From Pseudisothecium myosuroides (lineage: Eukaryota; Streptophyta; Bryopsida; Hypnales; Lembophyllaceae): a stretch of 64,000 bases of DNA. Location of the stretch: contig OX637296.1 of assembly GCA_951799445.1 (NCBI GenBank), positions 25,916,001 through 25,980,000 of the forward strand. The letters run 5' to 3'. Positions 1 to 64,000 of the stretch are shown here, piece after piece. The notes under the pieces were generated by a model. That model had not been told where the DNA came from. It worked only from the letters and a program-made list of their open reading frames with translations, and searched no databases. Within the stretch, counting starts at the first letter, position 1. Each line of letters starts with the position of its first letter. Position numbers and translations under genes: made by a program.

Positions 1-482
1 TAGTTGACTTTGAGTTGGAGTTGTACACATGGAGTTGTGGCTTATAAAAAGGAAGATTTCAAATATACTTCTCATATAGTTTTTACGTATAAAGGCATGC
101 ATTTGAAAGAAAAGTTGGGTGGAATTGTTGTAGATTTTGCCTTCAATTGATGATAGTTGTTGATACATTGAATCCAAAAACTTTGTACTCATATATTTTG
201 TTGAGTATAATTTGATACTCATGTATTTTGCACATCAAAATTGTGTATTTTTATAGACTTCATTGATGATTGCAAAATAAGCCATTTGTATGCATAAACT
301 TTTTTCAATCTACACGGTAGAACACTACAACACTTTGCACAATCAGTCGTATCCAAATGCTCTACTATTTCTTATGGTTCAATTTTCATCTCACATATCC
401 TTAGTCCTTCATAATTCAATGAAATGAAAAGATTCTTCAAATATCCCTCAAAGCACGATATTTGCATTGGGACTTAAAGGCC

Positions 483-499
483 ATATTCATTAAAATGAG
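483..499 (+). repeat. Match to giant element 1 terminal repeat
   Basis: Seventeen bases (ATATTCATTAAAATGAG) match an internal part of the left terminal inverted repeat of giant element 1, whose first bases are at 22,341. The outermost seven bases of the terminus are not present, so if this is a remnant end it is broken. A chance match in AT-rich DNA cannot be excluded. Confidence 0.3.
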
Positions 500-884
500 A
501 CAAAATGCATAAATTAAGACATCCATACCCCACTTTCCAAGGCCTATATTTCAAAGATAGTTGTGGGGTAGATGCACACTACGTTGGATCAATATGGATA
601 GTCACAATCCTTATTTTAGTGGGTGTAGGTGGAATTCCTGTAATTTCAAATATATAAAAGTTGTGGAACAAGAAAAAAGACACATATTAATGTTGTATAC
701 TTGATAATCTCTGAAATCACAAAGAAATCTTTGCAAAGTAGTTATACTTTAATTGTAAAGGACTTTCAAATGTACTCTTTATGTATTGCCACAATCCACA
801 CATTAAAGAGAAAGACTCATTAGATGTTTTTCAGGGGCATTAGAGGGTTCAGCCCTGTTCTCTTAACTATAGTGAAGAGTGCCG

Positions 885-1020
885 CAGTTAAAATATTAAA
901 TAATAATAATTTTTAAATAAACTCGAAAATAATATTAAAATATTAAAATATTAAAAAAATAATATAAATAATATAAATAATATAAATAAAAATGTTTAAA
1001 AAATATTTAAATATTATTAT
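885..1020. repeat. Very AT-rich block with short AATATT/ATAAAT repetition
   Basis: About 130 bases composed almost only of A and T, with repeated ATATAAATA and TATTAAAATA phrases. Flanking sequence is normal. It may be the core of a small decayed element, but no clear terminal repeats are visible. Confidence 0.4.
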
Positions 1021-4000
1021 CTGATGTGGCAGTTGCTGTGCCATGTTAGACTGCTGCTGTAACAAAGTTCCCACAGTCTGGGAACTCCGGAGACTCGTCC
1101 GGAGAACTCACGACCTTGTTGAATAGGTGAATCTCATCTAATGCATTGCTCTATTAGAAATTCAAATATTTTGCAAAGGAAGAAATTATATTTCCATAGG
1201 TATATATCTAATCAAATGTTTTAGTATGGGATATGTAGAGTTGTATCTCTAAATTCATATATATGGACTATTATTTATACAAAAGTGCATGCAAATTTTG
1301 GGGCTTCATTTTATATATTTAAAGTTGAAATTATGAATGTTATCTTCACTTAATGTTTATATAAAGTCTTTATCTAAGGAGGTATGTTCTTAAAATTTGC
1401 TTTCTATCTTTTAAATTCGCTTTCTATCTTCAAAATTCGTTATCCATTTTTGAAAAATGGTCTTGTAAGAGGCCAAAAATGAGACACCATAGTGTGCATC
1501 TACCCCAAGGCAAAGATAAATTAGGGCAAACCTATGACGCAAATTGAAATTATAGAAGCTCGTTTTACAAAAGCCATACAACACTCAAAAACAAATATAC
1601 TAGGATAATGCATAATGAAAGTGTGTGTCCACAAGAGAGGCCAAGAAATATGTTGCACTACACAAAAAAGAAAAATTTACATAACAGAGTAGAAATTTAT
1701 TTCAAAACTTTCAAAACTCTCACTTCTATATAAACGGAGAAGTCTACTTCGCTTTGCTCATTATACTTTCTATATTCTATTTAAAAAAATATCAATTCCA
1801 ATGTCTATTCTATTTATAATAATCCCATGGTTTCCTTCACACGTGTGAACTGCCTAACCATGGCTTGTGCTTTACAAAGTGATCTTGCTACTTCCATTGC
1901 TTTTTCCTTGAGTTTGCCCTTCCTCTCAAGATATCCTCGTGCTGAGAATGCTTGAGAGGTCCACTTCCATTGATAAACTCTCCGCATGCCTCCAAAGACA
2001 GTGATTTCTTTTCTTGCACTTTTTGTTTCCGCATGCTTTGAGGAATCTCGAAGTTAGAAAGAGATTTAGAAGGTTAAAGAGGCATTTTTCTGTGCATCCT
2101 ATTGTTTATGTACACATGCACATTTCCTAATTGGTAAGAGTTGGCTGGCTACCAACTATCACATAGAATCCTACGTCGAAAAGAAGTGCCACCTGAGTTC
2201 ATAGATCCGCTTCTAAGAGACCATAAGGGGATAGATCCACTATTCTTGGGACAACGAAGTTTGTCATCCATGAATGAACCCAATTGGGCCATTCTATTGT
2301 CATCCGTCGGTGTGGAATCCACTTTGTTGACATTTGCATACAACTTCATGTGCAGTGTGGCCTCACTCTTTGGAGTTGGTGAATATAAATGCTCACGCCC
2401 TAGCAAAGATGTTGTCCACTTCAACAAAGGGTGTGTGAGTGTTTCTAACTCCACCCTTAAGTCAGAAAGTTACACACAGACTTTAGCGGCTGTTTTGATG
2501 GAGATTTACTCCGGTTTGGGTGATTACTAGTTAAGTGTTCGCCTTCCAAGCAATGGACACTTTGTTGTATTTCCTACTTTGAATTTTTCTAATGGCAATG
2601 ACTAAACAAATCAAACAAATTAGTACCTAAGGCCGAGTTTTGGCTATGACAACCAAAACTGAAGACCAATATGAATTAGTCAAGTAGAAAAGTTAAATAG
2701 ACTAAGATGTAGGGCTTACCTTGCCCTTTCCAACATGATAAAGAAATCTAAAAATGGACACTCCTTATAGAAGTTATCAATGGATGAAGTTTTGTTTCTA
2801 GACTAATCTATAAACTTCATCCATCAATACCTTATAATCTAATAATCTAGCTCTAATCTACCACAATAACCACCTTAATATCTTTTTTAAACTTCCTACA
2901 GTAATCATCCTAGTAACTTCAAATGACTATATTTAATAACTTCTAAAATTACCACAATAACTTTTCCTAATAACTTCAAACATTACCACAATAATTTTTT
3001 CCAATAACTTCAAACATTACCACGGTAACTTTTGAACTTACTATAATAAATGACAAGAAAATCAACCAAATTTGTTACCTGATCGTTATAACGTCACTTC
3101 TTATCAAAGGAAGTCGCTTAAGAGGGGCTTCCTCTCTCTCTCTCTCTCCAGACTATGAATGCTACAAAAACAACAACAATGGCTTGTAGAAACAACTCTT
3201 GGTTCAATTGTTGTCTCAGAGAAGCTCTCATAGTTCTTGCCATTCCTAATAACTTTTTAAAAACAATAATCAATTCTCACGCGGGTTCAACAAAGTTTGC
3301 AAATCAAAGCTTTACCGTCAAAATGATCAAAGGTTAGATGTAGATGATTCTAGCCTTTGAAAATTAGGAAAGGGGCAATAGCTTCGCCATATGGTGGGTT
3401 AGAACCAAATTCTCAGACAAAGATTATGAAATTGACTTTAGAGAGTTGGTTCCAACCCAACTTCTTTCACTTAGCAATACTTAGTACGTGGACCTTGAGA
3501 GTTTTGGTTCCAACCCAAAATCTCTCCAAATAACATCAATTCGTACTTAAGAAATAAATACAAGATTACAACAACAAACTGAATGTAAGCTTTAAGGAAT
3601 TGTAACTAATGGCATTGCTAAAATTCGGTTAGAACGTCCTTAGGATTAGTATGGAACTCAATAATAAAATAAAATAAGGAATTTAAGAGACTAACCTTCC
3701 AAAACACAAAAGGACAAAGTTGCTACTTGAAGGAACCTCCATGTCCTTCAAGAAAGCTTCAAAAACACCAAAATTATGACCCAACGCTCGAGATTCAAAG
3801 AGGAACACAAAATGTGGCCCTAATGGCTAGAACTTAGAGCAGAGAATGTGCCAAAGGTTTGGCACAAGAAGAAAAGAGAGGTTTGGCCACAAGGCGGCCA
3901 AATCCTGATAATAAGGGAGGAGGTGTGAGCCCTCAAATTAGCACTTGGAGCTCTGGGATTATTTTTTGCAAATTATTGTTATTTTTCAGTGTTAATTCAT

Positions 4001-4099
4001 GCAAAATAGCATGAATTAGTAGTTGAGAGTAGTTTGGTAGAAGTCCCTACCAGATTAATGAAGAATCTTTCTAAAATCGTGGAAAGCACAAAATACTCT

Positions 4100-5685
4100 G
4101 CTTTTCTATGTTTAGGTTTTAATTTAGTGCCTTAAAGTCTAGATTAACGTTTAGAGAGAAGTGAGGATGTGAAAATTAGCCAGTTCTAGTGTCCTGTCCA
4201 TGTAAAACTCGACATGTGAGAACATGTGACAGCTTGGCTAAATTATAAAAGTCTATGTTCAGGTTTAGAAGTGTCTAGATCCAATTCATGTAGAATTTGG
4301 ACTAGTTATGTGAAGACCTGTAGGTGTTTAAAGAATATAAACCAAAATGCAAAGTAGAAGAAGGGTGAGATGATTGGAGCTTACAGAAAAGTGCTTTTAA
4401 GATAAAAGCATGTCAAGAGATCAACAATGGAGCTAATCATCTACGATAAATCCCGCTACTAGATTAATTTCCCCCTCGAGCGAAAATTATTAAGGAATTG
4501 CTAAATTTAGCATCATTATTGAAGGTTTGGTTTTGGCCTTGGCTTTTGGATACTTCCTAAAAGATTGCTTAAAAGTTTCAGGATTTTTTAAAACTCCAGG
4601 ATGACTCCATGGGAAGTCAACCGCCTTTGGAACTAATGGTAATTTCCTAAAAATTATCCAGAGTGCGGTAAAATCTCACTAAAAATTAGATTAGAGTTTT
4701 ATATATTAAATAAGCTACCTGTCAAGTTTGAAGACTTTCTAATAGTCAGAAGTACCAGAATCAACAACAACGTCGAATTTAACAAGAATTTATAACATGG
4801 CAACGGGTTGACCGGCGAACCAGAAGCATACGGTGTCTGAATGTCGTAAATAAGGAATGTTTTCTTACTCTTACAAACCTTCCAGGCAACCCTAGCCAGT
4901 TAGTTTTTTTGAAAAATGCAAATTCCATTAGTTGGAATTTTGACTTTTCTTTGGAATTATCGTTAGTGGTTTTTACGAGTATTTACAGTCTGAATGAAAG
5001 GAGGTAGAAAGTCCCCATTACTAATTGGGGTCTTTTGAACGCGATGGCGTAATTGGTTTTCAATTTGGAGTTGTTCATAAGAAGATAAGAAGAGTTTAGC
5101 CGTAAGTTTGACTTTTTTAGAGTAACTAACGGTAATTTAAGGTTAAATTACAAAATATCTTGGTAAAAGTTGAAGATTGGATTTAGTTAAGATTTAAAAT
5201 CTTTCCTTTAAAAGCCAATTTAGATTAAACTAAGAATATTTGGAAATATCTTAGGATTATTCACAAAATATCTCGAGGTCAAAATAGTTCATTTCCTAAA
5301 TATCATTGGGAAAAATCTTAGATTTTATTTGGACAAGATTTCCTTTCTAATTAAGGCTTGTTCTAGAAAATTCTAAGGATTAAACAAAGATTATTTAGCA
5401 AATATCTTAGGGTAGTTTAGGATTTAGCTTTAGGTAGTTTTTGAGTAAAAGAACTAAATATCTCATGGTAAACTAAGTAGTGGGACCTTCTAACGAGTAT
5501 ATAAAGCCTCCCCCCAAAGTTTCTCATACTTATTATCTGCCTGCCGACATTTAGGAGTGTAGAGACTCTTGTTGTTCACTTTGCTTACCAGCTTTGTCGG
5601 AAGCAATTATTTAGACCATCTTTTGGTCATCTTTTGCTAATTTTTGTTCACTTTGCTTTCTTTTAGTAGAGGACTTTGGTTAGAG
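4100..5685 (+). repeat. Old diverged relative of repeat C
   Basis: The phrase TAAAATCTCACTAAAAATTA at about 4671 also occurs in repeat C (about 7710), and the surrounding order is similar: an AACAACG/CGAA segment follows it, and a TATA motif (GTATATAAAG, about 5498) lies downstream. The rest has diverged. It ends where a copy of repeat B begins (TGTAGGCGCTAG at about 5690). No coding region is visible. I read this as an ancient copy of the same family. Confidence 0.45.
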
Positions 5686-6977
5686 GACTGTAGGCGCTAG
5701 ATTACCCACCCTTGATAAAAAGGTGAACACCAATCAGGTTCTATGCTTTTATCCATTTTTTTAATATATGGGTGTGTTGTAAACGCGGTCCACTGTGCTT
5801 TCCAAGCAATGGATTTTTTTTGCTAACGTTTCCTAAGTGTCATGGATGGGCAAAAGAAATGTCTAGAGATGCATGTGGTAACTTTCAAGCTAACTGCGAA
5901 TGATCAAGGGTGATAGTGTTTTAATGTGAAATTCTAACTTCCTAACTATCTATCCTATGTCTAGGGTTGACTGAGTGGATAGTTGGCGTCATTTCTAACA
6001 TCCCAATTTTTAACTTCTAGGTTTGACTCTACGTTTTCACTTTCAACTCTAGATTTTCTACTTCTAAAAACTAATTCTAAAATTTAACTTCTACTTCTAA
6101 TTTTTACTTCTACTCCGAGCTTTGATTTTACTATCTAATTTTTACTCTAACTTTAAATTTCTAACTTCAAAATTTAACTCCTATTTCTAACTCTAAAATC
6201 TTCACTTTTAATTTATACTTTCTACTCGGATTATTGACTCCTAATTAATTCTAAACCTTTACTTTTGAACTACCCTAAGATTTCACTTGAAAATTTAACC
6301 TCTACTTTGAACTTCCAAATAAATTCTAACTTTTTGACTTTCCAAAGTTAACTCTAAATTTTAAACTTGGAGTTTCACTTTTACAATTGAACTTTAATTT
6401 GACTCTAGTTTTTAACCGCCAATTAATCCCTAATCTTAATCCTAAATTCTCCTTCTACTCTAAATTCCTAAGCTCCGTCCATGGTTCCCTTTGGATGAAA
6501 TTTTAATCAAATTCCTCTATCCTACCCCTTACTACTTAACTTATCCTAACACGGTCAATTTAAAGCCAAATCTTAAATATAATATGTTTTCGAAAACCTC
6601 TGTCTCTAATCTATAAACTTTTGAATCTAAACTTCTAATTCACGCTAATCTTGGCTTGCTAATGTGGATTTCGGACTAATTAAGACAATTACCAGCTAAT
6701 TAGGGAGAAACAACTAGGATTAGTTTAATGACCCACCTCGTTACTGCTGGTGTTGGAAATGACGTCATCCCCGTCCACGTGCGCGTCCTCGTGCTCCATG
6801 GGTGTCACTTGCTATTGTTTTCTCTTATTCTCCTTCTTTTTTCCAAGGCCTACGGCTTATTTTATAGAAAATGTTATATGTATGATGTTCTAACTCTCTT
6901 CTTTCATATCCTTTTCTTTTGTTTCCTCTTCTTTCTTCTACTCTAGAACTATTCCACCAATCGTGGTGATGGTGGTT
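5686..6977 (+). repeat. Repeat B, copy 0 (pyrimidine-rich on plus strand), truncated
   Basis: Starts with TGTAGGCGCTAGATTACCC and a 200-base segment also present at 11,714-11,900 and, reversed, at 21,240-21,570. It continues as quasi-repetitive TTTAACTCTAAATTTTTACTTC-like sequence, then a CACGTGCGCGTCCTCG block with a CCATGG. It breaks off at about 6,977, where repeat C copy 1 begins abruptly. The module is non-coding. Its strand asymmetry (plus strand poor in G) is its most striking property. Confidence 0.7.
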
Positions 6978-9540
6978 TGTGAGCTCCCAATTTGTCACTT
7001 GGGACTCGTAGAATTATTTTTTTTGAAAATTTGCAATTTAAAGTTGATAAAAGTATACAAAAATCCATAAAAAGAGTGTAGAACCAAAATAGGGTTGTGT
7101 CATACCCACTATAGTATTTGGTCTAGATTTGTGTTTTTACTTAGAATCCTCCAAACCTTGCCTAAAAATAGTATAGAAATAACAAAAAGGTTAGATTTGA
7201 AGGATTTGAGTCACACAGCCCCAAAAGGGCTAAATCCCACTATGAATGTGGCGATTCATGGCTAGGTCGGTCCGAGGGATCTACAGCGAGGCCACTAGGT
7301 CGGGTCCTAGAGTTAGATTTAGAATTCCCCATTAGATCAACGAATTCCCAAAATTCCGATTGATAGCATGCAGGAGCCACTAACGCAAGACCGGGCCCGT
7401 GGAGGAATCTACAGCCCAAGGATGGTATTCTAGGATGAATCCCATGCCAAGAGTCCAACAGCGAAATCGGCTTGCCAAGATTCCTCCACCTGCAGAAGAT
7501 TCCCGCACCGTTGCTAATTCGAGGAGATGGCCAGTTTTAATTTCCATTGACCAATCGTGCTAGATACGGAAACACACCTGCACGTTTTTCATGCGACTCC
7601 CTGAGAGGTCACGTGAAAAATCCTGGCATCTTCCGACTTGCAAAAGAACCTTTTCCGGGTGGTCAACCCTCCTAACCTCCAACGGGAATTTCATGGAAAT
7701 TACCCAAGTTACAATAAAATCTCACTAAAAATTAGACTAGCTTGTTTTATGTTAATAATGCGCTCCGTGAAGTTTCACGACATTCCGATAGCGGCAAATA
7801 CCCGAACCGGCGAGATTCCTCGGGAATTAATCACGTGGCGGGGTCCCCGCCACGTTGACCGGCATCCCGGGTTCCATACGATGGCGAAACGAAGTCAACC
7901 AAAAGTCCTTCCCGACTCTCTCGCATCTACCGGAGATCCTAGGCTATTCACATTTCTCAAAATAGGAGACCCCCAAGATCTAGGATTTTACCACGATTTG
8001 TTTTTTTAAATTAAATTAGCCTACGATGGGTTTTTGGCCTCGACACGGAGGGTAAAGAGATTTAAGACTGAACACGGCAATCTGGATCCAACGGCGCAAT
8101 TCGTTTGGCGATTGGAGCTAATCTCCAAAAGTTAGGATGTTGGTCCAGCATAGATGGTAGAAGTAGAATTTTTAGGATGTAGGATGAAAATCTTTGAGGA
8201 TGAAGATGAAAATCCCCGTTGATAAGGTTACCTTAAAGCTTTAGAGAGAAGGATGAGCCCTTGGAAACCTATACAAGGGCCTCATTTCTCTCTCTAAAAC
8301 ACCCCCTCACTTTTGTTTGGGTTCGTGGGTCCAATTTGCTTTGGATATTTTGGCGTTGAAGCCAAAAACCTCTACGGTGTTTTTGGAGCACTTTTTGCTC
8401 TATTGTCGCTAGATTTCAAGCTTTGAAGGTCCTTAGGGGGTCCTTCTATCTTGCCTTGTGTACTTCTCGTGCGTTATTATACCTTTGTTACGAGTTAAGA
8501 GTCCTTGTTTCTCTCTTGTGGTACCTTTGGAAGCTAACTTGTGAATTTAGGAGTCTTTTGGTGTCTTGTTCTAATCTTAAAGTTACCCCCACTGTACCTT
8601 GGCGATGCCGCTTTGGGGGGCCTTTAGCTTGTGAAGTTGTATGTCTTTTACGTGTCTTAACGTATTGTCTTTCCTCACTCACGTGTTCTCACCCTCTTCT
8701 AATCTTCCCCTTGTTGTGTGGACCCCCTTCGGGACGGCGAAACTTTGGCTTTGTTACGTGTGTTTCTTAAGTTTGTTTTTTCTACCTTCTTCTAATTTTC
8801 CCCTTGTTGTGTGGACCCCCCCTCGGGACGGCGAAGCTTTGGCTTTGTCATATGTGTTTCTTGAGTTTGTCTTTTCTATCTTCTTTTAATATTCTCCTCG
8901 TTGTGTGACCTCCCCCCCCGGCGCGAAGCTTTGAACTAGTGATCACGTCAAGTCTTATAGTGTGTGTTAAAATAGTCTTAGACGGCGGAGCTTTGAACCC
9001 GTGGAGTGTCACAAGTCCTAAAATTGGTGTTAAACCCAATTTTACGGCGGAGCCTTGAACCTCCATAGCCTTAGATTCCAAAGTCTAGTTTCCAAGACCT
9101 TCTTGGAAAAGTCTAGAGTTTAGCTTCCAAGATTGGTCACGAGTTTCTAGGAAGAGAGTGACCATCCCGTACCACTTAACTAAGGTGACCGTTCTAAAAA
9201 TTTGGGGCCTAACTCCCCGGACGGCGAAGCTTCGATCCTGGCCCTAACCTTCTACTAAAAATTTAATTTAAGTTGTGTTAGTGGGTTCCCCTAAGGGAAC
9301 CCGATTGTGTGGATTTTTGGTAAGGGCAGCCAGTACCCCGGACCAGCAAAAGCTAGCATACAGCCAGCAATACCGGACCGGCAGCCAACCGGCAGCCAGC
9401 CATACAACCAACCATACAGCCAACATACATCGGGCAGTCAGCTTAACTCAACTAACATCAGCATTGGGCTAAGTCAGCTTGACTGAAGTAAACATCAGCA
9501 TCGGTCTGGTCAGCTTAGTGGACTGAAATCTACACTACTG
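6978..9540 (+). repeat. Repeat C, copy 1
   Basis: Begins TGTGAGCTCCCAATTTG. A promoter-like segment (CCTATACAAGGGCC, about 8267) is followed by a CTCTCTCTA pyrimidine stretch, then by a tail in which TGTGTGGACCCC and GGCGAAGCTTTG phrases recur. Over 7,078 to about 8,900 it is almost identical to copy 3 at a constant offset of 9,554, so the duplication is recent. The TG start and the internal promoter-like architecture resemble a long LTR, but I found no adjacent primer-binding site or polyprotein, so I leave it unclassified. Open frames inside it are not genes: the same sequence is non-coding in every copy. Confidence 0.75.
8267..8280 (+). promoter_or_regulatory. Promoter-like TATA segment inside repeat C
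   Basis: The sequence CCTATACAAGGGCC sits between TTGGAAA and a CTCTCTCTA stretch. The reversed copies at about 15,368 and 42,456 keep a better form, CCTATATAAGG, at the same place. The TATA followed by a pyrimidine-rich start region is conserved among copies and suggests that the family carries its own RNA polymerase II promoter. Confidence 0.4.
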
Positions 9541-9599
9541 GATTTCCAAAACTAAACGGGACGATGCCCTGCGGGGCCCCAACCACCCTTTTTTTTATT

Positions 9600-11605
9600 T
9601 TTTGATCTTTAAAAGTCTGAAATTTTGGATTCTAGTTGGGAAGAGGAAAAAACTCAAATTGGAACTTCAAAAACACAAGAAAAAAGGGGGGAAGAAATAG
9701 AGGTTGCCACTCCACGCGTCACCTGCACAAAAACATCCTATCCAACCTGCATCACCACTCATCACGACACACAATGGAAGGAGATTAGGAATGGAGGAGA
9801 AGAAGTAGGCAAGGAAGGGAGAGAGACGATAAATAGTGCCTAGCTAGGAGATTGGGTGGGAAATCCAGAAGAACTCCTTGCAATCGTTGGGAGGAGGATT
9901 AGGATGACACAAAGCAAAGTTGCGTAAGAGGGTAGGAGGCTCATTAAAACTTCACGAAGTTTGAGACTAGAAGCGTAAGACCACCATCACCACGGTTGGT
10001 GGAATAGTTCAAGAGTAGAAGAAAGAGGAGGAGAGAAAGAAAAGGAGAAGGAAATGGGGGGAAAGGGTTAGAACATCATACGTGTAACGTTTTCTTTTCT
10101 ACAAATTAAGCCGTGGGCCTTGAAAAAAATAAAATAAATAAAAACCGTAACACAAAAATAAAAGAAGACAATCGCGAGTGGCCACCATGGAGCACGAGGA
10201 CGCGCATGTGGACGGGGATGACGTCATTTCCGACACCAGCAGTACCGAGGTGGGTCATTAAACTAATCCTAGTCGTCTCTCCCTAATTAGCATTTGTTTT
10301 CCTAATCAGCCTTTAGAGCGTGATTAGCATCCGAGATTAGCGTGAATTAGAAGTTTAGATTCAAAAAGTTGATAGATTAGGGATAGAGGGTTCCAAAAAC
10401 ATCTTATAATTAAGATTCAACCGTAAACTGACCGCGTTAGGCTAAGTTAAGCGGTAGGGGGTAGAACGGAGGAATTTTAATTAAATTTGATCCACAAGGA
10501 ACAATGGACGGAAATTAGGATTAGATCGGAAGGAGAATTTAGGATTAAAAATTAAAGATCAATTAACAGCTAAAAATCTAGAGTTAAATTAAGATTTTAA
10601 TTAGGGAAGTTAAAATTCAAAAGTCAAAATTTGGAGTTAACTTTGGGAAGTAAAAAGTAGAGTAGGAAATAGAAGTCAAAGGTAGAATCCACTTAGGAAG
10701 TAGATTGTTGAGTTAGAAATAGAGTTAAAATTAGAAGTCAAAATCCTAGAGTTAAAAATTGGAATTAAATTTAGGAAGGTAACATTTAGAGTTAATCTAG
10801 GATTAAAACGATAGGATTAAATTTGGAAGTAGAAGTCAAAAGTCAAAAGTCAAAAGTTTAGAATAAATTTAAAGGTTGAATTTTAGAGTCAATTGGGGAG
10901 TAAAAAATTAGAGTGAAAAGCTGAAAGTAGAAGTTAAAATTTAGAGGTAGAAGTTAAATTTTAGAGTTAGTTGGAAGTAGAAAAAATCTAGAGTCAAAAT
11001 GAAAACGTAGAGTCAAACCTAGAGGTTAAAATTGGAGATTAATATTAGAAGTAAAAATTTAGAGTTAAAAGTCAAAAACCTAGAGTTAAATTAGAAGTAA
11101 AAATCTACAGTAAAAAGTGAAAAGTTAGGGTTAACTTTAGAGGATAAATCTTAGAGTAGTTTAGAAGTAAAGACATAGAATTAGAAGTGAAACTTAGAAT
11201 TACCTTAGAAGGTTAAAACTTGGAAGTTAGGAGTTGAAGTTGATTTAGAAGTAAACACCTAGAGTCAAAAATTAAAATATAGAATAGAAGTCGGTAGTTA
11301 ATATCTAGAATCAAGTTGAAGAAGTAAAATCTAGAGTTACATTCAGAAGTTGGAACTTTAGGGGTAGTTTTTAAACGTAGAACTTCTAGGTGGAGTCTTA
11401 GAAACCCAAGATAGTCTTAGGGGTTCATGGAAGGAACATAGGGGTTCCCCTTTTTACGTAGTTAGGGACGTTAGAAATGACGCCAACTACCCAGTCGACC
11501 CTCGACATAGGATAGATAGTTAGGGAGTCAAGATTTCACCATCACTCTGAACATTGCAATTAACTTGTGAGTTACTACATGCATTTCTAATCATTTGCTG
11601 CCATC
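9600..11605 (-). repeat. Repeat B, copy 1 (reversed) with linker
   Basis: Mirror of the B module. From about 10,090 the sequence runs in reverse order to 12,000-13,430, including GGTGGCCACCATGG-type sequence, GTGACGTCA-like sequence and then about 900 bases of purine-rich TTAGAGTTAAAA/GAAGTAAAAATCTA phrases. Both frames and strands are full of stops, so it is not coding. Confidence 0.7.
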
Positions 11606-11713
11606 TGTGAGCTCCCAATTTGTCACTTGGGACTCGTAGAATTATTTTTTTTGGAAATTTGCAATTTAAAGTTGATAAAAGTATACAAAAAGTCATAAAA
11701 ACAGTGTAGAACT
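11606..11713 (+). repeat. Isolated 108-bp outer end of repeat C
   Basis: This copy of the first bases of repeat C (TGTGAGCTCCCAATTTG onward) stops at GTGTAGAAC. There repeat B copy 2 starts with TGTGGGCGC. The same GTAGAAC point is where copy 3 of repeat C begins at 16,635, so the outer 108-bp piece behaves as a detachable module. Confidence 0.65.
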
Positions 11714-13430
11714 GTGGGCGCAAGATTATCCACCCTTGGTAATAAAGCGAACACCGACCAGGTTCTATGCCTTTATCCACATTTTTTAATATATGGGGGT
11801 GATGTGAGCGCGGTCCACTGTGCCTTCCAAGCAATGGATCTTTTTTGCTAACGTTTCCTAAGTTTCGTGGATGGCAGCGAATAATTAGTAATGCATGTAG
11901 CGACTCACAAGTTAACTGCAATGTTCAAAGTGTTGGTGAAATCCTAACTCCCTAACTATCTATCCTATGTCGAGGGTCGACTGAGTAGGGGGTGCCATTT
12001 ATAACGTCCTTAACTACGTAAAAAGAGGAACCCTTATGTTCCTTCCATGAACCCCTAAGACTATCTTGGGTTTCTAAGACTCCACCTAGAAGTTCTACTT
12101 TTTAAAGCTACCCCTACAGTTCCAGTTTCGGAATGTGACTCTAGATTTACTTCTTTGACTTGGTTCTTAACTACTGACTTGTGCTCGGTGTTGACTTTTA
12201 ATTCTAGGTTTCTATTCCTACCTTAACTCTAAGATTTACCCTTGAATTCTATGTTCTTATTTCTAAACTACTCTAAGATTTACCCTCTAAAGTTAACTCT
12301 ACCTCTTCACTTTCTACTGTAGATTTTTATTCCTAATTTAACTCTAGGTTTTTGACTTTTAACTCTAAATTTTTACTTCTAAAATTAATCCCCCATTTTA
12401 ACCTCTGGGTTTGACTCTACGTTTTCACTTTGACTCTAGATTTTTCTACTTCCAACTAACTCTAAAACTTTACTTCTACCTATAACTTTTAACTTCTACT
12501 TTTAGCTTTTCACTCTAACTTTTTACTCCCCAATTGACTAAAATTTAACCTTGAAATTTAATCTAAACTTTTGACTTTTGACTTTTGACTTCTACTTCCA
12601 AATTTAATCCTATCGTTTTAATCCTAGATTAACTCTAAATGTTATCCTCCTCAGTTTAATTCCAACTTTTAACTCTAGGGTTTTGACTTCTAATTTTAAC
12701 TCTATTTTTAACTCAACAATCTACTTCCTAAGTGGATTCTACTTTTGATCTCTATTTCCTACTCTACTTTTTACTTCCCAAAGTTAACTCCAACTTTTGA
12801 CTTTTGAATTTTAACTTCCCTAATTAAAATCTTAATTTAATCCTAGGTTTTTAACTCGCTATTTGATCTTTAATTTTAATCCTAAATCCTCCCTCTAATC
12901 TAATCCTAATTTCCGTCCATTGTTTCTTGTGGTTCACTTTTAATTAAAATTCCTCCGTTCTACCCCCTACCGCTTAACTTAGCCTAACGCGGTCAGTTTA
13001 CGGTCAAATCTTAATTATAAGATGTTTTCGGAAACCTCTATTCCTAATCTATCAACTTTTTGAATCTAAAGTTCTAATTTACACTAATCTCGGATGCTAA
13101 TCACGTTCTAAGGGCTGATTAGGAAAACAAATGCTAATTAGGGAGAGACGACTAGGATTAGTTTAATGACCCACCTCGTTACTGCTAGTGTCGGAAATGA
13201 CGTCATCCCCGTCCACATGCGCGTCCTCGTGCTCCATGGTGGCCACTCGCGATTGTCTTCTTTTATTTTTGCGTTACGGTTTTTATTTATTTATTTATTT
13301 ATTTTTAAGGCCCACGGCTTAATTTGTAGAAAAGAAAACGTTACACGTATGATGTTCTAACCCTTTCCCCCCATTTCCTTCTCCTTTTCTTTCTCTCCTC
13401 CTTCTTCTACACTAGCACTATTCCACCTAA
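11714..13430 (+). repeat. Repeat B, copy 2
   Basis: Forward copy of B, beginning TGTGGGCGCAAGATTATCC. It pairs with the reversed copy at 9,990-11,600 to make a large imperfect inverted repeat around the 108-bp C fragment. It carries the quasi-repetitive ACTTTTAACTCTAAATTTT region (about 12,100-12,900) and a CACATGCGCGTCCTCG block. No gene is present. Confidence 0.7.
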
Positions 13431-14240
13431 GCTTTTATGAGTCTTACACTATGGTTTCAAACTACGAGAAGGGTTTAAATGTTCTTCCTACCCTCTTACG
13501 CAACCTTGCTTTGTGTCATCCTAATCCTCCTCCCAACGGTTGCAAGGAGTTCTTCTAGATTTCCTACCTAATCTCCTAAACAGGCACTATTCATCGTCTC
13601 TCTCCCTTCCACTCCTATAACACATCCTTCTCCCTAATTTCCTTCCATTGTGTGTAGGTGTGAGTGGTGATGCAGGTTGAACCGGATGTTTTTGTGCAGG
13701 TGGCGTGTGGAATGGCAACCTCTATTTCTCCCTTCTCCCTTTTGTATTTTTAGCCCTAGTCCTACTTCAACCCCTCTTAGCACAAAATTAGTCCAACATG
13801 CTTTTGGTTTGGTTTGCCTTTGTTTGTGTTCGGGTTTGGGGAGAACCAAAAATACAAAAAAAACCCGAGAGACTCCCAAATTTGGGGAGGAGCCCGAATG
13901 GTCCCAGCCTCCCCTGCTAGACTGAGAGCTTGCTGTACCGAGAGAGCTGCTGTACCGGAGAGCTGCTGTATAGGAGAGCTGCTGTACCGGGAGAGCTGCT
14001 GTACCGGAAGAGCTGCTGGCCCTCCGGCTGGTTGGCCTTCTCGGCTGGCTGGCTGGGGGTCGGCCAAAATTTTAATTAATTTTTTTTTTCCCGGTTATGG
14101 TTGCTGGTTCTGTTTGTTGGCTAGCTCGTTTGCTAGTCTGATGTTGGCTGGCTCGTTATGTTGGTCTGATGTTGGCTGGCTCGTTATGTTGGTCTGATGT
14201 TGGCTGGCTCGTATGCTGGTTCTGGAACTCGATTTCTGAC
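13430..14240. repeat. Linker between B copy 2 and C copy 2, with two minisatellites
   Basis: At about 13,925-14,010 a unit GAGAGCTGCTGTACCG is repeated about five times. At about 14,135-14,215 a 27-base unit built on GATGTTGGCTGGCTCG is repeated about three times. Related CAGCC/CATACAGC-rich sequence occurs at the same relative position in other copies (about 9,330-9,470, 18,930-19,030 and 21,780-21,900). No coding region is supported. Confidence 0.55.
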
Positions 14241-16634
14241 TAAGGCTAATAGACTAGAATTTTGGCTAAAGCTGAAATAGAAAGACTAGATTCTTGACTA
14301 ATGCTAAAGAGACTGGAAATTTGGCTAAAGCCAAATAAACAGACTAGATTCTTGCTAACCTAGGGGGAGGTAGAACTTTGGGGGGTGCTAGATCTACTAA
14401 GATTGTTGGAATACAACTAACTAAATAAAACTTGGGGAACCACTAAACTCTCTTAAACTTTGGGAAATGACTAAACTTTACTAAGTGCAAAGGAACCTAC
14501 ATATCTTGGAAGCTAAACTCTGGAGGTTTCCACAAAGGTCTTGGAAACTAGACTTTGGATCTAAACACGGGGGAGGTGCAAAGCTTTGCCGTGAAATTGG
14601 TTTTAACACCAACTTTAGGACTTCTAGACTCCCCGGGGGTTCAAAGCTCCGCCGTCTACATTTTGAACGTACGCTTTAGGACTTCTACTTTGTTACTAGT
14701 TCAAAGCTTCGCCGTTCTCAAGGGAGGTCCACACACTGAGAGAGACTTTAGAAGAGGGAAAAACTAAACTTTTAAAGAAAACAACCACACGTGAGTTCAA
14801 AGCTTCGCCGTCCCGGAGGGGGGTCCACACAGTGAGAGAGACTTTAGAAGAGGAAAAAGTTAAACTTTTAAAGAAAACAACCACACGTGAGTTCAAAGCT
14901 TCGCTGTCCCGGGGGGGGTCCACTCAACAAGGAGAAGGTTAGATGAGGGTGTAAGAAAAAAACACAAAGAGAACCACACAAGTTAGACCATGAAAAACAC
15001 AAAGCTCACATGCTAAAGGCCCCCCAAAGCGGCATCGCCAAGGTACGGTGGGGGGTGACTTTAGGATTAGTGCAAGATACAAAAAAAAAGGACTCTTAAA
15101 CTTCACAAGTTAGATCACAACACGTACAAGAGGGAGAGAGAGGCTCTCCACTCACAACAAAGTACCAAAAACTTCACAAAAGAGTACACAAAGCAAGGTA
15201 GAAGGACCCCCAAGGACCTTCAAAGCTTGAAAATAAGCATTAATGGAGCCAAAAGTGCTCTGAAAACACCGTAGAGGTTTTTGGCTTCAAATGCCAAAAT
15301 ATCCAAAATAACTTGGACCCACGGATCCAAAACAAGAATTGGGGGTGTTCTAGAGAGAGAAATGGGGCCCTTATATAGGTTTCCAAGGGCTCACCCCTCC
15401 CTCTAAAGTTCTAAGGTAACCTTATCAACGGGGATTTTCATCCTCATCCTCAAAGATTTTCATCCTACATCCTAAATTTCTACTTCTACCATCTATGCTG
15501 GCCCAACATCCTAACTTTTGGAGATTAGCTCCAATCGCCGAACGGATTGCGCTGTTGGATCCAGAATGCCGTGTTTAGTCTTAGACCCCTCTACCCCCCG
15601 TACCGAGGCCAAAAACCCATCGTAGGCTAATTTAGTTTAAAAACCAAATCGTGATAAAATCCTAGATCTTGGGGGTCTCCTATTTTGAGAAATGTGAATA
15701 GCCTAGGGTCTCCGGTAGGTGCGATAGAGTCGGGAAGGACTTTTGGTTGACTTCGTTTTGCCATCGTATGGTCCCGGAATGCCGGTCAACGTGACGGGGA
15801 CCCCGCCACGTGGTTAATTCCCAAGGAATGTCGTGAAATTTTACGGAGCGCATTATGAATATAAAACAAGCTAGTCTAATTTTTAGTGAGATTTTATTGT
15901 AACCTGGGTAATTTCTATGAAATTCCCGTTGGAGGTTAGGAGGGTTGACCATCCGAAAAAAGGTTCTTCTGCAAGTCGGAAGATGCCGGGATTTTTCACG
16001 TGACCTCTCAGGGAGTCGCGTGAAAGACGTGCGGGTGTGTTTCCGTACCTGGCACGATTGGTCAATGGAGATTTAAACTGGACATCTCCTTGAATTAGCG
16101 ACGGTGCGAGAATCTTCTGCAGGTGGAGGAATCTTGGCGAACCGATTTCGCCGTTGGACTCCTAGCATGGGATTCATCCTAGAACACCATCCTTGGGCTG
16201 CAGATTCCTCCACGGGCCCGGTCTTGCATTAGTGGCTCCTGGATACTAACAATCGGGATTTTGGAAATTCGTCGATTTAATGGGGAATTCTAAATCTAAC
16301 TCTAGGACCCGACCTAGAGGCCTCGCTGTGGATCCCTCGGACCGACATAGCCATGAATCGCCACATTCATGGTGGAATTTAGCCCTTTTGGGACTGTGTG
16401 ACTCAAAACGTCCAAATCTGGCCAACTCGTTATTTCTATACTATTTTTAGGCAAGGGTTGGGGGATTCTAAGTAAAAACACAAATCTAGACCAAATACTA
16501 TAATGGGTATGACACAACCCCATTTCGGTTCTACACTCTTTTTATGGATTTTTGTATACTTTTATCAACTTTAAATTGCAAATCTCCAAAAAAATAATTC
16601 TACGAGTCCCAAGTGACAAATTGGGAGCTCACAA
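14240..16634 (-). repeat. Repeat C, copy 2 (reversed)
   Basis: Full-length reversed copy ending in GGGAGCTCACA at 16,634, the reverse complement of the TGTGAGCTCCC start. It is more diverged from copies 1 and 3 than they are from each other. It keeps the promoter-like motif on the minus strand (CCTATATAAGG at about 15,368-15,379). It is head-to-head with copy 3 with essentially no spacer. Confidence 0.75.
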
Positions 16635-19090
16635 GAACCAAAATAGGGTTGTATCATACCCATTATAGTATTTGGTCTAGATTTGTGTTTTTACTTAGAA
16701 TCCTCCAAACCTTGCCTAAAAATAGTATAGAAATAACAAAAAGGTTAGATTTGAAGGATTTGAGTCACACAACTCTAAAAGGGCTAAATCCCACTATGAA
16801 TGTGGCGATTCATGGCTAGGTCGGTCCGAGGGATCCACAGCGAGGCCACTAGGTCGGGTCCTAGAGTTAGATTTAGAATTCCCCATTAGATCAACGAATT
16901 CCCAAAATTCCGATTGATAGCATGCAGGAGCCACTAACGCAAGACCGGGCCCGTGGAGGAATCTACAGCCCAAGGATGGTATTCTAGGATGAATCCCATG
17001 CTAAGAGTCCAACAGCGAAATCGGCTTGCCAAGATTCCTCCACCTGCAGAAGATTCCCGCACCGTTGCTAATTCGAGGAGATGGCCAGTTTTAATTTCCA
17101 TTGACCAATCGTGCTAGATACGGAAACACACCTGCACGTTTTTCATGCGACTCCCTGAGAGGTCACGTGAAAAATCCTGGCATCTTCCGACTTGCAAAAG
17201 AACCTTTTCCGGGTGGTCAACCCTCCTAACCTCCAACGGGAATTTCATGGAAATTACCCAAGTTACAATAAAATCTCACTAAAAATTAGACTAGCTTGTT
17301 TTATGTTAATAATGCGCTCCGTGAAGTTTCACGACATTCCGATAGCGGCAAATACCCGAACCGGCGAGATTCCTCGGGAATTAATCACGTGGCGGGGTCC
17401 CCGCCACGTTGACCGGCATCCCGGGTTCCATACGATGGCGAAACGAAGTCAACCAAAAGTCCTTCCCGACTCTCTCGCACCTACCGGAGATCCTAGGCTA
17501 TTCACATTTCTCAAAATAGGAGACCCCCAAGATCTAGGATTTTACCACGATTTGTTTTTTTAAATTAAATTAGCCTACGATGGGTTTTTGGCCTCGACAC
17601 GGAGGGTAAAGAGATTTAAGACTGAACACGGCAATCTGGATCCAACGGCGCAATCCGTTTGGCGATTGGAGCTAATCTCCAAAAGTTAGGATGTTGGTCC
17701 AGCATAGATGGTAGAAGTAGAATTTTTAGGATGTAGGATGAAAATCTTTGAGGATGAAGATGAAAATCCCCGTTGATAAGGTTACCTTAAAGCTTTAGAG
17801 AGAAGGATGAGCCCTTGGAAACCTATACAAGGGCCTCATTTCTCTCTCTAAAACACCCCCTCACTTTTGTTTGGGTTCGTGGGTCCAATTTGCTTTGGAT
17901 ATTTTGGCGTTGAAGCCAAAAACCTCTACGGTGTTTTTGGAGCACTTTTTGCTCTATTGTCGCTAGATTTCAAGCTTTGAAGGTCCTTAGGGGGTCCTTC
18001 TATCTTGCCTTGTGTACTTCTCGTGCGTTATTATACCTTTGTTACGAGTTAAGAGTCCTTGTTTCTCTCTTGTGGTACCTTTGGAAGCTAACTTGTGAAT
18101 TTAGGAGTCTTTTGGTGTCTTGTTCTAATCTTAAAGTTACCCCCACTGTACCTTGGCGATGCCGCTTTGGGGGGCCTTTAGCTTGTGAAGTTGTATGTCT
18201 TTTACGTGTCTTAACGTATTGTCTTTCCTCACTCACGTGTTCTCACCCTCTTCTAATCTTCCCCTTGTTGTGTGGACCCCCTTCGGGACGGCGAAACTTT
18301 GGCTTTGTTACGTGTGTTTCTTAAGTTTGTTTTTTCTACCTTCTTCTAATTTTCCCCTTGTTGTATGGACCCCCCCTCGGGACGGCGAAGCTTTGGCTTT
18401 GTCATATGTGTTTCTTGAGTTTGTCTTTTCTATCTTCTTTTAATATTTTCCTCGTTGTGTGAATCCCCCCCCCGCGGCGAAGCTTTGAATTAGTGACCAC
18501 GTCAAGTCTTATAGTGTGTGTTAAAATAGTCTTAGACGGCGGAGCTTTGAACCCGTGGAGTGTCACAAGTCCTAAAATTGGTGTTAAACCCAATTTTACG
18601 GCGGAGCCTTGAACCTCCATAGCCTTAGATTCCAAAGTCTAGTTTCCAAGACCTTCTTGGAAAAGTCCAGAGTTTAGCTTCCAAGACCTTCTTGGAAAAG
18701 TTTAGAGTTTAGCCTCCAAGATTGGTCACGAGTTTCTAGGAAGAGAGTGACCATCCCGTACCACTTAGCTTTAGTGACCGTTCTAAAAATTTGGGGCCTA
18801 ACTCCCCGGACGGCGAAGCTTCGATCCTGGCCCTAACCCCCTACTAAAAATCCAATATAAGTTTGTGTTAGTGGGTTCCCCTAAGAGAACCCGATTGTGT
18901 GGATTTTTTGGGAAGGGCAGCTAGTACCCCGGACCAGCATACAGCCAGCCATACAGCCAGCATACAGTTAGCATACATCGGACAGTCAGCTTGACTAAGT
19001 TGAACATCAGCATCGGGCTAGTCTGTTTGACTGAACTAAACATCAGCCATCGGGCTAATCAGCTTGGCTAACTGAACTAAATATTTACAT
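16635..19090 (+). repeat. Repeat C, copy 3
   Basis: Near-identical to copy 1 from its base 101 onward. The first 100 bases are missing, so it begins at AGAACCAAAATAGGG. It has a private tandem duplication of a roughly 37-base CCTTCTTGGAAAAGT-containing segment at about 18,650-18,720 that copy 1 lacks. Together with copy 2 it forms a palindrome of about 2 x 2.3 kb. Confidence 0.75.
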
Positions 19091-19169
19091 TTCCAGAATT
19101 AAACGGCACAATGCCCTGCGGGGCCCCAACCACCCTTTTTATTTTATTTTTTGATCTTTTAAAATCTGA

Positions 19170-21699
19170 AATTTTGGAATCTTGTTGGAGAGAGGAAAAA
19201 ACTCAACTTAGAACTTCAAAAACACAAGAGAAAGGGGGGGAGAAATAGAAGCTGCCACTCCACGCGCCATCTGCACAAAAACATCCGATCCTACCTGCAT
19301 CACCACTCACACCTACACACAATGGAAGGAAATTAGGGAAAAGGATGTGTTATAGGAGTGGAAAGGAGAGAGACGATAAATAGTGCCTAGCTAGGAGAAT
19401 AGGTAGGAAATCTAGAAGAACTCCTTGCAACCGTTGGGAGGAGGATTAGGATGACACAAAGCAAAGTTGCGTAAGAGGGTAGGAAGAACATTTAAATCCT
19501 TCTCATAGTTTGAAACCATAGTGTAAAACTTATAAAAGCTTAGGTGGAATAGTGCTAGTGTAGAAGAGAGGGGAAGAAAGAAAGAAAGGAGGAAGGGAAA
19601 GAGGGAGTTTAGATCATCAAAAATTGTAATATTTTCTCAATAAGAGGTGAGCTCGGAAAAAATTCAAAACAAAGCCAAAGACTACCATGGAGCGTGAGGA
19701 TGTACACGTGGATGTGGACGAAGTTATTTCCAACACCGGTAGTGAAGAGGTGAATTTTTGATTTAATCTTTGATGTTTCTCTCTAATTAGCATTTATTTT
19801 CCTAATCAGCCCTTAGAGCGTGATTAGCCCTTGAGATTAGTGCAAACTAGAAGTTTAGATTCAAACAGTTATAGATTAGTGATAGAGGTTTCCAAAAACA
19901 TATTACACTGAAGATTCGACCGTAAATTGACCCCGTTAGGCTAAGTTAAGCGGTAGGAGGTAGAACGGAGGAATTTTAATTAAATTTGATCTACAAGGAA
20001 CAGTGGACGGAAATTAGGATTAGATTAGAAGGAGACTTTAGGATTATAATTAAAGATCAAATAACGGTTAAAAACCTAGAGTTAAATTAAAAATTTAATT
20101 AGGGAAGTTAAAATTCAGAAGTCGAAATGTGGAGTTAACTTTGGGAAGTAAAAAGTAGAGTAAAAAATAGAAGTCAAAAGTAGAATCCACTTAGGAAGTA
20201 GATTGTTGAGTTAGAAATAGAGTTAAAATTAGAAGTCAAAACCCTAGAGTTAAAAGTTGGAATTAAATTTAGGAGGGTAACATTTAGAGTTAATCTAGGA
20301 TTAAAACGATAGGATTAAATTTGGAAGTAGAAGTCAAAAGTCAAAAGTCAAAAGTTTAGATTGAATTTAAAGGTTAAATTTTAAAGTCAATAGGAGAGTA
20401 AAAGGTTAGAGTGAAAAGCTAAAAGTAGAAGTTAAAACTTAGAGGTAGAAGTTAAATTTTAGAGTTAGTTGGAAGTAGAAAAATCTAGAGTCAAAGTGAA
20501 AACGTAGAGTTAAATCTGGAGATTAAGATTGGGGATTAATTTTAGAAGTAAAAATTTAGTTAAAAGTCAAAAACCTAGAGTTAAATTAGGAGTAAAAATC
20601 TACAGTAAAAAGTGAAAACTAAGTTAGAGTTAACTTTAGAGGGTAAATCTTAGAGTAGTTTAGAAATAAGAACATAGAACTAGAAGTGAAACTTAGAATT
20701 ACCCTAGAAGGTTAAAACTTGGAAGTTAGGAGTTGAAGTTGATTTAGAAGTAAAAACCTAGAGTTTAAAGTCAAAACCGTAGAATTAAATTTAGAAGGGT
20801 AAATTTAGAATAAAATAGAGGAGTAAAAACTTAGAATTAAAAGTTAAACCTAGAGTTAAATTCCGAGGATAAATTTCAGAGTTAAATTAGGAGTAAAAAC
20901 CTAGAGTCAAAAGTCGGTTGTTAATATTTAAAACCAAGTTAAAAGAGTAAAAATCTAGAGTTTCATTTAGAGGTTGAAAATTAGAGTAAGAGTTGAACTT
21001 TAGAATTAGTCTTTAGAAGTAGAACTTCTAGGTGGAGTCTTAAAAATCCACGATAGTCTTAGAGGTTCATGGAAGGAACATAGGGGTTCCCCTTTTCACG
21101 TAGTTAGGGACGTTAGAAATGACGCCAACTACCCAGTCTATCCTCGACATAGGATAGATAGTTAGGGAGTTAGAATTTCACCATTACCCCTGAGCATTGC
21201 AGTTACCTTGTGAGTTACTACATGCATTCTAATTATTCGCTGCCATCCACAACACTTAGGAAACATTAGCAAAAAAAATCCATTGCTTGGAAGGCACAAT
21301 GGACCGCGCTCACATCACCTCCATATATTAAAAAATGTGGATAAAGGCATAGAACCTGGTCGGTGTTCGCTCTATTACCAAGGGTGGGTAATCTAGCACC
21401 CACACCATCCACGACCCTTAGGAAACATTAGCAAAAAAGATCCATTGCTTGGAAGGCACAGTGAACCGCGCTCACAATACCCCCATATATTAAAAAAGTG
21501 GATAAAGGCATAGAACCTGGTCGGTGTTCGCTCTATTACCAAGGGTGGGTAATCTAGCGCCCACATGGTCTTACAACTCTAGTCTCAAATTCCGCGAAAT
21601 GTTAATGAGGCTCCTACCCCCTTACGCATTCTTCCTTTGCGTCATCCTAATCCTTCTTCCAACAATTGCAAGGAGATTTCTAGATTTAGTCTTAGTGTG
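19170..21699 (-). repeat. Repeat B, copy 3 (reversed), with tandem duplication at its end
   Basis: Reversed B module in the same order as copy 1: purine-rich TTAGAGTTAAA region from about 20,050 to 21,010. The outer end is duplicated: two copies of a roughly 165-bp segment containing CCATTGCTTGGAAGGCAC lie at about 21,240-21,405 and 21,410-21,570, each ending in a form of AGCGCCCACA (the reverse complement of TGTGGGCGCT). No gene is present. Confidence 0.65.
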
Positions 21700-22340
21700 T
21701 TAGAAAATTAAAAAAAGGGGTGGTTGGGGCTCCACAAGGCATCGTCCTGGTTGGTCTGAAGACCCAGCAGTATTGGGTTCCAATTCAGTCCGACTGCTGG
21801 TCGACTGTTGGCTGTATGCTGACTGATTGCAGCTGGTATGCTGGCCCGGTATGCTGGCTGCGTTGGCTGTATGCTGACTGGTTACTGGCTGGCTAGCCAT
21901 TTCTCAAATCCGCACACTCGGGGTCCCTTAGGGGATCCCACTAACAAAAAGCTAAATCGGAATTTTTGTTGCAATGGAAAGCTAGTGCTAAGAGCAAAGC
22001 TTCGCCATACAGGGGGTTAGGCCCCAATTTTTAGAATGTCACACTAGGCTAAATGCTACAGATGGTTACAACTCCTTTAGGATCCTAGGACCAATCTTGG
22101 AAGCTTAACTCTGGACTTTCCCAAGAAGGTCTTGGAAATTAGACTTTGGAACTAAGGGTTTTGGAGGTTCAAAGCTTTGCCGTAAAATTGGGTTTAACAC
22201 CAACTTTAGAACTTGCAGACCCCGGGGGTTCAAAGCTCTGCCGTCTGGGACTGTTTTAACACACACTATAGGACTTGACTTAGTTGCAGGTTCAAAGCTT
22301 CGCTGTCTCGAGGGGGGTCCATACAACAAGAGGAAGGTTA
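21700..22340 (-). repeat. Repeat C, copy 4, first third (interrupted by giant element 1)
   Basis: Reversed C tail with the GGTTCAAAGCTTCGC and GGGGGGTCC phrases of the family. It stops at GGAAGGTTA (22,340), in the middle of a segment that is continuous in copy 2 (about 14,930). The family sequence resumes at 42,027 with GTTAGAAGAAGG. The first and second pieces therefore fit together with only GTTA repeated. Confidence 0.8.
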
Positions 22341-22366
22341 AACATTATATTCATTAAAATGAGGGT
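22341..22366 (+). repeat. Left terminal inverted repeat of giant element 1
   Basis: The first 21 bases (beginning AACATTATATTC, ending AAAATG) are the exact reverse complement of the last 21 bases of the element. AGGGT follows after a one-base offset. The flanking GTTA is the presumed target duplication. Confidence 0.85.
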
Positions 22367-22822
22367 TTTCCAGTGAAATGAGAGTTGCAAGAGCTAACTT
22401 TTAGAGAAATAATGGACAAATATCATATCAAAACTATTAGAATAGAAGAGAAGAATACCAACAACAAGGAGTGTTTGCTGAAACATGGACAGGAGTACAA
22501 CATTCATTATGAAAAGGTCATCTATTTATAGTAAATTTTTGGACCAATATGAAATTGTAGGGCAATTCCTTTCCGATCCTTAAAAGACCAGAGAAACGTA
22601 TATAATTGTCATGAGTGTGATTCACTCTAGTACTTGAGTTCTACATAATATCTACACAATGCTATCATGCATGTACCTATAGACACTCAATCTACAATAT
22701 GAACAGACCCTACATGTGCGATTTACACTTTTGCATCTCCATCGCTTTCAGAATCTCGGGTCCCCGACTGTACCTAGTATTAGTCCCATTGTACTCCCGC
22801 CTGCTCTGAAGCCTCTGCAATT

Positions 22823-23340
22823 CTAGGAACTTTCGGTCCCACATATCATGCACTGGAGGAATGCATCCACTTGGCTGGACTCTATGAGGTGCTTTGAACT
22901 TCTGCACACCTCCAGACGAGACGCTTCGTCAAGGAAGTATTCTCCGACGATACGGAGTCCCTCCTTGTAAGGCAGGCGACCCAGCCGGAAATGTGGCCAT
23001 CAACACCGGCGCGGGTAACGTATCTGCCGCGTCTTGGTAGAGCCTTCTCTGCGTCGCCTTGTCCGAGACAGCCGGCGACAATCGAGAAGCAAGGGGTCCC
23101 TGGGTCCTCGGCGGAGAAGGGGATCGAGAGGCCCGTTGACACGAAACTCCACTTGGCGGGCTGTCGACGACTCCATCTTCTAAGGGCCTGGAGGAGAAGT
23201 CCATAGTGGAGTTTGCCGTGGCCGCCGAGCAGAGGAAGTTTCCTCTGCTCAAGATTTTGTATTGCCCGTAGTCCATTATGGAGTCCACGGACGCGGCGCA
23301 TGGCAGATGAGCATCCTCATCATGCGAAATTGATGTGCGT
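22823..23340 (-). pseudogene. GC-rich coding-like island, frames disrupted
   Basis: This block downstream of the methyltransferase-like gene is clearly richer in G+C than its surroundings and has protein-like open stretches on the minus strand in two frames. One stretch, from about 23,340 to 22,929, contains the run SVDSIMDYGQYKILS and a serine/proline-rich part. The other, from about 22,998 to 22,823, contains YKEGLRIVGEYFLDEASRLE and ends at TAG. I do not recognise either. They could be exons of a separate gene or the broken 3' part of a gene. No splice model joins them convincingly. Confidence 0.3.
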
Positions 23341-23459
23341 ACAATCTAGAATCAAGTATCAGGTAAAACATATTAACAAAGCACAGGTAACGCTATAAAT
23401 TCTAAGCAGCAACCATCCGTACATGCAGAAATCACGTAGCCAAAAGCAACAAACAAATC

Positions 23460-23591
23460 AGCTCGATCCGAGCTAAATTGAGGCACAGAGTTCACGACGC
23501 AAAACTTTAGAATAATATTTTTATTTCCAGGATTAAGAAGAAAGCAACCCATCAGGCAGTTCCAAATGTGCAAATCAGGTCGATTCGAGCT
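23460..23591. repeat. Two near-perfect copies of the element 1 palindrome
   Basis: AGCTCGATCCGAGCT at 23,460 and AGGTCGATTCGAGCT at 23,577 each differ by one base from the AGCTCGANTCGAGCT consensus. They lie in the 3' flank just after the stop codon of the fusion gene. Confidence 0.7.
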
Positions 23592-23658
23592 GAATTACAT
23601 GAGAATCTAAATACCCGCACATCCGTACGTCCTAAGCTACAAACCCCTCACTCTAGTT

Positions 23659-26600
23659 CTATCGAATAAATGGCGACGCTGTGACGATCTCCATCAGCTT
23701 GTCGTATTCCCGATGGTTTCTCTCGTCGCAGAGCATCCGTCGACCAATTCTAGCAACCGCCGTTCCCCTAAACGCCTTCAGTCCTTCCTCTCGAGCTAGG
23801 TGCAGGCCCTGAAACCAAGGCAGCAGGACTTCCAGGAGAAACGTGTCCTTTGGACCATGTCCCCTATTCGTCCACGTCTCAGGCAAAACGACGTTCTCAG
23901 GGCTGTTGAGAATGTGTTTATTTGGACTATCGTCCACGATGATTGTGTTTTCAGCACTGAATCTACCCCGGATGCCAGTGAACAGGTTATTTAGGTTCTT
24001 AAGGAACAACTCCTTCTCCGTGCCTGGCTCCCTGTACGTCGACGGTCTTCCCGTCCTATCTCTGCACTTAAGCGTCTTACACGAGTCTTGTCCGAGAATC
24101 AGCAAAGGCCTATCCAATCCGTCGAAGAGATACTTCGCCACTTCTTCGGTGGTGGACTTCTTCATCGAGCTCCACACAGAAATGGATGCAATCCTGCCTA
24201 ATTGACGTAGGAACTCGGAACATCCCGGGCGAACGTAAACTAGCTTGGGTCCCACTACGGCTGGATTGATAGCCGAGTGCGGCTGAACGGCATCGGGGAT
24301 GCGTTTTGACCAACCCTTAAACTTCAAATCTTTGCAGACACATAAAATCCCATTGAGGTCCAAGACGACGTTGATCCACTTCTCCACCACCCTGGACGTC
24401 AATGGACGATGGACTGCCTCCGAAGTTCCTCCTACATCACAAGAAGGACCGGATTCCTGCTAGACAATAGACAAATGTGCAGCCAGTTATTACCTTATAC
24501 TGGCACATTTGGAACTTCACGCATAATGACGGGGACGCTCATGTTCGAGTTGACTAAATCATTCTTAAAACAAAAATGCACACAGAAAAAGAGTACCCCA
24601 AAAGGTTCCAAATGAGCAGCATGATTTATACCTTCTTCTGCGACGCCTCTCCAATCTCCACGGAAGCATCTGTCGCCACGACGGCCGGCTCTGGAATGCC
24701 AACCTCCAGCAGGTCCTCATCTGAGATGACAACGTCATCTGCGACCAGTGTAAGAGATGTGGACGGTCCAGGCACCGCGGGACTTTGCAGATCTAACTGC
24801 GCCGGCTGTTCCACTGGATGCTGCTCGTCAGCACCTCCCGGGACTGGAAGGATTGGAGCCGCCTATGCGTCGGCAGGAGCCGCCTCTGCGTCAGCTGATG
24901 ATGGCGGGGGCGGAGGGGGAATAGGATGTGGGGGCAAAGGAGGTGCCGGAACAGCAAACTCAGGGAGACCCGGTGGTTCCAATGGAGCCATGTCGCCTGA
25001 TGAGGGAGACAGACCTTCAAGCAGCAGCTGCGGCCTCGACGTCGGGGGCTCAAATGAGGAGAGCGGTCTGGCACCCCTTAAGTGATTGATGATCGAGTCC
25101 AGCTTGTCGGTGTTGTATGCAGAATCCACCAACATGAACGTCTGCATTTTATCCATCCTCGTGTTCTGCTGGTACTGGAATTGTAGATTCGCCGCGCGAT
25201 CCTCCAGTTGTCTCCGCTCCAGCTCCGCGAACCTCTGCTCTATGTATTCGTCCCGCTTTGACAACTTCCTTTTCTTCGGAGTGACGACAGACGAAGGCGT
25301 GCTTGAGGGCTGCTCCTCTTGCACGTGACCGCTCGAGGCCGACGACCCCCGATGTTCCGTCGGAGTGGGAGGAACCGGAGTGCTGGCGTTCACCAGAAGT
25401 TGCTCGTCCAGCACCTGCTGGACATAGAAGTCCTGCTCCTCGCCTTCGTCGTCGGAGAGGACTTCTGGCTCTGCAGCTGGCGCCTTCTCGTGCCGCCCAG
25501 TGGATGGCGAATCCCAGGGCGAATGTTTCCTCTTGCGCGACGACGACAGAGTCGTTTGAGACACCGGAGGCTTCTTGCGCGAAGACGTCGACACCTTATA
25601 CCCCCCCTCCAGGAAGTCGGCCCTGTCTAGTTTCATGGCCGCCAGGGAAATATCATTCCAGAACCCCGTATCGTTGGCAACTCCAACCGCCAGACGTTCA
25701 CAGAACTCATCTGTACATTAAGAAAATTACCACAGGACGTTAGTATTGAGAATACAGAGTGGCTTCAGCTCGATTCGAGCTAAACCCCTCGGTGATTCAG
25801 GACGAGTCCAGCTAATTCGTTCCATAACGAATCGGATCATGCAGGAGTCACACTTATCGCAACAGAAGGAAACACAACAAATGGATGTGGTACATCAGCT
25901 CGATTCGAGCTGATTGAGCTGCAGGGAACTTACCACTGCTGCACAGGTTACTTTTCCTCCTGCAAAGACTGAGAACACACTCATTCCGGGAGAGCAGAAC
26001 TTCTTTATCACCCACAGGTAAAATTCCATGCGAAGCTCCATGTTGTAAAGCCGGAATTCCAACTCGTTGTACCCCCGGGGCTTATTGAATGTATCAGTGT
26101 CCGGAGCCAGAAAGAACTCCGGAATGTCGCCACCCCTCGTACACGATGGACTCGTCAAAAACGTCAGCAGCACTTTGTCGTGCGACTTCGCCTTGGCGGA
26201 GGCCATGTCCCCCATCCGCTCGTACTGTCCCGGTATGTAGTCCGCGAACGTGCACTTGTACGTGCTGAGGACGTCGTTGTTCTCCACGAAGGCGATCACC
26301 TGCGTCTGCTCTTGCATGTCCGCGCATATAAAAAGCCAAGCCGGGACGTCCTCAAATTTCGGCTGCTACTTCCCTCTCAAAGACACGATGACGGTGTTGA
26401 AGTACGGAATTGCGATAGTCCCGTCCTTCTTCGAAAGCACCCCCGGAATGTATCGGAAATCGACAACACCGAGCCCGAGATCTGCAGGGCTGTCAACTGT
26501 CCACGCACCCCTTGGCCACTGAGCGTGGTGGTCTTTCGCGATGTCGTATGGTGCGTAGTGCGCCACTGCCGACGGTGGGACGAAATTCTTCCGTTGACTT

Positions 26601-28893
26601 AGGAAGACTTTGAAGAACTCGGCTGCCTGGTCCGAAATTTGTTCCGTGGACTTGTTTTTCGATTTCTTCTGCTTCACTTCGGAGAAGAAGGCCTCCCCGG
26701 GACGCTCCAAGAGTACATTCAGCGTGGCGGAGGTGACGTTGTACTTCTTCTTGAAGTCCTTCCACTTGTCCTGGACAGGCTCCCCCACCGCGTTCAGCAG
26801 ACCCAAGGACGGATCAATCTTGTTCAACTCCTTCTTCACAAACGCCTTCCGTTTGCGCCTCTCAATCCAATCCTTCGCAGCGTAACAACTTTCGAGAACT
26901 GACGATGACTGCTTAATCGTCACCTTCGGGTGCGGATGCATCCTCTTATCACCATCTCTAAACAGAATGTGGTTGGCGAGCACAATGAGGTCTTCGTTCG
27001 TGAGATTTCCGAAGAACTTGAAGAATTCCTTGTTCAGCATCCCGTTCTCGGTTTTCCAGGACGATTTGACATTGAATTTCTTCAAGGAATCCGCGTCAAT
27101 GAGCTCGCCATGCGCAGCACTGGAGATGACCTCGCTCCAGAGATTGAACACCTCTGCAGGAGCGGTGATGAGCCTAATCTCATTTGTGATGGAGGTGTTC
27201 CCTTTTGAGTCCTTGGCTTTGGACTTCTGATGCGATTTCGTAACGTCAATCATAGAAAAACGCATCTGCATCGCCTTAGTGAATTCCTGCATATAGAACG
27301 GGAAACCAACGTCAGGATCCTCGTTAGCTCGATTCGAGCTGATCTGCGACAAGGTATTGACCAAACAGTCAGCAACTAATTCACAGTAGCCAACATAGCG
27401 TAGTTCAGCTCGACTCGAGCTGAATCACTTATCGTCCACTTCTTCTTGTTCTCGAAGGCAGCTTTAGTGTGCCTCGCGTTGCTCACAGCTCCGGCTTCGG
27501 TGTCCTCTTTCGGGTTGTGTGGTGACCCCATCTCCTCCCTGACATTTCGGGCGCCCAGGATGTTAGTGGCCCACGACGGCTGAATCGCTTGGAAATGGTT
27601 CACTCTGTTGAAGTAGGCCGAAATGGAACGGAGTGTCTCCTTGTCCTCCGTCCATGCAATGTAGCAGTTCCAGGTTTTGAAGTCTTGGATCGTGGCCGGG
27701 TCAATGTTGAACTTCGGGTCCTCCATTAGCTTGCTGGCCCAGACACTGTGCTGGCCGTTGATGATGTAGAATTCCCCGTCCTTGATCTCGGACGACGAGT
27801 CGTCCCCTTCCCTGGTTGGCTTCTTCGTCGGCATGACGCAGAGCGTTTGCCGGTGACTGTGGTCGGGCATATTGCACAGGTAGTGCATCAAGCCCTCAAT
27901 GATCGTCTGTTCCTTGCTCCGGATATTTAATGACGCCGGAGCCTGGATCAGCTTGTCGATTGTGAGCTCCTTCTTCTCCATCTTGTAGAGAAACACATCA
28001 GCGCAGGTCTTCCAGAAATTCTTGTACGCCTCATTGGACTCCTCGTAGTCCGGGTTCCGGTTTGTCTGCAGCGACTCAGGGACGATACTCATGTCCTGGC
28101 TTATATCGTCCACAGCAGAGTGCTCTCCAGTTTTCTCAGCTGTTTTTGCCGCTGATGTGCTAGCCAAATTGCTCTTCGCAAGTGGAGCGTTTGGAGCTTC
28201 CGTCGGCTGCTTGTTGCGCGTGCCTCTTCGAGATGTCTGCCCTTGGGTCTGGTTGTCAATAGACACCTGACTGGGCCCCTGGCTTCCGGCGTTCAGTGAG
28301 ACGCTCCTAGCAGCCTTGCTCTGACGGTCGAGCTGGATTTTCGTTCTGAGAACCGCAAAGTCCTGGAAGAGACCTCGGATTTTTGCACATAGCCTCCGAC
28401 TATTGAGAGGCTCTCCATTAGGTTTCTGGAAGTACTTCTCGTTCACCTTCTCCTCCAATTCTTTAATTTTATCCTGGAACGACGTCGTCGACAGGGACTC
28501 CATGAAATGGGTCACGTGGAAGGGAATCAAACGAGAGTCGAAGTGCAGCGTGAAGTTGTACTGCTTGTCTGTCAGAAGGTCGTTCTGGGTTGTTACACAG
28601 TGGACCTTGATGGTGGGGAAGACGTCCTCCACAACGTCTTTTATTCGTTCGTCGTATGAGAGAGGGAGGTAGGTGTCCATCCCTTTATATTTCACGGCGA
28701 AGCAGATTTGCTCCGAGCACGGGATCATCAGGAGAGTCCAGCTATCCACCTTCTCTGGATACACGAACTCCCAGTACTCTCCATCATTGAGAAAGTCATC
28801 TCCTTCCCCTTCGTCTTCCACTCGTTGGACCTCGGACTTCTTGTAGTAGTGCGTGAGTTTCTCGACCTGCCTCTCCATTCTGCAGCATGACAA
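23659..28893 (-). CDS. ParB-like / methyltransferase-like / FCP1-like fusion protein (element 1)
   Basis: Four exons fit in phase: 28893-27429, 27327-25934, 25705-24632 and 24456-23659 (1,576 codons). Near residue 378 the motif YIINGQHSVW resembles the ParB/DGQHR catalytic-pocket motif. ADMQEQ near 825 takes the place of DPPY (motif IV), and SVFAGGK near 942 is methyltransferase motif I; the IV-then-I order is that of beta-class DNA amino-methyltransferases. A proline-rich linker follows. The last 265 residues are an FCP1/NIF (HAD) phosphatase-like domain with DLNG (1344-1347; the second Asp of DxD is Asn) and VDDS near 1485. TAG interrupts the frame at 26366-26368 and 24863-24865. The first intron's splice sites are the least certain. 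The coding sequence is GC-rich, unlike the rest of the element. The protein is presumably nuclear and acts on DNA or chromatin; this function is inferred. Confidence 0.65.
25767..25911. repeat. Palindrome pair in intron of the fusion gene
   Basis: Two exact AGCTCGATTCGAGCT copies (25,767-25,781 and 25,897-25,911) lie in the intron between the second and third exons, the second within 40 bases of the GTAAGT donor. The outer flanks extend the symmetry (TCAG...CTGA) in the second copy. Confidence 0.85.
27326..27421. repeat. Palindrome pair bracketing the first intron
   Basis: Exact copies lie at 27,326-27,340 and 27,407-27,421, at the two ends of the roughly 100-base first intron. In my splice model the 3' splice site (GAG|CT) lies inside the copy at 27,326 on the minus strand. 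Confidence 0.75.
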
Positions 28894-28920
28894 CCATTGC
28901 TTAGCTTTAAAGACGGTGCT

Positions 28921-29781
28921 AGCTCGAATCGAGCTGAATATTCAACCTCGCAGTTGCCACACATGTTTCGTCATAAATTTCCAGTTCCTGGAATGACAGA
29001 CCCCTCGTTCTGTACTTGCTTCTACCCTGCCGTCCCGTTAGCTCGAATCGAGCTGACTTCTTTCTAGCTGCCCTATTCATGTCTACCTTTCGCATTCGCC
29101 TTGTCATTTAGGTTGTTACGGATCTGGCTTTTTTCTTCATCTTGTTTCTGAGAATTAAATTTTTCAGCTCGATTCGAGCTTCCGTGTTCATTTCTTCTTT
29201 TGTTTTCATGTTCTTCCCGTTCCGTGTATTTGTCTCGAATCAAACTGACAGGGTGGGCTCTTTTGATTTATCCGGTAGTCGAGGTTCATAGCCACCTTCT
29301 TACTTCTTGTCTAGTCAATTCTTCATTCTTTTTAATTGATTTGTTTCTGTTTAACCCTTAACTCGAGTTATTTTCCTCTTCAGCTCGAGTCGAGCTAAAT
29401 CTCTCCGCGTCCCTCGGCATGCATTTTTCTGTTTGGCTCCTTTTTTCTATGTTTTATGTTCAGCGCTCTCCTCACTTCCTCTCCCCAATTTATTTTTTGT
29501 TAATATTTTACAGTGTTGTTCTCCTAGCTCGATTCGAGCTTACTTATTCTGATTTTTTTACTGGTTATTATTTATAATCTTTTTTTCTTTTAGCTCGAGT
29601 CGAGCTAAATGGGTGGTTTATTATATGTTTGCTTCAAATTAGCTCGATTCGAGCTGATTTTCAGGGTGTCCTGGATTTTACATGGGCGTTTTTTGTGTTT
29701 TCGTGCCAGGTTTTGTTGATTTTAGCTCGAGTCGAGCTAATTTCATAAATTAGGTTGCTGAAATTTAGCTCGGCTCGAGCT
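28921..29781. repeat. Dense cluster of 15-bp palindromes upstream of the fusion gene
   Basis: Exact AGCTCGANTCGAGCT copies begin at 28921, 29040, 29166, 29382, 29526, 29592, 29641 and 29724, with a one-mismatch copy at 29767 and a degenerate one near 29232. Spacing is 50-220 bases. Flanks often extend the symmetry as TYAG...CTRA. The central base varies (A, T, G). They occupy the leader region just 5' of the start codon and end abruptly at 29,781. Confidence 0.9.
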
Positions 29782-31140
29782 AAATGTGCTTCGAGCTACA
29801 CTCTTTGAAGCAGGGGGGGTCCTTGAACAGGGGTATCGACACAAACCCTACACAGACCCTGCACAGACCCTACAAACTTTAAGCACAATTAACCCCAACC
29901 CTAACCAGACCCTACAGACATGACAAACCAGAACCCCAGCACAATCCTGAATGTGAATCCTAAACACAACTTGCGTAATCCAAGCACATGCCATAATCCT
30001 TCTGTAGGCGAAAATTTAAAATTATAACACCACCAGTACTACATTCACGTTTTCATTTGGACCTAAAGAACTGAACCAGGCTCAAATTCAGAGCTTTCGG
30101 TACTAATAGAACCCACAGTCACACATATCTATGGCATTACCACACATGAGAACTAGAATGTCTTCGAATGCAGACTTTACTAAGCCCTCAAGCCCTAATC
30201 ACCTACATTCCTTATGAAGCCTACTAATTGCAAGCATTCCAGCAACATGAAACTGTGGAAACCCTAAGAACGTATACTTTTCAACAACAATCTTAGGCAA
30301 CTGCAAACTCTGGAATTTATAAATGCATTTCCAACAAACAATCTTCAAGAACCAATCAAGCAAAGCACAATTCAAGAGCAATTCACAATTCAGGAGAACA
30401 AACTCACCGTAAACTCCACGATACTTATTCCCTCGACCCGGCTTCACGAGACGGCTTCACGAGATCAAAATTGGATACAAACCCAGTAGTCGTCACTGCA
30501 TGCTACAACACCAAACAGAAAGTTAGTCATCGCTTCTAATGAGGTCCTCAACACGGCTCTAAAGTTGGGACTGACAGGGAACTCCCACATTCAGGGTAAG
30601 CAAACCTCAGCCAGACGAAGGTTCACTAGAACATGCTGCTGGACTCACTCACACCCCTCGATTTTACAATTGCAACGACTGGAAAAGCAAAATAAAGAAG
30701 ATCGCACTGAACCCTAGAAACACATCCCCACTCATAACTTGCTGAATGCAAGCTCAACCTCCCGCCACCACAACCTCCATCCAAAACAAATTCTAATACA
30801 AAATAGCAAGTACTGGAGATGAGAGTAACAGAGGAAAAAAGAACGAAAAAATCAAGATGGGCAGCAACTCACCAAGCTGTCACCGCGACCCTAAACCTTC
30901 GTCCTCACACTCCAACTTCGAAACAACAGTAAAAAACCGCGATGAAGAAGCTTCGACGCACCTAGCTTTCACCGTCAGGAAAAAGCTCCGTCGTCAGCTC
31001 AGAAGCTCAAATCGTGCCTAAACCTCCGTCGTCGCACTGGCGCTGCAGGTTTCCAAAATCGAACGGAATCCACGCTCCTCAATCACTCAGGCGCGCGCGC
31101 AAACAGGGAGAAACGACAAACAAAAACAAAATCTCAAGAA
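29782..31140 (-). promoter_or_regulatory. Probable leader and promoter region of the fusion gene
   Basis: Repeated ACCCTA phrases occur at about 29,843-29,910. A C/G-rich block with CGTCGTC and GCGCGCGC lies at about 30,930-31,100. Telo-box-like AAACCCTA motifs at about 31,187 and 31,207 lie just beyond. This is the only promoter-like sequence upstream of the minus-strand gene, so transcription probably starts near 31 kb with a long, possibly spliced leader. The start site is not visible directly. Confidence 0.35.
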
Positions 31141-32887
31141 ACGCTAAGCACAGACGGGAGAAAATTTAGCTGACAAAAGTGAGCGCCAAACCCTAACCAC
31201 GAATCTACTAAACCCTAGCCCTCTTCCCGATTCACAACAGATATCCGGTTGATACCCGCCCGACCACGACTGATCCCCTACTTGTAACCGGTTCTCAATA
31301 CCCGCCTTCTCCATTGATAACCGGCCCTGAACCACACCAAGCCCAAACGTTGCCCTAAACTCTAGTAGCTTCACCCTACCACACAAAATAGTGAAATTAG
31401 GTTGCCCATTACAAATTTCTTGACAGTCTACACTATAAAAACATTTATTGTTCCTCGACAAAAATAGATTACTTCGGAATTAAGTATTGTTGTAATTGGG
31501 ATTGATGAACCTCCATATAATATACAAACAAAAAGATTTGTAGAAAGATTTGTTGACTTTAATTTCTTGTAAAGTAATTTTCTGGAAGTATAGCAACCTA
31601 ATTGTCAAGGCAATTTAGTTTCACTATTTTGTGTAGTTCATCCTACACAAGCGAGCTACTTTTTCTTCTTGAAATTGACATTCCATAAATAGGTCAATAT
31701 TATTATATATAAATACGTTATACTTTTGAATTAAATATTGATGTAATTATATCATAAACCTGCAGCCACAGAAATTGAAGTATCTACAGTACTCTTTATT
31801 CACGTTAATGGCTTGGAAAAGTATATATTTCTTGGTATAAGGCACCCTAATTCTCATGACTTATTGAATGTAATTTAACAATGTATTGTATGGAGCACAT
31901 TCAAACCCCTAGTAAATTTGATAGGGATCCGAATGTCAATCTGTCACCCTTGAACACCTACTTGTTGACCGTGGAAAGTTTGTTTACTGATAATCAGTGA
32001 CACTATCCACTAATTTCTTGAAAACAACTAATGCTAATTTATTTGATGTAAAAGTACTTTGCACATTAAACACATTTGGGATAGAATTGCAATACACATT
32101 GAATAACAGTATTGGCCTAAATTTAAAATTGTTTGTCTTCCATAATATATGCAAAAGGAGATCCAATTGGTAATTCCTAGAGTTACTTGTATAATACCGA
32201 GGCGTTCCAATTATAAAAACAACCATGAATAACCATTTTTATTATATGTAGTATGTGCACGGTATTAATTTTTTTCATTTATAAGAGGAAGCAAAAATAA
32301 ATTTAATCTAATTAAAGTGTTGTATTTGAAAGAACTGAAAAACAAATCATCAAGTTTGTATGCTTCAGTGTTCAAAATAGAATATAGAAGTTGGAAATTA
32401 TTCATAGATTGAGTGTAGTTGTAAAAGCACACTATAATCATTGGCTACATTTCTTAATTTACTAAAAGAGTCTAATAAACAATTGACCTTCTGTTGTATT
32501 TCAAAAAATTTAAGAGAAAGAAGTGATAAATTTGATATAGGGTTGTGTAAGGAAAAAGTATAGAAGTTCAAAATGATATAAACATTCATGTAGGATTCAT
32601 GAACATAGTAATATATCATGGTCTTTATTTTTTAATTTACAAAAGTTCTAATGATTGGGTAAAATTTCCTTCAGAATAAAAATAAAGCATTCACATAAAC
32701 GAATCCATGACAACTCATATTCAAGGCAACTAAAATATAGGACACATTTCATTCCCAATTTTTTTTTTGCGGACAGAAGAAGTTCAAATGGATTCAAAAG
32801 GAAAATATTATATTTCATAGCATAAGAGTTGTCATATTTCATGTTTAATGGCTCTACATTTTTTAGTTATTCAACCTACAGCAGCGG
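31141..32887. other. Non-coding centre of giant element 1, left part
   Basis: AT-rich apart from the first 300 bases, where ACCGG and TACCCGCC phrases recur (about 31,240-31,330). The open frames are short and unrecognised. I see no gene here. Confidence 0.5.
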
Positions 32888-34140
32888 ATGTCTTTACTTA
32901 GCGGTACTTTTTTTTGCTCCTCTTTCCAATTTTTGAAGTGGAGGTCCAAATTGGAGGAGCTCATGGGTTTCAAAAGTTTCCAACATTTGCAACTTCTACA
33001 TATTTTTATATTTCCTCCTCGTTCCAATTTCATGACTTTAAAGTTCTATTTAATTGAAAGTACAGCGAAGATGGATGGATATTTGTTTTTTGTTTTCCTT
33101 TTTAATTTAAGAAAAAAAGGGGCAAAGTGGAAGACCTCATGGGTTTCAAATGTTTCCCACATTTGCAACTTCTACATATTTTTATATTTCCTCCTTGGTC
33201 CAATTTCATGACTTTAAACTTTTATTTAATTTAAAGTACAGCAAAGGATGACCGGTATTTGTTTTTTGTTTTCCTTTTTAATTTAAGAAAAAAAGGGGCA
33301 AAGTGGAAGACCTCATGGATTTCAAATGTTTCCCACATTTGCAACTTCTACATATTTTTATATTTCCTCCTCGTTCCAATTTCATGACTTTAAAGTTTTA
33401 TTTAATTTAAAGTACAGCAAACGATGATCGGTATTTGTTTTTTGTTTTCCTTTTTAATTTTAGAAGTGGAGGTCCAAATTGGAGGATCTCATGGATTTCA
33501 AATGTTTCCCACATTTGCAACTTCTACATATTTTTATATTTCCTCCTCATTCCAATTTCATGACTTTAAAGTTCTATTTAATTTAAAGTACAACAAAGGA
33601 TGATCGGTATTTGTTTTTTGTTTTCCTTTTTAATTTTAGAAGTGGAGGTCCAAATTGGAGGATCTCATGGATTTCAAATGTTTCCCACATTTGGAACTTC
33701 TACATATATTTATATTTTCTCCTCGGTCCAATTCCATGACTTTAAACTTTTATTTAATTTAAAGTACAGCAAAGGATGACCGGTATTTTTTTTTTTTTTT
33801 CCTTTTTAATTTTAGAAGTAGAGGTCCAAATTAGAGGAGCTCATGGGTTTCAAATGTTTCCCACATTTGCAACTTCTACATATATTTATATTTCCTCCTC
33901 GTTCCAATTTCATGACTTTAAAGTTTTATTTAATTGAAAGTTCAGCAAAGGATGACCGGTATTTGTTTTTTGTTTTCCTTTTTAATTTTAGAAGTGGAGG
34001 TCCAAATTGGAGGAGCTCATGGGTTTCAAATGTTTCCCACATTTGCAACTTCAACATATATTTATATTTCCTCGTCGTTCCAATTTCATGACTTTAGAGT
34101 TCTGTTTAATTTAAAGTACAGCGAAGCCAGATGGGTATTT
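32888..34140 (+). repeat. Tandem array, unit about 178 bp, seven copies
   Basis: A roughly 178-bp unit containing GCAACTTCTACATAT, CCAATTTCATGACTTTA and GTCCAAATTGGAGGA recurs seven times from about 32.9 to 34.1 kb with modest divergence. Two degenerate copies lie at about 35,100-35,230 and 35,270-35,420. Some units keep an open frame on the plus strand, but the period is not a multiple of three throughout and no start or family is evident. I read the array as satellite-like internal DNA of the element. Confidence 0.85.
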
Positions 34141-36735
34141 GTTTTTTATTTCATTTTTCATTTTCATAGTTTCTTTTGTTGAGGATTTAGAATATTGTCT
34201 TCAACATTTTCCACATTTCAAATATTCCATATTATTTGTAATTTTTGAAAAATTCATTGCATGCCATGTATAATTATATATTGAATTAATTTTTAATGAA
34301 TCTGATCCAAATGTAAAGTACAATGCAAAGAAAGTGGGAAGCAATAAAATTCCGGATTTGTAGATGATATGTACCTAACTCAGTAATACTTATATTAATT
34401 ATCTCAAAAAATATTGAAGCTATTTATTTGTATTTCAATTGTAAGGCTATGTGAACTTCAATTTCTGGACCATGTGCGGATTGTATTGTAGAGGGTATTT
34501 TTTGAAAACTGTTTGCAAGGCCTAAGGGGTGCACTAAATTTGTCTCTTGATGTTTGTACGTATGGTGTGAAAGTTATTGAATTTGAAAGTGCTCATTGAA
34601 ATAATTCTCATGAATTCATATTTCTATTGACTTCGAAAAACAGCACCTCAGGGCATACAGATTGTTTGTTAACATTCCAAATATGTACACACTCAAATTT
34701 TTTTATAGCCAGGGCGCACGTCTTGAAAGAGTTTATCCATAGCAATCCTTAAGTTCGGCTCTTATTTTTTTATATTGGGTTTCAATTGTAAGTTTTGTTT
34801 TATTTGTAACATCTTGAAGTCTTGTGCATAAATTATAAATATTTGATTTTTTTTTGGTCCTTTTAAATTAATAAAATAATTATTCTAAATTAATTGTCTT
34901 TTGTGTGCAAATTTCTCACATAATGAGCACCATTCGAAAGCCCTTGACGAGGAGGGCTGCGTGGGCTTTATTGTGCGGCGATGGACGTATGGTGAGAAAG
35001 TCAGACTTTTGAGGTCTTCTTTGGTTTTCAAAATGACTTTAGTTATACAGTGTACAGCAAAGGATTTTTTTTGGGGTTTAGGGTCCTCCTTAATGTCGGT
35101 AAAAAAGGCCCAAGTTGGAGGACCTCATGGATTTTACATGTTTCCGACAATTGCAACTTCTACGTATTATTTTTATTTCTTCCTCGTTCTAATTTCATGA
35201 CTTTCAAGTTTTATTTAACTTAAACTACAGCGCATGATGATGGGTATTTATTTTTTGTTGTCCCTCTTAATGTAGGAAAAAAGGTCCAAAATTGGAGGAC
35301 CTCATAGATTTCAAATGTTGCCAACAATTGCAACTTGTACATATTTCTGTTAATATCCTCCTTGTTCCATTTTTTATTATGGCTTTATAGTTTTTTAAAA
35401 TTGAAGTACAACAAAGGACAAGGGGGTGTTCATGTGATGTTCTCCTTGTAATTTTAGAGGAGAGAGCCCAAATGTGTAACCCATTTGAATTCTATAAGCA
35501 ATTGGGATGAACATTTAAATTCCGCCTCGTTCGTAAGCTTATAACTTTCGTAGGGTGGTCGACTATGCTTTGGAAGTCGCGTGCATGCACAGCAACACAC
35601 AGCAGCGGAAATAGAAGCCGATAGTTCACATCATTTTTCACATGAATTTTGAACTTGCTTATCTTTCATTTAAATTGTATATATTTTCTTTTCACAGCGG
35701 TAAATTTTTTTAACAATAATGTCAAAGAAGATCAAAGACATCACCTTCAATAGAATATGAGTTATATTATTTTATACACATACCGTATGTTTGGGTCACA
35801 TTAATAAGGCCGAAGTTAGACAAAATATTTTTTTTTTCACATAAAGAATACCATTTGAAAGCCCTTGACAAGGAGGGGAGCACGGGCTTTGTTTCGTAGT
35901 GCGTAGACTTATCATAGTAGGGAAGTTATAGACTTTTGAGGCCTTTTTTTGTTTTAAAATTGACTTGTCTCCCTTTATTTGGTTGTGGCGACATCACAGG
36001 ACACAATAGTGACTAATGGGATTGGATTTATTTAATGTACATGACAGATTTTTTTTTATCCCCTACATGCCTGAGTCACCAGTTTCTGGTTTTTCGAGAC
36101 CTTTGAAGTCAAGTGAAATCCAATGAAGTTGCTATTTTTAGTAGTTTAAAATTTTAAAATTACTCTTTTTGAAATCTAGTTTTAGGATCAAGGAGCTAAT
36201 CCTAAAAATTAATGAAGGATTATGATTTTGCTATTCAAGATTTTGTGCAAGCATACCCGTTGCAATATTGACTTCCCGTAGTGTTGAAGGCTCTTTGAAA
36301 TGAGCCTCAAATACAGTAGATGTTTGAGGAAAAATGACCTTCGAAATTCATTTAAAAAAATTGTAGACTACATTTTTAAAAACCATGAATTGATTGTGGT
36401 TGTGCATGCTACGCACTTCAACCTCATATTTTTGGAGTGACGAACTTTTTAGAGTTGACATGCAAAAATAGAATTGAAAATTTTTCCTAGTTTGAACACC
36501 CTCATGATCAAACATTATAATCTTTCAATTTGTACGTGATATTGTTATGTTTTTTCCCCCTATGTGATCTGTAACATGTCTAGTTTCAATATGTTAGTAA
36601 GGTTACAATTCAGAAGAAATTGGTACAACTTATGAAATGTTGACTTTTTATTCAATTCAGAGCAAACTTCAAGAAGCTACACAGAGGCGTTGGGCATTTA
36701 GGGGATAAAGAGGTACTGTATTTTACAATCCATAC
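34141..36735. other. Non-coding centre of giant element 1, right part
   Basis: AT-rich DNA with two degenerate copies of the 178-bp unit (35.1-35.4 kb) and two copies of a segment with AAAGCCCTTGACGAGGAGG / AAAGCCCTTGACAAGGAGG (about 34,936 and 35,857), indicating a larger imperfect duplication. No gene is supported. Confidence 0.5.
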
Positions 36736-36738
36736 CTT

Positions 36739-36870
36739 TTGTTTGTTTGTTTGTTTGTTTGTTTGTTTGTTTGTTTGATTGTTTGTTTGTTTGTTTGTTT
36801 GTTTGTTTGTTTGTTTGTTTGTTTGTTTGTTTGTTTGTTTGTTTGTTTGTTTGTTTGTTTTGTTTTGTTT
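36739..36870. repeat. GTTT/AAAC microsatellite
   Basis: Roughly 32 uninterrupted GTTT units, broken once by GATT at about 36,777. Open frames on both strands across it are repeat artefacts. Confidence 0.95.
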
Positions 36871-36923
36871 GTATGTCACGTTCAGATCTCTTGGACCGTG
36901 CATCTCGCGAGGGTGTGCTTGTT

Positions 36924-36944
36924 ACCCTAAACCCTAAACCCTAA
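36924..36944 (+). repeat. Short interstitial plant telomere-type repeat
   Basis: Three consecutive CCCTAA(A) units. In plants such telo-box motifs also occur near transcription starts of growth-related genes. Here they lie about 300 bases upstream of an E2F-like array and may belong to the promoter of the DUF7869 gene. Confidence 0.7.
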
Positions 36945-37230
36945 GACCGTACAAAATCGGAACTAAATGTCATGATTTTTGAACTCCTGTAAATCCGAAA
37001 TTCATGTTTGAAATATAATCCGAAACCGTTGTTATCACCCTTTCTGAGGAAAAAGCGAGGGGAATGTGTCCAACTAATATTATCCGAAAATGTCAGTGAC
37101 ATAATTACAACCTACGGCATTGGATTCCTTTTTTTTGGCTGTGCAGCTACAAAGTCATCCCTGAATCCGGCGATTTTCTATTTTATCGCCATCGGAATAT
37201 GAGCGTTCAAAATTAAATTACTCCAATGCA

Positions 37231-37296
37231 GTTCCCGCCCACGAGTTCCCGCCCACGAGTTCCCGCCCACGAGTTCCCGCCCACGAGTTCCCGCGA
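37231..37296 (+). promoter_or_regulatory. Tandem E2F-like site array upstream of the DUF7869 gene
   Basis: A 14-base unit GTTCCCGCCCACGA is repeated four times plus a partial fifth. Each carries TTCCCGCC (the last TTCCCGCG), which matches the known E2F/DP recognition core. The array lies about 1.35 kb before the ATG, ahead of a presumptive leader containing introns. It predicts expression tied to S phase. Confidence 0.6.
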
Positions 37297-37835
37297 GTGA
37301 GCCGGTTGTACGCCGTCATCCACTATTCCGAAATTCTTCTTCACTCTTTCTTGTTGTCTGGATCAACTTGTGTGCGCGTCGGCTTCTTCCTTTCTGTGGT
37401 CGAGCAGATCAATTTGAGTTGCAGGTGTAGTCCAATTATTGAGTGTATTTGTCATTGATAGATATCGTGGCCGGCGAATCCTGGAAGGAGGATCTCCGAT
37501 TTGCACAAGCGCTCGCGGTAAACATATGTAGTTATTGTCATCACATTGCGGGCTCCATTTCTGTGTTTGAATTGATTGCAGATTACGTTTGACCCTGCGT
37601 GCAGTCCTGAGAGAAGATTGCGTTCAAGAAACGGGTTCACTGTGGAGAGAGTGCCATAGAGATTGTAGTTTGTGTTGTACAGTATGGTGTACAATTGAAT
37701 GAGACATCCTGCATCTCATGTCCCCGTCTCTGGAATTGTTTGTGGAAGTGGAGGTGATGGTTCCTCCGATGTTGGCGCCGGAAATTACGGAATCGTGAAT
37801 ATAATTTTAATGTCCCGCAATTTACGGGATTAATC

Positions 37836-38571
37836 AGCTCGAATCGAGCTGATTGACTGACCACTCTAAATTCTTGTACTTGAGGAGGCAGCTCGAATCG
37901 AGCTGAATGTGTCCTGGTGAAAGTACTATAATTTAATGATGATCACATAATCATGAACGTCTGGAAATTTCTGAATATGATTTAGCTCGAGTCGAGCTTC
38001 ATATACTTCCAATGAATAATTCTGAATTCAAAGAATTAAGAGTACATCACGATCTCACATCCGTGGGTCAGCTCGATTCAAGCTAATTCTAGAAGCTTGC
38101 GTAACATGATTTATGAAAAATAGAAATCTATAGTTCTTCCTGTTTTAGTAAAAGTAATGAATTTAGTATATATAAGGACGAATGGACTATCAGGTGCGAT
38201 GAGCTCGAATTGAGCTCATTATAGTACAGAGAGATGTAAAAGACTATATGACTCCTTCAGAGGCTGTCGTTTAGCTCGAATCGAGCTGATCTGATCTTGT
38301 CAGTTTTAGGGATTGACCATATTATTCTCATTTCTGCAGTTGTTCAGAATGATGTCGCAACATATTTTCATGTCAACAGTTTTGGATTTGACCATTCTAC
38401 AGTACAAAATACTATTTTCTGTCCTTCACTTTAAGGGTCAATCTATTACCTTTCCCCTGAACGAGTAGTGTTTTACGCAGTTGAACAGGGACCCCACCTT
38501 AAAAGAGTATGTGAACATTTTATGTTGACTTCTGATATCTATTGGTTATCCCATTCAGCTTGATTCGAGCT
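37836..38571. repeat. Second cluster of 15-bp palindromes, upstream of the DUF7869 gene
   Basis: Exact AGCTCGANTCGAGCT copies begin at 37836, 37890, 37984 and 38273. One-mismatch copies begin at 38070, 38202 and 38557. They lie in the leader region of the DUF7869 gene, the last one about 70 bases before the ATG. The roughly 8 kb between this cluster and the one ending at 29,781 contains none. Confidence 0.9.
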
Positions 38572-38642
38572 GAATAGAGAAATGATGAACGCTATGACGA
38601 GCACTTACAAAATGTTGGCTTCTTATTCTGCAGATATCTGTC

Positions 38643-41483
38643 ATGAGTTCCTCTGACATTGCAGCTGACCCTATGGAGTATTCAGACGAGGAAAATCCTA
38701 CGGTTGAAAGCGTGAATGTCGAAATTCCGGAATGCGAAGGAATTCCACGTCGTCTCTGGAATACTAGAACCGTGACTTTGTACAACGATGGCGGTCTACT
38801 CGTTGGCGAAGGTACTTGCCATAGCGTCAATTCGGACCTCGTGCTCGGTGCGAATGGTCCTCTCGGGGATACCCACGTCGCTGTGCACATTACGAGGACT
38901 CATTCTGAAGTGGACATCCCGGAGGAGAGAATCTACTATTTGATGGCTTGGCCCATTGACAGAGTCCACTCCTCTGGGGCAAGTCTTCGCGACCATGAAC
39001 TACGAGATAATTTCAAAACTCAGCAGGCCCTTCTTCTGAATCCTCCTACACGAACTTCTGCCCGGCCTTATTCAAGTCTACTTCGAAATCCACCTCGCGT
39101 GACGGCCCTCAAGTCTAAAGAGCTCCTCACTCAAGAGTCCATCAACCTCGTTTCTAGCAAAATCTGCTGCAGCAAAAACTGTGTTCAGCCGTTTCCAAGA
39201 GAGAAAATTCGAGCCTTCAGAGAACGCATGTACCACAGCTCATCATTTAAGTTCAGGTCCCACATGAAGACTGATGTGCACAGATCAGTTCATCTTGATG
39301 CACGTGGGAGGAAGATGGTGACCATTGAAAGCATTAGTGTGTGCTTGCAAGCATGGATGCATATTGCTGCTGTCCCGGAGGCAACATTTTATCGTTACCT
39401 GAAATACTGGAAGGACGATCGAGAGGCGCGTGCACACGGTAATACGGGCTTGTCGAAGCCAAGGAAGCATACTGAACAAGCCACGGCAACGTTGAAGTGC
39501 ATCCTTGACAAGGAGGCGGATCACATGCCACATCGTACCCGAACTCTGAAGTCAGGGGACAAAGTTGTCTCCATGTGTCTTCCCGCTACCTTTCAATGGA
39601 AGGGTAAAATGAAAGAAATCAACGAAGTGAATGCGGCCTTCGGATTGCCAGACGTTTCAACTTCAAACTTGAGCAAGATTAGGTCCTCAAAGTTCCCGGA
39701 GTACGAGGTCAAGAAGCCTGGAGATAACTTCGCTCGGTGTTCGGAGTGTGACAGATTACAAGAGATACGGAAGAGTTGTTTTGTTGGATCTGAAAGCGCT
39801 CTGAAATGGACAAGGAGGCTTGATAGACACTTGGCTATTGCTCGGGCGCATAGGGAGCTGTATTATGCAAACCGTTACCAGTCGCACAGTTTTCCACACG
39901 AGTGTTTGACAATCATGCATGACAAGATGGACCATTCTAAAACTGCATCCCCGGTCTCCTCTCACAAGACTAAAGAACTGGACGGGCTCACGAAATTGCC
40001 TGTTGCTGTCACCGGCATGATTGCGCATGGTCATGGTGATGTTCGGTACGCGCATTATGGCTTGGAAATGTTTCCTAAAGATTCGAACTACACCGTTGGC
40101 TCCATGGCAAAGTTATTGCGAGATTTGGAATTGCCGCCAAAGTCTTCTTCTCGACAATTGTTTGTGGGGGCAAGGTCGACAAATTTGTCAAAGGCGCTTC
40201 TGAAGGGCGCAAAAATGTGTGAAGCCTCACTCCCCCCGCCACCGGAGACCTTAGTTCCAGCAACACCTTTGCCGCCCATTTTGAATGTGCAAATGGACAA
40301 TGCCGCTGGGGACAACAAGAACAGATACGTTTTTTGCTACTGGTCTCTACTGGTTGCAAACAAGATTTTTCGTGAAGTGTATGTGAACTTCATGATTGTG
40401 GGTCATACTCATGACGACATTGATGCGCTCTTTGGAAGATGGAGCATGTTGTTGAAGAAGGAAAATTTCTTGACAATTCCTGCGCTTATGAAGTCGTTCA
40501 TGGATGTAGAAACCATTCCTACTATCCCCCATCTTATAGAAGAAGTGCCTGATTTCAAGGCTTTCATTGCAGGCAAATTTTTGGCCGGCAGCCATATCAT
40601 GATTGGGCACACAAAGCCCCAACAAGTGAAGTTCTACCTTGATTCCACGGGTTGTCCTGTCATGAAGTACAAATTGCTGTGCACTGACCTAGATTGGTTG
40701 CCTTCAGGTGCAGGTGGCGGAATTAAATTATGGCATGAGGATTCGGAGGGGCAAAGTTTATGGCCCCGTGGAGTACCACAGGCAGTTCTGCCAGTCCCAA
40801 TGAAAGCTGAGGCAGACATTGTGAAGGGTATATCCGCGTTTATTAATTATTGGGAGAACTTGTGCAACCAAGACCGCACCGGGGAATGCCGAAGACGGCT
40901 GGAGCATATAGTGCACTATTGGCGTGGTGTGAAGGTAGCACTTGAAGAACCACTACCTCACTCTACTGTTTTGAAGGATGGCTTCTGGCCGACTACTCGT
41001 GTTCAGGCGACTCGGGTTGATCAATTAGACAGCGATGGAGAGGATCGTGAAGAGTTTGGGGAAGATGATGTGTACGTCGGGCCATTGAGTGGTCGCCCAC
41101 AACCGTCCTTCAAGGTGGCTCGAGATCTCTTCGAAGGCTATTTTGTTGCGATTACTCCCGCGGAAAATGAGTTGCAACCAGTGTGGATTGCAAGGGCGTT
41201 GTCTGATCCTTTTGTTGATCCACTACATCCAAATTCTATGCGCATTCAGTACTTCCGTCCAACAGCTATAGATGACGATATTCAAAAATTCTACACTGGA
41301 TGGGACAACGGCAGAGGTCTACGTTGGGAGATTGATGCAAAGGAACTACCACTTTGGCAGCACACAGATGCTGTTATGACAGCGTGGAAGTGTAGGACCA
41401 AGAAAGATACTGCACACTGCAAGATCAAGATTCCTCCTGCTCAAATTGAAATCATCAAGCAAAGTTTGGCTGCAAATCGTTAG
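38643..41483 (+). CDS. DUF7869-type protein, possible transposase of element 1
   Basis: A single uninterrupted 946-codon frame starts at ATG just after a TTCTGCAG acceptor-like sequence and ends in TAG. Residues 175-180 have CCSKNC. Residues 227-250 look like a helix-turn-helix (VCLQAWMHIAAVPEATFY). A CSEC pair lies at 366-369. The hallmark DUF7869 stretch is present as QMDNAAGDNKNR (550-561) and VGHTHDDIDALFG (586-598). An earlier aspartate-rich strand, IMHDKMDH (424-431), together with D552 and the aspartates at 591-594, would suit an RNase H-like DDD/E fold. I infer from this and from its location that it mobilises the element. It is the only long intact gene in the element. A host-derived role cannot be excluded. 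Confidence 0.75.
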   Translation: MSSSDIAADPMEYSDEENPTVESVNVEIPECEGIPRRLWNTRTVTLYNDGGLLVGEGTCHSVNSDLVLGANGPLGDTHVAVHITRTHSEVDIPEERIYYLMAWPIDRVHSSGASLRDHELRDNFKTQQALLLNPPTRTSARPYSSLLRNPPRVTALKSKELLTQESINLVSSKICCSKNCVQPFPREKIRAFRERMYHSSSFKFRSHMKTDVHRSVHLDARGRKMVTIESISVCLQAWMHIAAVPEATFYRYLKYWKDDREARAHGNTGLSKPRKHTEQATATLKCILDKEADHMPHRTRTLKSGDKVVSMCLPATFQWKGKMKEINEVNAAFGLPDVSTSNLSKIRSSKFPEYEVKKPGDNFARCSECDRLQEIRKSCFVGSESALKWTRRLDRHLAIARAHRELYYANRYQSHSFPHECLTIMHDKMDHSKTASPVSSHKTKELDGLTKLPVAVTGMIAHGHGDVRYAHYGLEMFPKDSNYTVGSMAKLLRDLELPPKSSSRQLFVGARSTNLSKALLKGAKMCEASLPPPPETLVPATPLPPILNVQMDNAAGDNKNRYVFCYWSLLVANKIFREVYVNFMIVGHTHDDIDALFGRWSMLLKKENFLTIPALMKSFMDVETIPTIPHLIEEVPDFKAFIAGKFLAGSHIMIGHTKPQQVKFYLDSTGCPVMKYKLLCTDLDWLPSGAGGGIKLWHEDSEGQSLWPRGVPQAVLPVPMKAEADIVKGISAFINYWENLCNQDRTGECRRRLEHIVHYWRGVKVALEEPLPHSTVLKDGFWPTTRVQATRVDQLDSDGEDREEFGEDDVYVGPLSGRPQPSFKVARDLFEGYFVAITPAENELQPVWIARALSDPFVDPLHPNSMRIQYFRPTAIDDDIQKFYTGWDNGRGLRWEIDAKELPLWQHTDAVMTAWKCRTKKDTAHCKIKIPPAQIEIIKQSLAANR

Positions 41484-41999
41484 TCTTAAGTACAACGATT
41501 GCAGGAGGGAAGTTCCCTTATTATGTTCTTAGGTCTATATGATAGTGTATTATTTGTCATTTCTATGCCTAGAATATGCTTTTGCGTATACGTAGAAGAC
41601 ATCATTTTGTGTTCTCATGAATGTGGGCATCTGGATTTTGTTTTCTTTAACGGTTTACAGTTCATTTTCATAAAATAGAACTCATAAATATAGATTTCTA
41701 GTGGATAATACATGTTTTGGTGACGCATTTCCCGTATTCATATCGGAAGTGCAATTTAAATATCATATTAAAGTATTTGCTATTGTGTTTTATTTTCGAT
41801 TTGTTTCTTGAACACGTGGAATGTTTGACATGGAACATAACAACATTTGTTGGAAGGCGTTCATTGTTTGCATGACTCTCATTTTAATGGAAATTGCTAC
41901 TTTAGACCAATTAATTGAGAGATTGCCGAACTAAAGTAGAGCCCATGCAATTCACTAGTTGTGCCTTCAAATACCTAAGACTATTTTGAGAGGGCGGCC
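41484..41999. other. 3' flank of the DUF7869 gene to the element end
   Basis: AT-rich, no coding region. A short phrase related to the terminal repeat (CTCATTTTAATGG) lies at about 41,877. Confidence 0.5.
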
Positions 42000-42026
42000 A
42001 CCCTCCATTTTAATGAATATAATGTT
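42000..42026 (-). repeat. Right terminal inverted repeat of giant element 1
   Basis: The plus strand reads CATTTTAATGAATATAATGTT up to base 42,026, the reverse complement of the left end. It is followed by GTTA and then by repeat C sequence. A shorter related phrase (CTCATTTTAATGG) lies about 140 bases inside. Confidence 0.85.
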
Positions 42027-42927
42027 GTTAGAAGAAGGCAAGAACATGTGACTAGGGAGATAGACAAGTTAGGATACGTAGTGAGGCACAACTTCACGAA
42101 CTAAAGGCCCCCTAAAGCGGCATCGCCAAGGTACGATGGAGGGTGGCTTTAGGATTAGAATAAGACACCAATAGACTCTCAAGATACACCAGTTAGCTAC
42201 AAAACGCACAAAAAAGAAGAAGGCTCTCAACTTGCAAGAAGAGCATAAGAGAACGTACACGAAGAGTACACAAAGCAAAATAGAAGGACCCCCAAGGACC
42301 TTCAAAGCTTGAAATACAACAACAACGGAGCCAAAAGTGTTCCAAAAACACCGTAGAGGTTTTTTGGCTTGAAATGCCAAAATATCCAAAAAAATTTGGA
42401 CCCAAGGACCCAAAACAAGAATTGGGGGTGTTCTAGAGAGAGAAATGGGGTCCTTATATAGGTTTCCAAGGGCCCACCTCTCCCTCTAGAGTTCTAAGGT
42501 AACCTTATCAATTTGGATTTTCATCCTCATCCTCAAAGATTTTCATGCTAATCCCTAAAAATCTACCTCTACCATCTATGCTGAACCAACATCCTAACTT
42601 TTGGAGATTAGCTCCAATCGTCAAACGGATTGCGCCGTTGGCTCCAGATTGCCGTGTTTAGATCTAGATTCTTTTTAACCCCCGTACCGAGGCCAAAAAC
42701 CCATCATAGGCTAATTTAGTTTAAAAACCAAATCGTGGTAAAATCCTAGATCTTGGGGGTCTCCTATTTTGAGAAATGTAATTAGCCTAGGGTCTCCGGT
42801 AGATGCGAGAGAGTTGGGAAGGACTCTTGGTTGACTTCGTTTCGTCATCGTATGGTCCCGGAATGCCGGTCAACGTCGCGGGGACCCTGCCACATGGTTA
42901 ATTCTTGAGGAATCTCGCCGGTTCGGG
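42027..42927 (-). repeat. Repeat C, copy 4, middle third
   Basis: Continues exactly where 22,336 left off (after the GTTA duplication) and runs in reverse C order through the promoter-like CCTTATATAGG (about 42,453) to GCCGGTTCGGG at 42,927. There giant element 2 interrupts it. It resumes at 62,594. Confidence 0.85.
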
Positions 42928-43000
42928 CAACAACGCTAGCGTGCGAGCTTGGAGCGTAGAGCTTGTGAGCTGCGAGCGTGGAGCTTGTGAGCGTGGAGCC
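42928..43000 (+). repeat. Left end of giant element 2 with subterminal repeats
   Basis: Begins CAACAACGCTAGCGTGCGAG and continues with GGAGC/GTGAGC-type units to about 42,998. The outer six bases do not match the opposite end well; the core GCTAGC and the GAGC units do. Confidence 0.7.
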
Positions 43001-43359
43001 TTAAAATGTTTTTATTTTTACTTTTTGACCCAATTTTTTTTTTTTTTTTTTTTTTTAAATGTGAAAAAACTTACTATTTTTAATAAATTTTAGTACCTAT
43101 TACTGCTACACCTATTACTGTGGTTTTTTAAAAAAATGTTGTCCTTTGGTTGACAATTGTCAATTCCTGCAGGAAAAGAACTTCAAACCTTTGTTCCTAG
43201 TTAAGCGATTTAGTTCACCCACTACAATTTTCATGTCTACCCACTTACAATTTTTAAATGTGCTTGATATAATCTGTTAACTAAATAATACTCACAAAAA
43301 TAAAGGTGGATATAGCTTACCCTCTACTATTTCTACTCTACATAATCGCTTAAATATAA

Positions 43360-43450
43360 GCTCAGTATATAGATTGCGCCCATCGGCAAAATTTAGAGCC
43401 TCATGGGATTCGAACCTGGGCCACCACATTCAAGTCTCATTGACCTCTCG
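43360..43450 (-). repeat. tRNA-like B-box fragment, possibly SINE-derived
   Basis: On the minus strand the sequence contains GGTTCGAATCCC, a perfect RNA polymerase III B-box as found in tRNA genes, preceded by a weak A-box-like GCGAGAGGTCA. It does not fold into a complete tRNA in my reading. I take it as a fragment of a tRNA-derived SINE or a decayed tRNA gene. Confidence 0.35.
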
Positions 43451-44117
43451 CAAACATATTCCAAATAAAAGGAGTGACCATTGCTTTGGAAAAAAAAATA
43501 TATGTGACAAAAGCCTTTTTCTCAAAAATAGGGGAACAAATGGTAATCCAATAGTACAATAAAAATTACAAAATTTAATGACTAAACAAAGAAAATTAAA
43601 GGAAACAAAAATGAGACCCAAAATGAAATAAAAATAAAAATAAAAATAAAGAGTGATGGGATAATATAATCCAATTTGTACGCTTGAAATCATTTCAATT
43701 GTACCAAATGTAAATTCATACAATACGATTGAAGTACACAAAACCATGTTGCCATGATTACTCTGGAATTGTAATGATCTCTGCTTTAACTAGAAGAAGC
43801 TTCAATTCATTAAAGCTATAACTTGGCGCATGGATGAATTTGTCTTCATGGATGTCCATCTTGCAGAAGTACCGATAGAGATAGTACAAGTGTTTGCAAT
43901 TCACGTATTGTTGTCGTCCTCCAATAGCTTAAACAGCCATGTTGGTAAAGTCCGGGCAAGTGCACGAGGGGTACATACCAACTGTAATTCGATACACGTT
44001 TCGGCTATGGTCAGCTCCGGTCTCCAGTGATATAATTGCACCTAGCCCTGGAAAAGGTAACAATGTCACTCTAAGTATTTGTCCTTTCACGTTGCCAGCA
44101 CTCTCCCACTTGTTTCG

Positions 44118-47100
44118 CTATTCTGTAGTTGGTGCATTTGCGATTCGCCGTATGGTTCGATTGTTCTGAACCGTTGGATATACATGAGCATCATGCAAAG
44201 GCGGCTGATCATAGAGGACGCTCTCGAATATGTTGGATATATTGAAAAGCCCACGAGGAGACAATGTAGGGCGTTCCTGGAGTCGGGAACCAGCATGTTG
44301 TAGCAATAACGTCTCCTCCCGGCTTAAGTCTGTCCCAGTCAAAACAGGCCATACCTCCGGCACCTCGGGCCAATCTATTATCCACTTGCGCTTGGTTCCT
44401 TTCACACATCGTTCAATGTCATCTGCACAAAACCAAAAGTCCGCCACCACCTCTCGTTTACTTCCATAATCTTCCTTTCTCCCACGATATGTGGGAGCAG
44501 GGGTCCCCTTCCATCCTTTCGATATTTTGGCAGTGCACCTGATATTTGACCCCCGTTGTTGAGCATGGCATTTTGTGTTTGACTTGTGGCTGATCCTTGC
44601 AATGTGCCACTTTGACGTGTTGCAGTCACTTTCAAATGCAATTGACACATGTGGGGAAACGTTCACCTCAGGATGTTTACCCTTGTCTTGAGAAGTCTCA
44701 AGTGAAGCCGTTGTAGACCGTGTTTGAACACGAGGTTGAGAGAAATTCACTTTATCCGGTCTATGTGAGTCTCCGGCATCCCCAATAGGTACATCCAACT
44801 TCCTCTTTGTGCTTCCAAATATTTCTTCTCCTTCCAAATGAGGTATACGAGTTCCAACACCTTCAGATCCATGTAATGAGTTCAGCGCCTCTGCAATTTT
44901 TTTAGGATCTTGGCTTCGTCTTGCAGCTCTCAACTTCAACTCTCCCTTTGATGGACCAGATCCAGATGCATGTCCCTTCAAGTAAGCATGATAATTTGTC
45001 ATTTGCATCCACGCACGGATATAGTCATCGCAAGTGGCGTCAAACAAATTGTTTCCTCGGTTACCAAACATTTGAAGCCACTTGTTATGAATAGTTTCTG
45101 GCAAGTTGCATGAAGTCATGTCCGCCATTTCCTCCAAACTCAACCCCTGAAAATACAACCCCCATAAAACTTAATATCTCACTGTCAATGGCATACGCAA
45201 GAGGCAATAGCAATTGGGAATTAAAACCATTGAATTTATGATTAGGGAACATGAGACAAAAGGCATTGAAATACTACCAAATAAAAATGATGCTACTTCT
45301 TTTCAAACAACCATTACAACAAAAGACAACTTCAAGCGATTAGCATCCAACCCATTCTCCAAGCAATTTTCAGAAAATTTTAAAAAATTTTCACACTGAC
45401 CAAAAATGGGGGTAGCGCAAGGGACCCCAAAAACCTTAGTCGGGTCCAACTAAGGTTTTTGGGCTACTTTGCGCTACCCCCATTTTTAGTAAATGCATAG
45501 CGAAAAAAAAAAATTGAGTTATTCATTACTTTTTACACTGAATTCACACTTGCATACAAGAAATTGTAAATGAAAATAGAATTCAAACATAAAGTTTGCA
45601 ATGACAAATAAAGTATAAAGTTACTAATGAGAAGTGAACTTACCATTTGCATGAATCCTCCCCACTGCCTATACCGGAAATGCCAAAATGCAAGCCAGTG
45701 GTCCAAATGATGAAGTGCATCTTCAGTGGTAGCACCAGATGATAACCACCATGATCGAATTGCAAGGTATTTTGTCTCTGCGTCCTCCATAGTCTTTGCA
45801 TCTTTGTATTGTTTACAAAGTAAATTCTGCTGTTGGTGGAATGCTTCCTTGATGTACTTTTGTGTGTGTTTCTGAAGTGAAGTACTCCAATGCAACAAAC
45901 ATGTTCTCTCTCGATTTTCCATTTTCTCATTTGGAGAACCACTGCCGTAGACTATACAAATGGCATTCCAATTGGCCATAGCACTATCTGCCATAAACCC
46001 CTTGAAGTTGGGGTGTTCTACTCCGTGTCGTGACATGACAGCATTCAAGCATCTCCAAAAGAGCACTTGAATCTCGGGATCTTCCGATTGCATATCGCAT
46101 GTTGAAATGGTCATCACCTTCTTGTAATCAGGATCATACACGTGGCAAGCCATTGTCGTCCACTCCTTCACATGCTTCACGTGGTCAAAGATCATCCACG
46201 CATTTTGTAGATTCCCTCCGGGTTGCATGCGCTTCATTAGGTCCACTCCACTTCCAGGTCCTTCGGTGAGCATTTTGAAAATGTATACCTTTTCCTTTCT
46301 CTGGCCAGGGAAGACACTATCATGAATGAATTCAAACTTTGACTCCTTCTTCATGGTCATAATATTGTCGATGACGCCTCCGTGGTTGTTTGTGCGAAAG
46401 GAAGATATGACATTGCGGATATTTGGACTGCTTAAGTACTCAAATCGATCCATGACCTCTTCTAGTTCTGGTCCCTTCAACGTCTCTTTCTCTCCCTCTC
46501 CGTTGTGAAACAAATAGGTTGTTAGGAACTCTTTGCTTGCAGAGAGAGCAATTGCAGAGTTGGTGGCCGTTGGTGTTTTTGCCACCTGCTCTCCAATGAG
46601 ACCACAAATCTTCTCTGCTGAATCTCTATACATGCCTTTTGCTACCGGGTGAGAATGATCTCCGATATGAATAGCGGCCCTACTAATTTTGGGAATCTCA
46701 CTATAGCAATAATAAATTCTAGCATTGCATGTGCTAAGGCACGTAGGTGTTAGTTTGTAGAGCTTGCAAACTAACGTACAATCCTTGGGAGGACTATCCC
46801 CTACTGCAAAAGGAAAGATTGTATAACCACTCCACTTTGTTTCATTGCGTTTACTAGCTCTCTTCAAGTAATCACACTCTGGATTTACACAAGCAAGATG
46901 ACCAGCGCAGTATGATTTCCGAAATTTGAGATTGTCAGAGTTGTGAATGTTTGTGGTTAGTACCTTGCACCATGGGTGTCCGTCATAACGTTTGTCCATA
47001 CCGTCCAAGTTCCTGGCTGCAGAAGAAAATAAAGATGACCGACATGGAGGCAACTCGAAAATGACATTTCCATTGAAAACTGGTGGAAGAAACTGCACTC

Positions 47101-47815
47101 GATGGTGGTTGATGCCATTCAGATCCATAGTGGACAACTCGTTTTGAGAGCGATGCATGCCGCTTAGTCTCCTCAAAGAATCCATTATGTTAACTCTGTC
47201 TGCGGGAGATGGATATAACGGAGGACGGGACAACAAAGAATGTTGAGGACTGCTTGATGGGGTGCCAGAAATTGAGTGAACAAGATGGTTTTTGATCGAA
47301 TCACTTGCTATAGAGCACGGGTTCTTCTGGAGAGTCACATCAGGTGACTCTTCCTCCGATTCGTTAGACAACTCAATGATGGGATCTAATTTCTCAAACT
47401 TCACTGCACGAACAATGACAATCGGAGGATGGACCAAACGAACTTCACGAGGGGGACTAGGCAAAACTGCGTGGGTGACATATGGCATATCAACTGTTGA
47501 ATTATCCGATTGGAAACTTAGAATCTCAGTTGATGCAGCTATCATAGACAGAGGAAGTCCATATGCTCTATAGTTTCCAGGCGCAAGGTACCAGCAGTTT
47601 CCTCCTTCTTCCACTGTTCTTATTACCGGAATCAATTGTTGCAACTCTCCTGATTCGGACTTCCTCTCTTCTTCGACATACATGGATGACTCTACGAACC
47701 TAAAGTAAACATGAAGTAGATGGCTTATGATTCTAGCCTGACCTTCATCATCTACTGGAAATACAAGGGGAACATCATGACCATCTGCACGAATAGAAGC
47801 CATCATAAACAACAA
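44118..47815 (-). CDS. Mutator-like transposase with GCM/WRKY-type zinc cluster (element 2)
   Basis: Two exons: 47815-45644 (724 codons, donor ATG|GTAAGT) and 45146-44118 (342 codons plus TAG, acceptor TTTTCAG|GGG). Both junctions are phase 0, giving 1,066 residues. Residues 292-330 hold a Cys/His cluster (C303, C309, C314) followed by a WSGYT segment, and HSHP lies at 387-390, as in the WRKY-GCM1 zinc clusters of plant MULE transposases. Catalytic-type motifs follow: IFDHVKH (542-548), FMADSAMANWNA (607-618) and RTCLLHW (637-643). No internal stop is seen. The intron (45643-45147) contains a foldback element. It presumably excises and reinserts element 2. Its divergent partner is the methyltransferase-like gene starting at 54,221. 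Confidence 0.75.
45402..45487. repeat. Foldback element H1
   Basis: A 19-bp perfect outer stem (AAAAATGGGGGTAGCGCAA with its complement ending at 45,487), an inner stem AAAAACCTTAGT/ACTAAGGTTTTT, and a core CGGGTCCA. It lies within the intron of the transposase gene. Confidence 0.9.
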
Positions 47816-48043
47816 AAGGGCTCAAGAAAATGGAAAACGAAGAAGACGGTCTTAGGTTCAGGATGAAGGATATTTGATCTTCTTCAAATACTTACATGAT
47901 ATAGTATCTTTACCGTCACTTAAGGAAAGGGAAAGCACCATCGAAGCAAGTGGTTCCAAATCTCTTGTCAGATAAAAAACAGCTATCACGCCAACTTCCA
48001 AGAATACCATTAGCAGAGCCTTTCATGAATTCATTAAATGCTC

Positions 48044-48126
48044 AGTGCGGCTGTGTCAGGCATTCTATAAGTGCGGCTGTGTCAGGCATTCTGTAAGTGC
48101 GGCTGTGTTAATCAATTTATAGGTAC
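48044..48126 (+). repeat. Short tandem repeat, unit about 31 bp
   Basis: AGTGCGGCTGTGTCAGGCAT is repeated twice plus a partial third copy (GTGCGGCTGTGTTA). It lies about 230 bases upstream of the transposase start, so it may belong to its promoter. Confidence 0.7.
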
Positions 48127-48614
48127 GTTTGGTGGCTCTGTAAAGTACATTCTAAATGCATATACTAAAAAGTGGTTGCGCCAAAATAATAGTCACTACA
48201 GATCTTTAATTTAAAGTTTGCTTGGAAGGTAGGGATCACTGCCAGAGTGCTATTAGTAGCAGCTTTATTTTGAAAATTGACGGCGCATTCAAGTCATTGT
48301 CAGGTTTCTTAGTTGTCAATTCCTATTGGGGGCAACTGTCAACAACCTACTATAGGATAACGCGTTGTAGGCAAACTACACACGATTTGCCAACAAATAT
48401 AAGGGTTGTCTAATTCTCCAAACCACACTCTCTTCACTGCATTGCTAAGCGATTAGCACTCTCACTTCATAGTGATACTTTAGATATACTATGCTCTCAA
48501 CTTATGCTCCTAGATGGTCTTAGCTTTCCTATTGTTGTCCCAGAGGAGTGTAAGAAGCATAAAAGGCGTATATCTTTGTATTTCTCATCTTGCAAGGCAC
48601 TTAGGAGATCTAGA

Positions 48615-48809
48615 ATGACTCGCGGAAAGAAAGCTATGTCCAAGACAGGTCAGTCATTAGCGGGCGACCTCCGCAAAGTACTTAGTTTTGAAGCTCAAGG
48701 TATTGGCGTGGAGGAAAATATTGTAGTACGGTCGCTTGATTCAGAGCATGCTATATTAGAGGATACCACTAGTGTGCCAAACGTTTCAAGAGAACATGCA
48801 GTCCTATAG
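48615..48809 (+). CDS. Small basic/acidic open frame, unknown
   Basis: ATG to TAG, 64 residues: a lysine-rich start (MTRGKKAMSKTGQ), then acidic. The frame is also open upstream to about 48,504. A donor-like TAG|GTATGC lies at the stop, so it may be a first exon rather than a whole gene. I recognise no family. It is the only coding-like sequence between the transposase and the methyltransferase-like gene apart from the acidic fragment at 52.1 kb. Confidence 0.25.
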   Translation: MTRGKKAMSKTGQSLAGDLRKVLSFEAQGIGVEENIVVRSLDSEHAILEDTTSVPNVSREHAVL

Positions 48810-49257
48810 GTATGCTTCTTTTGATTCCATTTCTATCTTCTCGAACTTCTTCCCTTTCATTGCAGTTCTTTTTGTGACATACAAAGTCCAATATGAGATT
48901 ATGTTTTATTTTATACAATTACAGTAGAACCTCTCTTACTGCATAGTGTCGGGACTATGTACTAAGAGAAGTTGTGATATTTGTGAACAGTAGTTGAAGG
49001 CCCCAAAGTGAGAAGCCACATTAGCCAATGTTCAATACAGAACCTCTCCAACTGCATAAACCTCTCTTAGTGCATAGTCTTGGCACTATGCACTAAGACA
49101 GGTTCTAATATATATATGCATAAATTCCTTCTGTAGTATCTACACATTCATATTAACTAGAAATGATATGAAGTTTTCACAGAGTGTATGTTGACGTTCT
49201 AGTAAAGTAGTCAATAAATATAGATGTTGCAGAGTGCTACTAAGTTTCATAGTAAAT

Positions 49258-50201
49258 TTAACCCCTAAAGGTTTTTGACTATGTTTTTACTAAAACCGCT
49301 CCAAAACTGCCATTTCTAAAGCAAGTACCAATTTTTTTTTTAAAAACATTTTTGAACACATGTAACCGTAGGATCTTGTAGTAAACTAGTTTAAGAAGAT
49401 GTGAAAAAAATTTCAGAATTTTCCACCATGTAGATTGCAAGATATCAGCGTTTGAATTGACAAAACCTCTTTTTTTGTCCCTGCGAAAAAACGGGCAGCT
49501 GCCCTTCACAAGGTTACATTTGTATGAAAAATGTTCAAAATGGTTGTTACTCTTTGGATTCATTTTTCAAGGCAAGTTGGCTACATGCTTGAAAATTTTC
49601 AGATCATTTGGAATTGTACAACATATAGGAAAAAAATAGTAAGTAGAAAGAGGTAGAGAATGACTCAAAATACTAAATTGTCAAAGAATTTTGTTATGGA
49701 ATTGAAAAATGCCAATCCCAACGGTTGGAATCTTGTAATAAACAATCTACACCCAATGGTTTTATTTTTTTTCAAAAATATTGAAAATTGAGTTAAATAA
49801 AGGACTTCAAAGTTTATTTTAGAGTAGAGATTCCATAACTACACTCAAACTAAGAATCCTCATAACTTTTGACTAATTAATCCAAATAAAATGATTCAAA
49901 GCTTCCCATGTATATATAAGTCTAAAGAACCAATTTCAAATTTTAATTTTTCAAAAAAGTGATTTTTAAAGAATTTTTTTCAGCTGCCCGGGCTGCCCGC
50001 CAAACGTGGAAAATTACATATCATGCAATAACTTTTTAGCCATGTAGTCAAAAGTTATGAAAATTGTTGGGCCTTGAAGCTACACCTCGGGCACATCTTG
50101 TGTGAAAATTTCAAAGAAAAATAGTAAAATTTCCATTCGTAGTGAGCTGCCCAAAATCGCTATGTTGCCAAAAAAATGGTGTTTGGTCCTTTAGGGGTTA
50201 A
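49258..50201. mobile_element. Small non-autonomous element with TTAA ends (944 bp)
   Basis: TTAACCCCTAAAGG at the left (49,258-49,271) and CCTTTAGGGGTTAA at the right (50,188-50,201) form a perfect 14-base inverted repeat that includes the palindrome TTAA. TTAA target duplication with short CCC-starting ends is typical of piggyBac-like elements. There is no coding capacity. The identification rests on the ends only. Confidence 0.5.
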
Positions 50202-51930
50202 GTGTTCAAAAGAAGTCAAACAATTTCAAGACATCTCATGTACAGGCTTAAAATTTCCAGTAAGCAAACTTAAACATTAAATTACATACTTCTGAACTAC
50301 TTCAAAGGTTCAACATTGCCCTCAGCAAGGTAAAAACGACCATCATAATCAAATGACCCAGGATGGACACCTAGGGCATAACCCCATGTTGTTTATTTCC
50401 AATTTGTGAGATTTTGGGCCACTTCAATGTCTCACTTGACACTAATTGAGTGCCTAGTAACCTCATTAGGGAAACCTAGCTTTCTTAGAGAAAATCATTT
50501 GAGAAGGTAAATTTTTTTAGGCCTTGAACATTGAAAAATATTATGACTACTTCAAGTGAGTAAGGTGAGCATTATGGATACATTTTTTGGTTGATTATGG
50601 AATAGTGTAGAGGCTTTTTTGGACTTGAACCTTCAAATATTCATAGCTAATTCATACTTTGTCAAAAAAATATAATTTCAAGTGCTCTCTCTATTTATCA
50701 TACTTGTCTTCATGTGGGGGAATTTTTTTTAAATTTCAAGAATGGCATGATGAGTAACTCCTAATTCTGACTTTGATGGGCTGCTTTACCTTACTCGTAC
50801 TAGTTCTACTTGATTGTTAGAAAACAATTGAAGTGTGTTTTTTGCTTTTTTTCTATATATTCATCAAATTCCAATAAGAGGACTGAAATCTATCTTGGAT
50901 TCAAAACTAATGCTTTAAAGCTTTAAAGCGAATGACTGCCATCTATTTCAAATCAAAGACTGAAAGTTTACGGTTCATCATTCACTTAGGACGTCCTTTG
51001 AATCCCAGATGGAATCCAGATGGAAGGTTCTTCTACCTTCAATCCAAACATAGCATAAACTCCTTCCTGGAGTCTTCCCAAACCTGGAAAATCTTATTAA
51101 CTCAGTCCATTTGATTCCGGTCCTTCTATTTCAATCAAAGTGATTAACTGATGCAGAAAAAGTAAAAGAATTAGTTTATCGATTTCATTAACTGAACAGA
51201 AACTTGGAGTTCCGTGTTTAGAGATAGTTGGACAATGTTCTTTTATCATTCTTAAAAGAAACCTATCATGTGAATGTACTTGATTGGTGTTATGTCTGAC
51301 ATCGCAATTGCTTTGTCACAGAACTCAGCAATTAGGTGATGCAAAATGTGATGCAAAATGATACATAAATATCCCAAGGATAACATCTAACCTTCTCTTG
51401 CACAGTACGACTAGGAATCTCATGCCGAACTGGAACATCTGCTATCTCCATTTGGGGGGTTGTCAAGGGGGTGTAGGACATAAAAACTTCTTAATATTAC
51501 GAGTTGTAGCCAGTATAAGGACCTGTGTCACAGAAGTTGAGAAAAATAATTGTGTGTAGTTAGAGTTCCTAACGCCTGAGTCTGCTTCTCTTCCAATTCC
51601 TGCTCCCAAATCCCGAGAGCATGCTTGCATCTGCAAAGAATAAACATATCATAATAGTTGGTCAAAGCGTTTTTCTTGCTTGCTGTCAAAGAATAGAAGC
51701 AGCTGAGATTTTTTTTATGGACATAATAAACACCTCAGAGCATTCCAGTAATCAATGCGGATAAGGTATAGCGTGTGTCAGAGTACGCAAAGTTCAAAAA
51801 TGAAGAAAATAGAGTAGAATAGGGTTAAAGTAGTAAAAGTTTTTTCGCTTTTCGTATAGAAATAGGGAATTAGGAACAAAAGTTTAGGATCAAAGATTAA
51901 GTGTCTTCTAGACAAACTAAAACTATATTT
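50202..51930. other. Non-coding AT-rich interval in element 2
   Basis: No gene, long repeat or hairpin is evident. The open frames are short and unrecognised. Confidence 0.45.
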
Positions 51931-53330
51931 AGGTTTTCCGGAACCAAACGCAACTGCCAGCCGGAATCCGGAAGGTTCCGGAATTGTAGGAATTAGCCGA
52001 TTTCCGGAATTTTAGGAAGTTCTGGATTTTTAGGGAGTTCCGGAATTTTAGGATTTGAACGGCTTTCCGGTTTTTTCCGGAACGATCAGTAGGACCGTTG
52101 GCCAGGTTTTGAGGCGGACTCGGAATCAGAAGAGGAGGAGGAGACGACTCAATCGGAGGAAGAAGAGTTGCAGCCTCCTCGGACCAGGTCAAAGACGAAG
52201 AACACCCCGCCTAAGAAGACAGGTGGATCGCCATCTCAGGGTGGCACTTCTGTGAAGAAAGCTAAGAGGAATAGGTGACTATTTAGGGTAGCCGTAATAA
52301 TAGTTAGGATTCTTACCAGGATGGTAGTTCCGGAAACGGATTTTCCGGATGTGGGACCAGTAGTTCCGGACTTTTAGGAGTTTAACGGTTTCCCGGTATT
52401 CCCGGAACGGTCTTCAGGGCTGTTGCCTTTTTGCTTTTTGGTTGGCCGTTGGCTGGTTTTTTGGTGGCCGTTTGGGCTGCCTTCTTGTGGGTTTTTAAGG
52501 GCAGGCCGGCTTGTTGGCCTGTCATTCCTTTTCCTTGTTCATTTAATCTGAAGCATTCAGGAAAGCACTCGTTGGATTATTCTCTTGCGTATCGCGTCTA
52601 TAGTCACTTGAGTGGATGTGTAAGTGAGAGTGTGCAAGGGGAGGAGTCCGGATTCGTGGACTGCCGGATTAGGCTAAGTGTATCTTGCAGATGAGTTTTT
52701 AGACTTGCGCAGTGAGAAAATGGCGCCTTTAAATCGCTGGTATGGTAATCCGGTGGAGACCAAGGAGTGGTCCGGAAGCTAGTCCAAAATTCGCAGGGGC
52801 GGTTTCGTGCGGAGATAGGCAACCGCCAGAGGAATATTTCCACCCATCCGGAAGGCTAGTCAACCTCATGAGCGGTCGAGAGCTAGGAAGTCATTCCCTT
52901 AGTTTCGGAAGTCCGGTATCCGTCGTTGTAGTAAGGAGGACCTAATGCTACCCTGTGTGACCAGCTTTCCGGATAGGCCATCTGGGATGTTGTGAGGATG
53001 CCACCCTGTTTACTCAACTAGATTTATTCTTGGGTTGTGTTTTGTTTTATGTTAATAGAGTTTATGTCAGATATGGAGTGGTGCAGTTCCCTACCCCTCG
53101 GAAAGAGCAAGTGAGGAACCCTCTGAGGGTAAAACAGAGGTATAGAAAACCAACTTGTTAGAAAGACGGAACTGGAAGATTGGATAGAGCCGGATCCAGA
53201 AGAGAATCCGGAAAGGAAGTAATTCCGGAAAAGAGTTCGTGTGTTGAAAGGACCCCTCTCGAGGTGGTCAAAGTCCGGAAACTTAGAGGTCTAGAAATAC
53301 TAATTTTTGAATCAACGTCTGGAATCTCCT
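51931..53330 (+). repeat. TTCCGG-rich repetitive segment
   Basis: TTCCGGA, TCCGGAA and related phrases recur more than twenty times, often as AGTTCCGGAATTTTAGG. The segment is richer in G+C than its flanks. Around a short coding remnant (52,093-52,278) it looks like the 3' end and terminal repeat of an inserted retroelement, but the matching 5' part is absent. Confidence 0.45.
52093..52278 (+). pseudogene. Acidic-then-basic protein tail, fragment
   Basis: An open frame of 61 codons ending in TGA. It reads an acidic run (ADSESEEEEETTQSEEEEL), then a lysine/proline-rich tail ending KKAKRNR. It has no start codon. Low-complexity charged tails of this type occur at the C-termini of retroelement polyproteins and nuclear proteins. 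The TTCCGG-rich surroundings favour the former. Confidence 0.3.
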
Positions 53331-54220
53331 GGGACGATAACTTGTGTTATTTTAGCACGTTTTGTTGTTAAAAATACTTACGCCTAGATTACGCGTACGA
53401 CTGCGTGTCAGCAAGCATGCACAGCAGTAGTGTTTTTGATAATTTTAAAGCAGAAAATTGTTCGACTGCCAGATTGTCCAAACTTACTTTTGTTTGTTGC
53501 TTTTCGAAATTACATACTCAGAAGATTGAACGTTCAAAGACTTGGGCGAGCGTTAATTCTTTGTTGTTGATAATATTCTCTTTAGAAGTGATGATCAGTC
53601 TTCAAGCTTTTTAAGCTCTGATCGATGCTTGAAACGGAGAAGACTTGGGCGAACATGACTTCTTTGTTGAGCTGGTACCCTCTAGAAGATAGTTGCTGCT
53701 TTTCAAACTTTTTAACCTATGGTACATAAAAAAGTGGGGAGAGTCTGTGCAAATTGACACTGGATAAGTGTATTTGGAAAGGTCTACCATCAAATTTGAC
53801 AGCTAACAGTGATTCATGAATGTTGCGTCAAATTTAGAAGATGGTGAATTTTAGTTTGCATGCTCCTATACTAAAAAAAAAGTTATTCAAATTAGAATTA
53901 TTTCAAGAATGCCGTGTGTTGACTTTCAAATGCCGCCAATCCAACTGCTTGTTACTCAAAAATTAGAAACATTATGTGGCTTGTTGTCAAAAAAGATACT
54001 TCTATTTTGGCTTAAACACTCACTAAGTAGGCAGCATTTTGAATCTCACCTGCCGCCACAATTACCGGAGCACAGACTGAAGCCGCCGATGCTCCAATCC
54101 CACAGCCTTCATCTTGCAGAACCAAACTTGCATATATTCAGTTTCCTTGCATCATTCATTCCATCATTCTGCTCTCCTGCTTTCTGGTTGCCTTTTTTAT
54201 TCCTTGAAATTGTCGAGATC
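53331..54220. other. Upstream region of the element 2 methyltransferase-like gene
   Basis: Two related segments with AAGACTTGGGCGA (about 53,538 and 53,640) indicate a roughly 100-bp imperfect tandem duplication. No TATA box can be chosen with confidence. The presumed promoter of the plus-strand gene must lie here. Confidence 0.35.
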
Positions 54221-57200
54221 ATGCAGAGAGACGCTCCCGCAGTAACAGGGAGGGCCACACGACTTCGGATGCGAGAGGCAGAAGCGCAAGAAGAGCAGCA
54301 AACTCAAGCGACGGAAACCTCTGCTCAAGAAGATCAAGTTTGCATTCTACTCTGCAAAGCAATCTACATGTTATTAGTATTCATGATTTAAGATTTTCCT
54401 ACTATCAACTTTATGATTGCTAGATGCTAATGTGCACGTCGTGTTACTTAAAAGTACTGCACTCTCTGACAGCGGAGGTGGCACAAACTGTTTGTAACTA
54501 TTTGTGCAATAACAACAATAGAATAGATTCCTGTTGTGACTCTGCATTACCTTAGTATTGTTCTTATATTACTTGGTTCATGAATAAGTGGATTTCTTTT
54601 ATTTCTTCGTAAGTACAGAGAGGTTAGATTATCTCCTTATGAAAGTCTTTTGTAAGTGAAATTTTTTTCAGTTTTTGCGACAGGCATCTCAAAGGGAATT
54701 GGCTTGTGCACACTCAAAGTAACAGAGACTTACATGTTGCAAACTGATTATTGTAGTTTCTTTACTCTATTAGAATTTTAACTACAATTCCAATCAGTCT
54801 GCATTCTACAGCAAGGTCGTGAGTTCCCGCAGAATGAGTGAAGTGAGCTACTGACGTCTGAACCAAGCCAGTATAGTTCTATAATTTCAAAACAAAGAAG
54901 CGTAAGTGACGAAGCTCGAAATGTGGTTCTGCAAAAAATGTTCGCCTTTAATGTTTTGTACCTCTTAGAATTGATGCGTCAAAATCTGAAAATTATTTAA
55001 GACCAATATCAGGGGTACTGCGGGATACCCCCAAAACGTCAGTTGGACCCGACTGAGGTTTTGGATGTGTCCCGCAGTACCCCTAATATCGGTGTAGAAA
55101 CCCTAAAGTATGTAGTTTAGTTCGAAATTACCTTTTATGAATGGTTTAGAGTGCTCACTGGTGATGTGCGTAGCAATTTTAGGCCGAACACCTTCTAAAT
55201 CGACTCACAATTGGATAATTACTGCTTGCCAATTGCTTCCTTAGCGCTTCTTGGTCATGCACAGCCATATCAACCAAACTTTAGCATTTCAAGAAACCTG
55301 TGCATGCACATTATCAAGGTAGTGAGGGCATCGTCACAAGCATACTTGTTTCGATTCAGATTGTGTTCTCAGGAAGCCAGCAATTTGATAGCACAGCTCT
55401 CTTAGCATGGACGTGAACACCCTAAACCTTTCTTTGAAAAAAGAACTGATTTCCAAACTTGACCAAAATCAGGGGTACCAGAAGGCACTGCAAAAACCTC
55501 AGTCAAACCCGACTGAGGTTTTCGAGGTACCTTCTGGTACCCCTGATTTTGGTCAAGTTTGGAAATCACCGTAGGTCGCGCAGATGATTGCCAAGTTTCA
55601 TCGCTGTCGGAGAAAGTATGAGAATTGCGTAAACTCTATGGACGGGCAAAGAGTACATTAGCAGATAGGATTAGTCTGTCTAGAGTGATCGCCACTTAAC
55701 ACTAGTTTGAAGTACTTTTTTCTCTTAGTAAACAGAGCTTTAGGGTCTTAGAACACAAAGACTCCACCGAGGTGGGATTACTTTTAAAGTAAAAGAGTAT
55801 TTGATAGAAAAAAAAAATCCTTTACCCTCAAAAGCTAGCTCTAAGCAAACTAAAATTTAAAACCTAAATGAATTATTTTGATTGGCCAAGAACAAGTGAA
55901 GAGTATAACTTATTTGCTATAGTATTGAAAATTCACTTGGAATATTTTGTAACTAATATCATATGTCATTAGTTCATATGTCAATGATTTTGTATTCTTT
56001 GAAGATGAATATTATATAATTGCATTTGGATTAGCGTATATTCTCTATCCAGTTTTAGTATATATTCTTAGTATTGAGAGTGAAATTGAGAAGTACTTCT
56101 ATACCATTCTCAGGTTTAGTACCATATTAGTTGAGACTTAAGTGTTTTTAATCCAAAATTAACTAAAGAAAATGATTAAAGTAAAATAGTATACAAAAAT
56201 AAAATTGATTAGAGGAAAATATTAAAAGAAGAGAATTATAATTTACAACTTTGAAAAATTGTTGATCTATGGAAAATGATGATGTGAACTAGTGTACTCT
56301 AGAGTTGATTAGAATTTGCCTTTTAACCTACATATTTAGACCAATGTTTAATGTTGGTTTAATTTAAAGTATGTAGCTTTGGAATTTTAAAGTCAATTTC
56401 AAAGCCAACTTAGAGTGAATTCCTATAGCCAAGTTCCAATTCAAGTCAATGGCTTCTAAGATTTGAATTTGTCACGATAGTTTAGTGCCTTTTTATTCTT
56501 TATGGAAAAAATAAAATCTATAAGTTAGGTTCTCGTGAATTCTCAAAGTGAAATAATGGAATTCTAATTGTTATGATGATATTTTGAATTCACATCATTG
56601 GTAATTCATTTAATATATTAAATTATGATGTGAATTTTATTTTTAACATCAAATGATTTGAATGTGCAGATGAAGCCTGCAGGTGTTAACATTGGTCAGG
56701 CTTCTTTTTCGACGGCAGACATTGCAATTGTGGAGGATCCTGCGGTGGAGCAAATCATACCTCAAACTCCAAGACCCGCGGATGTGGAGGTGTGCAATGA
56801 ATCCCAAGCACAAGAGGAGACGGACTTGGTAAGCTTTGGGAACATTATGGATGCATGTGATCGTGCCGCGGATTGCTTGGACGTGGACGTGTACAGTCGT
56901 ATTAGCAAGTCAAGGAAACGAAGGTTGCCGGTTTTTTCACCTGAGAGCTCTGAGACAGAGTACAGCTCAAAGAGTTAGTGTAGCTTGCAGGGAGTGTCAT
57001 CAGGATCGGTGTCTAGCCCATGGGGTCCTATATCATGTTATTGTTCTAGTCGCGTTTGTGTACGGTGGAATGATTTAGTTATCATCCACCAATGTTCAGA
57101 CTATGAGGATATTGTCAACATTGAGTGAAACATGTAAATGACATGTTTTTACTATAAAAGTATTGGAATTTCAACTTGCAAATAATTCCCATATGTTAGT

Positions 57201-60200
57201 GTTATATTTTTTTGGTATCTTCAAGGGGTGTTATAATGTTTGGCATGAAGTTAAACATAGGGTCTATTGAATAGATGTGAATATTTGTATGCTATATAAC
57301 AACTTCTTGTTCATTTGTTATTTCGTTAACTATTATTTGAAAATTGTCTTATAACTTGCAGGCGGAGGAGTCGCCAATAAATTTGTCACAAGACGAACAA
57401 CGCCAAGTGACACCGGGGACTGATGAGACACAACAGCCAGAGATTGGAGGTGAAGAAGATGCACATTTTCAGATTGGAGACATAGATGAAGATGAAGAGA
57501 AAGAATTGCTCGAGGATGAGCTACGGCGATTGCAGAAGGTGGACTCTGTGGCCACCATTGCCAGTTTGAGATTTAAACCTGAGAATTTCTCAAGATTTCA
57601 AATTCCTCTTTGCAGACTTGTGCCAATGCCTATGGTGAGGCCAACCCTCTCTTCTGATTTACTAAAATTGGAACAAGAGTTTGTTCATGGTTACCGTGAT
57701 GGAGCGGCAGTGTTTTATGTATCCACAACCAATGAATCTAGGGAGAGCTTGGAGTTTACGGAAGATGAGATGAACAGCTGGGACCCGTTGTGGAAGCAGA
57801 GAAATGAAGAATTCAATCAGTTTTTGGAATTGAAGCCGGAGCTTAAATTCATGAAGAACTTGAAGTTCTTTGTGTGCGACGGAAATCACCGTCGCATTGC
57901 TTAGATGAGTCACATAAGAAGGCGATATTTGGCGGACCCTAATTGGCATATTTTTGTGGACTGTATTGTTCTTGAAACGAAAGGAAGAATCGAGTTGGTC
58001 ATGCAAGTCATGCATGATATCAACAAGTGAGTATTTTTTTAATATTTCATGTTAATGTGTAGTTTGTTGTTCATATTTAGGAATTTCTGTGTTATCTTAC
58101 GCTTACAGCTTTTGATTGACTATGTGTATTGTTTGGTTTCAGGTCCACGGAAGATTCGCACGTGAAGACCAATTTAGTGCATACACTCTACCGCGTGCAG
58201 AAGTATGGGCGTTTTCCGCTGGATAAGTTTATGGAGATGCTCAGATCGTCAGAGAAAAAATGTTGTGGAAACTCAAGCGGGAAGAAGTCATGGTACACTA
58301 TGCCTCAAGACGTTATGACAGCATTCAATTTCAGAGTGAGATCCATTTTTCCATTGTAACTTATATTTATTCTATATGTATTGTATTTGTTGCATTATTA
58401 TCTTGAATTTTTTAGAGAAGAGCTTATTGAAATGTTGTTCAATTTTTGTAGCAAGAAATTTCTCAGGCGGCAGACATTGCGGCACGAAAGTACAAAGAGA
58501 GCACTGCAGTTGAAGAACAAAAACCGGAAGGCATCGCTAATGCCATGAGGGCTGGAGCAAAAAATAAGGCTGGAAAGTTGTATGTCAAGATGGGGAAGTT
58601 GCTGGCCGTGGCGAATCCGGAACTAGGTCCCAAATTTCTGGAAGAAGTACGTGTGGTTTGTGAATCAATGTTTTATTGTGATTTTATTTGTTTGCCCTTG
58701 TATATGCGATATTCATATCATACCATTTCATTTTTCAGGTGGAGAAACACTGGTCAATGAATGAGGATCCAGAAATGACTCTAGAGAAGCTGCAAATGAT
58801 TGTAACATGCAAAACAACAAAAGAGTAGATGGTGAAGTACATGAAATGGTGGAATTCCTCTAATCCATCTCGAGAGGCACGCAAATTCCCACCGCATCCT
58901 GTTTCTGAGGAGAAATTGTTGCCCTTTCTCAATAAATGCGTGTGGTGGTCCGGGGTAAGTTTTTCCATCATATAATTTGAGTATTACGTTTGTCTTGTTG
59001 TCTTAATTTTTTTTATCATTCTTTTTTTTTTTTTTCCATTTATATTAGTATTATGCAGACGAGTATAAATGAATTTCATACCTTTGCAGATTGAGATTGC
59101 TGCTCAGGAATACTTTGAGAACGTGGTGAGCAAAGACAACCTTGAAATCAACATGGGGGTCCCACTAGAGCCACAGTCACTTACAGAGTACATTGAAGGA
59201 TGGAGAAGGAAAATATGGGAGCAGGGATTTGGCCCTTATCTGAAGGGGACTAATATTTTTAAGAAATCTGAGTTCTTCTCAAATTATAAAGGATCAGACC
59301 AAGCCATGCGAAGAGTTCTTTTCCGGTTAGTGTTCGAAATTTTTCAATCAAGTACTTCCTTCCTCCCATTTGAATTGTAGCCATTTTCATTTTTAATTGG
59401 TGATTGTTTTGGTTAATGCAGGTAGCGACTTCATTAGAAATTTCCATTGAACCAAAAGTTGGGGTACCGTGAGGTACTCCAAAAACCTTAGTCGAGTCCG
59501 ACTAAGGTTTTTGGAGTACCTCACGGTACCCCAATTTTTGGTTCAATGAAGATTCTCAATTTTTTTTTTTTTTTTAATTTTTTTTTGGAATTCTGTAATT
59601 TTCTTATTCCTATTGAGGTCCATCCAATGTTATTTTGATTTCAATTAGCATATTCACATTTGAAGAATTTTAGAACCCTAAGCACCTCTTTGTAAAATTT
59701 TGAAACTCCAAAATTATTAGTTAGTGGCCGTTGTGCCTGGTGTAAAGCTATAATTTATGAAATTATTGGAAGTATAAAAAGTAAAAGTATTGTGAGGTAT
59801 TCCGGAAACCTAAGTCGGGTCTGACTGATGTTTTTGGAGTACTTCACAGTACCCCCAGTTTTGGTACTATCAAAAATTGTATACATATTTCAATTTTTTG
59901 TGGAATTATTTTTTATTTCAATGTGTTGTTTTTTATTTTTTGGTAATCCATGAGATGCTTGACTTATTTCAATGTACTTGTTATATTTTTATTTAATAAA
60001 CATTGCACAATTCTATATAGTAGTTGAATAATTGAGTAATTGACTAACATGAGTAAGTTTGCTTTTTTGACAGTTACTTCAAGCTTGAGCTTGTAGCAAA
60101 GAAAGCTTTAGCACGTGAGGATCTTCCTCCGTTCTTGTCCTCTTGGTTGGACCGGAGTTTGGAAGAGTGCATGTACACACCGTTTCAACTTCAGATGTTC

Positions 60201-62249
60201 ACGACTGCACATCTCAGTGGAGGAGGGTGGTATTTGGATTGCTCCGTGCCATACACTCATCTGACGGAGGTGGGGCTTCGGAAGTCATTTAATGGCCTTG
60301 GTGTTATTGACATGGAGGTTCCTGAGTTTGCGGATCTTTCAGACACAAAGAAAAAGAGGGCCATTGCAAGGAGGATGGTTGCTGACAAGAAGAAAGAAAG
60401 CAAGGAACAAGAAATTATGGCAAACAAGTCAAAGAAGGAAGCGGAGCGTTTGGCAAAACTGGTAGAGAAGGAGAAGGAAGTTGAGAAGGAGGGAAAAACA
60501 AAAGGCAAAGGAAAGAAGAAGGTGGAGGGTAGTGAGCAAGTTCCAACGTCTTCAATGGTCGATCAGAGCTCTCACATGGAGTCTGGTTTGCGCAGTGGAA
60601 TGAAAAGGAAGGCGGTTCTGAAGGAGCTCACTGAAGACATGGTGACGCAAGGCACACAAGTCATCATCATCGATGATGATGAAGAGGTGAACTCAGAAGA
60701 GTTGATCCTCAATGACTCTATGATTGACGTGATGGAGAATGAGGAAAGTGAGGATAAAACATGCTACAAGGAAGTGATGAACTTCTTGGAAAAGGTAATT
60801 TCTTGCTATTTGGGATTTCAAAGTTAATTTTGTTATTGGATGGCATGATTGTAATAACAAGTTAATTTATGTTTGTTTTTTCAAAATTTGTTTGCAGTTC
60901 TCCGCTGGGAAAGTTTATACATTTGGTGGAGAAGTAACCAAAAAGTATGGAGTGGACCTTATTTTCTTTGATTGTCAAGAGAATTTGCCCGTCCCTGGAG
61001 TGTCAGTTCTAGATTTGCATGTGCCAAAGTGGAACGCCGACAAGGGATACGAGGAAATCCAGCAGGCTTTTGAATTTGCAGAGAAGCATTTGCACAATCA
61101 TGGGTGCATTTTGGTGTTTCATTCGTGGAGCGCAAAAGCGAAGGGTGTTGTTGCTGGACTTTGTAAGGTGTACCCATTTGTGAAGATGAAAGAGTGGTTG
61201 GGAATCAACCGCATGCACTTGACCTCCGCCGTGGATCCTTCAGACACGGTATAGTATTTTGTTTTTTTCACAATTTGAATGGCATGTTGATACGCATATT
61301 GTATTATTCATTTTTGATGTATTTTTTTATTCGTTGCTTGCAGACAATGAAGTTTGGGATCACCCTCTTGGTGAAAAAACTTGACAATGGCCGGAAATCA
61401 GAGTTGGCTTTCAAGCTCACAGAGTCTATGAGGAAGGCAAAAGTGGACCTCCATCGTGACGTGTTGCTAAACTATACTTCAGAGGATACAATGTTGATGA
61501 ATGGGCAAATTCCATGGTGTGGGCCTCTCGAGAAGGACGCTAGGCTTTTTCAATTCATCATTGAAGGAACAACCATTGAAGGAGATATTATTCTTGATTG
61601 TAGAGCAGCTACTGGTGAGTTTTGATATAAATGATTGTATATTGAAATGGTAATTTACATATTTATCATTCAATTAATCAATTGGATGTGATTTATGATA
61701 GGTGCATCGATTACGGCTTGTCGCGGCACAGGGCGCCACATCATAGCTTTAGAGGACGACAAAGACATCTTTGACGCAATTCTCCTACCCATGCGGAGGA
61801 ACACTCCGTTGGTGGTGACAACAGAAGTGGATGAGGAGGTTCAGTTGTCTCAAGATCCAGATGCCATGGAGGTCGAGGTTTTCAAGTTTGCTCGAAAAAC
61901 TAAACCTAGTAAGTAAGTTTTAAGAGGTGTAAATTTCATATAAAAATGCAATCATTGTGTTTCATAATTTTCGTGTTTTTTTTGCAGCCGTCAAGGGTTG
62001 ATGTCGACAGATGCAATTTTGCAGAAACGAAGGCTTCTCTTGAGTCCAGAGAAGTCTTTTGATTTGCCAATTTATGCAGAGCAATTGGCATCAGCATTCG
62101 TAGAGTTCGGTTGCTCTAGACGAAAAAAACGTAGAGATGTTTATGCTTTGAACGTGTTAGAGTTCTTAGATATTAGTGCATCTGAGGGTAGAGAGACTTC
62201 TGAGTCTTCTACCAACGAGGATTCCGCAACAGAGTCGACTGCGACTTAG
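54221..62249 (+). CDS. ParB-like / beta-class methyltransferase-like protein (element 2)
   Basis: Twelve GT-AG exons join in phase: 54221-54337, 56670-56828, 57362-58026, 58143-58335, 58452-58646, 58739-58954, 59090-59325, 60074-60794, 60898-61248, 61344-61614, 61702-61912 and 61988-62249, giving 1,198 codons. A ParB-type motif CDGNHRR lies at 264-269. A charged, Lys/Glu-rich region spans about 690-790. LIFFDCQEN (855-863) stands in the position of the catalytic DPPY (motif IV). LDCRAATGAS followed by ALEDD (from about 1035) is motif I with the acidic residue that usually contacts the methyl donor. TAG codons interrupt the frame at 57902-57904 (after HRRIA) and 58826-58828. The order of the modules matches the element 1 protein, but no phosphatase-like domain follows. 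Exon 1 is the least certain. Confidence 0.65.
55003..55092. repeat. Foldback element H2
   Basis: The outer stem CCAATATCAGGGGTACTGCGG pairs with the sequence ending at 55,092 (with one or two mismatches), enclosing a core that reads AGTCGGGTCCAACT on the minus strand. It lies in the first intron of the methyltransferase-like gene. Confidence 0.85.
55448..55568. repeat. Foldback element H3 (longest stem)
   Basis: A 39-base uninterrupted stem begins TGATTTCCAAACTTGACC and ends at 55,568 on the other arm. The core reads AGTCGGGTTTGACT on the minus strand. It lies in the first intron of the methyltransferase-like gene, about 360 bases from H2. Confidence 0.95.
55570..56660. other. First intron remainder, AT-rich
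   Basis: Non-coding AT-rich DNA between foldback H3 and exon 2. I see nothing else in it. Confidence 0.45.
59445..59548. repeat. Foldback element H4
   Basis: A stem beginning CATTGAACCAAAA and continuing GGGGTACCGTGAGGTACTCC pairs with its complement ending at 59,548. The inner palindrome CCTTAGTCG/CGACTAAGG surrounds AGTC. It lies in the 748-base intron between exons 7 and 8. Confidence 0.95.
59771..59870. repeat. Foldback element H5 (degenerate)
   Basis: The same architecture with more mismatches: GTGAGGTATTCC opposite GGAGTACTTCAC, and core AAGTCGGGTCTGACT. It is in the same intron as H4. Confidence 0.75.
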
Positions 62250-62539
62250 ACTCTTGAGATTGACATATCTCTTGAGTTATTGTATGGTGTGTTGATTTTC
62301 ATTATGAGTGGATTTGTGTGTTTTATGGCTACATCTTGGACGTGATTTATTTCTCTTTATAGTTTTGCTATGTGTGATATCAACCATCATCAAGTACAGT
62401 TGGATGTTGCAATCAAGAATTTTGAAAAACATTTGTAACTGACCTTAATTTTGAAAAAATGAATTGAAATTTCACAACCAAAAAAATTATATACACCCAC
62501 GGTCATAGGTCTTTCATACAATTTTTTTCAATAAAAAAT

Positions 62540-62593
62540 TCCAGCTCACAGGCTCACAGGCTCACGCTCACAGGCTCACATGCTAGCAACCCT
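62540..62593 (-). repeat. Right end of giant element 2 with subterminal repeats
   Basis: GCTCACAG units are repeated four to five times, then ATGCTAGCAACCCT ends at 62,593. The reverse complement (GCTAGCATGTGAGC) aligns with the left end. GCCGGTTCGGG follows. Confidence 0.75.
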
Positions 62594-63427
62594 GCCGGTT
62601 CGGGTACTTGCCGCTATCGGAATGTTGTGAAACTTCACGGAGCGCATTATTAATATAAAACAAGCTAGTCTCATTTTTAGTGAGATTTTATTGTAACCTG
62701 GGTAATTTCCACAAAATTCCCGTTGAAGATTAGAAGGGTTGACCACCCGGAAAAGGTTCTTCTGCAAGTCGGAAGATGTCGGGAATTTTCATGGGACCTC
62801 TCAGGGAGTCACATGAAAGACGTGTAGGTGCGTTTCCGTACCTGGCACGATTGGTTAGTGGAGATTAAAATTGGCCATCTCCTCAAATTAGCGACGGTGT
62901 GGGAATCTTCTGCAGGTGGAGGAATCTCTGACAAATCGATTTCGTCGTTGGACTCTTGGCATGGGATTTATCCTAGAATCGATCCTTGGGCTGTAGATTC
63001 CTCCACGGGCCCTGTCTTACTTTAGTGGCTTTTGCATGCTAACAATCGGGATTTTGGGAATTCGTCGATCTAATGGGGAATTCTAAACTTAACTCTAGGA
63101 CTCGACCTAGTGGCCTCGCTGTGGATCCCTCAGACTGATTTAGCCATGAATTGCCACATTCACGGTGGGATTTAGCCATTTTGAGGCTGTGTGACTCAAA
63201 TCCTCCAAATCTAACCATCTCATTATTTCTACTCTATTTTTAGGCAAGGTTTGGGGGGATTCTAAGTATAAACACAAATCTAGACCAAATACTATAATGA
63301 GTATGACACAACCCTATTCTAGTTCTACACTCTTTTTATGACTTTTTGTATACTATTATCAACTTTAAATTGTAAATTTCTAAAAAAATAATTCTACGAG
63401 TCCCAAGTGACAAATTGGGAGCGCACA
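62594..63427 (-). repeat. Repeat C, copy 4, last third
   Basis: Starts with the second copy of GCCGGTTCGGG and continues the reversed C sequence to GGGAGCGCACA, equivalent to the TGTGAGCTCCC end with one change. Together with 21,700-22,340 and 42,027-42,927 it rebuilds one complete C copy. Confidence 0.85.
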
Positions 63428-64000
63428 AGGACTCGGAGTTCCTTTCAACCATTAAAACCACACTAAAACCACACTTTTGGGAGGTTTCATCCCCCAAAAC
63501 TTGCATACCTTGTTAACGTACTAATTTTATGTTTTGCAACAGCCATTGAATTAGAATTCTTAAGGCGGTGAAGTTAGTCTTCACCAAAAGATTCTAACAC
63601 TCAAAATACCGGCCAAACTTTGTTGTATAACAAAGTTTGGTTTGACTTAACTCCTAAATTTTGATTTAAACACTGTCATGTGTACCTCATTTAGGAATTA
63701 AAACTATTCAATACTTTGGGAATCCTTTTAGCCCTTAATTTTCAGTTTAAGCATTGTCATGTGCACCTCATTTAAGGGTTGAAACATTTCTGGACACTTT
63801 TTGGACCACATTTCACAAGTTTGGCTTGGGGTTGCTCCCGCACGACAAAGCTTTCACTTCAAACAAAATTTACCTTGGACTTGAAAAGGGAAAGGAATAA
63901 TTGGAAAAAACCCTCGGCGTATTGGCTACTTAAGCCAAGAAATTGCACCTAGTGGCTTCCTTTCTTTCGCTGTAATTTTGCTCCGTATGACTTTGCTCTC
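63428..64000. repeat. Flank with a two-copy direct repeat
   Basis: Two copies of a roughly 80-base unit containing CTCATTTAGGAATTAAAAC / CTCATTTAAGGGTTGAAAC lie at about 63,670 and 63,755. No gene is visible before the window ends. Confidence 0.5.

Follow-up and report, generated by a model that had tools for sequence, protein, structure and literature searches.

What are proteins that resemble ParB and a DNA methylase doing inside plant transposons? The ParB fold is best known from bacterial DNA partition, yet the window analyzed here, a 64,000-nucleotide stretch of a moss chromosome, contains two transposons, E1 and E2, each carrying a gene for such a protein. A preliminary description made from the sequence considered the two genes homologous, and proposed that they had been acquired by, or exchanged between, different transposon lineages. 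The phosphatase exon, the palindromes spread over the elements and the degenerate state of both gene copies, all described below, are additions to that description. We examined the boundaries of the elements, the domains of the two proteins, their relationship and the palindromes that accompany them.

Two unrelated transposons inserted in one older repeat

E1 and E2 are real, unrelated transposons of about 19.7 kb that differ in ends, target duplications and proteins. Both are hosted by one copy of an older repeat, other copies of which provide the empty sites. E1 (19,686 bp, positions 22341..42026) carries a DUF7869 gene plus the gene of the ParB/methylase-like/phosphatase protein. Its two 21-bp terminal inverted repeats (left, 22341..22361, plus strand; right, 42006..42026, minus strand) are perfect reverse complements of each other, and the target duplication GTTA (left copy 22337..22340, plus strand; right copy 42027-42030) is present as a single copy in an empty site near 14860-15030. 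E2 (19,666 bp, 42928..62593) is flanked by the 11-bp target duplication GCCGGTTCGGG (left copy 42917..42927, plus strand; right copy 62594-62604), which is single at 17355-17365 and at 7801-7811 (minus strand), two empty sites. Target duplications of the MULE superfamily are about 9-11 bp, and that of E2 is of this size.

The E1 DUF7869 protein (946 residues, 38643..41483, plus strand; PF25273, E 9.9e-42) is probably the transposase; a PDB sequence search with it gave no relevant match. The transposase-like gene of E2 consists of two ORFs (44118-45170 and 45533-47821, together 44118..47821, minus strand) and has no profile match, the 762-residue ORF being without a relevant match in Pfam or NCBIfam; the designation MULE-like is our own reading. 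Searches for Rfam families and tRNAs gave none.

The boundaries and empty sites bear out the earlier statements that the transposases, ends and target duplications differ and that the genes are linked here to two types of transposon. As both genes lie inside elements having target duplications and empty sites, ordinary host genes are ruled out for these two copies only. The homologous sequences from other genomes, L001 and L002, do not extend far enough to include element ends, and direct linkage to a transposon is limited to the E1 and E2 copies of this window.

Domains of the E1 protein

The E1 gene is modeled on the minus strand from 28878 down to 23659 in four exons. Exon 1 (27433..28878) encodes a weak PH/PTB-like N-terminal part and, as judged from homologues and fold, a ParB-fold domain containing NGQHSV. 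Exon 2 (25934..27286) encodes a methylase-like domain, assigned from homologues and the fold of the L002 exon, and contains an in-frame TAG at 26366-26368. Exon 3 (24632..25705) encodes the end of that domain and a linker, and contains an in-frame TAG at 24863-24865, whereas exon 4 (23659..24457) encodes an FCP1/NIF phosphatase domain (PF03031, E 7.6e-17). With two in-frame TAGs in the model and a first donor that is not GT, this gene copy is degenerate.

The preliminary reading of the protein as ParB-like and methylase-like stood at the level of fold, whereas sequence profiles gave nothing for ParB and little for the methylase. Fold matches of the E1 protein include ParB and KorB, and the domain has the alpha+beta fold of the ParB/Srx group. 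In Pfam searches, 63 exon-1 rows matched 17 families with no ParB family among them; the best E value, 0.001, came from a single row. Where ParB has its nucleotide-binding box, of the GxxRxxA type, the E1 family has NGQHSVxAS. A DNA-reading helix-turn-helix was not identified in the E1 protein. PDB sequence searches with the E1 profiles A1 and A2 were without relevant match, NCBIfam gave no match for three E1-family proteins, and PHROGs gave nothing above E 0.1 for four.

The methylase-like domain has a class I fold in which motif IV precedes motif I. In the E1 family it matches the folds of beta-class N6-adenine methylases, CcrM being among the closest solved structures and models. Over 64 exon-2 rows, Pfam gave a weak PF01555 match in two; the L002 score was 14.9 bits, below the gathering score of 26.7. 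PF17840 (Tugs) was commoner, being found in 11 of the 64 rows (best E 3.6e-4), matches that we take to be chance hits on a helical stretch. The catalytic motif of the beta-class N6/N4 amino-methyltransferases is (D/N)PP(Y/F/W). The E1 family lacks this motif and has D(F/L)RxxP in place of DPPY, with the D, R and P each present in at least 90% of 40 rows. FxGxK replaces the SAM loop of the methylases, FxGxG not being kept.

The phosphatase-like domain scored 61.9 bits against PF03031 (cut-off 21.8), and that of L002 scored 53.8 bits. FCP1/SCP (NIF) phosphatases of the HAD type have the catalytic motif DxDx. Both the E1 copy of the window and L002 have DLNGIL, in which the second D is replaced by N.

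Viral contigs contained no relative of the exon-1 profile, the exon-2 profile or the DUF7869 protein, and phage records none of the two methylase pieces tried; these searches leave a viral or phage origin unsupported.

The E2 gene and its relationship to the E1 gene

The E2 gene was modeled with 11 exons (56670..62249, plus strand). As first placed, nine of the ten introns were GT-AG; the donor of the tenth was shifted two bases to GTAAGT, which keeps the frame. The model contains two in-frame TAGs (57902-57904 and 58826-58828), so this gene copy is also degenerate. Exon 2 (57362..58026, plus strand), in which the first TAG lies, encodes the motif DGNHRR and weakly matches a DGQHR model (E 0.09); Pfam and PDB gave no relation of this part to ParB or DGQHR. 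Exons 8-10 (60898..61912, plus strand) encode an N6_N4 methylase-like stretch that matches PF01555 (E 5.9e-5; 23.5 bits, again below the gathering score of 26.7), a PHROG DNA methyltransferase (E 4.6e-7) and a CcrM model (E 3.4e-4), and from which DPPY is absent. For E2, therefore, the methylase half of the preliminary reading is backed by profiles, whereas the ParB half consists of a motif and the DGQHR match.

The order of motifs reported for the two proteins was confirmed: NGQH in E1 or DGNH in E2 is followed by a motif IV-like strand and then by a motif I-like segment. The gapless 41-residue alignment offered as evidence of homology did not hold up, having 4 identities in 41 and a BLOSUM62 score of -10, a score reached by 219 of 10,000 shuffles. 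The best ungapped local segment between the E1 sequence of the window and E2 was not above chance (reached by 1,890 of 2,000 shuffles); that between L002 and E2 was marginal (116 of 2,000). Comparisons of the E1 family profiles with the E2 protein were not significant. Neither common descent nor exchange between the lineages is thus indicated by a significant sequence link, and there is no E2 homologue among the matches listed.

Palindromes in the noncoding parts of both elements

E1 contains 22 copies of the palindrome AGCTCGANTCGAGCT, 16 of them exact, with the core C-GANTC-G; none lies in the coding model. Sixteen are upstream of the two E1 genes, at distances of up to about 1 kb: nine (eight exact, one with one mismatch) precede the ParB-like gene (28921..29781) and seven (four exact, three with one mismatch) the DUF7869 gene (37836..38571). 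The remaining six comprise two exact copies in intron 1 (27326 and 27407; 27326..27421), two exact copies in intron 2 (25767 and 25897; 25767..25911) and two one-mismatch copies 3' of exon 4 (23460 and 23577; 23460..23591). Note that the probabilities assume independent sites, which is doubtful given duplication.

The palindrome is also present in introns of relatives, having persisted in spite of protein divergence to about 31% identity in exon 1. In L001 and L002, it lies in the gene of the ParB-like protein, mostly in introns or beyond exons. The stricter form of a signature was found in 11 of 58 tails versus one match in 37,681 residues; a wider form was chosen after inspection of the tails under the stricter one, and related rows are not independent. 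The signature is absent from 47 of 76 tails. MITE insertions are an unlikely source of the E1 palindromes, because what the copies share is a unit of only some 15-22 bp, which is found again in introns of relatives.

The palindromes of E2 are five in number, longer (92 bp) and of a type other than those of E1, and are noncoding in the gene models. One lies between the two transposase-like ORFs (45399..45490), two are upstream of the E2 gene (starting at 55002 and 55462; 55002..55553) and two are in its intron 6 (59451 and 59774; 59451..59865). Within a copy, the two arms match each other at 30-43 of 46 positions; between copies, arms match at 25-39 of 46 (mean 32.5). These palindromes could be hairpin insertions.

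A possible self-recognition function

E1 and E2 would each encode their own multi-domain regulator. We tentatively propose, at something short of even confidence, an element-encoded regulator that recognizes its own element, resembles VANC in layout and keeps copies expressed. The E1 protein combines a ParB fold, a methylase-like domain in which the canonical residues of the catalytic motif and the SAM loop are no longer present, and a domain resembling FCP1/NIF phosphatases. Judging from their co-occurrence, the ParB-type protein may recognize AGCTCGANTCGAGCT in promoters and introns, and by analogy with ParB it might load and spread at these sites. The methylase-like part may read or shield DNA bases instead of methylating them, and the phosphatase-like part may have as its target the tail of RNA polymerase II or a factor associated with it. 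The net effect would be that motif-bearing copies stay transcribed despite host silencing, a putative sequence-specific anti-silencing. In E2 there would be a separate version, paired with palindromes of that element. Against self-recognition, support for the ParB part of E2 is weak, the palindromes of E2 differ in type from those of E1, and both gene copies are degenerate. We regard as rather doubtful the wider proposal of a lineage-specific palindrome code, in which two unrelated transposon superfamilies would sustain family transcription against host silencing by ParB-parS-like self-recognition. In this proposal a ParB-type clamp, fused to a repurposed N6-adenine methylase fold with altered catalytic residues (in E1 also to an FCP1-type phosphatase), would load on the element's palindromes in promoters and introns.

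Plain autoregulation, in which a ParB-type activator or repressor would, like KorB, use the palindromes to control expression of the two genes and would leave host silencing unaffected, seems somewhat unlikely. The 16 upstream sites fit it, as does the presence of KorB, a ParB-fold repressor, among the fold matches, but a promoter repressor has no need of sites inside introns or beyond the 3' end of the model, where the other six of the 22 and most of those of L001 and L002 are found. Co-occurrence would also fit binding of the palindromes by the transposase or a host factor, with the ParB/methylase-like protein doing other work such as nicking or repair in transposition; nuclease activity is described for some ParB-like domains, and DNA nicking for a bacterial ParB-methylase (PMC5512222). 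We judge this unlikely: the outermost sites of E1 are some 1.1 kb from its left end and 3.4 kb from its right end, ill-suited to end recognition, and in L001 and L002 the palindrome is retained within the gene for the ParB/methylase-like protein itself. That an active methylase marks its own element with N6-methyladenine, for example at GANTC within the palindrome, is very improbable, for although CcrM recognizes GANTC and is among the closest structures and models, the catalytic and SAM-loop replacements of the E1 family and the missing DPPY of E2 speak against it.

Comparison with known systems

The preliminary description could not match the system to a described one, and our literature search likewise found no description of such a system. 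To our knowledge, transposon counter-silencing is understood in few systems, VANC being one of them. In the Arabidopsis VANDAL (MULE) transposons, the element that encodes VANC has multiple copies of a short motif in its introns and in noncoding DNA upstream (PMC5735166, PMC10398659). The likeness is one of layout, the E1 motif being confined to noncoding parts at all 22 sites. In contrast to VANC, the E1 motif is palindromic, the protein has ParB-fold, methylase-like and phosphatase-like parts, and the target duplication is 4 bp.

As in ParB-parS, a ParB fold and palindromic sites occur within the same element, and VirB is reported to be a CTP-binding anti-silencing regulator of the ParB superfamily (PMC10653881). 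Unlike in these systems, the sites are scattered over a chromosomal transposon, a Pfam scan of 18 ORFs from the window gave no ParA match, and NGQHSVxAS occupies the GxxRxxA place. Bacillus cereus Bce_0392 is described as joining ParB and adenine methylase domains in one protein, an arrangement like that found here, and DdrB-like ParB domains of phage, as here, occur in mobile elements (PMC5512222). The E1 and E2 genes differ in being eukaryotic and intron-bearing with altered methylase motifs, and E1 has the extra phosphatase domain.

In the plant transposon family of E1, a ParB fold is accompanied by a methylase fold whose active site departs from the canonical one yet is conserved. If the proposed function is true, this protein would add a new architecture to those that control the plant epigenome in a sequence-specific way. 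Relative to the beta-class N6/N4 methylases of PF01555 (CcrM, M.BceJIV and M1.HpyAVI), DPPY is lost in both E1 and E2 and FxGxG in E1, and the E1 relative L002 and E2 both score below the Pfam cut-off. MTA1c, METTL3 and Adineta N4CMT are further comparison enzymes beside this class.

Two transposons in one repeat copy

The window has the character of plant-like nuclear DNA with GT-AG introns, and its tRNA and Rfam scans gave no match. Element E1 (22341-42026, 19,686 bp) has a perfect 21-bp terminal inverted repeat and the target duplication GTTA. When joined, its flanks aligned, across the junction, with three further copies of the repeat that E1 interrupts. GTTA is present once in the copy near 14860-15030, and ATTA stands in its place in the other two. 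Element E2 (42928-62593, 19,666 bp) is bounded by an 11-bp duplication, GCCGGTTCGGG, found once each in two further copies of that repeat, and its ends gave nothing better than an imperfect, GAGC-rich inverted repeat. Because the other copies contain the empty sites, both elements lie inside one repeat copy, 901 bp apart. The preliminary description was right that their ends and target duplications differ. Several kb are repeated at 5689-21565 in direct and inverted copies (e.g., 10124-10886 versus 12538-13300, 93%), including copies of the repeat interrupted by E1 and E2.

The 946-aa protein of E1 is a DUF7869 protein (PF25273, E about 1e-41), which we infer to be its transposase; literature searches on DUF7869 found nothing. 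The intergenic region of E1 carries seven 176-bp tandem repeats (32928-34164, 91% matching). Profile searches with the transposase-like gene of E2 (44118-47821) gave no relevant match, and calling E2 MULE-like is our own reading of the duplication length and sequence. Two 53-bp copies (48928-48980 and 49059-49111, 83% alike) of a further inverted repeat lie 1.1-1.3 kb upstream of that ORF, and 16 of the 25 TCCGGA sites in the window are packed into 1.3 kb of E2 (51937-53279).

The E1 gene family

The E1 gene (minus strand) encodes a ParB-fold domain in exon 1, a methylase-like domain in exons 2-3 and an FCP1/NIF phosphatase domain in exon 4. Of the 62 homologues of exon 1, two Physcomitrium patens proteins alone bear a species name that suits the window, which makes a moss the likely source; one further match is labelled uncultured Leptolyngbya. 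Two related contigs, L001 and L002, are intron-bearing and plant-like and were deposited under the cyanobacterial MAG AVDCRST_MAG81, a label that is likely due to contamination.

Methylases have DPPY at motif IV and FxGxG in the SAM loop, whereas 40 aligned exon-2 rows have (I/V)D(F/L)RxxP, with D, R and P each at 90% or more, and mostly FxGxK. Since the change is itself conserved, the altered letters suggest a domain that may have been put to new use rather than decayed. The phosphatase motif is DLNG, the consensus being DxDG.

Relationship of the E1 and E2 genes

The modeled E2 gene (56670-62249) has eleven exons. Its methylase stretch (exons 8-10) fell below the PF01555 cut-off (E 5.9e-5; 23.5 bits versus 26.7) and matched a PHROG methyltransferase (E 4.6e-7) and a CcrM model (E 3.4e-4); the top PDB matches, two M1.HpyAVI sequences and CcrM, were weak (E 0.021, 0.021 and 0.13). 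Motif IV, which lacks DPPY, was read as LDLHVP, with VDLIFFDCQENL as an alternative placing. The first domain bears FFVCDGNHRRIA; Pfam and PDB searches with it gave no relevant match, and DGQHR (E 0.09) was the sole profile hint.

The two genes had been described as homologous, a claim that profile comparison did not bear out: in hhalign comparisons, the E2 protein and the E1 profiles were paired with probabilities of 0.1-0.2 percent, although the exon-1 alignment pairs NGQH of E1 with DGNH of E2. In HMM searches against 200 shuffles plus one reversed sequence, E2 ranked fourth with the exon-1 profile and was unranked with the exon-2 profiles. Over the 41-residue block said to align, four residues are identical and the score is negative; 219 of 10,000 shuffles reached that score. 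Both proteins seem to have the same order of two domain types, and both lack DPPY. We judge common descent somewhat more probable than not, as an opinion rather than a result.

Palindromes in noncoding DNA

All 22 copies of AGCTCGANTCGAGCT in the window (at most one mismatch; 16 exact) are inside E1. None overlaps the coding model, which covers 38% of E1 (P 2.6e-5), and 16 fall within 2,022 bp immediately 5' of the two E1 genes (P 6e-12), both values assuming independent sites; introns 1 and 2 and the DNA 3' of exon 4 hold the other six. Eight occur in each of L001 and L002, six exact and two with one mismatch. Those of L001 lie upstream of exon 1 (three), in introns 1 and 2 (two) and beyond exon 3 (three); L002 has five in introns 1 and 2 and three in stretches read, without proof, as introns. 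Frame signatures of the palindrome occur in 29 of 76 translated intron starts (15/29 after exon 1, 14/47 after exon 2), with 34 matches in 1,945 aa of tails versus 5 across the exon body (40,805 aa). That pattern was widened after a stricter form had been seen (11/58 tails, one match in 37,681 aa of body); the sample excludes both Physcomitrium proteins and any row that lacks the anchor motif, and its related rows do not count as independent. Element E2 carries five 92-bp palindromes of its own, all within the element and noncoding under the gene models.

The E1 palindrome (e.g., 25767-25781) has the core C-GANTC-G. GANTC is the recognition site of CcrM, and CcrM is among the best matches of both methylase-like domains, a link that is suggestive only.

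A possible anti-silencing function

The palindromes lie in promoters and introns rather than near the ends, which tells against a role in recognizing the ends and favors control of expression or chromatin. Two papers (PMC5735166, PMC10398659) describe a similar layout for VANC21 of VANDAL21, in which motifs and protein binding fall in noncoding DNA, introns and intergenic stretches included, and methylation is lost. VirB is a bacterial precedent for a ParB-superfamily anti-silencer and requires CTP (PMC10653881), and a ParB-adenine methylase fusion is found in Bacillus cereus (PMC5512222). Given the site placement and these precedents, we therefore tentatively favor an element-encoded protein of self-recognition and anti-silencing. 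Such a protein would bind the palindromes and might spread from them, with putative contributions from the methylase-like and phosphatase-like parts. Plain autoregulation ranks next and seems rather unlikely.

Transposon-encoded sequence-specific regulators are a known kind, and we cannot match this architecture to any described eukaryotic one; literature searches (ParB/methylase, transposon, moss, anti-silencing), mostly of listings, returned no description of such a system. Both gene copies in the window are degenerate, with two in-frame TAGs in each model, and the mechanism is therefore proposed for the family rather than for these copies. All four stops (57902, 58826, 26366 and 24863) are TAG, which may be chance. 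In the window, the E1 gene has a first splice donor that differs from the one in L001 and L002.
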